Assembly: GCA_949126835.1 (NCBI GenBank)
Contig: CASBPS010000167.1
Location: 1-64,000, forward strand
Direction: 5' to 3'
DNA: 64,000 nucleotides
From: Anisus vortex
Taxonomy: Eukaryota > Mollusca > Gastropoda > Planorbidae
Below, piece after piece: positions 1 to 64,000 of this stretch (its first letter is position 1; every line of letters begins with the position of its first letter). Position numbers and translations under genes: made by a program. The notes below the pieces were generated by a model. That model was not told the origin of the DNA and did no database searches. It worked only from the letters and a program-made list of their open reading frames with translations.

Positions 1-188
1 TGGTAAACGGGTAAACAAACACAAAAGATTAGGTAAGAGATAAAAGTAAACAAGCACAGAAGATGAAGTAACCAAACACAAAAGATTAAGTAAACAAAGT
101 GTTGTTTTTTTTAATCATTTTAACCAATTTTCACAAATAAAAGGCAGGAGTACCATCTGTACATTCTTCATGGGCCCACAATTTACAG

Positions 189-941
189 CATAGGTTCTCA
201 ACCTTTTTCGGCTCACCGCCCCCTTTTACATTTTTTTTCCGCTCACCGCCCCCCAACTTAATTTTAGCGGAAACATTTGTTAATTAAAGGGAGATAATTA
301 ACATTTTTCATTTGAGGTAATATTTCAATTGTTTTTCTTTTATAAAAAACTGAATGGCTTGCATTTATAACTTTGAAATGATATGATAGAACTGTAAAAA
401 TTATTTGAAAATTGTATAAATATTATATGACTAAAGAGTTTATATGAATATTTTCAAGCATTTTAATAACTACCCAGTTTGTATAATTACTATGTATCTA
501 TACCGCCCAGCTATTGTGGTTACCTCTTTACAAAAGATTCAAACGCATTAAAGGACATCTCGGTAAAACGAGTAAAATTAGTAATATTAGACGATGTTAA
601 GGCGACAGTCCGGTGAACCAACTATAAGACCAGACGGCCGCATAACATTTGCCAAGTACTAACCCCTACTTCATCGAAAAGTGATTGCGATTCTTATTTG
701 TTCAATAATATGTATGCCTACTGTTGGAGGATATCAGATATTTAGTAGCACTTGCGTTTACATCATATTTCATCCAAAAACTAATCGATTCAAATAGCTG
801 AGTTGTTGAAATTATAACAGGTACGTACGTACCGCCCACTTGCCCTTCATCGCCCCCCAATCGCCCCTGGGAATGTTATCGCCCCCCTAAAGCTTCTCAT
901 CGCCCCCTAGGGGGCGATATCGCCCCCGTTGAGAACCTATG
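189..941. mobile_element. Non-autonomous hAT element with perfect 8-bp target duplication
   Basis: A 14-bp perfect terminal inverted repeat, CATAGGTTCTCAAC, lies at 189-202 and in reverse complement at 928-941. The identical 8-mer ATTTACAG flanks both sides (181-188 and 942-949), which is the target-site duplication length typical of hAT elements. The subterminal DNA is rich in CGCCCCC words on both sides. The 753-bp interior has no transposase-like open frame, so this is a MITE-like derivative. The end sequence resembles hAT-Tip100 type ends, from memory of that family's GGTTCTCAACC motif. The perfect duplication suggests a fairly young insertion. Confidence 0.88.
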
Positions 942-1057
942 ATTTACAGTCTAATTTTCAGTTCATGTTTCCCTTGATCTACTATTTGAATAGGGCTCGC
1001 CACAAACAAGACAGAAAGTATCATCGATGTTTTCATTTGAATTAGAAAATAAAGTCC

Positions 1058-1735
1058 TTAAAGTTTTATATTTAGAAATGGCTGCAACCAATTTAGGCTT
1101 TGGTTCCCCTTTTTCTTTTTATTCTGTTCTGCCAGCTCAATAGCCAGTTTTTCTGGTGTATCGGTAAAAATACTTGTTTTGTCCTTTTTTCTCCCGCCTT
1201 TACTCTGACTGCGTGGTCCGGCTTTAGGTAGTGGATGTACCTCATAGGGAAGGCTATAGCTTGGGGCTATTGGCACAATAAATAGTTCCAGCAGATGTGG
1301 AAGCTACAGGACTTTCCATTCATATTGCTATTGAGTCTGAAAGAGCTCATGTCGACGGATGACATTCAAATGAAGCTAAGTTCATAGTGACATCTACTTG
1401 AAGATTACCATTATTTTAAACAGTAGCAATTTCTTCCATACATGCGTGTCCCAGGGATTGACTCCACAGCTCATGGTTATTAATTTTCCCCTCTCTGCAC
1501 TTGTTACAACTTGGTTTTTTGTAGACTCTTAGCATACTGATATGCACGCTTTCTTGTTTCTTTTGGCAAAAGACAAAAAAAACATTTTTGCTGCGTCTAG
1601 CAGATAATTAACCAGTTCTTGCTCCTCTGCAGCAGTAAATAATAGTTTGTGTTTTGAATAACCATATGAGAAAACTCCTTCCTTGGTTATTTTGCAGAAA
1701 CAAAGTAATGTCATTTTATCTATGCTATGAGTCAA
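1058..1735 (-). pseudogene. Decayed pogo/Tigger-like transposase fragments
   Basis: Two minus-strand open stretches look like the two ends of one Tc1/mariner-superfamily (pogo/Tigger-type) transposase. The piece at 1529-1735 contains FTAAEEQELVNYLL, resembling the N-terminal helix-turn-helix region of these proteins. The piece at 1058-1276 contains EVHPLPKAGPR, a run of basic residues and then TDTPEK, resembling the C-terminal tail that follows the DDE domain. The catalytic core between them is missing: only about 250 bp separates the pieces, with stops. No inverted repeats were identified. The assignment rests on recalled motif similarity. It is a dead remnant. Confidence 0.5.
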
Positions 1736-1739
1736 GTCG

Positions 1740-2160
1740 ACCGTTCTGAAAGTTTGCTTTTTTAAATGACTTCCTCAGCAAAAAGTTTAAGGACTTCCAC
1801 TGAGGCCCCAAATGTAGTTTTTCTTTAATTTGCACCATCTGAAATTATAAACAATAAAACAAAATGTACTTTCTCTGGTAATTTAAATACCTGGGCCAAG
1901 GTATACCGTAAAATCTATAGTTAAAGCTGTACTTTTTAAACCAATTTTTTGGACGCAAGAAGCGGTTACGACTTTATAATCGTGTAAATAAAAAGTTTTC
2001 TACTTTCTAGGTTTGAATATAAACTGGAATGACAATGTGGGCAATCGTAAACAACAGACAACATCACTTAATGTTTCAAAATAGACCAGGCATGGAAATA
2101 AGTAGCATAAAATGTATATTGATGTTGCAATATGGGCCTACACAATTTTATAAATATACA
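1740..2160. other. AT-rich DNA without recognised features
   Basis: No coding frame with family resemblance, tRNA-like sequence or inverted repeat was found. A 71-codon plus-strand open frame at 2029-2244 has no recognisable motif and overlaps repeat DNA, so it is not called. Confidence 0.5.
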
Positions 2161-2167
2161 AGCTACA

Positions 2168-2598
2168 TTGCCCGGCGTTGCCCGGTTGAAAAAAAGAGGA
2201 CTGTCTGGGGTGCAGATAACAAATTTATAAACTACAATTACTGAATACTTTTAGGAAAGTAAAAAAAATATTGTAATAGGGTAAAAAAAATAGTCAAATA
2301 TTTTTATTTAACAAAATCTATATTGCCTATAGATTTACAATGTCTTTTGTTTTTAAAAGTTTGAAAAATTAATTGTCGAAAAAAAAAAGTATAGTCTAGC
2401 TGGAGAATCAAACCCTGGTCGCCCGTATAGCAGTCCACTACGTTTACCACTGAGCAATCGAAGACACATGCCCGATGTGAAAAATTATTAGACGGTATAT
2501 TGGGCTAGGCCTAGATAGGTCAGTGACACACGTGTTTTCAAATTGACCAATGGGGATCCTCGCGGGGCTTAACACTGTCTTTTTATATATATAGATTT
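2168..2598 (-). repeat. Composite dispersed repeat with tRNA-like SINE segment
   Basis: The left end has the short direct repeat TTGCCCGG-CG-TTGCCCGG (2168-2185), a word I associate with dispersed repeats in several invertebrate genomes. On the minus strand, about 2465-2395, an A-box-like TTGCTCAGTGG is followed by a B-box-like GGGTTTGATTCTCC (2403-2416), the layout of a tRNA-derived SINE head. The would-be acceptor stem does not pair, so this is not a functional tRNA. A (TA)n-like tail is present at about 2582-2594. Whether these pieces form one element is uncertain. Confidence 0.4.
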
Positions 2599-3116
2599 AA
2601 CTACCGTAATTGTATTCAACAAAATATGGTTTGTATACAGCTTATTTCGAACACTGCAATACACTATAATTTCATAGACTCTAATATACATGGACCGCTT
2701 GCTTTAGTATTTCTGCTATATAATGACTCAACATTTTCTGAATTCCCGATTCTTAAATAAAGTAGTTGCTATACTAGTTCCGTTTTATTTAATCGCTATG
2801 ATTTTTTTAGGTAAAATTAAAATCAAAAGTTGTATACATCCAGGGTTCATACTCTTTTTGGAAAATCAAATTCCAGACATTTTCCAGACATTTTAAAAAA
2901 ATTATAATTATAGACTACAATGATAATTAATCATAAATACGAATTATTATTATTATTTTAAATAAAAGATTTAATGATGAATTCAATATAATGATGAAAA
3001 TAGATAATCTAATTCTATTACTTTCCAATCATTAGGATCATTAAGACTACTAAAATTTTGCTATAATAATACAACCTCACAGCAGTGAGTTATATCTAGG
3101 TAGAGAGGAGTAAATA

Positions 3117-3131
3117 GTGTGTGTGTGTGTG
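3117..3131. repeat. (GT)n microsatellite
   Basis: Seven and a half GT dinucleotides in a row, inside the 2841-4390 element. Confidence 0.9.
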
Positions 3132-3556
3132 GTGGGGAGAGATTATAGTAGGTTAATTCTGAGCTTATGCATACAATTTCTCCCTAAACTAAAAGCTTAA
3201 TCTAATTTCCAAAAAACAATAATTGTAAAAAAAAGGTGAACTACTTGAAGTCATGATTACCTTGCAACCAACAAACCGAAATCCGGTTTTGAAAATCAAG
3301 TAGGCTGGCTACAAGCAGAGCCTTTACAAGCTTATGTAGCGCCCCAGGGCAAAAGTTTCAGCGCCGCCCCCTTGCATACTGTAACTGCTTGTTTAGTGCT
3401 ATATTTGCCATATTTAGACTACATTTGTCGCCCCCCTGGAAGTGTCCCTCTTGGGCATAAGCCCCCCTCTGCCCGCCCCTATGTGAGGGCACTGCCTACA
3501 ACCAACCAACTAGAAAGGCTTAGGTCAGAGAGAGGGACCCAGCTGGGGTGAAGGGC

Positions 3557-4222
3557 AGACATGCCAACCCCTAAGTACTCAAAAGAGGAACAATCTTGAT
3601 GAAAAAGAGGATTTTTGAACAAAAAATTAGAACACTCTTTATCTAGACTAACAATCTTTAAAAAAAAAAAAAAAAAAGAGGAGTATACCTAATCCTATAG
3701 ATATCTATTTACCTACGTTTTAAGACAATTCACAAGCAATGGATCTAGATCTAGTAGGCCTACGTAGAACATTAAATTTACAGGTTTTTTTTGCTGAATA
3801 AACTTCTCTGAATATTCCTTCCTTTAAAACTGAATTAGTTTTTTTACAGTTTGAACAAGTCAGGTTTAAACTTTATGAGGCAGGACAATTAGACATTTTC
3901 ACAATCTTACCAATACAGTAAATAGGCCTAAAGGAAAAAAAAGATTTATCGCTAAACACGCTTAATTCCGCAAAAAACGTTAGAAAATACCAGAATATCT
4001 CTTTTAATAAACCCAGAAAACCCAAGTAATGATAATTATAGCATTGTGACCTTATATGTGCCTTTCTTTTATCAACCTAGACACGGACTATATTTCAACA
4101 TAGGAAAAACCCAAACTTTCCAATTTGACATAACTAAACTAGTAAAAAGCGGAACAAAATGTGTTTTTTTTTATTTTAAAAAGCGGAACAAATTCGCCAA
4201 AAGCGGAACGGTAGGCATGTCT
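3557..4222. mobile_element. Short hAT element nested in the 2841-4390 element
   Basis: The left end AGACATGCCAACC (3557-3569) matches the reverse complement of the right end (4210-4222, AGACATGCCTACC) at 12 of 13 positions. The flanking 8-mers TGAAGGGC (3549-3556) and TAAAGGGC (4223-4230) agree at 7 of 8, differing by one G/A, as expected for an aged 8-bp duplication. The subterminal right side repeats AAGCGGAAC three times (about 4147-4209) and the left side carries AAAGAGGA repeats. No transposase frame remains in the 666 bp. It also contains a poly-A run (about 3659-3677). Confidence 0.72.
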
Positions 4223-4396
4223 TAAAGGGCAATGAAGATGATTGTAGCAATTTTAGGATTCCAGACATATTTAAGACTTTTTGGGGGTTTTGGTGAAAAA
4301 GTACAGATTTTCCAGACATTTTTAAGTCTGAAATGCTTGTGTTTAAATTCCAGACATATTTCAGACTTTCCAGACACCGTACGAACCCTGTACATC

Positions 4397-4933
4397 GGAA
4401 ACATTTATAGATCAGTGTTGTATGCGCACGGAAAAAGAATATATAAGCTTTAAAAATAGAGCAAGCGGTCCATCTTATTATAGTCCATGATAATAGGAAT
4501 AATAGTTATTAGTAGTACAAGTATTCATTTAAAGTTGAACAAATGTGATTTAATCAAACGGAACTTATATCGCAATTACTTTATTTAGAATCGGGAATTA
4601 CAAAACAAGAAGATAAGAGCATAACAAACTAAAGCAAGCAGTCCATTTATATTATAGTCTATGATAATTTAAAAAATTTTGAAATAATGAGGACTAAATA
4701 AATTATACGGGCAAAATACAGATTTTGGTTCAGCTTATATACAGATCACATAAATTTGACTTGCTTTTTGCCTTCCAAGTTAAACTGTGGCTTTTACTTA
4801 TATTACAAAAGAGGCTTATTAAATATATACAAAGTGGTTTTTCCCAAGGTTTTGGTAGTGGCTACTGGTGCATAATTGTTTATTCTGGTCCTATATGCTT
4901 TATTACTATTAGTCGTAAGATTTTGAACAAGGT
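4397..4933. other. Unassigned AT-rich interval
   Basis: No conserved coding sequence seen. A 75-codon plus-strand open frame at 4725-4952 has no family signature and runs into the SINE-like segment that follows. Confidence 0.4.
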
Positions 4934-4998
4934 TTCCTGGTCCAGTGGCTAGTACTGCTTGCTGTCAACTAGTGTGACGCAGGTTCTACCCCAGCCAT
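4934..4998 (+). repeat. tRNA-derived SINE-like segment
   Basis: TGGTCCAGTGGCTAG (about 4938-4952) fits an A box and GCAGGTTCTACCCC (about 4979-4992) fits a B box, about 30 bp apart as in tRNA genes. A T-rich stretch follows. The stems of a real tRNA do not form, so it is a SINE head rather than a tRNA gene. Its A-box region resembles the minus-strand SINE copies at 7222-7637. Confidence 0.5.
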
Positions 4999-5399
4999 CA
5001 ACTCTATTTTTTTTATTCAATGGTAGTAAAATAAGGTATTTTTACTAAAATACGTGCATTTTATGTTTACTGTAAGTAACTATTTGTCATGATTTATAAT
5101 TAATTCAAACAAAAAGGTTATTTAGCCTATGTCTCTTTATCACAATTAGAAATAGATGTTAGGCTTAGGCTTTTATTGAGTGGTTATCCTTGCAGTTTTG
5201 GCCATTAGGATAACGCCAAGCAATATCCGCATGGCTCCTTTGCGCATTATAGCATTCTCACTACCCAAACCGAGCGGATAACACTTCCCAAATATATATA
5301 TATTCAAGATTTTATGTTAATATAGGCAATTTGATTATACAAAATCATTTTTTTAAAAAGTCATTGATTGCATTCCTAGATGACGAAAAAATAGCTTAC

Positions 5400-6844
5400 G
5401 GCAGGTTTCACAAAATGGCCACCAAAAGCTAGATTTTTTTTTAATTTGAAAAAATAAAATTGTATGTACAAAATGTAGTTGTTTTTTCTACATTTTTGTG
5501 TTTATATATATAATAAAAGTTTTATTGTGAGTTTTCCTTATACTTATATTTTAGTGTTGTTTATTATATTTTTTATGCAGTAGAATGTAGCAAATCATGC
5601 AGATACCGTTTCACCCTTTTTTGTTCCTGTCTGAAAAGAATTAAGTAAATGTATATTAATAAGTAAAATTAATAAGATTTCTGAATGTTTTTCATTTACA
5701 CATATGTTATAACATCCTATACTTGCAATGAAAGTCGTTACAGATGTTTGTTTTTTAAACCTCGTAGTTTTTTTTTGGTCATTTTTTCTTGATTCCCAAC
5801 GCTAGGCCTAAAACTTGATCTAAAAATATATAAAAGTCATTGTAGATTTCTAAAACTCTTCAAATTTAACCCAAATATATAGGCTATTTATTCATAAAAA
5901 TTCCTTTTTTTTTAAATACTATTTTATTTTACTTGCTAATAAATCATCGGGTGTACATTGCCAAAATTTTCTCGGTCATTTGAATTTTATGTTATACTAA
6001 AAATTTTTTAGGATTTTTCAATATTTTTCAAATGCGCTCGAGTGAATTTTAAAATATAAATCCAATTCGATAGACGTTTTTGTTCTATTTGAAGCTTTTT
6101 TTTTTTACTTAAAAAATGTGTTGTTTGATTTAATATCATTAGCCTATATAAATTTTACCTCTGTGTTACTGTTATGTTTCAACTAGGGTTGCGTGGCACA
6201 GCCGAGGACAGTGTGCTCTGCCGTTATCGATAATTTACAGTAAAACGCTATTTATGCATTTTGAAGTTATTGTTTACGATTAACATTAACACAGCAATAT
6301 TATTAAATGTTTAAAACTAAATTTACGCGAACAGTAATTGTTTAAACGTAAAAATAATATCTCTCCAAGCTTTTCGCCAACACCAACACAACATTTTAAG
6401 TACAAAATGGCCACCATTTTGTTTATTTTTCTCGTACCACATATCGTGACATATCCTAGGTCCTAGGCCTAATGACCTAAGGATGCAAAATTATTAGTTT
6501 ATTTGTGAAATTATTAACAAAACAAAACACAAATGCTGATATTTAAAGTTTTATAAAATTATTTTTCATAAAAGTATTTAAAACAAAAAAATATTTTGCA
6601 GCTGTTTAGTCTCTTGTATTTTTTTTCGTCTGCAAAACCTTGACCGACAGAAGTTCCCAATCTTAAAATTATTACAACTTATAAAACATAGGAAAGTCAG
6701 GTGACTTTCTAACCTTCATATTTGGGTTCCTCAGTTTCTAGGCTTAAAAATGATAGGCTATACAATAATAATACAGTATTAAAGCTTAAAATTATTATTA
6801 TTTAAAAAAAGGGAACTTTTGAAGTTCTTATCGTGAAACCTGCC
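5400..6844. mobile_element. Possible DNA element bounded by 12-bp inverted repeats
   Basis: GGCAGGTTTCAC at 5400-5411 is repeated in reverse complement at 6833-6844. The words ACAAAATGGCCACC (about 5410) and ACAAAATGGCCACCA (about 6404) also recur. The interior is extremely AT-rich and carries no protein frame. No convincing target duplication was found, so the exact boundaries are uncertain. Confidence 0.3.
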
Positions 6845-6849
6845 CTTTT

Positions 6850-6956
6850 GTAAACACAATACAATTGATTTTTTTCATTTTAAATAGTCTGCCGCTCTTC
6901 CTAAGACACTATCAATAGCTCCACGCAAAAAAATGTTCAGTTGGAATTTTTTAGAA
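6850..6956 (-). repeat. Dispersed repeat, copy 1 (inverted relative to 15635-15764)
   Basis: The reverse complement of this stretch aligns along nearly its whole length with 15635-15764. Shared words include GGAGCTATTGATA, AGAGCGGCAGACTATTTAAA and TTGTATTGTGTTTA, in the same order. The family is unidentified. It lies just outside the right inverted repeat of the 5400-6844 candidate and may be part of the same element. Confidence 0.6.
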
Positions 6957-7221
6957 CTCACTTTTTGTGAGCCAGGAGTACCGAAGTTTTACCGAAACCT
7001 GCCTTATTTTCAGTCACTATTATTATTCAAAATTATTGTTGTAGTAGTATTAAGACTATTTAGGGGCCTACTATTTATTAGGCCTATTTAGGCCTACTTA
7101 TTAACTAAAGAAACTATGAAAAAAAAAAGTTAGGCTACATAGTATTAGGAGGCCTAGGCGACACTAGGCTCACTAGGTCTACACTTCTACTTCTACACCA
7201 AACAATTTAATTACATTATCT

Positions 7222-7404
7222 TTTATAAGTTTGCAGACGTTCCTTCTAGATTCTAGAGAGTAGAGAAGATTATATAAATTACGTCCACTAGACCCAAAAC
7301 TCCTGCAGGGCGACAGGGATCGGTCGGTGGGAGGGATAGAACCCACGACGTGTCAGTTGGTTTTTGGTTGACAGGCCGGTAACTAACCGCTGGACCAGCC
7401 GGCT
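7222..7404 (-). repeat. tRNA-derived SINE, copy 1
   Basis: Read on the minus strand from 7404, the unit begins GCCGGCTGGTCCAGCGG (A-box-like TGGTCCAGCGGTTAG), followed by a B-box-like GTGGGTTCTATCCC (about 7332-7345) and a unique tail. It closely matches 7472-7637. An apparent 117-codon minus-strand frame at 7288-7641 is only the SINE pair read through and is not a gene. Confidence 0.65.
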
Positions 7405-7471
7405 TTCAATTATAATTATAATTAGGCCTATATTAGGCCTAAATGCAAGTAACATAAAAGTTACATAATGT

Positions 7472-7637
7472 CTTATAAGTTTACAGACGTTCCTTCTAGA
7501 TAGAAGATTATTACGTCCACTAGGCCCAAAACTCCTGCAGGGCGACAGGGATCCGTCGGTGGCAGGGATAGAACCCGCGACCTGTCTGTTGGTTTTTGGT
7601 TGACAGTCCGGTGAACTAACCGCTGGACCAGCCGGCT
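7472..7637 (-). repeat. tRNA-derived SINE, copy 2
   Basis: Second copy of the 7222-7404 unit in the same orientation, sharing CAGACGTTCCTTCTAGA, CTCCTGCAGGGCGACAGGG and GGCTGGTCCAGCGG. On the minus strand its B-box-like core reads GCGGGTTCTATCCC. It is slightly shorter than copy 1. The two copies are separated by only 67 bp. Confidence 0.65.
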
Positions 7638-7700
7638 TCACATAATATAATATAAGTTAATATAACAATATTTTCGGCAATATTCAAATGCTTTATCAAC

Positions 7701-8205
7701 GGGGTAAGTTGATACAGTCACCAGTGTATCAATTTGCTCCAAGTGGTCTGTATCAACGTGCCCCTAGTCCTAGTCTTTAGATTTAGATCTAGATCTAGAT
7801 GTAGACCGCGTTGCATAAAATTTTTGAGTTAAATTTTAAAAGAATCAAAGAACAAACAAATCTCGTCAAATGATAACTCAAATGACACATATATATGCAA
7901 AATCATTTAGCAATGTTTTCTTACCCTAATGGAAGGGTTGATGAGCTAAATGTACTTAACTTTTTTGTCAAATCTCTAACGAAACAGGTTGTCAGTTTTT
8001 TTTCAAAAGTTGCTCGATTTACAAAAACGCTTCGCAGTCGCAGCTTTATTGATCAACCTTGAAATGAGCGGAAATCTTTTTACATCGGAAGTTAGGGAAG
8101 TAAAAAGCTATTTCACGTACCAAATTTTATTCGCACAATTCGTGTAATAGCTGTTTTATTACCTTTGTATCAATTTGCCCCTGTATCAACTTGCCCCCCC
8201 CCCCC
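7701..8205. mobile_element. MITE-like inverted-repeat element with subterminal repeats
   Basis: GGGGTAAGTTGATACAG at 7701-7717 matches the reverse complement of 8181-8197 at 16 of 17 bases. Further copies of the TATCAA-TT-GC-CC motif occur at about 7726, 7750 and 8166, giving a subterminal repeat pattern. A run of 12 C (8194-8205) extends the right end. No open frame of interest lies inside. A target duplication was not resolved. Confidence 0.45.
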
Positions 8206-8279
8206 TTTTCCACTAATAGGTGTCATAGGCCTACATCTCTGCCCCTGGTTTTGGTTTTAAGATCTACTGTCAGATCTAC

Positions 8280-9085
8280 ATTGACAGTAAATTAACAATG
8301 GGTCCACACATCAGTACTGTGGTTAGGGCATGCTCCTTCCATCTTCGTGCCCTGGGTCAGCTGCGACCTCTGATTAATAAAAAAACAGCCAATGCTTTTG
8401 CTGTTGCAACAATACAGTCAAGACTAGACTATTGTAACAGTTGCCTGTGGGGTTTACCCCAGAAACAACTGGATAGACTTCAGAAAGTTCAAAATACTGC
8501 AGCACGCATTGTGTCACGAGTAAAGAAGCATGACCATATCACTCCAATTCTCAAAGAGCTCCACTGGCTCCCTGTGACGAAGCACATCGATCATAAGATT
8601 ATGTCCCTTACCTATGGATGCGTGGAAGGCACAGCACCTGCATATCTCAAAGAGCTTATACCGAAGCATGTCCCGTTAAGGATGCTGCGATCTTCAACAC
8701 AATCTCTCCTGGAAATTCCAGGTTTGGAAGGTCACAGAAAAAAGACTCTTGGTGTACGCTCGTTTGAATCTGTGGCGCCTACACTGTGGAATGGCTTACC
8801 TGAGACACTGAAAAACTCTGTGTCAAAAAAAGCATTCAAGAAGAATTTGAAGACTTTTCTTTTCAACTAAGTTGATGAAGTACACATCCATCAGCAAAAT
8901 ACTTGTTTAAAACTATTTTAAAATGTTATTGTCGTTTCGTGCCTCCATCGGCCGAAACCTTGTTTAAAACTATTTTAGAGTGTTATTGTCGTTTCGTTTT
9001 TGTGAGCGCGCTGAGCATGCTTGCATTAGCATGGAGTGAGGCGCGATATAAATGACCAAATTAATTAATAAATTATTAATTATTT
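8280..9085 (+). mobile_element. 5'-truncated CR1/L2-like non-LTR retrotransposon end
   Basis: This contains the C-terminal coding part of a reverse transcriptase polyprotein (8298-8870), a short 3' untranslated region ending in GCGCGATATAAATGACC, and an AT-rich (AATTAATAA)-like tail (9058-9085). That 3' layout is typical of CR1/L2-type retrotransposons. The 5' break at about 8280 is consistent with the usual 5' truncation on insertion. Confidence 0.75.
8298..8870 (+). pseudogene. Non-LTR retrotransposon reverse transcriptase, C-terminal fragment
   Basis: A 190-residue open frame with hallmarks of the C-terminal region of CR1/L2/jockey-group proteins: SRLDYCNS near residue 45, LQKVQNTAARIV near 63, HITPILKELHWLPV near 81, then APTLWNGLP near 160 and FKKNLKTFLF at the end. 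The full protein also has an endonuclease and the catalytic FADD-type RT core, both absent here. The frame is intact over this length, so the copy may be young, but it cannot encode a working enzyme. The starting ATG is incidental. Confidence 0.8.
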
Positions 9086-9280
9086 AAATGTAAATTCACA
9101 TCATTCCATATATTATTTAAAAAATGTAAATATTGACATAGGCTACTATAGATTCGATGAATGTGTATACAAAAATCTGACATGCAAAGGGTGGTAATCT
9201 TGAAACGATTCTCATTTAGCAAATAAAAGAGCAATGTAGCAACAAATGATTATCAAATATCTCCTGAAAGAATGATGATG

Positions 9281-9345
9281 GGGCACGGCGCAGCACGTTC
9301 GGCTGGCTAGGTCCCGGATTCGAATCCTTGGTGCAGGCTAGGATT
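9281..9345 (+). repeat. tRNA-like segment, probable SINE head
   Basis: GGATTCGAATCC (9316-9327) is a strong B-box match, with GGCTGGCTAGG just upstream in place of an A box. The spacing is too short for a normal tRNA and the stems do not pair. It abuts the reverse transcriptase scrap at 9380-9532. Confidence 0.35.
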
Positions 9346-9379
9346 CTTTTCCCGAGTCTGGAGCTCGAGGGTGTCCCTG

Positions 9380-9532
9380 ATTCGGGTCTATCCAGCTCTG
9401 ATTCATGTCCTCGGGTACTGCTCCTTCTTCCCAGCAGTGGCAGAGGAGACCGAGCAGGTGCTCCAATAATACGCTGCTGCCAACCTTAATGACCTCTGGT
9501 GGGATACCGTCTTGACCTGGAGCCTTTGCTGC
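9380..9532 (-). pseudogene. Reverse transcriptase scrap (non-LTR)
   Basis: On the minus strand, 9532 down to about 9390 translates without a stop to a segment starting KAPGQDGIPPEVIK and continuing into LLCHCWEEGAVPEDM. This is the conserved start of the reverse transcriptase domain of non-LTR elements (KAPG-DGIP-E). It is about 50 residues long and flanked by unrelated sequence. It comes from a different, opposite-strand element than 8280-9085. Confidence 0.65.
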
Positions 9533-9572
9533 CTCATGGCAGAACTGGACGACGTAACCTACCCTGGCTGAG

Positions 9573-11192
9573 CTAAAATTTAAGAAGGTATCGAGCGATT
9601 ACCACGCAGCTGTAGGCCTATATTGGCCATATTATAAATGACCATGCCTAGATTGCTTATGTGGGCGTCGAAAGACATCTGAGTCGACAAGGATGACACA
9701 TATTTTTTTTTTACCTTTTCTACAAATTAAAATAAGAAGAAGCAATATAAACCCTGCTGTGCATAATAATAATATATATAGGCTAAATAAATAAGATAAT
9801 ATGTGTCTTTTTAATAATAATAATATAAACTTTCTAACTGTTTTCGAATTAGAAAAGCAACAGCTATTTATTAATTGTTTAAGTTAGTAGAAAAATTATC
9901 CGTAGCCTAGGCCTATATATGCCCTATCTAATATTTTAATTTATAGGCCAACTGTTGTAGGCCTTTTTTTTTAAAGATAAGCAGTAGGCCTACACTGCTA
10001 CAACCTAGCCTACATATAATTATAATAAGTAGGCTATGAGCTATGCGTAGGCCTAAATATAGATATTTTAATAATTAATGCATTGCTTCTGAGCTTGGCC
10101 GATTGTCGCCATCCAAATTAATTTACGAAACGACGTAAAAACTGGTCTAGCTATAATGTGACGTTAGTTTAAATTATATAAGGAGACAATGCAACCTATT
10201 ACACGTAGGCCTAATGAAAAAGAAGGCCCGAATCGAAAACAATGAGTCGAAAAAAAAAGATAAAATGTTTTCATAGGAAAAAACGGAGTGAATGCACTTG
10301 TTTATTTTCACAGAGCTCTTTACAACAGAGAAAACACAATGTTATTATCAAATAACGTTGTAAATAATGGTTTCAAACAAGATAATAGCAAATAGCAGAC
10401 GACAATTACAAGCACATCGTATCGTTAAATTAATAGGGTACATAAAAATGGGAATATTCGACCTAGATCAATTTTTATGAGAGCTGTATATAATAATACT
10501 GCCTTGCCAAAAAGTTAATGCGAGGTAGGTCTATGCAATTAAAATTATGCAAGTAGCCTAAGTGACTAAGTCCTAAGCCTAAGTCCTAAGTCTACCAGTC
10601 TTTGACTGAGTCTAAGAGTAAGAGAGAGTTGAGGTGCTCCGTTTCTCCTTGATCCTTAACTTGAAACTAAGTCAACTTGAAGTTGAAGAATGTTGGTGTT
10701 GGCAACGCCAGCAATGGCCGTTGGCGTTAGGTTAGTCTAGCTTACTTGAATTTTTGTTTAAGGTGCTCTAATTGACAAGTCTTAATGAAGTCTATGCACA
10801 ATTCCTTAGACTTAGAGACTTAGAGACAGAAAATATATCACGTGATGTTGAATCATGTTGTCTAAACTAAAAAAAAATGGCTGAGTTTCTTATCGGCATC
10901 TATGATTATTAAAAATGTTAATTTTTTACATATCTTAGAATATTGTGATATTATAAATGATGCTCACGGAAGCAACAATGATTATAGACATTCAATTATT
11001 AAAGAACAACACCTATTTGTTGATCTTTCAAAAGAAATCGATGAAAAGATATTTTGTATTTTTATATTCTTTACATTATAATTTAGCAGTAGAATTTGCG
11101 CACCCAACAAGCAGCGCATTAAAACATTGTTAATGTTTCTAAGTGTATCTAGTCAACACCACGTGACCAGGATATCATTCTGCATAGACCTC
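9573..11192. other. AT-rich interval without genes
   Basis: No protein frame with family resemblance was seen. The stretch is rich in the palindromic word TAGGCCTA and its fragments. It contains a short degenerate (CCTAAGT)-like tract around 10556-10620 and a locally less AT-rich patch around 10620-10740 of unknown origin. The hAT nest starts immediately to the right. Confidence 0.5.
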
Positions 11193-11417
11193 ATTAGGCG
11201 TAGGGTTGCCAGACGTCCGGCAAAAGGAGGACATGTCCTCCTTTTTAGCCCTGTGTCCTCCGTCCGGCAGGCAAAGCTAAAAACTCTTAAAATGTCCGGC
11301 TTTTGTACGGCAAAGGTTTTTAAAATAATTAGTGCACTTTTCGTGTTCTTATTGTTTTACTGTCAATAAGTGGAAGTGTCGGGTAAAACAAAACACTGGA
11401 GTTGCCCAAATGCAAGG

Positions 11418-11640
11418 TGCTTTTCAGAGATACTAAAAGTTGTGAACATTTTTTTCTGTATCCATGAACACCATGATAATGTGGAAAGAGTGTTCTCATT
11501 GGTAAACGCACAATTGACAAAGGAAAGAAATAAATTCTCAGTTAACTCTATACAACTTGAAAAATCTCACATGGGAACAGTTTTACATAGCCTATTTGTG
11601 ATTGCTAATAAGGGTCTTCTGCTAAGAGTTGGCAGTCATA
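11418..11640 (+). pseudogene. hAT transposase C-terminal (dimerisation) fragment of outer element
   Basis: Within an open frame running 11370-11762, the residues NVERVFSLVNAQLTKERN match the hAT family dimerisation motif (ER-FS--N---T--RN-LS) found at the extreme C-terminus of these transposases. The rest of the transposase (zinc finger, RNase H-like DDE core) is missing. The frame past 11652 belongs to the next element and is not part of this protein. Confidence 0.7.
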
Positions 11641-12556
11641 GAAATATGTTGCAGACCTGCCTACTCTCCCGCATTGTGCGGGAGTTCTACGCATTTGAAC
11701 CCTGTTTTCCGCTTTTACGCACACCTTTAAAATTCTCCCGCTTTTTTGTTCTCCGCCTATGAATTTTTTTTCCGAAAATTGTTAATTTTTTTTTTCCGAT
11801 CGATATTTTTCCGACACTTGCAAAAAATGCGAATCTTTTTCTGTCGAAAATCGGAAGTCGGAACTAAAATTTATTTGCATGGACATGCGCAGTATACACA
11901 TTTCCCTTTATTTTACCATCGAAGCGGCCAAAAAATGGCGGCACTTTCACTTTCTGGCTGTGCCGGCCAAAAAAATCGGCAGATAAAAACTACGATAAAA
12001 TAGCGATTTCCAATCCAATGTCTTATAATAAATAAAGTTACTTCCTTTTACTAATAAATAATCTTCTGTTTTTCGCTCTTCTGTTCTTTTTTGTTTAAAT
12101 TTATTTTTACAACGATGGATGTCGAACTTGGACTTGTTGCTAGCAATGCAATGCCTAGGCCTAGGCTAATGCTATTACTATTGTATTGAAATGGAATAAG
12201 CTAGGTCATCTGGCTTACGTTATAAATCAGTTAGGAACCTTTTTAAGGCATGCTAATGCTATGTGACTCAGAATATAATTTTGCATCTACATATGAAAGA
12301 CTGTTAGTTTAAAGTTTAGATTTTGAGAGGGAAAGCTGATCCGAAGCTTCAGCCATTGACTACGTCATACTCAAACACTGTTATTTTGCCATTAAGTTAG
12401 GCTATATCGGGAGAATTCTTTTTTTTTCAAAAGCCCTAAATAACTGAAACCTCTATGTAAATATAATAATAAATAGTAAGTTTTTTATAAGATAAATAAA
12501 ATATAAAATGGCTATTATTAAATTCCATTATAATTTTTTTTTAATGAAAATTGGGG

Positions 12557-14189
12557 CAGGGGTGCCACTTTTCCGGATTATCCCGGAAATCCGGATTCGC
12601 GAGGCTAAATATTTTTCGGCTCCGGATTCGCGAGATTCAATTTACTTTGGTTCCGGATTCGTGGGTTAACCAACAAAAAAAAATCTACGGTCCGAAATCG
12701 CGGTACGAAACCCGGTTCGGTGATAATCGGATCCGATATGAATAGACTTAATATAACTGGTATGCGTACTGTAAACCATACCTAGATAGGCCTACAGTAT
12801 TAGCCTATAAGCTTAGTAGCTTAGTTTAGTGAAATGTCACGCTATGTGGTTGGATTTTTTTTTAATTCACTAAAAAAAACTTAATGATCGGAAAATAAGG
12901 TGGGCTACCTAAATTTTTCATCCGCCTAGATTTTTATCGTCATATCGGTAATTGGTTATTCCCGACTCGGCGACTGTTTCACACCTCCATGTAGACTATA
13001 CTATAAGTAGGCCTATATTAGGCTAGGCCTAACTATAAGCTTGTAATGTGAAAGGTTATTGTCATTTCAATGGAAAGATTAAAACTGCTTTTTTTTCCTC
13101 CATTAAAAATGCGTTTTTTATCAGCCCGCTAAAATGAAGGCGACGGAATATGAATAAATTAATCTATTGGAGCAATGTCACAGTTAGGCCTACTGTTTAA
13201 TATAGATAGCATATATACGTTTCAATCATATTTATTAGGCCTAATGAATGGAGTAAAACTGTCGGTGTAGTGTTTAGAACAAGGCCTAGTCCTAGCAGTC
13301 ACTTATGCTGGTGCATATTTTTTTTCTAACAATATCGGACATAACAAGAAAATCATAAAATAATGTTGATTTAAATTAATTTCAAAACGAAGTTTTAAAT
13401 TGTTAGTGTCGCGCATTCGCGAATTTGCTCATTTTCATAACAAAATAAAAATACGTCATTTCACTGAACTATATAGCCTACCGTAAAAAAAATGTGTATT
13501 AATCCTTCAGTTTTTATTTTTTCCCTCTTTTCAGTTATTAGGCATTTGAAGTTACAGACTAGATTCAATAGTTTACTAGTTAACATGTTATCCTAAATAA
13601 ACTAAAGTTTCATATGCCTTAGAGTTAAAGTCACTAGGATTAGGATACAATATTTAAATTACATTTATTGGTAACTGACCTAGAAAATACAGAACAAAGT
13701 AAATGGGGAATAAAGAAACACATAATTATATCTTTAAAGTAGGCTAGCTTAACTTGAAAAAAACAAAAGGGTTATGATAAGATCAATAGGAATGATGTTA
13801 TTAAATTGTTAAAATAACACATCTTTGTATGTTTAACTATAATTTTAGATTTGTCCATTTTTTTAAAAGATTTTTCAAGCCATTTATCAATAACTAAAGT
13901 AAGCTTAGGCCTAGCAATAATACAATCATATAAAACATTTTAAAGACATAATTTTCCTATCATAATATGCAGAAACATATTGTAAAAACAACATTGCTTT
14001 TTGGTGTAGCCTATATTATATTAAATTGTATATATATACCGGTATATACAATATGGTAAAAATAATATAAATTTTAGGAGTTGCGATAAATTTCAGGGTT
14101 TGTAAAATTTTGGAAAGTAGGTTTCAGGGTTCAAGAAATTTTAAGAAAAGGATTTCAGGGTTCACTGCTTCAAGTGAGTGGCACCCACG
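12557..14189. mobile_element. Probable innermost hAT element of the nest
   Basis: The left end CAGGGGTGCCACT (12557-12569) and the reverse complement of the right end (14177-14189) agree at 11 of 13 positions. The flanks AATTGGGG (12549-12556) and GTTTGGGG (14190-14197) agree at 6 of 8. Subterminal arrays differ by side: TCCGGATTCGCGAG-type repeats at about 12590-12665 and TTTCAGGGTT repeats at about 14091-14162. No transposase frame was found in 1.6 kb. The boundaries are less certain than those of the two outer layers. Confidence 0.55.
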
Positions 14190-14235
14190 GTTTGGGGTTA
14201 GGGCCTAATCAAAAATTAAAACGACTTTTTCTGTC

Positions 14236-14709
14236 ATGTGCCCCTCCTTCTATAAACTTATAGAGGAGACAATTTCTGAGTTTTACAAGTCTGTAAGACT
14301 TAATTTTTGTAAAGTCTGTGAATACTTGGTGCAAAACCTGCCCTTGGATGACCAAGTCCTTGTCAATTCAGTTGTAGTCAACCTTCATGAAAGAAAGAAC
14401 ATAACGTCTTCCCATCTAAATTACTTCTTAGATAGGTTTCCAATGCTGATGGGGGCTGTTGACAGGGATGTTATCCTTGAGCAGTTCGCCAAGCTGCAGA
14501 TTACTGACTTGGATCTGCCAGTAAATGAACGGGTTGATCACAGCTGGACAAAGTTGTCCTCCGAGTATCCCCAACTCGCTAGTCATGAAGGGGATACTCA
14601 CAATTCCCCACTCTAGCGCGCCTTGTGAGCGTATTTTTTCACTGGTCAGGAAGACCTGCACTGACCAATGCATTTGGAATGATGTTATTTCATGTAGATT
14701 AAATATTAT
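14236..14709 (+). pseudogene. Frameshifted hAT transposase C-terminus
   Basis: The first open frame (14236-14616) gives a helical region typical of the part of hAT transposases before the C-terminal motif (for example LPLDDQVLVNSVVVNL). Near 14580-14590 the homology moves to the next frame (14525-14758), which contains TIPHSSAPCERIFSLVRKT, a good match to the hAT C-terminal motif (HS-A--ER-FS). One frameshift therefore breaks the gene, and the N-terminal two thirds are absent. It belongs to the 11652-14891 element. Confidence 0.72.
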
Positions 14710-15634
14710 CATATATTATGCTGCAAACCTGTGTTTCTTTATAACTATGATCAAATAGTTTGTGTATAATTATAATTATATTATTATGTATTTTTGTTAT
14801 GCTGCTCTAAATCTCCCTCATCAGTTGGAAAATCTCCCACATAACTAGCCTCTGTCTCCCTCATGGGTCCAGTGGGGGGTAGGCAGGTCTGATGTTGTAT
14901 AATCAAGAAAGATAATAATGTATTAACTGTAGAATTGACGGTTAAATGTTCAAACAATATAGCTCTAGTATTCTATTGTTGCATTCTGAAAAAAAAAGTC
15001 AATTTAATTTTAATTTTATTTTTTACAATACTTTTTCTTGATTTATTTACTAATCGATAGTTAGTAGCAACCATTTTAGTAAAATTATATTGATTTCTGG
15101 TTAAATCAGCATTCAATTGAACACATTAATCGTATTTAAAATGAAACTCTCAATGTCTCCTCCTTTTGGTACCCATGTGTCCACCTTTGTCCTCCTTTTT
15201 GTCTCTCTGTGTCCTCCTTTTGGTACCCATGTGTCTGGCAACCCTAATTAGGTGTGACCTTTTCAAATAAAGAGGTCACGTGTTTCCAGTTCTATTTTTA
15301 AATTAGTAAACAACAAAGCATGCTTTTGCTGGTGTTTGACAATAAATAATTGATTTCAACCTCGACAGCCAGTTCTAGTATTTTAGAATTATACAAAGGA
15401 TACAAGATTAGTTATGAGTTATGAGGAATCCGTTTTTAACATCAAAAGTTAGTAGGCGATAATTAATACTCAAGTGCTAGTCACGTACGGTTAAATATAT
15501 CTTTGTTTACAAAATAAATTAGTCAAGAGTTGTGTTTCTTGGATATTAAACAACACAATGCATAGATTCTTAAAAACAAGTTATGACAATTCTTTTCGGT
15601 AATACTTTAGTGTAGCTGGTTCTAGAAAAGTAGG

Positions 15635-15764
15635 TTTCTAAAAAATTCCAACTGAAATTTTTTTCACGTGGAGCTATTGATAAGTGTCTTAGAAAGAGCG
15701 GCAGACTATTTAAAATTAAAAAAAATGTAAACAAAAATAAAAAAATTCATTTGTATTGTGTTTA
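15635..15764 (+). repeat. Dispersed repeat, copy 2 (inverted relative to 6850-6956)
   Basis: Aligns with the reverse complement of 6850-6956 over its length, with small indels, sharing GGAGCTATTGATA, AGAGCGGCAGACTATTTAAA and TTGTATTGTGTTTA. No coding potential or inverted repeats of its own were seen. Confidence 0.6.
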
Positions 15765-16115
15765 AAATAGGCTTGTGACGTCACACACCCATTTAACACG
15801 ATACATTAATCAATGTCTGCTGCACTTCCTAAGCACTAATCAATAGGCTACTAAAATTTTCAGTCAGTATTTCTTAGAAGCAATAAAAAAAAAAAAAGAG
15901 GACAAAAAACACAAAAAATATTGAACAAAAGTGATTCTTACCATATTTAATATGAAAAAGTAGTCCTACCCCATGTTAGTTGAGTTGAGAACACATGTAG
16001 ATTCTACCCAGAATTCTAACCAGGTCACTTCCTGTCCCAAGACATGGCCAAGTTGGCTATGTATAGCCAAATAAAAAAACTACAAAGCTCTCCCTATCCT
16101 ATTATAACCATTAAC

Positions 16116-16222
16116 AAATACTAAGAAGCCATCCCTAGCCTAGAAACTAACCAATACTAAGAATAAACAAATACTAAGAAGCCATCCCTAGCCTAGGAAC
16201 TAACCGATACTGGCTAAAAGCA
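16116..16222. repeat. Two-copy 53-bp direct repeat
   Basis: The words ACTAAGAAGCCATCCCTAGC and ACTAACC recur in order with a spacing of 53 bp (starts about 16116 and 16169). The copies are nearly identical. No coding role is visible. Confidence 0.7.
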
Positions 16223-17031
16223 ACAAGAAATAAAAACAACTAAACCTACCATAAAAACTAACATATCTAGAGGAAAAAATCTGGTCCGAGAAGCATGAAG
16301 TACATGGAGTGTGTGTGCGTTTGATATTATGAGATAAAAGAAAAAATTAATAAAAATAAACAAATCAAAGGGACGTAACAAAATTTTAATTTACAACACA
16401 AAGTGCTCAAGGGAAGTAAAATTATTTCATAAAACATGCAAAATTAACAAATATTCAACATTAAATAAAAAATCACAGAAATGGAACTGCTCAATGAAAC
16501 ATCGGATTTTGTATTCAGGACAAAAAGATCTTTAAAATGATATATGAAACTTAAAAAAAAAATAGAACCAATTACAATAAAGTATAACCTTCTTTTCCAT
16601 TATCATTAAGCAATAAGTTTGATATTATAAAAAGATGAAATTTCATTTCTCACTTTCACAATCCATTGTTTTCTTTTGGCAACATTTTTTTAAAAATGAA
16701 ATAAAATTTAATCTCCTACAACTTTTGGTATAATCAGTAACACATTTTTTTTATTAAATGATCAAATAAGACCAGAAATGTCTTTCGTTGCGACCTTTTA
16801 TGCATGCATATTTGTTCAGACTTGTCAATTGCAAGAGTGTTGGTATGCCGGCAAGCCAATCGTCGTCAAGCTAACTTCATAATTTCAAGTAGGGTCCGGT
16901 CCTATAGATCTTGTTGCAAACAAAATCAGAGTTTTTTTGGGCAGTAACAAACTGATCTAGCCTAGCCGCCTAGCCTACCGTACGCCATACTTTAAATTAT
17001 AATATTTAGTTTTATATAGTCTATAGGCCTT

Positions 17032-17069
17032 AATATATATATTATACATATATGTATATATATATATAT
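17032..17069. repeat. (TA)n microsatellite
   Basis: Imperfect TA dinucleotide run in AT-rich DNA. Confidence 0.85.
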
Positions 17070-18187
17070 CATTATTATTTGAAAACTGACTGTAAAGAAA
17101 CCAGATAGGAAGCAGAAAGAGTTGATGTTCATTTGAGAATATTAAAGGTCGAATTGATAGGCCATAACAACAAAATATAATATGCTATGAAAATTAAAAC
17201 AATGATATACTGTGGGTTGACACAGAAAGAGTTAGTCATTTTTAGGCCCTTACTGTTTTACTTTTATATTAAGTTGGTAAATATTACATTGAGTAACATT
17301 TGTTCCGTCACTGTCATTTCATATATATATATTATATTCGTCAAGTTTTGAGATTATCAATTAAATCTAGCTCTACAACCTATTAAGAAATGAAACAAAA
17401 TTCTATATTGGCCTACCTTTTTAACCTAGAGAACTGTATCAGTTATTGCAAAAAAAATGGCTCTATTTATGTTCTTGTTGCTCAAAGTTAAATGTGCTCT
17501 GAGCTTACACTTACATTATGTTTGTTGGCAGCACTATAAAAATAATAAACGTATTATTATTATTATATCAAGTTATAATCCCTGTTGTTAGACATGTGAC
17601 ATGAAATTTTCAAAATAAATACATTTTTTTTTGCTATATACAAATAGAAAGGTATTGAAGCGAGGATTACATTAGTATATCATTTATTATGAATATAAAA
17701 AGTCAAATCCAAAAATCGTACTAACAAAATAAACTATGAAAATTAAATTGATGATATATCATGGGTTGGCACAAAAGCAACCGGTCAAGTACACAATAAA
17801 TCATGGATAGAGTTAAAATCTGAGTCTTAAAAAGCAATGTAGTCATAAAATTTTCATAAATAAAATGAAAATATTCATCTGACTGAGTAGTAGAGAAATG
17901 TAAAATAGTTAATTCATTAATACCAGGGTCTAAAATATGGCATATTTTGTGAACTATTTTATTTTTAAAAAATATCACCATTAGACTAAAAAAAAATAAC
18001 TTGTTGCCTATAAGAAAAAGAATTTAAAAAAAATATAAAATATTCTGTAAGTATATAAAACTTGAATAACTAAAGTGAGCTATTATAATTAAGAATATTA
18101 GCAGGAATAAAGTCAACTACAATAGCTTTTAACCTAATATAAAATGTATAAATAAAAATTCTGCTTTTCTTTTAAATTCACCGAAAG

Positions 18188-18451
18188 CTTGTGGCAATTG
18201 GACATGGGGAGAAAACTGCACTAAAAACTGCAACTGTACCCAAAACAACACAGTGGTGTGTGAAAAATATCAAGGCACATGCATGTGTATATCCGACTAT
18301 GAAGGTGCATCATGTGAGAAAATCTTAGATCGATGCTCTCTATACACTCCTTGTGACCAGCATTCAGATTGTGTGAACAGAGTTGGACATTACGAGTGTC
18401 TATGTGATGAAGGCTTTAAGCACAATCCTAACAACCCCAACATTTGTGAAG
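18188..18451 (+). CDS. Exon A of unit 1: MEGF-like EGF plus second EGF domain
   Basis: Encodes unit residues 1-88, phase 1 to phase 1. The first segment has eight cysteines spaced as in laminin/MEGF-type EGF repeats (C-GENC-C-C-C-GTCMC-GASC). The second has six cysteines ending in CVNRVGHYECLCDEGF, a classic EGF/cbEGF ending. EGF domains mediate extracellular protein contacts and structure. Symmetric phase makes the exon a self-contained cassette. Sequons at NWT, NCT and NNT suggest glycosylation. Confidence 0.85.
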
Positions 18452-21400
18452 GTAGGCCTATAGTTGTCCACTTTATTATAGCCTGTGGTTTAAATTTCAT
18501 TTAATATTTTCCATGAGTCTAATCACTATTTTCTCTTTATAGCATGCAGTGGCTTGACCTTTGGATCTGATTGTAACTCTACATGTAGCTGTCACCCAGA
18601 AAATACAGAAAGCTGTGACAGCGTTACAGGAAATTGTACCTGTATGCAAGGATTTTACACTGCATCTTGTGAACTGGACATCAATGAATGCAATCAAACT
18701 TCTAGCACTTGCGCTGAAAACTTGAAATGTTACAACACATACGGAAGTTTCCTCTGTAAGTATTTGTGAAAATTTTGACACTGACTTATCAGCAAGTGGC
18801 ATAAACATATTTAATTTTGTAGAATTTCCAGGTAGCTGAAGTTTTCTTTGAAAATGTATCTTTTTCTGTTCTATTGATTGGACCACCTCTGAATTGTGTC
18901 TGTGGCTGTATTTTCTCAGTCAAGTTTCTATCTTTCTTAATGTATTTCTAAAGAGATCTCTGAACCTATCAGTTTTGAGATTTTAAATTTGTCTTGTGTT
19001 GACCTGATATTTTTTGTTTATTTTTCTATTTCGCAGGTATTGAAAAAATTGGTGAGTTGAATTGAATCTTTGTCTGTTAGCATGAAATGAATTAAAGCTA
19101 TCTCATACAGATTTAAAATGTATAGCCTTTAGCTAATTAAATCCTTTGCTTTATAGTAGACAAATTCATTTTTTTTAAATCTGTTACAGTATACATCAGA
19201 GTTACTTTAGCTCAATCACCTCCAATGGTCTACACCGATGAGATTGTTTCTCAGTTTCAACAGAATTTACAGTCTTGGCTGGATCAGTATTATTATTCAA
19301 CCTTTAGAACAATTGTAACACCCTATAGCACTCAATATAGGTACATATAATAAGTTATTTGATGATAAAGAAGTATTTTTACAAGTATATATCATCTCTT
19401 AGGTAAATTGATCAGGTTGGGCCAACTTTTTCACAATATGTCTCTAACATCTGTTCATTCACAGCACACTGACCACAGACATCTTGTATAATGTCATCAC
19501 TGTGTACGGCAGCCAATCTATTGACTATTACTTGATGTATTTCATTTACAACCGTTTCATTACTGCCTCTCCAACAATAACAGTCAACGGAACTGACTTT
19601 GACATACTGTCCTTTAAAGTTTATGAGACTCAGGAGGAAGCTCGGCTGGACTTGAATCCTAAAAGTATGTTTTTGGGACAAAATTAAACTAATCTTATTT
19701 TAGAACAAATAAACCGAATATTGTTGTTTGATGTTAGAAAGAACACTGATAGCATTTTCTTTTCGCTATTACAATCCACAGTATACAAAATGTGCCAGTC
19801 TTATGGAATATGTCCATCCAACAGCACGTGTCTTAACTCTGAGTCTGTACCTGTTTGTCAAGGTATCTAGCTCCTATTGAATGTTAATTATTTGTTTTTT
19901 TTAAGGATACACCTAAGTAAAAAAATCATTAACTGTTTAGAGATTTGTTAGTGTATTTTTATTTATTTTTTAGATTCATTTTAAAATCATTTACTATATA
20001 AAATGTGAGCAATAATGAAAAATGTATTGATAAAAAGTATGTTAATATTTACCATGCTGACAAAAATATTTCTAGCAATATGTGAAGAAGGCATGTATGC
20101 TTTGAAAGAGAAATGTGTGGCTTGTGACGAAGGACAAACCACTTTAACCAAAGGTGCCAATTCACATCATTTCTGTATAGGTGAGTGAAAGAGGTCCCTA
20201 CTATTTTGTGTTTCAGCTGGTTTTTATTAAAGCATATAGGGATAGGTTGTTGGTATTGACTTCTTATCATTTGATGAATTGATACATTTATATAACATAT
20301 TGTCATTTGGATGTTTAGAAAAATGCAAGCCTGGTTACTACATGACTCTTGACAAACTGACCTGTGAGCCTTGTCCACAAGATATGTATTGGAGCTATGC
20401 AGACAATTCATGCCATGTCTGTCCATACACTTCATTCAACTCTACCTCTTGCTTAGAAGGAGATTGTAAGTAACTTAAATAATGCACTTGATTCTTATTG
20501 ACATGTAAGCAAAATTCATTGTAGATTAGTTGGGCTTTTTACCAACACGTTGTGTATGTTCCCTTTCAGTGAGGAGCATCAGCAATCCACTGGTCAATAT
20601 TGAAATGAATCTCACCATATTGACACCAAAATGTCTGAAAGATGATCCCCAATACTTCAATAACAGAGATGAAAGAGAACTAGTTTGGCTCATGGCTACA
20701 CAAAGCTCTGCATATTCTAGGTAAGACATTACAGGTTGTACAAAAAATGTAAGTGTTTTATACAATTCTGCTTACTTCCAACACATAAAAAAAGACATCA
20801 GAAATATGTTTTTTTTCTTCTGTTCCTTGTACTGGTGTAATAATGTCATATCTACATATTTCAGTCGATTTTGTTCACCATATGTCGGCTGTGACAATGT
20901 GCTTGTAAGATATGCTGATAACGCCATCTGTGTGCCCGATTCTTCCTGCACTGCTAATGAGACATGCAAATTATTCCGTACTGAGATTCACATGGGCATC
21001 TACCATATTGGGTAAGATGATATTGTAAAAATTTTTTTTAAAAATTTATTAAGCTAAATGTGACATGATCATTGTGCATTAAAAGTAATTTTCTCAGGCA
21101 ATGCAAATGGATTAGTTTTCTTTTATCGCTTTAGGACCTATTTAACCTCAGCCAGCCAGTATAATGGTCATGATCAAAGCTCTGTAGACATGCTGATGAG
21201 AAATCTCTACGACACTTCACAATTATATCTTTGGATTCCAGCTATGGTATTTATCCATTTGAGAGATTTTATATCAGTACTTTTGGTACACTTGGACCAT
21301 TTTCTTTATGTTTATTCATCTGTTTACTCATGATTGTATTGTTGTTAAACCTTTAATTTAACCAACCGTTTTTAATTACTAACAGAACTACCCAGCCATT

Positions 21401-22408
21401 AGACTGGAGCAGCCTTTCAAAATCAAAGTATCTACCATAGGTAAGCCATTTTACATCCCTTACCTTTATCCAAGAAAAAAACAATTAGCTGTAGAGCAGA
21501 ATGTGCTAAGACTAGAAAAAAACTGATTTACTTTTTAATGAACATAATGGTGTCATAATGTCTTACTCAGATGATGCCACTAAACAAATGCTCTATATCA
21601 GACATACCATATTGTATTACAATGATCCATACAGGATACTGGAGGTAAAAAAATAATTTCTCACATTTTTAATAGTACAAGTATCTGGTTAATCAAAGAA
21701 TTGTTTCAGTTACAAGCTTTCATTAAATCTCTATCATTTCTTAGGTTTTGAACACAATTTTCAAAAATATACCAGAGTTCATTAGAGCCTACCAAGTCAG
21801 TAATTATTGGTAAGTGTGGAAACCATCTATTTTATTGAAATAATGCATAGTGGCTTTATTTAAATTTGTAAAAAATAATAAATACTTATTCATCACCCTC
21901 TTTTAAACAGGAATACATGCAATAACTATGGATGCTTCTATACCTCGGAGTATGAAATTTGGCTTCGTAAAGACATTAATGACCCCCTGCTGAGAAAAAT
22001 TGCAGAAACGATGGTTTTGTCTCATGAAAAACTTCAAGGCAATTACACTGGACCATTGTCGTTGTTCAAAACACAGACGGATAAAACCGAAGGAATTCAA
22101 GGTAAGAACATGTTGAGCTAGTTGTTATTTGCACAACTGAATTAACCATGGCCAAAAAAAAGTCTTCCATGTATATTTTTCCTGAAAAGATCTTGTGATG
22201 ACTAGAGTACAAGCTTTTGCAGTAAGTTTAACATTTTGAAATGTGCATGACAACAGTAAGCAATTATTTATAATTGTTGTTTTTCTTCAACATACAGCAA
22301 TCAACTGGAAAGAACTGATCAACAGTCTTTCAGTCGCTCAATTCTTCTGCAGTGGAGGAAATTTCATCATCTCTGACAATGGCAATATGAATTATGATTG
22401 TGTTGAAG
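18188..22408 (+). CDS. Repeat unit 1 of the giant gene (16 exons, most diverged)
   Basis: Exons: 18188-18451, 18543-18755, 19037-19051, 19190-19340, 19465-19664, 19782-19862, 20076-20180, 20319-20465, 20570-20720, 20865-21011, 21135-21246, 21386-21440, 21571-21644, 21745-21809, 21911-22101, 22298-22408. This is the first unit visible. Its exon A acceptor (CCGAAAG) differs from the CAACAACAG of later units, and its introns, especially after exon K, are clearly diverged from the rest. It shares with unit 2 the older sequence type in exon I (RDERELVW), exon J (LFRTEIHMG) and exon O (INDPLL). Private residues include DYEG in exon A, MQGF in exon B and NYP at the start of exon L. The exon A phase requires an upstream exon that was not found. 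Confidence 0.85.
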
Positions 22409-25400
22409 GTAAGGTAGAAACTATCTCTAAACTTTATTACTGGTGCACTCTTTGTAAGAGATATACAGATAATAAAATAATTGTCTCTTTTGTTTTGTTG
22501 CAACAACAGCATGTGGCAATTGGACATGGGGAGAAAACTGCACTAAAAAATGCAACTGTACCCAAAACAACACAGTGGTTTGTAAAAAATTTCAAGGCAC
22601 ATGCATGTGTACATCTGACTTTGAAGGTGCATCATGTGAGAAAATCTTAGATCGATGCTCTCTATACGCGCCTTGTGACCAGCATTCAGATTGTGTGAAC
22701 AGAGTTGGTCATTACGAGTGTCTATGTCATGAAGGCTTTAAACACAATCCTAACAACCCCAACATTTGTGAAGGTATAGTTTTCCTCTTTAATATACCCT
22801 GTGGTTTAAATTTCATTTAGGATGTGCTATGAGTCTAATCACTATTTTCTCTTTATAGCATGCAGTGGCTTGACCTTTGGATCTGATTGTAACTCTACTT
22901 GTAGCTGTCACCCAGAAAATACAGAAAGCTGTGACAGCATTACAGGAAATTGTACCTGTAAGCCAGGATTTTACACTGCATCTTGTGAACTGGACATCAA
23001 TGAATGCAATCAAAGTTCTAGCCCTTGTGCTGAAAACCTGAAATGTTACAACACTTATGGAAGTTTCCTTTGTAAGTATTTGTGAAAATGTGACATTATT
23101 TTTCACTTATCAGCATGTGTTATAAATGTGTTTCATTTAGTAAAATTTCCAAGCAGCTGAAGATATCTTTCAAAAGATATCTTTTTCGCCTTTATTGATT
23201 AGACCATCTCTGATTTGTGTATGTTGCTTTAGTTTCTCAGTTGAGTTTTTGACTTTGTTATGAACCTAACTGTTTTGAGATTTTTAATATGTCTTCTGTG
23301 GACCTGATATTTTATGTTTCCTTTCATATTTTACAGGTATTGAAAAGTTTGGTGAGTTGAATTGAATGTGTGTCCATAACTTGCATGAAATAAATTAAAG
23401 CCAATTCGAACAGAGTTAAACTGTAAATCCTTTAGATAATTATACTTCTTTGATTTTTGGCTTAAAGGAGATAAACTCATTTTTTTTTGTGTTACAGTAT
23501 ACATCAGAGTTACAATAGCCCAAGCAGCTTCATGGATGTATACTGATGAAATTGTTTCTACCTTTCAACAAGATTTACAGTCTTGGATGGACTATTATTA
23601 CTATACATACATCAAAACAATTGTAACACCCTTTAGCACTCAACATAGGTACTAGATATTTAATGATAAAATAGTTGTTTTAAAAGTTGATATCCTCTAT
23701 TAAGTAAATTCTTCATGTTGGGCCAACTTTTTCACAATCTGTCTCTAACATCTGTTCATTCACAGCACACTGACCACAGACATCTTGTATAATGTCATCA
23801 CTGTGTACGGCAGCCAATCTGTTGACTATAACTTGATGTATTTCATTTACAACCGTTTCATTACTGTCTCACCAACAATAACAGTGAATGGAACTGACTT
23901 TGACATACTGTCCTTTAAAGTTTATGAGACTCAGGAGGAAGCTCGGCTAGACTTGAATCCTAAAAGTATGTTTTGGGGACAAAATTTAACTAATCTTATT
24001 TTAGAACAAATGAACTGAACATTGTAGTTTAATGTTTGAAAGAACATTGATAGCATTTTCTTTTCGCTATTACAATCCACAGTATACAAAATGTGCCAGT
24101 CTTATGGAATATGTCCATCCAACAGCACATGTCTTAACTCTGAGTCTGTACCTGTTTGTCAAGGTATCTAGCTACTATTAAATGAATATTTTTTTTTTAA
24201 AGAGATAGACGTAAGTAAAAAATCATTAACTGTTTAGGGATTTGTTAGTGTATTTGTTTTAGTTCTTAGCATTTGTTCAAGGTATTATTTTTTGACATTA
24301 TGCTACTTGCACATTTACTATATAAAATGTGAACAATAATGAAAAAAATTATTGATAAAAAAATATTTTAATATTTACCATGCCGATAAAAATATTTCTA
24401 GCAATATGTGAAGAAGGCATGTATGCTTTGAAAGAGAAATGTGTGGCTTGTGAAGAAGGAAAAACCACTTTAACCAAAGGTGCCAATTCACATCATTTCT
24501 GTATAGGTAAGTGAAAGAGGTCCCTACTTTTTTGTGTTTCAGCTGGTTTGAATAGAGCATATAAGGATAGCTTGTTGGTACTGATTTATCATTTGATGAA
24601 TTGATACATTTATATAACATATTGTCATTTGGATGTCTAGAAAAATGCAAGCCTGGATACTACATGACTTTTGACAAACTGACCTGTGAGCCTTGTCCAC
24701 AAGATATGTATTGGAGCTATGCAGACAATTCATGCCATGTCTGTCCATACACTTCATTCAACTCTACCTCTTGCTTAGAAGGAGATTGTAAGTAACTTAA
24801 ATAATGCACTTGATTCTTATTGACATGTAAGCAAAATTCATTGTAGATTAGTTGGGCTTTTTACCAACACGTTGTGTATGTTCCCTTTCAGTGAGGAGCA
24901 TCAGCAATCCACTGGTCAATATTGAAATGAATCTCACCATATTGACACCAAAATGTCTGAAAGATGATCCCCAATACTTCAATAACAGAGATGAAAGAGA
25001 ACTAGTTTGGCTCATGGCTACACAAAGCTCTGCATATTCAAGGTAAGACATTACAGGTTGTTTAAAAAATGTAAGTGTTTTATACAATTCTGCTTACTTC
25101 CAACACATAAAAAAAAGACATCAGAAATATGTTTTTTTTCTTCTGTTCCTTGTACTGGTGTAATAATGTCATATCCACATATTTCAGTCGATTTTGTTCA
25201 CCATATGTCGGCTGTGACAATGTGCTTGTAAGATATGCTGATAACGCCATCTGTGTGCCCGATTCTTCCTGCACTGCTAATGAGACATGCAAATTATTCC
25301 GTACTGAGATTCACATGGGCATCTACCATATTGGGTAAGATGATATTCTAAAAATATTTTTTTTAAATTAATTAAGCTAAATGTGACATGATCATTGTGC

Positions 25401-28400
25401 ATTAAAAGTAATTTTCTCAGGCAATGCAAATGGATTAGTTTTCTTTTATCGCTTTAGGACCTATTTAACCTCAGCCAGCCAGTATAATGGTCATGATCAA
25501 AGCTCAGTAGACATGCTGATGAGAAATCTCTACGATACTTCACAATTATATCTTTGGATTCCAGCTATGGTATTTAAACATTTGAGAGCTTTTACTTCAT
25601 ATAAGTACTTTTGGTACACTTGGACCATTTTCTTTATGTTCATTTATCTCTTTACTCATGATTGTATTCTTGTAAAACCTTTCATTTAACCAACTGTTTT
25701 TAATTACCAACAGAACTACGCAGCCATTAGACTGGAGCAGCCTTTCAAAATCAAAGTATCTACCATAGGTAAGCTATTTTACATCCCCTACCTTTATCCA
25801 AGAAAAAAACTAGCTGTAGAGTGGAAATTTGTTAAGACTAGAAAAAAAACTGTGTTACCTGTTAATGTACATAACGGTGTCATAATGTCTTACTCAGATG
25901 ATGCCACTAAACAAATGCTCTATATCAGACATACCATATTGTATTACAATGATCCATACAGGATACTGGAGGTAAAAAAATAATTTCTCACATTTTTAAT
26001 AGTACAAGTATCTGGTTAATCAAAGAATTGTTTTTAGTTACAAGCTTTCATTAAATCTCTATCATTTCTTAGGTTTTGAACACAATTTTCAAAAGTTTAC
26101 CAGAGTTCATTAGAGCCTACCTAGTCGGTAACTATGGGTAAGTGTGGAAACCATCTTTTTTATTGAAAGAATGCAATGTGGCTTTATTTATATTTGTAAA
26201 AAATAAAATTACATATTCATCGCCCTCTTTCAAACAGGAATACATGCAATAACTATGGATGCTTCTATACCTCGGAGTATGAAATTTGGCTTCGTAAAGA
26301 CATTAATGACCCCCTGCTGAGAAAAATTGCAGAAACGATGGTTTTGTCTCATGAAAAACTTCAAGGCAATTACACTGGTTCATTGTTGTTGTTCAAAACA
26401 CAGACGGATAAAACCGAAGGAATTCAAGGTAAGAACATGTTGAGCTAGTTGTTATTTGCACAACTGAATTAACCATGGCCAAAAAAAAGTCTTCCATGTA
26501 TATTTTTCCTGAAAAGATCATGTGATGACTAGAGTACAAGCTTTTGCAGTAAGGTTAACATTTTGAAATGTGCATGACAACAGTAAGCAATTATTTATAA
26601 TTGTTGTTTTTCTTCAACATGCAGCAATCAACTGGAAAGAACTGATCAACAGTCTTTCAGTTGCTCAATTCTTCTGCAGTGGAGGAAATTTCATCATCTC
26701 TGACAATGGCAATATGAATTATTATTGTGTTGAAGGTAAGGTAGAAACTATCTCTAAACTTTATTACTGGTGCACTCTTTGTAAGAGATATACAGATAAT
26801 AAAATAATTGTCTCTTTTGTTTTGTTGCAACAACAGCATGTGGCAATTGGACATGGGGAGAAAACTGCACAGAAAAATGCAACTGTACCCAAAACAACAC
26901 AGTGGTTTGTGAAAAAAATCAAGGCACATGCAGGTGTACATCTGACTTTGAAGGTGCATCATGTGAGAAAATCTTAGATCGATGCTCTCTATACGCTCCT
27001 TGTGACCAGCATTCAGATTGTGTGAACAGAGTTGGTTATTACGAGTGTCGCTGTCATGAAGGCTTTAAACACAATCCTAACAACCCCAACATTTGTGAAG
27101 GTATAGTTTTTCTCTTTAATATATCCTGTGGTTTAAATTTCATTTAGGATGTGCCATGAGTCTAATCACTATTTTCTCTTTATAGCATGCAGTGGCTTGA
27201 CCTTTGGATCTGATTGTAACTCTACATGTAACTGCCACCCAGAAAATACAGAAAGCTGTGACAGCATTACAGGAAATTGTACCTGTAAGCCAGGATTTTA
27301 CACTGCCTCTTGTGAACGGGACATCGATGAATGCAATCAAACTTCTAGCCCTTGTGCTGAAAACTTGAAATGTTACAACACTTATGGAAGTTTTCTTTGT
27401 AAGTATTTGTGAAAAGTGTGTCATATTATTTACTTATCAGCAAGTGGCGTAAACATATTTGATTTTGTAGAATTTTAAGGTAGCTGAAGTTATCTTTCAA
27501 AAGATATATTTTTCTGTTCTATTGATTGGGCCATCACTGAATTGTGTGTGAGGCTTTAGCTTATCAGTCAAGTTTCTATCTTTGTTAAATATATTTCTGA
27601 ACCTAATAGTTTTGAGATTTTAAATTTGTCTTGTGTTGATCTGATATGTTTTGTTTATTTTTCTATTTCGCAGGCATTGAAAAGTTTGGTGAGTTGCATT
27701 GAATGTTTGTCTAGTAACATGAAATACATTAAAGCTATCTCGTACAGAGTTAAACTGTAGAGCCTTTGCTAATTAAATCATTTGCTTTATGGCTTTTAGT
27801 AGAGAAATTCATTTTTTTAAAATCTGTTACAGTATGCATCAGAGTTACTTTAGCTCAATCACCTCCAATGGTCTACACCGATGCTATTGTCTCTCAGTTT
27901 CAACAGAGTTTACAGTCTTGGCTGGATCAGTATTATTATACAACCTTTAGAACAATTGTAACACCCTATAGCACTCAATATAGGTACAAGTTATTTGATG
28001 ATAAAGTAGTATTTTTAGAAGTATATATAGTTTCTTAGGTAAATCAATCTCGATCATGTTGGGCCAACTTTTTCACAATATGTCTCTAAAATCTGTTCAT
28101 CCACAGCACACTGACCACAGACATCTTGTATAATGTCATCACTGTGTACGGCAGCCAATCTATTGACTCTTACATGATGTATTTCATTTACAACCGTTTC
28201 ATTACTGCCTCCCCAACAATAACAGTCAATGGAACTGACTTTGACATACTGTCCTTTAAAGTTTATGAGACTCAGGAGGAAGCTCGGCTAGACTTGAATC
28301 CTAAAAGTATGTTTTTGGGACAAAATTAAACTAATCTTATTTTAGAACAAATGAACCGAACATGGTTGTTTAATGTTAGAAAGAACACTGATAACTTTTC

Positions 28401-31400
28401 CTTTTCTCCATTACAATCCACAGTATACAAAATGTGCCAGTCTTATGGAATATGTCCATCCAACAGCACATGTCTTAACTCTGAGTCTGTACCTGTTTGT
28501 CAAGGTATCTAGCTCCTACTGAATTTTAATTTAAAGAAAAGGATAGACCTAAGCAAAAAATCATTAACTGTTTAGGGATTTGTTAGCGTATTTTTTTTTT
28601 ATTCTCAAGGTATATTTTTTTTAGACATTATGCTACTCAAACGTATAGATTCATTTTTCAATCATTTACATATAAAATGTGAGCAATAATGAAAAAATGT
28701 ATTGAAAAAAATATTTTCATATTTAACATGCTGACAAAACTATTTCTAGCAATATGTGAAAAAGGCATGTATGCTTTGAAAGAGAAATGTGTGGCTTGTG
28801 ATGAAGGAAAAACCACTTTAGCCAAAGGTGCCAATTCACACCATTACTGTATAGGTAAGTGAAAGAGGTCCCTACTATTTTGTGTTTCAGCTGGTTTAAA
28901 TAGAGCATATAAGGATAGCTTGTTGGTACTGATTTATCATTTGATGAATTGATACATTTATATAACATATTGTCATTTGGATGTCTAGAAAAATGCAAGC
29001 CTGGTTACTACATGACTCTTGACAAACTGACCTGTGAGCCTTGTCCACAAGATATGTATTGGAGCTATGCAGACAATTCATGCCATGTCTGTCCATACAC
29101 TTCATTCAACTCTACCTCTTGCTTAGAAGGAGATTGTAAGTAACTTAAATAATGCACTTGATTCTTATTGACATGTAAGCAAAATTCATTGTAGATTAGT
29201 TGGGCTTTTTACCAACACGTTGTGTATGTTCCCTTTCAGTGAGGAGCATCAGCAATCCACTGGTCAATATTGAAATGAATCTCACCATATTGACACCAAA
29301 ATGTCTGAAAGATGATCCCCAATACTTCAATAACATAGATGAAAGAGAACTAGTTCGGCTCATGGCCACACAAAGCTATGCATATTCTAGGTAATGCATT
29401 ACTGATTGTAAAGAAATGTAAATGTTTTACACAATTCTGCTTACTCCTAACCCATAAAAAAGAAAGACATTAGAAATGTGTTGTTTTTTTTCTGTTGTTT
29501 GTTGTACTGGTGTAATAATGTCATATCTACATCTTTCAGTCGATTTTGTTCACCATATGTCGGCTGTGACAATGTACTTGTAAGTTATGCTGATAACGCC
29601 ATCTGTGTGCCTGATTCATCCTGCACTGCTAATGAGACATGCAAATTATTCCATACTGGTGTTCACTTGGGCGTCTACCATATTGGGTAAGATGATATTC
29701 TAAGCATTGTTTTAAAATTGATTAAGCACAATGAAAGCCAAAAGTGACTTGCCCCCCATGTGCACTCAAAGGAATCTTCTCGGACAATGCAAATACATTA
29801 GTTTTTTTTTCTCACTTTAGGAGCTATTTAACCTCAGCCAGCCAGTATAATGGTCATGATCAAAGCTCAGTAGACATGCTGATGAGAAATCTCTACGATA
29901 CTTCACAATTATATCTTTGGATTCCAGCTATGGTATTTAAACATTTGAGAGCTTTTACTTCATATAAGTACTTTTGGTACACTTGGACCATTTTCTTTAT
30001 GTTCATTTATCTCTTTACTCATGATTGTATTCTTGTAAAACCTTTCATTTAACCAACTGTTTTCAATTACCAACAGAACTACGCAGCCATTAGACTGGAG
30101 CAGCCTTTCAAAATCAAAGTATCTACCATAGGTAAGCTATTTTACATCCCCTACCTTTATCCAAGAAAAAAACTAGCTGTAGAGTGGAAATTTGTTAAGA
30201 CTAGAAAAAGAACTGTGTTACCTGTTAATGTACATAACGGTGTTATAATGTCTTACTCAGATGATGCCACTAAACAAATGCTCTATATCAGACATACCAT
30301 ATGGTATTACAATGATCCATACAGGATACTAGAGGTAAAAGAAAAAAAAGTTCTCACATTTTTTTTTATTTTTAAATTATTTGTTTAATCAAAGAATTGT
30401 TTTTAGTTACAAGCTTTCATTAAATCTCTATCATTTCTTAGGTTTTGAACACAATTTTCAAAAGTTTACCAGAGTTCATTAGAGCCTACCTAGTCGGTAA
30501 CTATGGGTAAGTGTGGAAACCATCTTTTTTATTGAAAGAATGCAATGTGGCTTTATTTATATTTGTAAAAAAAAAAATTACATATTCATCGCCCTCTTTC
30601 AAACAGGAATAATTGCAATATTAATGGATGCTTCTATACATCGGAGTATGAAATTTGGCTTCGTAAAGACATTGATGACGCCCTACTGAGAAAAATTGCA
30701 GAAACAATGGTTTTGTCTCATAAAAATCTTCAAGGCAATCTCACGGGACCATTGTCTTTGTTCAAGACACAGACAGAAAGAGCCGAAGGAATTCAAGGTG
30801 AGAACATGTTGAGTTACTCATTATTTGCACAACTCAATCAGCCATGGACAAAAAAGTCTTCCATGCATATTATTGCTGAATAGATCCTGTGTAGACTATT
30901 ATAGTAGAAGCATTCGCAATAAGTTTAACATTTTGAAATGTTCATGACAACAGTGAGCTATTATTTATAATTGTTGTTTTTCTTCAACATGCAGCAATCA
31001 ACTGGAAAGAACTGATCAAGAGTCTTTCAGTCGCTCAATTCTTCTGCAGTGGAGGAAATTTCATCATCTCTGACAATGGCAATATGAATTATGATTGTGT
31101 TGAAGGTAAGGTAGAAACTATCTCTAAACTTTATTACTGGTGCACTCTTTGTAAGAGATATACAGATAATAAAATAATTGTCTCTTTTGTTTTGTTGCAA
31201 CAACAGCATGTGGCAATTGGACATGGGGAGAAAACTGCACAGAAAAATGCAACTGTACCCAAAACAACACAGTGGTTTGTGAAAAATATCAAGGCACATG
31301 CAGGTGTACATCTGACTTTGAAGGTGCATCATGTGAGAAAATCTTAGATCGATGCTCTCTATACGCTCCTTGTGACCAGTATTCAGATTGTGTGAACAGA

Positions 31401-34400
31401 GTTGGTTATTACGAGTGTCGCTGTCTTGAAGGCTTTAAACACAATCCTAACAACCCCAACATTTGTGAAGGTATAGTTTTTCTCTTTAATATATCCTGTG
31501 GTTTAAATTTCATTTAGGATGTGCCATGAGTCTAATCACTATTTTATCTTTATAGCATGCAGTGGCTTGACCTTTGGATCTGATTGTAACTCTACATGTA
31601 ACTGCCACCCAGAAAATACAGAAAGCTGTGACAGCATTACAGGAAATTGTACCTGTAAGCCAGGATTTTACACTGCCTCTTGTGAACGGGACATCGATGA
31701 ATGCAATCAAACTTCTAGCCCTTGTGCTGAAAACTTGAAATGTTACAACACATATGGAAGTTTCCTTTGTAAGTATTTGTGAAAAGTGTGTCATATTATT
31801 TACTTATCAGCAAGTGGCGTAAACATATTTGATTTTGTAGAATTTCAAGGTAGCTGAAGTTATCTTTCAAAAGATATCTTTTTCTGTTCTATTGATTGGG
31901 CCATCACTGAATTGTGTGTGAGGCTTTAGCTTATCAGTCAAGTTTCTATCTTTGTTAAATATATTTCTGAACCTAATAGTTTTGAGATTTTCAATTTGTC
32001 TTGTGTTGATCTGATATGTTTTGTTTATTTTTCTATTTCGCAGGCATTGAAAAGTTTGGTGAGTTGCATCGAATGTTTGTCTAGTAACATGAAATACATT
32101 AAAGCTATCTCGTACAGATTTAAACTGTAGAGCCTTTTGCTAATTAAATCATTTGCTTTATGGCTTTTAGTAGACAAATTCATTTTTTTAAAATCTGTTA
32201 CAGTATACATCAGAGTTACTTTAACTCAATCACCTCCAATGGTCTACACCGATGAGATTGTCTCTCAGTTTCAACAGAGTTTACAGTCTTGGCTGGATCA
32301 GTGTTATTATACAACCTTTAGAACAATTGTAACACCCTATAGCACTCAAAATAGGTACAAGTTATTTGATGATAAAGTAGTATTTTTAGAAGTATATATA
32401 ATTTCTTAGGTAAATCGATCTCGATCATGTTGGGCCAACTTTTTCACAATATGTCTCTAAAATCTGTTCATCCACAGCACACTGACCACAGACATCTTGT
32501 ATAATGTCATCACTGTGTACGGCAGCCAATCTATTGACTCTTACATGATGTATTTCATTTACAACCGTTTCATTACTGCCTCCCCAACAATAACAGTCAA
32601 TGGAACTGACTTTGACATACTGTCCTTTAAAGTTTATGAGACTCAGGAGGAAGCTCGGCTAGACTTGAATCCTAAAAGTATGTTTTTGGGACAAAATTAA
32701 ACTAATCTTATTTTAGAACAAATGAACCGAACATGGTTGTTTAATGTTAGAAAGAACACTGATAACTTTTCCTTTTCTCCATTACAATCCACAGTATACA
32801 AAATGTGCCAGTCTTATGGAATATGTCCATCCAACAGCACATGTCTTAACTCTGAGTCTGTACCTGTTTGTCAAGGTATCTAGCTCCTACTGAATTTTAA
32901 TTTAAAGAAAAGGATAGACCTAAGCAAAAAATCATTAACTGTTTAGGGATTTGTTAGCGTATTTTTTTTTTTTCTCAAGGTATATTTTTTTTAGACATTA
33001 TGCTACTCAAACGTATAGATTCATTTTTCAATCATTTACATATAAAATGTGAGCAATAATGAAAAAATGTATTGAAAAAAATATTTTCATATTTAACATG
33101 CTGACAAAACTATTTCTAGCAATATGTGAAGAAGGCATGTATGCTTTGAAAGAGAAATGTGTGGCTTGTGATGAAGGAAAAACCACTTTAGCCAAAGGTG
33201 CCAATTCACACCATTATTGTATAGGTAAGTGAAAGAGGTCCCTACTATTTTGTGTTTCAGCTGGTTTAAATAGAGCATATAAGGATAGCTTGTTGGTACT
33301 GATTTATCATTTGATGAATTGATACATTTATATAACATATTGTCATTTGGATGTCTAGAAAAATGCAAGCCTGGTTACTACATGACTCTTGACAAACTGA
33401 CCTGTGAGCCTTGTCCACAAGATATGTATTGGAGCTATGCAGACAATTCATGCCATGTCTGTCCATACACTTCATTCAACTCTACCTCTTGCCTAGAAGG
33501 AGATTGTAAGTAACTTGAATTATGCACCGAATTCTTATTGACATGTAAATAAAGTTCATTGATGATAGGTGGGTATTTTATTAACACTTTGTAAGTGTTC
33601 TCTTCCAGGGAGGACCGTCAGCAATCCACTGGTCAACATTGAAATGAATCTCACCATATTGACACCAAAATGTCTGAAAGATGATCCCCAATACTTCAAT
33701 AACATAGATGAAAGAGAACTAGTTCGGCTCATGGCCACACAAAGCTATGCATATTCTAGGTAATGCATTACTGATTGTAAAGAAATGTAAATGTTTTACA
33801 CAATTCTGCTTACTCCTAACCCATAAAAAAGAAAGACATTAGAAATGTGTTGTTTTTTTTCTGTTGTTTGTTGTACTGGTGTAATAATGTCATATCTACA
33901 TCTTTCAGTCGATTTTGTTCACCATATGTCGGCTGTGACAATGTACTTGTAAGTTATGCTGATAACGCCATCTGTGTGCCTGATTCATCCTGCACTGCTA
34001 ATGAGACATGCAAATTATTCCATACTGGTGTTCACTTGGGCGTCTACCATATTGGGTAAGATGATATTCTAAGCATTGTTTTAAAATTGATTAAGCACAA
34101 TGAAAGCCAAAAGTGACTTGCCCCCCATGTGCACTCAAAGGAATCTTCTCGGACAATGCAAATACATTAGTTTTTTTTTCTCACTTTAGGAGCTATTTAA
34201 CCTCAGCCAGCCAGTATAATGGTCATGATCAAAGCTCAGTAGACATGCTGATGAGAAATCTCTACGATACTTCACAATTATATCTTTGGATTCCAGCTAT
34301 GGTATTTAAACATTTGAGAGCTTTTACTTCATATAAGTACTTTTGGTACACTTGGACCATTTTCTTTATGTTCATTTATCTCTTTACTCATGATTGTATT

Positions 34401-37400
34401 CTTGTAAAACCTTTCATTTAACCAACTGTTTTCAATTACCAACAGAACTACGCAGCCATTAGACTGGAGCAGCCTTTCAAAATCAAAGTATCTACCATAG
34501 GTAAGCTATTTTACATCCCCTACCTTTATCCAAGAAAAAAACTAGCTGTAGAGTGGAAATTTGTTAAGACTAGAAAAAGAACTGTGTTACCTGTTAATGT
34601 ACATAACGGTGTCATAATGTCTTACTCAGATGATGCCACTAAACAAATGCTCTATATCAGACATACCATATGGTATTACAATGATCCATACAGGATACTA
34701 GAGGTAAAAGAAAAAAAAGTTCTCACATTTTTTTATTTTTAAATTATTTGTTTAATCAAAGAATTGTTTTTAGTTACAAGCTTTCATTAAATCTCTATCA
34801 TTTCTTAGGTTTTGAACACAATTTTCAAAAGTTTACCAGAGTTCATTAGAGCCTACCTAGTCGGTAACTATGGGTAAGTGTGGAAACCATCTTTTTTATT
34901 GAAAGAATGCAATGTGGCTTTATTTATATTTGTAAAAAATAAAATTACATATTCATCGCCCTCTTTCAAACAGGAATAATTGCAATATTAATGGATGCTT
35001 CTATACATCGGAGTATGAAATTTGGCTTCGTAAAGACATTGATGACGCCCTACTGAGAAAAATTGCAGAAACAATGGTTTTGTCTCATGAAAATCTTCAA
35101 GGCAATCTCACGGGACCATTGTCTTTGTTCAAGACACAGACAGAAAGAGCCGAAGGAATTCAAGGTGAGAACATGTTGAGTTACTCATTATTTGCACAAC
35201 TCAATCAGCCATGGACAAAAAAGTCTTCCATGCATATTATTGCTGAATAGATCCTGTGTAGACTATTATAGTAGAAGCATTCGCAATAAGTTTAACATTT
35301 TGAAATGTTCATGACAACAGTGAGCTATTATTTATAATTGTTGTTTTTCTTCAACATGCAGCAATCAACTGGAAAGAACTGATCAACAGTCTTTCAGTCG
35401 CTCAATTCTTCTGCAGTGGAGGAAATTTCATCATCTCTGACAATGGCAATATGAATTATGATTGTGTTGAAGGTAAGGTAGAAACTATCTCTAAACTTTA
35501 TTACTGGTGCACTCTTTGTAAGAGATATACAGATAATAAAATAATTGTCTCTTTTCTTTTGTTGCAACAACAGCATGTGGCAATTGGACATGGGGAGAAA
35601 ACTGCACAGAAAAATGCAACTGTACCCAAAACAACACAGTGGTTTGTGAAAAATATCAAGGCACATGCAGGTGTACATCTGACTTTGAAGGTGCATCATG
35701 TGAGAAAATCTTAGATCGATGCTCTCTATACGCTCCTTGTGACCAGTATTCAGATTGTGTGAACAGAGTTGGTTATTACGAGTGTCGCTGTCTTGAAGGC
35801 TTTAAACACAATCCTAACAACCCCAACATTTGTGAAGGTATAGTTTTTCTCTTTAATATATCCTGTGGTTTAAATTTCATTTAGGATGTGCCATGAGTCT
35901 AATCACTATTTTATCTTTATAGCATGCAGTGGCTTGACCTTTGGATCTGATTGTAACTCTACATGTAACTGCCACCCAGAAAATACAGAAAGCTGTGACA
36001 GCATTACAGGAAATTGTACCTGTAAGCCAGGATTTTACACTGCCTCTTGTGAACAGGACATCGATGAATGCAATCAAACTTCTAGCCCTTGTGCTGAAAA
36101 CTTGAAATGTTACAACACATATGGAAGTTTCCTTTGTAAGTATTTGTGAAAAGTGTGTCATATTATTTACTTATCAGCAAGTGGCGTAAACATATTTGAT
36201 TTTGTAGAATTTCAAGGTAGCTGAAGTTATCTTTCAAAAGATATCTTTTTCTGTTCTATTGATTGGGCCATCACTGAATTGTGTGTGAGGCTTTAGCTTA
36301 TCAGTCAAGTTTCTATCTTTGTTAAATATATTTCTGAACCTAATAGTTTTGAGATTTTCAATTTGTCTTGTGTTGATCTGATATGTTTTGTTTATTTTTC
36401 TATTTCGCAGGCATTGAAAAGTTTGGTGAGTTGCATCGAATGTTTGTCTAGTAACATGAAATACATTAAAGCTATCTCGTACAGATTTAAACTGTAGAGC
36501 CTTTTGCTAATTAAATCATTTGCTTTATGGCTTTTAGTAGACAAATTCATTTTTTTTAAATCTGTTACAGTATACATCAGAGTTACTTTAGCTCAATCAC
36601 CTCCAATGGTCTACACCGATGAGATTGTCTCTCAGTTTCAACAGAGTTTACAGTCTTGGCTGGATCAGTATTATTATACAACCTTTAGAACAATTGTAAC
36701 ACCCTATAGCACTCAAAATAGGTACAAGTTATTTGATGATAAAGTAGTATTTTTAGAAGTATATATAATTTCTTAGGTAAATCGATCTCGATCATGTTGG
36801 GCCAACTTTTTCACAATATGTCTCTAAAATCTGTTCATCCACAGCACACTGACCACAGACATCTTGTATAATGTCATCACTGTGTACGGCAGCCAATCTA
36901 TTGACTCTTACATGATGTATTTCATTTACAACCGTTTCATTACTGCCTCCCCAACAATAACAGTCAATGGAACTGACTTTGACATACTGTCCTTTAAAGT
37001 TTATGAGACTCAGGAGGAAGCTCGGCTAGACTTGAATCCTAAAAGTATGTTTTTGGGACAAAATTAAACTAATCTTATTTTAGAACAAATGAACCGAACA
37101 TGATTGTTTAATGTTAGAAAGAACACTGATAACTTTTCCTTTTCTCCATTACAATCCACAGTATACAAAATGTGCCAGTCTTATGGAATATGTCCATCCA
37201 ACAGCACATGTCTTAACTCTGAGTCTGTACCTGTTTGTCAAGGTATCTAGCTCCTACTGAATTTTAATTAAAAGAAAAGGATAGACCTAAGCAAAAAATC
37301 ATTAACTGTTTAGGGATTTGTTAGCGTATTTTTTTTTATTCTCAAGGTATATTTTTTTTAGACATTATGCTACTCAAACGTATAGATTCATTTTTCAATC

Positions 37401-40400
37401 ATTTACATATAAAATGTGAGCAATAATGAAAAAATGTATTGAAAAAAATATTTTCATATTTAACATGCTGACAAAACTATTTCTAGCAATATGTGAAGAA
37501 GGCATGTATGCTTTGAAAGAGAAATGTGTGGCTTGTGATGAAGGAAAAACCACTTTAGCCAAAGGTGCCAATTCACACCATTACTGTATAGGTAAGTGAA
37601 AGAGGTCCCTACTATTTTGTGTTTCAGCTGGTTTAAATAGAGCATATAAGGATAGCTTGTTGGTACTGATTTATCATTTGATGAATTGATACATTTATAT
37701 AACATATTGTCATTTGGATGTCTAGAAAAATGCAAGCCTGGTTACTACATGACTCTTGACAAACTGACCTGTGAGCCTTGTCCACAAGATATGTATTGGA
37801 GCTATGCAGACAATTCATGCCATGTCTGTCCATACACTTCATTCAACTCTACCTCTTGCCTAGAAGGAGATTGTAAGTAACTTGAATTATGCACCGGATT
37901 CTTATTGACATGTAAATAAAGTTCATTGATGATAGGTGGGTATTTTATTAACACTTTGTGAGTGTTCTCTTCCAGGGAGGACCGTCAGCAATCCACTGGT
38001 CAACATTGAAATGAATCTCACCATATTGACACCAAAATGTCTGAAAGATGATCCCCAATACTTCAATAACATAGATGAAAGAGAACTAGTTCGGCTCATG
38101 GCCACACAAAGCTATGCATATTCTAGGTAATGCATTACTGATTGTAAAGAAATGTAAATGTTTTACACAATTCTGCTTACTCCTAACCCATAAAAAAGAA
38201 AGACATTAGAAATGTGTTGTTTTTTTTCTGTTGTTTGTTGTACTGGTGTAATAATGTCATATCTACATCTTTCAGTCGATTTTGTTCACCATATGTCGGC
38301 TGTGACAATGTACTTGTAAGTTATGCTGATAACGCCATCTGTGTGCCTGATTCATCCTGCACTGCTAATGAGACATGCAAATTATTCCATACTGGTGTTC
38401 ACTTGGGCGTCTACCATATTGGGTAAGATGATATTCTAAGCATTGTTTTAAAATTGATTAAGCACAATGAAAGCCAAAAGTGACTTGCCCCCCATGTGCA
38501 CTCAAAGGAATCTTCTCGGACAATGCAAATACATTAGTTTTTTTTTCTCACTTTAGGAGCTATTTAACCTCAGCCAGCCAGTATAATGGTCATGATCAAA
38601 GCTCAGTAGACATGCTGATGAGAAATCTCTACGATACTTCACAATTATATCTTTGGATTCCAGCTATGGTATTTAAACATTTGAGAGCTTTTACTTCATA
38701 TAAGTACTTTTGGTACACTTGGACCATTTTCTTTATGTTCATTTATCTCTTTACTCATGATTGTATTCTTGTAAAACCTTTCATTTAACCAACTGTTTTC
38801 AATTACCAACAGAACTACGCAGCCATTAGACTGGAGCAGCCTTTCAAAATCAAAGTATCTACCATAGGTAAGCTATTTTACATCCCCTACCTTTATCCAA
38901 GAAAAAAACTAGCTGTAGAGTGCAAATTTGTTAAGACTAGAAAAAGAACTGTGTTACCTGTTAATGTACATAACGGTGTTATAATGTCTTACTCAGATGA
39001 TGCCACTAAACAAATGCTCTATATCAGACATACCATATGGTATTACAATGATCCATACAGGATACTAGAGGTAAAAGAAAAAAAAGTTCTCACATTTTTT
39101 TTTATTTTTAAATTATTTGTTTAATCAAAGAATTGTTTTTAGTTACAAGCTTTCATTAAATCTCTATCATTTCTTAGGTTTTGAACACAATTTTCAAAAG
39201 TTTACCAGAGTTCATTAGAGCCTACCTAGTCGGTAACTATGGGTAAGTGTGGAAACCATCTTTTTTATTGAAAGAATGCAATGTGGCTTTATTTATATTT
39301 GTAAAAAAAAAAATTACATATTCATCGCCCTCTTTCAAACAGGAATAATTGCAATATTAATGGATGCTTCTATACATCGGAGTATGAAATTTGGCTTCGT
39401 AAAGACATTGATGACGCCCTACTGAGAAAAATTGCAGAAACAATGGTTTTGTCTCATAAAAATCTTCAAGGCAATCTCACGGGACCATTGTCTTTGTTCA
39501 AGACACAGACAGAAAGAGCCGAAGGAATTCAAGGTGAGAACATGTTGAGTTACTCATTATTTGCACAACTCAATCAGCCATGGACAAAAAAGTCTTCCAT
39601 GCATATTATTGCTGAATAGATCCTGTGTAGACTATTATAGTAGAAGCATTCGCAATAAGTTTAACATTTTGAAATGTTCATGACAACAGTGAGCTATTAT
39701 TTATAATTGTTGTTTTTCTTCAACATGCAGCAATCAACTGGAAAGAACTGATCAACAGTCTTTCAGTCGCTCAATTCTTCTGCAGTGGAGGAAATTTCAT
39801 CATCTCTGACAATGGCAATATGAATTATGATTGTGTTGAAGGTAAGGTAGAAACTATCTCTAAACTTTATTACTGGTGCACTCTTTGTAAGAGATATACA
39901 GATAATAAAATAATTGTCTCTTTTGTTTTGTTGCAACAACAGCATGTGGCAATTGGACATGGGGAGAAAACTGCACAGAAAAATGCAACTGTACCCAAAA
40001 CAACACAGTGGTTTGTGAAAAATATCAAGGCACATGCAGGTGTACATCTGACTTTGAAGGTGCATCATGTGAGAAAATCTTAGATCGATGCTCTCTATAC
40101 GCTCCTTGTGACCAGTATTCAGATTGTGTGAACAGAGTTGGTTATTACGAGTGTCGCTGTCTTGAAGGCTTTAAACACAATCCTAACAACCCCAACATTT
40201 GTGAAGGTATAGTTTTTCTCTTTAATATATCCTGTGGTTTAAATTTCATTTAGGATGTGCCATGAGTCTAATCACTATTTTATCTTTATAGCATGCAGTG
40301 GCTTGACCTTTGGATCTGATTGTAACTCTACATGTAACTGCCACCCAGAAAATACAGAAAGCTGTGACAGCATTACAGGAAATTGTACCTGTAAGCCAGG

Positions 40401-43400
40401 ATTTTACACTGCCTCTTGTGAACGGGACATCGATGAATGCAATCAAACTTCTAGCCCTTGTGCTGAAAACTTGAAATGTTACAACACATATGGAAGTTTC
40501 CTTTGTAAGTATTTGTGAAAAGTGTGTCATATTATTTACTTATCAGCAAGTGGCGTAAACATATTTGATTTTGTAGAATTTCAAGGTAGCTGAAGTTATC
40601 TTTCAAAAGATATCTTTTTCTGTTCTATTGATTGGGCCATCACTGAATTGTGTGTGAGGCTTTAGCTTATCAGTCAAGTTTCTATCTTTGTTAAATATAT
40701 TTCTGAACCTAATAGTTTTGAGATTTTCAATTTGTCTTGTGTTGATCTGATATGTTTTGTTTATTTTTCTATTTCGCAGGCATTGAAAAGTTTGGTGAGT
40801 TGCATCGAATGTTTGTCTAGTAACATGAAATACATTAAAGCTATCTCGTACAGATTTAAACTGTAGAGCCTTTTGCTAATTAAATCATTTGCTTTATGGC
40901 TTTTAGTAGACAAATTCATTTTTTTAAAATCTGTTACAGTATACATCAGAGTTACTTTAACTCAATCACCTCCAATGGTCTACACCGATGAGATTGTCTC
41001 TCAGTTTCAACAGAGTTTACAGTCTTGGCTGGATCAGTGTTATTATACAACCTTTAGAACAATTGTAACACCCTATAGCACTCAAAATAGGTACAAGTTA
41101 TTTGATGATAAAGTAGTATTTTTAGAAGTATATATAATTTCTTAGGTAAATCGATCTCGATCATGTTGGGCCAACTTTTTCACAATATGTCTCTAAAATC
41201 TGTTCATCCACAGCACACTGACCACAGACATCTTGTATAATGTCATCACTGTGTACGGCAGCCAATCTATTGACTCTTACATGATGTATTTCATTTACAA
41301 CCGTTTCATTACTGCCTCCCCAACAATAACAGTCAATGGAACTGACTTTGACATACTGTCCTTTAAAGTTTATGAGACTCAGGAGGAAGCTCGGCTAGAC
41401 TTGAATCCTAAAAGTATGTTTTTGGGACAAAATTAAACTAATCTTATTTTAGAACAAATGAACCGAACATGGTTGTTTAATGTTAGAAAGAACACTGATA
41501 ACTTTTCCTTTTCTCCATTACAATCCACAGTATACAAAATGTGCCAGTCTTATGGAATATGTCCATCCAACAGCACATGTCTTAACTCTGAGTCTGTACC
41601 TGTTTGTCAAGGTATCTAGCTCCTACTGAATTTTAATTTAAAGAAAAGGATAGACCTAAGCAAAAAATCATTAACTGTTTAGGGATTTGTTAGCGTATTT
41701 TTTTTTTTCTCAAGGTATATTTTTTTTAGACATTATGCTACTCAAACGTATAGATTCATTTTTCAATCATTTACATATAAAATGTGAGCAATAATGAAAA
41801 AATGTATTGAAAAAAATATTTTCATATTTAACATGCTGACAAAACTATTTCTAGCAATATGTGAAGAAGGCATGTATGCTTTGAAAGAGAAATGTGTGGC
41901 TTGTGATGAAGGAAAAACCACTTTAGCCAAAGGTGCCAATTCACACCATTACTGTATAGGTAAGTGAAAGAGGTCCCTACTATTTTGTGTTTCAGCTGGT
42001 TTAAATAGAGCATATAAGGATAGCTTGTTGGTACTGATTTATCATTTGATGAATTGATACATTTATATAACATATTGTCATTTGGATGTCTAGAAAAATG
42101 CAAGCCTGGTTACTACATGACTCTTGACAAACTGACCTGTGAGCCTTGTCCACAAGATATGTATTGGAGCTATGCAGACAATTCATGCCATGTCTGTCCA
42201 TACACTTCATTCAACTCTACCTCTTGCCTAGAAGGAGATTGTAAGTAACTTGAATTATGCACCGAATTCTTATTGACATGTAAATAAAGTTCATTGATGA
42301 TAGGTGGGTATTTTATTAACACTTTGTAAGTGTTCTCTTCCAGGGAGGACCGTCAGCAATCCACTGGTCAACATTGAAATGAATCTCACCATATTGACAC
42401 CAAAATGTCTGAAAGATGATCCCCAATACTTCAATAACATAGATGAAAGAGAACTAGTTCGGCTCATGGCCACACAAAGCTATGCATATTCTAGGTAATG
42501 CATTACTGATTGTAAAGAAATGTAAATGTTTTACACAATTCTGCTTACTCCTAACCCATAAAAAAGAAAGACATTAGAAATGTGTTGTTTTTTTTCTGTT
42601 GTTTGTTGTACTGGTGTAATAATGTCATATCTACATCTTTCAGTCGATTTTGTTCACCATATGTCGGCTGTGACAATGTACTTGTAAGTTATGCTGATAA
42701 CGCCATCTGTGTGCCTGATTCATCCTGCACTGCTAATGAGACATGCAAATTATTCCATACTGGTGTTCACTTGGGCGTCTACCATATTGGGTAAGATGAT
42801 ATTCTAAGCATTGTTTTAAAATTGATTAAGCACAATGAAAGCCAAAAGTGACTTGCCCCCCATGTGCACTCAAAGGAATCTTCTCGGACAATGCAAATAC
42901 ATTAGTTTTTTTTTCTCACTTTAGGAGCTATTTAACCTCAGCCAGCCAGTATAATGGTCATGATCAAAGCTCAGTAGACATGCTGATGAGAAATCTCTAC
43001 GATACTTCACAATTATATCTTTGGATTCCAGCTATGGTATTTAAACATTTGAGAGCTTTTACTTCATATAAGTACTTTTGGTACACTTGGACCATTTTCT
43101 TTATGTTCATTTATCTCTTTACTCATGATTGTATTCTTGTAAAACCTTTCATTTAACCAACTGTTTTCAATTACCAACAGAACTACGCAGCCATTAGACT
43201 GGAGCAGCCTTTCAAAATCAAAGTATCTACCATAGGTAAGCTATTTTACATCCCCTACCTTTATCCAAGAAAAAAACTAGCTGTAGAGTGGAAATTTGTT
43301 AAGACTAGAAAAAGAACTGTGTTACCTGTTAATGTACATAACGGTGTCATAATGTCTTACTCAGATGATGCCACTAAACAAATGCTCTATATCAGACATA

Positions 43401-46400
43401 CCATATGGTATTACAATGATCCATACAGGATACTAGAGGTAAAAGAAAAAAAAGTTCTCACATTTTTTTATTTTTAAATTATTTGTTTAATCAAAGAATT
43501 GTTTTTAGTTACAAGCTTTCATTAAATCTCTATCATTTCTTAGGTTTTGAACACAATTTTCAAAAGTTTACCAGAGTTCATTAGAGCCTACCTAGTCGGT
43601 AACTATGGGTAAGTGTGGAAACCATCTTTTTTATTGAAAGAATGCAATGTGGCTTTATTTATATTTGTAAAAAATAAAATTACATATTCATCGCCCTCTT
43701 TCAAACAGGAATAATTGCAATATTAATGGATGCTTCTATACATCGGAGTATGAAATTTGGCTTCGTAAAGACATTGATGACGCCCTACTGAGAAAAATTG
43801 CAGAAACAATGGTTTTGTCTCATGAAAATCTTCAAGGCAATCTCACGGGACCATTGTCTTTGTTCAAGACACAGACAGAAAGAGCCGAAGGAATTCAAGG
43901 TGAGAACATGTTGAGTTACTCATTATTTGCACAACTCAATCAGCCATGGACAAAAAAGTCTTCCATGCATATTATTGCTGAATAGATCCTGTGTAGACTA
44001 TTATAGTAGAAGCATTCGCAATAAGTTTAACATTTTGAAATGTTCATGACAACAGTGAGCTATTATTTATAATTGTTGTTTTTCTTCAACATGCAGCAAT
44101 CAACTGGAAAGAACTGATCAACAGTCTTTCAGTCGCTCAATTCTTCTGCAGTGGAGGAAATTTCATCATCTCTGACAATGGCAATATGAATTATGATTGT
44201 GTTGAAGGTAAGGTAGAAACTATCTCTAAACTTTATTACTGGTGCACTCTTTGTAAGAGATATACAGATAATAAAATAATTGTCTCTTTTCTTTTGTTGC
44301 AACAACAGCATGTGGCAATTGGACATGGGGAGAAAACTGCACAGAAAAATGCAACTGTACCCAAAACAACACAGTGGTTTGTGAAAAATATCAAGGCACA
44401 TGCAGGTGTACATCTGACTTTGAAGGTGCATCATGTGAGAAAATCTTAGATCGATGCTCTCTATACGCTCCTTGTGACCAGTATTCAGATTGTGTGAACA
44501 GAGTTGGTTATTACGAGTGTCGCTGTCTTGAAGGCTTTAAACACAATCCTAACAACCCCAACATTTGTGAAGGTATAGTTTTTCTCTTTAATATATCCTG
44601 TGGTTTAAATTTCATTTAGGATGTGCCATGAGTCTAATCACTATTTTATCTTTATAGCATGCAGTGGCTTGACCTTTGGATCTGATTGTAACTCTACATG
44701 TAACTGCCACCCAGAAAATACAGAAAGCTGTGACAGCATTACAGGAAATTGTACCTGTAAGCCAGGATTTTACACTGCCTCTTGTGAACAGGACATCGAT
44801 GAATGCAATCAAACTTCTAGCCCTTGTGCTGAAAACTTGAAATGTTACAACACATATGGAAGTTTCCTTTGTAAGTATTTGTGAAAAGTGTGTCATATTA
44901 TTTACTTATCAGCAAGTGGCGTAAACATATTTGATTTTGTAGAATTTCAAGGTAGCTGAAGTTATCTTTCAAAAGATATCTTTTTCTGTTCTATTGATTG
45001 GGCCATCACTGAATTGTGTGTGAGGCTTTAGCTTATCAGTCAAGTTTCTATCTTTGTTAAATATATTTCTGAACCTAATAGTTTTGAGATTTTCAATTTG
45101 TCTTGTGTTGATCTGATATGTTTTGTTTATTTTTCTATTTCGCAGGCATTGAAAAGTTTGGTGAGTTGCATCGAATGTTTGTCTAGTAACATGAAATACA
45201 TTAAAGCTATCTCGTACAGATTTAAACTGTAGAGCCTTTTGCTAATTAAATCATTTGCTTTATGGCTTTTAGTAGACAAATTCATTTTTTTTAAATCTGT
45301 TACAGTATACATCAGAGTTACTTTAGCTCAATCACCTCCAATGGTCTACACCGATGAGATTGTCTCTCAGTTTCAACAGAGTTTACAGTCTTGGCTGGAT
45401 CAGTATTATTATACAACCTTTAGAACAATTGTAACACCCTATAGCACTCAAAATAGGTACAAGTTATTTGATGATAAAGTAGTATTTTTAGAAGTATATA
45501 TAATTTCTTAGGTAAATCGATCTCGATCATGTTGGGCCAACTTTTTCACAATATGTCTCTAAAATCTGTTCATCCACAGCACACTGACCACAGACATCTT
45601 GTATAATGTCATCACTGTGTACGGCAGCCAATCTATTGACTCTTACATGATGTATTTCATTTACAACCGTTTCATTACTGCCTCCCCAACAATAACAGTC
45701 AATGGAACTGACTTTGACATACTGTCCTTTAAAGTTTATGAGACTCAGGAGGAAGCTCGGCTAGACTTGAATCCTAAAAGTATGTTTTTGGGACAAAATT
45801 AAACTAATCTTATTTTAGAACAAATGAACCGAACATGATTGTTTAATGTTAGAAAGAACACTGATAACTTTTCCTTTTCTCCATTACAATCCACAGTATA
45901 CAAAATGTGCCAGTCTTATGGAATATGTCCATCCAACAGCACATGTCTTAACTCTGAGTCTGTACCTGTTTGTCAAGGTATCTAGCTCCTACTGAATTTT
46001 AATTAAAAGAAAAGGATAGACCTAAGCAAAAAATCATTAACTGTTTAGGGATTTGTTAGCGTATTTTTTTTTATTCTCAAGGTATATTTTTTTTAGACAT
46101 TATGCTACTCAAACGTATAGATTCATTTTTCAATCATTTACATATAAAATGTGAGCAATAATGAAAAAATGTATTGAAAAAAATATTTTCATATTTAACA
46201 TGCTGACAAAACTATTTCTAGCAATATGTGAAGAAGGCATGTATGCTTTGAAAGAGAAATGTGTGGCTTGTGATGAAGGAAAAACCACTTTAGCCAAAGG
46301 TGCCAATTCACACCATTACTGTATAGGTAAGTGAAAGAGGTCCCTACTATTTTGTGTTTCAGCTGGTTTAAATAGAGCATATAAGGATAGCTTGTTGGTA

Positions 46401-49400
46401 CTGATTTATCATTTGATGAATTGATACATTTATATAACATATTGTCATTTGGATGTCTAGAAAAATGCAAGCCTGGTTACTACATGACTCTTGACAAACT
46501 GACCTGTGAGCCTTGTCCACAAGATATGTATTGGAGCTATGCAGACAATTCATGCCATGTCTGTCCATACACTTCATTCAACTCTACCTCTTGCCTAGAA
46601 GGAGATTGTAAGTAACTTGAATTATGCACCGGATTCTTATTGACATGTAAATAAAGTTCATTGATGATAGGTGGGTATTTTATTAACACTTTGTGAGTGT
46701 TCTCTTCCAGGGAGGACCGTCAGCAATCCACTGGTCAACATTGAAATGAATCTCACCATATTGACACCAAAATGTCTGAAAGATGATCCCCAATACTTCA
46801 ATAACATAGATGAAAGAGAACTAGTTCGGCTCATGGCCACACAAAGCTATGCATATTCTAGGTAATGCATTACTGATTGTAAAGAAATGTAAATGTTTTA
46901 CACAATTCTGCTTACTCCTAACCCATAAAAAAGAAAGACATTAGAAATGTTTTTTTTTTTTCTGTTGTTTGTTGTACTGGTGTAATAATGTCATATCTAC
47001 ATCTTTCAGTCGATTTTGTTCACCATATGTCGGCTGTGACAATGTACTTGTAAGTTATGCTGATAACGCCATCTGTGTGCCTGATTCATCCTGCACTGCT
47101 AATGAGACATGCAAATTATTCCATACTGGTGTTCACTTGGGCGTCTACCATATTGGGTAAGATGATATTCTAAGCATTGTTTTAAAATTGATTAAGCACA
47201 ATGAAAGCCAAAAGTGACTTGCCCCCCATGTGCACTCAAAGGAATCTTCTCGGACAATGCAAATACATTAGTTTTTTTTTCTCACTTTAGGAGCTATTTA
47301 ACCTCAGCCAGCCAGTATAATGGTCATGATCAAAGCTCAGTAGACATGCTGATGAGAAATCTCTACGATACTTCACAATTATATCTTTGGATTCCAGCTA
47401 TGGTATTTAAACATTTGAGAGCTTTTACTTCATATAAGTACTTTTGGTACACTTGGACCATTTTCTTTATGTTCATTTATCTCTTTACTCATGATTGTAT
47501 TCTTGTAAAACCTTTCATTTAACCAACTGTTTTCAATTACCAACAGAACTACGCAGCCATTAGACTGGAGCAGCCTTTCAAAATCAAAGTATCTACCATA
47601 GGTAAGCTATTTTACATCCCCTACCTTTATCCAAGAAAAAAACTAGCTGTAGAGTGCAAATTTGTTAAGACTAGAAAAAGAACTGTGTTACCTGTTAATG
47701 TACATAACGGTGTTATAATGTCTTACTCAGATGATGCCACTAAACAAATGCTCTATATCAGACATACCATATGGTATTACAATGATCCATACAGGATACT
47801 AGAGGTAAAAGAAAAAAAAGTTCTCACATTTTTTTATTTTTAAATTATTTGTTTAATCAAAGAATTGTTTTTAGTTACAAGCTTTCATTAAATCTCTATC
47901 ATTTCTTAGGTTTTGAACACAATTTTCAAAAGTTTACCAGAGTTCATTAGAGCCTACCTAGTCGGTAACTATGGGTAAGTGTGGAAACCATCTTTTTTAT
48001 TGAAAGAATGCAATGTGGCTTTATTTATATTTGTAAAAAATATAATTACATATTCATCGCCCTCTTTCAAACAGGAATAATTGCAATATTAATGGATGCT
48101 TCTATACATCGGAGTATGAAATTTGGCTTCGTAAAGACATTGATGACGCCCTACTGAGAAAAATTGCAGAAACAATGGTTTTGTCTCATGAAAATCTTCA
48201 AGGCAATCTCACGGGACCATTGTCTTTGTTCAAGACACAGACAGAAAGAGCCGAAGGAATTCAAGGTGAGAACATGTTGAGTTACTCATTATTTGCACAA
48301 CTCAATCAGCCATGGACAAAAAAGTCTTCCATGCATATTATTGCTGAATAGATCCTGTGTAGACTATTATAGTAGAAGCATTCGCAATAAGTTTAACATT
48401 TTGAAATGTTCATGACAACAGTGAGCTATTATTTATAATTGTTGTTTTTCTTCAACATGCAGCAATCAACTGGAAAGAACTGATCAACAGTCTTTCAGTC
48501 GCTCAATTCTTCTGCAGTGGAGGAAATTTCATCATCTCTGACAATGGCAATATGAATTATGATTGTGTTGAAGGTAAGGTAGAAACTATCTCTAAACTTT
48601 ATTACTGGTGCACTCTTTGTAAGAGATATACAGATAATAAAATAATTGTCTCTTTTGTTTTGTTGCAACAACAGCATGTGGCAATTGGACATGGGGAGAA
48701 AACTGCACAGAAAAATGCAACTGTACCCAAAACAACACAGTGGTTTGTGAAAAATATCAAGGCACATGCAGGTGTACATCTGACTTTGAAGGTGCATCAT
48801 GTGAGAAAATCTTAGATCGATGCTCTCTATACGCTCCTTGTGACCAGTATTCAGATTGTGTGAACAGAGTTGGTTATTACGAGTGTCGCTGTCTTGAAGG
48901 CTTTAAACACAATCCTAACAACCCCAACATTTGTGAAGGTATAGTTTTTCTCTTTAATATATCCTGTGGTTTAAATTTCATTTAGGATGTGCCATGAGTC
49001 TAATCACTATTTTATCTTTATAGCATGCAGTGGCTTGACCTTTGGATCTGATTGTAACTCTACATGTAACTGCCACCCAGAAAATACAGAAAGCTGTGAC
49101 AGCATTACAGGAAATTGTACCTGTAAGCCAGGATTTTACACTGCCTCTTGTGAACGGGACATCGATGAATGCAATCAAACTTCTAGCCCTTGTGCTGAAA
49201 ACTTGAAATGTTACAACACATATGGAAGTTTCCTTTGTAAGTATTTGTGAAAAGTGTGTCATATTATTTACTTATCAGCAAGTGGCGTAAACATATTTGA
49301 TTTTGTAGAATTTCAAGGTAGCTGAAGTTATCTTTCAAAAGATATCTTTTTCTGTTCTATTGATTGGGCCATCACTGAATTGTGTGTGAGGCTTTAGCTT

Positions 49401-52400
49401 ATCAGTCAAGTTTCTATCTTTGTTAAATATATTTCTGAACCTAATAGTTTTGAGATTTTCAATTTGTCTTGTGTTGATCTGATATGTTTTGTTTATTTTT
49501 CTATTTCGCAGGCATTGAAAAGTTTGGTGAGTTGCATCGAATGTTTGTCTAGTAACATGAAATACATTAAAGCTATCTCGTACAGATTTAAACTGTAGAG
49601 CCTTTTGCTAATTAAATCATTTGCTTTATGGCTTTTAGTAGACAAATTCATTTTTTTTAAATCTGTTACAGTATACATCAGAGTTACTTTAGCTCAATCA
49701 CCTCCAATGGTCTACACCGATGAGATTGTCTCTCAGTTTCAACAGAGTTTACAGTCTTGGCTGGATCAGTATTATTATACAACCTTTAGAACAATTGTAA
49801 CACCCTATAGCACTCAAAATAGGTACAAGTTATTTGATGATAAAGTAGTATTTTTAGAAGTATATATAATTTCTTAGGTAAATCGATCTCGATCATGTTG
49901 GGCCAACTTTTTCACAATATGTCTCTAAAATCTGTTCATCCACAGCACACTGACCACAGACATCTTGTATAATGTCATCACTGTGTACGGCAGCCAATCT
50001 ATTGACTCTTACATGATGTATTTCATTTACAACCGTTTCATTACTGCCTCCCCAACAATAACAGTCAATGGAACTGACTTTGACATACTGTCCTTTAAAG
50101 TTTATGAGACTCAGGAGGAAGCTCGGCTAGACTTGAATCCTAAAAGTATGTTTTTGGGACAAAATTAAACTAATCTTATTTTAGAACAAATGAACCGAAC
50201 ATGGTTGTTTAATGTTAGAAAGAACACTGATAACTTTTCCTTTTCTCCATTACAATCCACAGTATACAAAATGTGCCAGTCTTATGGAATATGTCCATCC
50301 AACAGCACATGTCTTAACTCTGAGTCTGTACCTGTTTGTCAAGGTATCTAGCTCCTACTGAATTTTAATTAAAAGAAAAGGATAGACCTAAGCAAAAAAT
50401 CATTAACTGTTTAGGGATTTGTTAGCGTATTTTTTTTTTATTCTCAAGGTATATTTTTTTTAGACATTATGCTACTCAAACGTATAGATTCATTTTTCAA
50501 TCATTTACATATAAAATGTGAGCAATAATGAAAAAATGTATTGAAAAAAATATTTTCATATTTAACATGCTGACAAAACTATTTCTAGCAATATGTGAAG
50601 AAGGCATGTATGCTTTGAAAGAGAAATGTGTGGCTTGTGATGAAGGAAAAACCACTTTAGCCAAAGGTGCCAATTCACACCATTACTGTATAGGTAAGTG
50701 AAAGAGGTCCCTACTATTTTGTGTTTCAGCTGGTTTAAATAGAGCATATAAGGATAGCTTGTTGGTACTGATTTATCATTTGATGAATTGATACATTTAT
50801 ATAACATATTGTCATTTGGATGTCTAGAAAAATGCAAGCCTGGTTACTACATGACTCTTGACAAACTGACCTGTGAGCCTTGTCCACAAGATATGTATTG
50901 GAGCTATGCAGACAATTCATGCCATGTCTGTCCATACACTTCATTCAACTCTACCTCTTGCCTAGAAGGAGATTGTAAGTAACTTGAATTATGCACCGGA
51001 TTCTTATTGACATGTAAATAAAGTTCATTGATGATAGGTGGGTATTTTATTAACACTTTGTGAGTGTTCTCTTCCAGGGAGGACCGTCAGCAATCCACTG
51101 GTCAACATTGAAATGAATCTCACCATATTGACACCAAAATGTCTGAAAGATGATCCCCAATACTTCAATAACATAGATGAAAGAGAACTAGTTCGGCTCA
51201 TGGCCACACAAAGCTATGCATATTCTAGGTAATGCATTACTGATTGTAAAGAAATGTAAATGTTTTACACAATTCTGCTTACTCCTAACCCATAAAAAAG
51301 AAAGACATTAGAAATGTGTTGTTTTTTTTCTGTTGTTTGTTGTACTGGTGTAATAATGTCATATCTACATCTTTCAGTCGATTTTGTTCACCATATGTCG
51401 GCTGTGACAATGTACTTGTAAGTTATGCTGATAACGCCATCTGTGTGCCTGATTCATCCTGCACTGCTAATGAGACATGCAAATTATTCCATACTGGTGT
51501 TCACTTGGGCGTCTACCATATTGGGTAAGATGATATTCTAAGCATTGTTTTAAAATTGATTAAGCACAATGAAAGCCAAAAGTGACTTGCCCCCCATGTG
51601 CACTCAAAGGAATCTTCTCGGACAATGCAAATACATTAGTTTTTTTTCTCACTTTAGGAGCTATTTAACCTCAGCCAGCCAGTATAATGGTCATGATCAA
51701 AGCTCAGTAGACATGCTGATGAGAAATCTCTACGATACTTCACAATTATATCTTTGGATTCCAGCTATGGTATTTAAACATTTGAGAGCTTTTACTTCAT
51801 ATAAGTACTTTTGGTACACTTGGACCATTTTCTTTATGTTCATTTATCTCTTTACTCATGATTGTATTCTTGTAAAACCTTTCATTTAACCAACTGTTTT
51901 CAATTACCAACAGAACTACGCAGCCATTAGACTGGAGCAGCCTTTCAAAATCAAAGTATCTACCATAGGTAAGCTATTTTACATCCCCTACCTTTATCCA
52001 AGAAAAAAACTAGCTGTAGAGTGGAAATTTGTTAAGACTATAAAAAGAACTGTGTTACCTGTTAATGTACATAACGGTGTTATAATGTCTTACTCAGATG
52101 ATGCCACTAAACAAATGCTCTATATCAGACATACCATATGGTATTACAATGATCCATACAGGATACTAGAGGTAAAAGAAAAAAAAGTTCTCACATTTTT
52201 TTATTTTTAAATTATTTGTTTAATCAAAGAATTGTTTTTAGTTACAAGCTTTCATTAAATCTCTATCATTTCTTAGGTTTTGAACACAATTTTCAAAAGT
52301 TTACCAGAGTTCATTAGAGCCTACCTAGTCGGTAACTATGGGTAAGTGTGGAAACCATCTTTTTTATTGAAAGAATGCAATGTGGCTTTATTTATATTTG

Positions 52401-55400
52401 TAAAAAATAAAATTACATATTCATCGCCCTCTTTCAAACAGGAATAATTGCAATATTAATGGATGCTTCTATACATCGGAGTATGAAATTTGGCTTCGTA
52501 AAGACATTGATGACGCCCTACTGAGAAAAATTGCAGAAACAATGGTTTTGTCTCATGAAAATCTTCAAGGCAATCTCACGGGACCATTGTCTTTGTTCAA
52601 GACACAGACAGAAAGAGCCGAAGGAATTCAAGGTGAGAACATGTTGAGTTACTCATTATTTGCACAACTCAATCAGCCATGGACAAAAAAGTCTTCCATG
52701 CATATTATTGCTGAATAGATCCTGTGTAGACTATTATAGTAGAAGCATTCGCAATAAGTTTAACATTTTGAAATGTTCATGACAACAGTGAGCTATTATT
52801 TATAATTGTTGTTTTTCTTCAACATGCAGCAATCAACTGGAAAGAACTGATCAACAGTCTTTCAGTCGCTCAATTCTTCTGCAGTGGAGGAAATTTCATC
52901 ATCTCTGACAATGGCAATATGAATTATGATTGTGTTGAAGGTAAGGTAGAAACTATCTCTAAACTTTATTACTGGTGCACTCTTTGTAAGAGATATACAG
53001 ATAATAAAATAATTGTCTCTTTTGTTTTGTTGCAACAACAGCATGTGGCAATTGGACATGGGGAGAAAACTGCACAGAAAAATGCAACTGTACCCAAAAC
53101 AACACAGTGGTTTGTGAAAAATATCAAGGCACATGCAGGTGTACATCTGACTTTGAAGGTGCATCATGTGAGAAAATCTTAGATCGATGCTCTCTATACG
53201 CTCCTTGTGACCAGTATTCAGATTGTGTGAACAGAGTTGGTTATTACGAGTGTCGCTGTCTTGAAGGCTTTAAACACAATCCTAACAACCCCAACATTTG
53301 TGAAGGTATAGTTTTTCTCTTTAATATATCCTGTGGTTTAAATTTCATTTAGGATGTGCCATGAGTCTAATCACTATTTTCTCTTTATAGCATGCAGTGG
53401 CTTGACCTTTGGATCTGATTGTAACTCTACATGTAACTGCCACCCAGAAAATACAGAAAGCTGTGACAGCATTACAGGAAATTGTACCTGTAAGCCAGGA
53501 TTTAACACTGCCTCTTGTGAACGGGACATCGATGAATGCAATCAAACTTCTAGCCCTTGTGCTGAAAACTTGAAATGTTACAACACATATGGAAGTTTCC
53601 TTTGTAAGTATTTGTGAAAAGTGTGTCATATTATTTACTTATCAGCAAGTGGCGTAAACATATTTGATTTTGTAGAATTTCAAGGTAGCTGAAGTTATCT
53701 TTCAAAAGATATCTTTTTCTGTTCTATTGATTGGGCCATCACTGAATTGTGTGTGAGGCTTTAGCTTATCAGTCAAGTTTCTATCTTTGTTAAATATATT
53801 TCTGAACCTAATAGTTTTGAGATTTTCAATTTGTCTTGTGTTGATCTGATATGTTTTGTTTATTTTTCTATTTCGCAGGCATTGAAAAGTTTGGTGAGTT
53901 GCATCGAATGTTTGTCTAGTAACATGAAATACATTAAAGCTATCTCGTACAGATTTAAACTGTAGAGCCTTTTGCTAATTAAATCATTTGCTTTATGGCT
54001 TTTAGTAGACAAATTCATTTTTTTTAAATCTGTTACAGTATACATCAGAGTTACTTTAGCTCAATCACCTCCAATGGTCTACACCGATGAGATTGTCTCT
54101 CAGTTTCAACAGAGTTTACAGTCTTGGCTGGATCAGTATTATTATACAACCTTTAGAACAATTGTAACACCCTATAGCACTCAAAATAGGTACAAGTTAT
54201 TTGATGATAAAGTAGTATTTTTAGAAGTATATATAATTTCTTAGGTAAATCGATCTCGATCATGTTGGGCCAACTTTTTCACAATATGTCTCTAAAATCT
54301 GTTCATCCACAGCACACTGACCACAGACATCTTGTATAATGTCATCACTGTGTACGGCAGCCAATCTATTGACTCTTACATGATGTATTTCATTTACAAC
54401 CGTTTCATTACTGCCTCCCCAACAATAACAGTCAATGGAACTGACTTTGACATACTGTCCTTTAAAGTTTATGAGACTCAGGAGGAAGCTCGGCTAGACT
54501 TGAATCCTAAAAGTATGTTTTTGGGACAAAATTAAACTAATCTTATTTTAGAACAAATGAACCGAACATGGTTGTTTAATGTTAGAAAGAACACTGATAA
54601 CTTTTCCTTTTCTCCATTACAATCCACAGTATACAAAATGTGCCAGTCTTATGGAATATGTCCATCCAACAGCACATGTCTTAACTCTGAGTCTGTACCT
54701 GTTTGTCAAGGTATCTAGCTCCTACTGAATTTTAATTAAAAGAAAAGGATAGACCTAAGCAAAAAATCATTAACTGTTTAGGGATTTGTTAGCGTATTTT
54801 TTTTTATTCTCAAGGTATATTTTTTTTAGACATTATGCTACTCAAACGTATAGATTCATTTTTCAATCATTTACATATAAAATGTGAGCAATAATGAAAA
54901 AATGTATTGAAAAAAATATTTTCATATTTAACATGCTGACAAAACTATTTCTAGCAATATGTGAAGAAGGCATGTATGCTTTGAAAGAGAAATGTGTGGC
55001 TTGTGATGAAGGAAAAACCACTTTAGCCAAAGGTGCCAATTCACACCATTACTGTATAGGTAAGTGAAAGAGGTCCCTACTATTTTGTGTTTCAGCTGGT
55101 TTAAATAGAGCATATAAGGATAGCTTGTTGGTACTGATTTATCATTTGATGAATTGATACATTTATATAACATATTGTCATTTGGATGTCTAGAAAAATG
55201 CAAGCCTGGTTACTACATGACTCTTGACAAACTGACCTGTGAGCCTTGTCCACAAGATATGTATTGGAGCTATGCAGACAATTCATGCCATGTCTGTCCA
55301 TACACTTCATTCAACTCTACCTCTTGCCTAGAAGGAGATTGTAAGTAACTTGAATTATGCACCGGATTCTTATTGACATGTAAATAAAGTTCATTGATGA

Positions 55401-58400
55401 TAGGTGGGTATTTTATTAACACTTTGTGAGTGTTCTCTTCCAGGGAGGACCGTCAGCAATCCACTGGTCAACATTGAAATGAATCTCACCATATTGACAC
55501 CAAAATGTCTGAAAGATGATCCCCAATACTTCAATAACATAGATGAAAGAGAACTAGTTCGGCTCATGGCCACACAAAGCTATGCATATTCTAGGTAATG
55601 CATTACTGATTGTAAAGAAATGTAAATGTTTTACACAATTCTGCTTACTCCTAACCCATAAAAAAGAAAGACATTAGAAATGTGTTGTTTTTTTTCTGTT
55701 GTTTGTTGTACTGGTGTAATAATGTCATATCTACATCTTTCAGTCGATTTTGTTCACCATATGTCGGCTGTGACAATGTACTTGTAAGTTATGCTGATAA
55801 CGCCATCTGTGTGCCTGATTCATCCTGCACTGCTAATGAGACATGCAAATTATTCCATACTGGTGTTCACTTGGGCGTCTACCATATTGGGTAAGATGAT
55901 ATTCTAAGCATTGTTTTAAAATTGATTAAGCACAATGAAAGCCAAAAGTGACTTGCCCCCCATGTGCACTCAAAGGAATCTTCTCGGACAATGCAAATAC
56001 ATTAGTTTTTTTTCTCACTTTAGGAGCTATTTAACCTCAGCCAGCCAGTATAATGGTCATGATCAAAGCTCAGTAGACATGCTGATGAGAAATCTCTACG
56101 ATACTTCACAATTATATCTTTGGATTCCAGCTATGGTATTTAAACATTTGAGAGCTTTTACTTCATATAAGTACTTTTGGTACACTTGGACCATTTTCTT
56201 TATGTTCATTTATCTCTTTACTCATGATTGTATTCTTGTAAAACCTTTCATTTAACCAACTGTTTTCAATTACCAACAGAACTACGCAGCCATTAGACTG
56301 GAGCAGCCTTTCAAAATCAAAGTATCTACCATAGGTAAGCTATTTTACATCCCCTACCTTTATCCAAGAAAAAAACTAGCTGTAGAGTGGAAATTTGTTA
56401 AGACTAGAAAAAAAACTGTGTTACCTGTTAATGTACATAACGGTGTTATAATGTCTTACTCAGATGATGCCACTAAACAAATGCTCTATATCAGACATAC
56501 CATATGGTATTACAATGATCCATACAGGATACTAGAGGTAAAAGAAAAAAAAGTTCTCACATTTTTTTATTTTTAAATTATTTGTTTAATCAAAGAATTG
56601 TTTTTAGTTACAAGCTTTCATTAAATCTCTATCATTTCTTAGGTTTTGAACACAATTTTCAAAAGTTTACCAGAGTTCATTAGAGCCTACCTAGTCGGTA
56701 ACTATGGGTAAGTGTGGAAACCATCTTTTTTATTGAAAAAATGCAATGTGGCTTTATTTATATTTGTAAAAAATAAAATTACATATTCATCGCCCTCTTT
56801 CAAACAGGAATAATTGCAATATTAATGGATGCTTCTATACATCGGAGTATGAAATTTGGCTTCGTAAAGACATTGATGACGCCCTACTGAGAAAAATTGC
56901 AGAAACAATGATTTTGTCTCATGAAAATCTTCAAGGCAATCTCACGGGACCATTGTCTTTGTTCAAGACACAGACAGAAAGAGCCGAAGGAATTCAAGGT
57001 GAGAACATGTTGAGTTACTCATTATTTGCACAACTCAATCAGCCATGGACAAAAAAGTCTTCCATGCATATTATTCCTGAATAGATCCTGTGTAGACTAT
57101 TATAGTAGAAGCATTCGCAATAAGTTTAACATTTTGAAATGTTCATGACAACAGTGAGCTATTATTTATAATTGTTGTTTTTCTTCAACATGCAGCAATC
57201 AACTGGAAAGAATTGATCAACAGTCTTTCAGTTGCTCAATTCTTCTGCAGTGGAGGAAATTTCATCATCTCTGACAATGGCAATATGAATTATTATTGTG
57301 TTGAAGGTAAGGTAGAAACTATCTCTAAACTTTATTACTGGTGCACTCTTTGTAAGAGATATACAGATAATAAAATAATTGTCTCTTTTGTTTTGTTGCA
57401 ACAACAGCATGTGGCAATTGGACATGGGGAGAAAACTGCACAGAAAAATGCAACTGTACCCAAAACAACACAGTGGTTTGTGAAAAAAATCAAGGCACAT
57501 GCAGGTGTACATCTGACTTTGAAGGTGCATCATGTGAGAAAATCTTAGATCGATGCTCTCTATACGCTCCTTGTGACCAGCATTCAGATTGTGTGAACAG
57601 AGTTGGTTATTACGAGTGTCGCTGTCATGAAGGCTTTAAACACAATCCTAACAACCCCAACATTTGTGAAGGTATAGTTTTTCTCTTTAATATATCCTGT
57701 GGTTTAAATTTCATTTAGGATGTGCCATGAGTCTAATCACTATTTTCTCTTTATAGCATGCAGTGGCTTGACCTTTGGATCTGATTGTAACTCTACATGT
57801 AACTGCCACCCAGAAAATACAGAAAGCTGTGACAGCATTACAGGAAATTGTACCTGTAAGCCAGGATTTTACACTGCCTCTTGTGAACGGGACATCGATG
57901 AATGCAATCAAACTTCTAGCCCTTGTGCTGAAAACTTGAAATGTTACAACACTTATGGAAGTTTTCTTTGTAAGTATTTGTGAAAAGTGTGTCATATTAT
58001 TTACTTATCAGCAAGTGGCGTAAACATATTTGATTTTGTAGAATTTTAAGGTAGCTGAAGTTATCTTTCAAAAGATATATTTTTCTGTTCTATTGATTGG
58101 GCCATCACTGAATTGTGTGTGAGGCTTTAGCTTATCAGTCAAGTTTCTATCTTTGTTAAATATATTTCTGAACCTAATAGTTTTGAGATTTTAAATTTGT
58201 CTTGTGTTGATCTGATATGTTTTGTTTATTTTTCTATTTCGCAGGCATTGAAAAGTTTGGTGAGTTGCATTGAATGTTTGTCTAGTAACATGAAATACAT
58301 TAAAGCTATCTCGTACAGAGTTAAACTGTAGAGCCTTTGCTAATTAAATCATTTGCTTTATGGCTTTTAGTAGACAAATTCATTTTTTTAAAATCTGTTA

Positions 58401-61400
58401 CAGTATACATCAGAGTTACTTTAGCTCAATCACCTCCAATGGTCTACACCGATGAGATTGTCTCTCAGTTTCAACAGAGTTTACAGTCTTGGCTGGATCA
58501 GTATTATTATACAACCTTTAGAACAATTGTAACACCCTATAGCACTCAATATAGGTACAAGTTATTTGATGATAAAGTAGTATTTTTAGAAGTATATATA
58601 GTTTCTTAGGTAAATCAATCTCGATCATGTTGGGCCAACTTTTTCACAATATGTCTCTAAAATCTGTTCATCCACAGCACACTGACCACAGACATCTTGT
58701 ATAATGTCATCACTGTGTACGGCAGCCAATCTATTGACTCTTACATGATGTATTTCATTTACAACCGTTTCATTACTGCCTCCCCAACAATAACAGTCAA
58801 TGGAACTGACTTTGACATACTGTCCTTTAAAGTTTATGAGACTCAGGAGGAAGCTCGGCTAGACTTGAATCCTAAAAGTATGTTTTTGGGACAAAATTAA
58901 ACTAATCTTATTTTAGAACAAATGAACCGAACATGGTTGTTTAATGTTAGAAAGAACACTGATAACTTTTCCTTTTCTCCATTACAATCCACAGTATACA
59001 AAATGTGCCAGTCTTATGGAATATGTCCATCCAACAGCACATGTCTTAACTCTGAGTCTGTACCTGTTTGTCAAGGTATCTAGCTCCTACTGAATTTTAA
59101 TTAAAAGAAAAGGATAGACCTAAGCAAAAAATCATTAACTGTTTAGGGATTTGTTAGCGTATTTTTTTTTATTCTCAAGGTATATTTTTTTTAGACATTA
59201 TGCTACTCAAACGTATAGATTCATTTTTCAATCATTTACATATAAAATGTGAGCAATAATGAAAAAATGTATTGAAAAAAATATTTTCATATTTAACATG
59301 CTGACAAAACTATTTCTAGCAATATGTGAAGAAGGCATGTATGCTTTGAAAGAGAAATGTGTGGCTTGTGATGAAGGAAAAACCACTTTAGCCAAAGGTG
59401 CCAATTCACACCATTACTGTATAGGTAAGTGAAAGAGGTCCCTACTATTTTGTGTTTCAGCTGGTTTAAATAGAGCATATAAGGATAGCTTGTTGGTACT
59501 GATTTATCATTTGATGAATTGATACATTTATATAACATATTGTCATTTGGATGTCTAGAAAAATGCAAGCCTGGTTACTACATGACTCTTGACAAACTGA
59601 CCTGTGAGCCTTGTCCACAAGATATGTATTGGAGCTATGCAGACAATTCATGCCATGTCTGTCCATACACTTCATTCAACTCTACCTCTTGCCTAGAAGG
59701 AGATTGTAAGTAACTTGAATTATGCACCGAATTCTTATTGACATGTAAATAAAGTTCATTGATGATAGGTGGGTATTTTATTAACACTTTGTGAGTGTTC
59801 TCTTCCAGGGAGGACCGTCAGCAATCCACTGGTCAACATTGAAATGAATCTCACCATATTGACACCAAAATGTCTGAAAGATGATCCCCAATACTTCAAT
59901 AACATAGATGAAAGAGAACTAGTTCGGCTCATGGCCACACAAAGCTATGCATATTCTAGGTAATGCATTACTGATTGTAAAGAAATGTAAATGTTTTACA
60001 CAATTCTGCTTACTCCTAACCCATAAAAAAGAAAGACATTAGAAATGTGTTGTTTTTTTTCTGTTGTTTGTTGTACTGGTGTAATAATGTCATATCTACA
60101 TTTTTCAGTCGATTTTGTTCACCATATGTCGGCTGTGACAATGTACTTGTAAGTTATGCTGATAACGCCATCTGTGTGCCTGATTCATCCTGCACTGCTA
60201 ATGAGACATGCAAATTATTCCATACTGGTGTTCACTTGGGCGTCTACCATATTGGGTAAGATGATATTCTAAGCATTGTTTTAAAATTGATTAAGCACAA
60301 TGAAAGCCAAAAGTGACTTGCCCCCCATGTGCACTCAAAGGAATCTTCTCGGACAATGCAAATACATTAGTTTTTTTTCTCACTTTAGGAGCTATTTAAC
60401 CTCAGCCAGCCAGTATAATGGTCATGATCAAAGCTCAGTAGACATGCTGATGAGAAATCTCTACGATACTTCACAATTATATCTTTGGATTCCAGCTATG
60501 GTATTTAAACATTTGAGAGCTTTTACTTCATATAAGTACTTTTGGTACACTTGGACCATTTTCTTTATGTTCATTTATCTCTTTACTCATGATTGTATTC
60601 TTGTAAAACCTTTCATTTAACCAACTGTTTTCAATTACCAACAGAACTACGCAGCCATTAGACTGGAGCAGCCTTTCAAAATCAAAGTATCTACCATAGG
60701 TAAGCTATTTTACATCCCCTACCTTTATCCAAGAAAAAAACTAGCTGTAGAGTGGAAATTTGTTAAGACTAGAAAAAAAACTGTGTTACCTGTTAATGTA
60801 CATAACGGTGTTATAATGTCTTACTCAGATGATGCCACTAAACAAATGCTCTATCTCAGACATACCATATGGTATTACAATGATCCATACAGGATACTAG
60901 AGGTAAAAGAAAAAAAAGTTCTCACATTTTTTTATTTTTAAATTATTTGTTTAATCAAAGAATTGTTTTTAGTTACAAGCTTTCATTAAATCTCTATCAT
61001 TTCTTAGGTTTTGAACACAATTTTCAAAAGTTTACCAGAGTTCATTAGAGCCTACCTAGTCGGTAACTATGGGTAAGTGTGGAAACCATCTTTTTTATTG
61101 AAAGAATGCAATGTGGCTTTATTTATATTTGTAAAAAATAAAATTACATATTCATCGCCCTCTTTCAAACAGGAATAATTGCAATATTAATGGATGCTTC
61201 TATACATCGGAGTATGAAATTTGGCTTCGTAAAGACATTGATGACGCCCTACTGAGAAAAATTGCAGAAACAATGGTTTTGTCTCATGAAAATCTTCAAG
61301 GCAATCTCACGGGACCATTGTCTTTGTTCAAGACACAGACAGAAAGAGCCGAAGGAATTCAAGGTGAGAACATGTTGAGTTACTCATTATTTGCACAACT

Positions 61401-64000: not shown

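What the first reader, a model, noticed from the sequence alone, without database searches (positions are those of the whole stretch)
18188..64000. A giant gene built from at least ten tandem 694-residue, 16-exon units
Blocks of about 4.32-4.37 kb repeat ten and a half times with every one of the 16 exon lengths conserved, all splice sites canonical, and the frame closing from unit to unit. Whole 16-exon blocks repeated this many times inside one frame are unusual; most repeat-rich giant proteins duplicate one- or two-exon modules. The protein (over 7,300 residues in view) would be an extracellular filament of alternating EGF, ephrin-receptor-like and unknown domains. I know of no described protein with this architecture.
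Basis: partly seen in the sequence, partly recalled or inferred. Interest (0 to 1): 0.9.

Follow-up and report, generated by a model that had tools for sequence, protein, structure and literature searches.

The report
Giant snail surface protein gene
The window is the middle of one giant ramshorn-snail gene in which a 16-exon block is repeated over and over in frame; the predicted protein is anchored in the cell membrane, resembles the mucin MUC4 at its tail end, and seems to come in two very different lengths in one genome assembly.

Summary
Ten full units and part of an eleventh run in one frame: 167 of 167 exons have AG/GT edges, no stop in 7,282 residues. Older unit pairs show coding constraint (dN/dS 0.35-0.45).

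The own genome gives what the window lacks. Contig C87 holds another version: two older units (one only partly resolved), 20 array units (640/640 edges canonical, no stop in 13,879 residues), and a 3' end that reaches a stop codon. That end has NIDO, VWD, MUC4-type C8-3 and EGF domains and a predicted transmembrane helix. The window continues base for base into contig C116: 33 units against 20.

So it is a membrane-anchored, MUC4-like giant (about 17,000 and perhaps about 26,000 residues), not a loose filament. Relatives, deposited as 'fibrillin-3, partial' and the like, carry the same unit in Biomphalaria and Bulinus; units are far more alike within than between lineages. The assembly is probably Anisus vortex. 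Transcription and function are inferred. New variant of a known kind.

The parts
1..18187 (+). large intron between an older 'unit 0' (seen on C87 and C9) and array unit 1 (inferred); holds open frames that look like mobile-element pieces
   Evidence: window 1-189, 942-11599 and 11592-18188 match C87:124448-124637, 124629-135285 and 139122-145744, between unit 0 exon P (123074) and unit 1 exon A (145744); no unit-like exon found in it
18188..22408 (+). unit 1, exons A 18188-18451, B 18543-18755, C 19037-19051, D 19190-19340, E 19465-19664, F 19782-19862, G 20076-20180, H 20319-20465, I 20570-20720, J 20865-21011, K 21135-21246, L 21386-21440, M 21571-21644, N 21745-21809, O 21911-22101, P 22298-22408
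   Evidence: exon edges AG/GT, 2,082 nt = 694 codons
22510..26735 (+). unit 2 (16 exons)
26837..31105 (+). unit 3 (16 exons)
31207..35472 (+). unit 4 (16 exons); near-identical to unit 6
35574..39841 (+). unit 5 (16 exons); near-identical to unit 7
39943..44207 (+). unit 6 (16 exons)
44309..48573 (+). unit 7 (16 exons)
48675..52940 (+). unit 8 (16 exons)
53042..57306 (+). unit 9 (16 exons)
57408..61671 (+). unit 10 (16 exons)
61773..64000 (+). unit 11, exons A-G complete, first 77 nt of exon H; continues at base 1 of contig C116

Best explanation
The window is an interior stretch of one giant gene of a planorbid snail (most likely Anisus vortex). The protein is a type I membrane protein with a MUC4-like membrane-proximal part: NIDO, VWD, MUC4-type C8-3, a cadherin-like stretch, a long EGF series, a SEA-like stretch, one transmembrane helix, a short tail. 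Its outer part is a chain of units, each EGF - EGF - SEA-like domain (exons D-E) - cysteine-rich TNFR/ephrin-receptor-like module (F-H) - one or two further globular domains (I-O) - short cysteine-containing link (P). Because each unit begins and ends at a phase-1 intron, unequal crossing over or gene conversion can add, delete or homogenise whole 16-exon units without breaking the frame. Shown by sequence: the open frame, exon edges, the 3' end, the unit's recurrence in other snails, within-lineage homogenisation, two assembled versions with different unit counts. Inferred: that it is transcribed and spliced as one mRNA, that the two versions are alleles, and the role: a very long, disulphide-rich, N-glycosylated (13-14 sequons per unit) cell-surface shield or adhesion stalk whose reach is set by unit number, as tandem repeats set length in membrane mucins (recalled).
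Against: No transcript data were available. The 5' end, start codon and signal peptide were not found (searched C87:60001-104960). Both AlphaFold models are poor (mean pLDDT 44.6 and 49.9); profile comparison of D-E with SEA sequences gave nothing (hhalign probability 0.2 of 100), and Pfam listed no SEA in the unit at E 1. The membrane-proximal SEA scored under Pfam's cut-off in B. pfeifferi (23.6 against 26.4) and was not listed for this genome. AMOP, expected beside NIDO and VWD, was not listed. The B. pfeifferi model P0014 has a 529-residue period, without exons like F, K-N and P. Young unit pairs give dN/dS 0.45-0.71 on few changes. Unit 0 sits on a long branch with its own genome's units although its A-E part resembles B. 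glabrata P0001. B. pfeifferi and B. glabrata units do not form one group each. Only 14 of the 150 kb of C116 were analysed.
Confidence: 0.74

Rival explanations
1. Secreted extracellular-matrix filament, as the first reader proposed (fibrillin- or dumpy-like).
For: EGF_CA in the unit; relatives are deposited as fibrillin-2/-3.
Against: The 3' end carries a hydrophobic helix followed by a basic tail in this genome, and by eye so do P0002 and P0007 (printed). No fibrillin-type TB domain was listed for P0002 and P0007 or the unit.
Confidence: 0.15
2. A tandem array of separate short genes or decaying copies, not one gene.
For: Whole-unit duplication is the usual way gene clusters arise; no RNA evidence here.
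Against: 101 bp between units in 10 of 10 cases, phase-1 closure, no stop in the window's 10 full and 1 partial units, the 20 units of C87 or the two units across the C125/C116 join; deposited models of B. pfeifferi, B. truncatus and B. glabrata also read through unit borders.
Confidence: 0.04
3. The gene is real but the 33 against 20 unit difference is an assembly or haplotig artefact.
For: C87 units 7-19 differ pairwise by only 0-14 sites per 4.37 kb, so assembling the array is hard. C125 and C116 were cut out of one sequence at a round coordinate, perhaps because the placement was doubtful. C9 is less like C87 than C125 is.
Against: Both versions have ordered, distinct edge units (w1=c1, w3=c3, w2~c2, w8~c5, w9~c6, w10~c7) with extra units w4-w7 in a defined place; consensus quality 59.7 is reported for the A. 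vortex assembly (passages).
Confidence: 0.3

Closest known systems
Predicted planorbid proteins: Biomphalaria pfeifferi 'fibrillin-2/-3, partial' (P0014, P0002, P0007), Bulinus truncatus Btru_045538/045539 (P0004, P0003), B. glabrata A0A2C9KBE5 and A0A2C9LWX4 (P0005, P0001)
   Same: Same unit in the same order, full units 57-63% identical to the window's; units repeated within the protein (P0002: three full and one partial unit, 99-100% identical; P0014: ten repeats at 529-residue spacing, the last cut); matching tail in P0002 and P0007.
   Different: Deposited as unnamed or fibrillin-named, mostly partial models; here the array, its exons, the 3' end and two lengths are seen in one genome assembly.
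MUC4 (human transmembrane mucin)
   Same: NIDO, VWD, C8-3_MUC4, EGF, transmembrane helix in this order; expandable repeat domain at the N-terminal side (MUC4 order recalled).
   Different: Repeats are folded, cysteine-rich 694-residue units of 16 exons, not short Ser/Thr/Pro repeats; S+T+P is 20-21%. AMOP not listed by Pfam.
MUC16
   Same: Fold of exons D-E best matches MUC16 SEA domains; SEA domains inside a tandemly repeated unit (recalled).
   Different: No sequence support for SEA in the unit; unit also has EGF and TNFR/ephrin-like modules; MUC16 lacks NIDO/VWD (recalled).
Complement receptor 1 long homologous repeats
   Same: Membrane receptor with a multi-exon repeated block; [quoted passage not shown] unit number varies between alleles (recalled).
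   Different: Four blocks of seven exons, against 20-33 of sixteen; different domains.
Dumpy, nebulin, FCGBP (recalled)
   Same: Giant repetitive proteins with intragenic block duplication and homogenisation.
   Different: Different domains; fewer or smaller blocks, as far as recalled.

Membership tests
MUC4-type membrane mucin | NIDO domain | tested here: met
   PF06119 1.1e-15, 58.5 bits, cut-off 25
MUC4-type membrane mucin | VWD domain followed by MUC4-type C8-3 | tested here: met
   PF00094 1.3e-18; PF23263 7.8e-8, both above cut-off
MUC4-type membrane mucin | AMOP domain between NIDO and VWD | tested here: inconclusive
   not listed by Pfam at E 0.1 here or at E 1 in P0002; a cysteine-rich stretch lies in that place
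MUC4-type membrane mucin | membrane-proximal EGFs, one transmembrane helix, short tail | tested here: met
   (helix by hydropathy only)
MUC4-type membrane mucin | Ser/Thr/Pro-rich mucin tandem repeats | tested here: not met
   S+T+P 20-21% in units 1, 2 and 5, at most 30 of 100 residues in unit 5; so not filed as a mucin proper
SEA-domain repeat (MUC16-like) | SEA domain in the unit | tested here: inconclusive
Fibrillin | TB (8-Cys) domains between calcium-binding EGFs | tested here: not met
   no TB family listed for P0002 and P0007 at E 0.01, nor for the unit at E 1
EGF-like repeat protein | calcium-binding EGF | tested here: met
   PF07645 4e-9, 37 bits, cut-off 27
TNFR/ephrin-receptor-like module | ELAPOR1-type TNFR or ephrin_rec_like | tested here: inconclusive
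   PF23091 2.7e-7 (30.8 bits, under 33.2) and PF07699 0.0064 in B. truncatus P0003; neither listed for the window unit at E 1

The most novel reading that the evidence does not exclude
A single snail carries two alleles of one membrane-protein gene that differ by 13 in-frame 16-exon units (20 against 33; about 9,000 residues), so unequal crossing over is changing the length of a giant cell-surface protein in whole 694-residue steps, separately in each planorbid lineage, including hosts of schistosomes.
Probability: 0.5. Interest if true: 0.78.

Novelty: new variant of a known kind. Interest (0 to 1): 0.62.

Why it matters
It would be among the largest proteins predicted in an animal (comparison recalled), and a case where a very large multi-exon block, not a one- or two-exon module, is the unit of intragenic amplification. 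It makes concerted evolution inside one reading frame testable: phase-1 ends, array lengths and lineage-wise homogenisation can be read directly. The relatives sit, oddly named and fragmented, in the genomes of Biomphalaria and Bulinus, hosts of schistosomes, where a long surface protein of variable length would be worth knowing about.

Tried and rejected
Single-unit protein search found one relative; longer queries were needed because candidates are limited by length. hhalign of the D-E and I-P profiles against SEA sequences, and against each other: no signal. Blast and spliced alignment upstream on C87 did not find the 5' end; they gave a diverged unit -1 (exons like F-J at 95372-98035; about 33% identity over the whole alignment, 47-59% for the G and H pieces) whose A-E part was not resolved. 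A possible signal-peptide ATG near 17457 of the window, seen by eye, was dropped because the window's left part lies between units. Separate genes and pseudogenes rejected (see rivals). Paper searches listed no description of the protein; the B. pfeifferi genome paper, seen only by term search, has no 'fibrillin' or 'giant'. Pfam listed nothing for three open frames of the intron. Other folds absent are not taken as excluded.

The spliced model of the 3' end is rough: of its 45 exons, the 45-bp intron at 239386-239430 is probably an insertion that my aligner skipped, since tblastn ran through it, and the shortest exons may be misplaced.

Full report
What is in the window. The repeat is real. 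Distances between repeated 16-mers peak at 4,350 bp and its multiples. With exon borders read from unit 1, the same 16 lengths (264, 213, 15, 151, 200, 81, 105, 147, 151, 147, 112, 55, 74, 65, 191, 111 nt; sum 2,082) recur in units 1-10, and A-G in unit 11. All 167 whole exons have AG before and GT after (334 of 334 edges). The frame is open for 7,282 residues. All ten P-to-A introns are 101 bp, too short to hold a separate gene's end and beginning.

Is it constrained? Units 4-10 are 99.3-100% identical in introns, so their shared exon lengths prove little. Unit 1, unit 2 and units 3-10 are informative: exon identity 94.4-96.0%, intron identity 88.0-90.8%, 89-142 gapped intron columns, no exon length change. 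Nei-Gojobori dN/dS is 0.35-0.45 for the five pairs computed among units 1, 2 and 3/5; four young pairs (units 3, 5, 9, 10) give 0.45-0.71 on few changes.

Relatives. One unit as query found one B. glabrata protein. A longer query found 12 proteins, and P0002 as query found five, two of them new; some of these match by EGFs alone. The unit recurs in B. pfeifferi P0002 (one partial and three full units, 99-100% identical to each other) and P0014 (ten repeats at 529-residue spacing, the last cut), in B. truncatus models P0003 and P0004, whose locus numbers are consecutive, and in B. glabrata P0005 and P0001. Window units are 57-63% identical to the full units of other species, and 91-99% to each other among the five compared. 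In a tree of 22 rows, all 8 of this genome lie on one side of a branch (100/99), as do all 4 of B. truncatus (100/100); B. pfeifferi and B. glabrata units mix, as expected if some units are orthologous between the two Biomphalaria species. I read this as concerted evolution of a multi-exon block.

The rest of the gene. The own genome has 863 Mb in 159 contigs; the window is contig C125 from base 1, and C125 is exactly 64,000 bases long. C87 holds the locus with 20 array units, exon A starts 145744 to 228573; 640 of 640 edges canonical, 13,879 residues without stop. Upstream lies unit 0 (about 104974-123190; A-E part diverged and P0001-like, several later exons close to the array) and parts of a unit -1. 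Downstream, my spliced alignment with the B. pfeifferi P0002 tail gives 45 exons and 2,262 residues at 64% identity, up to base 259360, followed by TAA; one of its introns, 45 bp at 239386, is probably only an insertion, since tblastn ran through it. Pfam finds VWD, NIDO and C8-3_MUC4 there; a hydrophobic helix and a tail follow. A 15-nt micro-exon occurs both in the units (exon C) and just before NIDO, so the NIDO part seems to sit where a unit's A-C exons lead.

Two lengths. An exon-H pattern, up to 3 mismatches, occurs 21 times on C87 (20 array units and unit 0), 22 times on C116, 11 times on C125 and once on C9, the last being unit 0 (the tool calls its counts lower bounds). C116 base 1 continues C125 base 64000 in the middle of exon H: 2 mismatches of 400 against the corresponding part of unit 10, same phase, and the frame runs on without stop through the two units checked, 63 of 64 edges canonical, the odd one being the cut start of my string. 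C9 has a 200-N gap at the base that precedes C125 base 1 in C87 coordinates. I infer that C9, C125 and C116 were one sequence, cut in curation, with 33 array units, and that C87 is the other haplotype with 20. Edge units match one to one (w1=c1 and w3=c3 with 0 differences, w2~c2 with 4, w8~c5 with 1, w9~c6 and w10~c7 with 3), and C125 has w4-w7 where C87 seems to have c4 alone. The 5 kb at the 3' end of the array read on C116 (94001-99000) are identical to C87. Against the allele reading: around unit 0, C9 differs from C87 by about 1.4-5% (9% in one 0.9-kb piece), while C125 differs from C87 by 0.05-0.4% (1% in its first 190 bases), so the relation of C9 to C125 is less sure. Of C116, 14 of 150 kb were analysed. 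Predicted lengths, without unit -1 and the 5' end: about 770 + 13,880 + 2,290, near 16,900, for C87; about 26,000 for the longer version if all its units are intact (my sums).

Organism. C9 is 45,265,454 bases; chromosome 9 of the Anisus vortex assembly xgAniVort1.1 is 45.27 Mb (PMC10477736, passages seen). Total and scaffold numbers differ (863.4 Mb in 159 against 869.5 Mb in 235), perhaps because small scaffolds are not held. I take it as very likely A. vortex.

Novelty. Multi-exon repeats inside receptors are known (CR1: four repeats of a seven-SCR unit, PMC6883348, passages). What is new, as far as my searches show, is the size (16 exons, 694 residues), the number, the MUC4-like tail with folded rather than Ser/Thr/Pro repeats, and the apparent 13-unit difference inside one assembly.

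Noticed in passing
window 11592-11599; C87:135285-139122: C87 carries about 3.8 kb that the window lacks, and the two window matches overlap by 8 bases, as a transposon insertion with an 8-bp target duplication would give.
   Followed up: no
window 8229-8870, 11370-11762, 14209-14616: Open frames in the intron that look like pieces of mobile elements (reverse-transcriptase end, hAT-like transposase; recalled resemblance); Pfam listed nothing.
   Followed up: partly
P0014 (B. pfeifferi), residues 353-5576: The deposited model leaves out, in each repeat, parts matching exons F, K-N and P, frame-neutral groups by the window's exon lengths, but its first partial unit keeps I-P: annotation artefact or regular exon skipping.
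   Followed up: no
P0006 and P0008 (B. glabrata): A sister kind of giant: about 20 copies in P0006 of an 88-89-residue EGF pair like exons A-B alone, named fibrillin-1-like or multiple EGF domains protein 6.
   Followed up: no
C87 units 13-19: Unit lengths alternate 4366 and 4351 bp and c16 equals c18 exactly: recent duplication by two-unit steps. In the window, units 4-5 and 6-7 show a like pattern.
   Followed up: partly
C87 unit 0 (104974-123190): Exons F, H-L, O and P were found by DNA similarity to the array while A-E were not, as if gene conversion had reached into the older unit.
   Followed up: no
C125, C116, C87: Contig lengths of exactly 64,000, 150,000 and 268,000 bases point to cuts made in manual curation; the gene is spread over C9, C125 and C116 in one version.
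   Followed up: partly
P0010 (Physella acuta LOC131938174): Three CUB domains, EGFs, NIDO and a long EGF series, matching the unit only by its EGF part: a possible plain relative that hints at what the missing N-terminus might look like.
   Followed up: no
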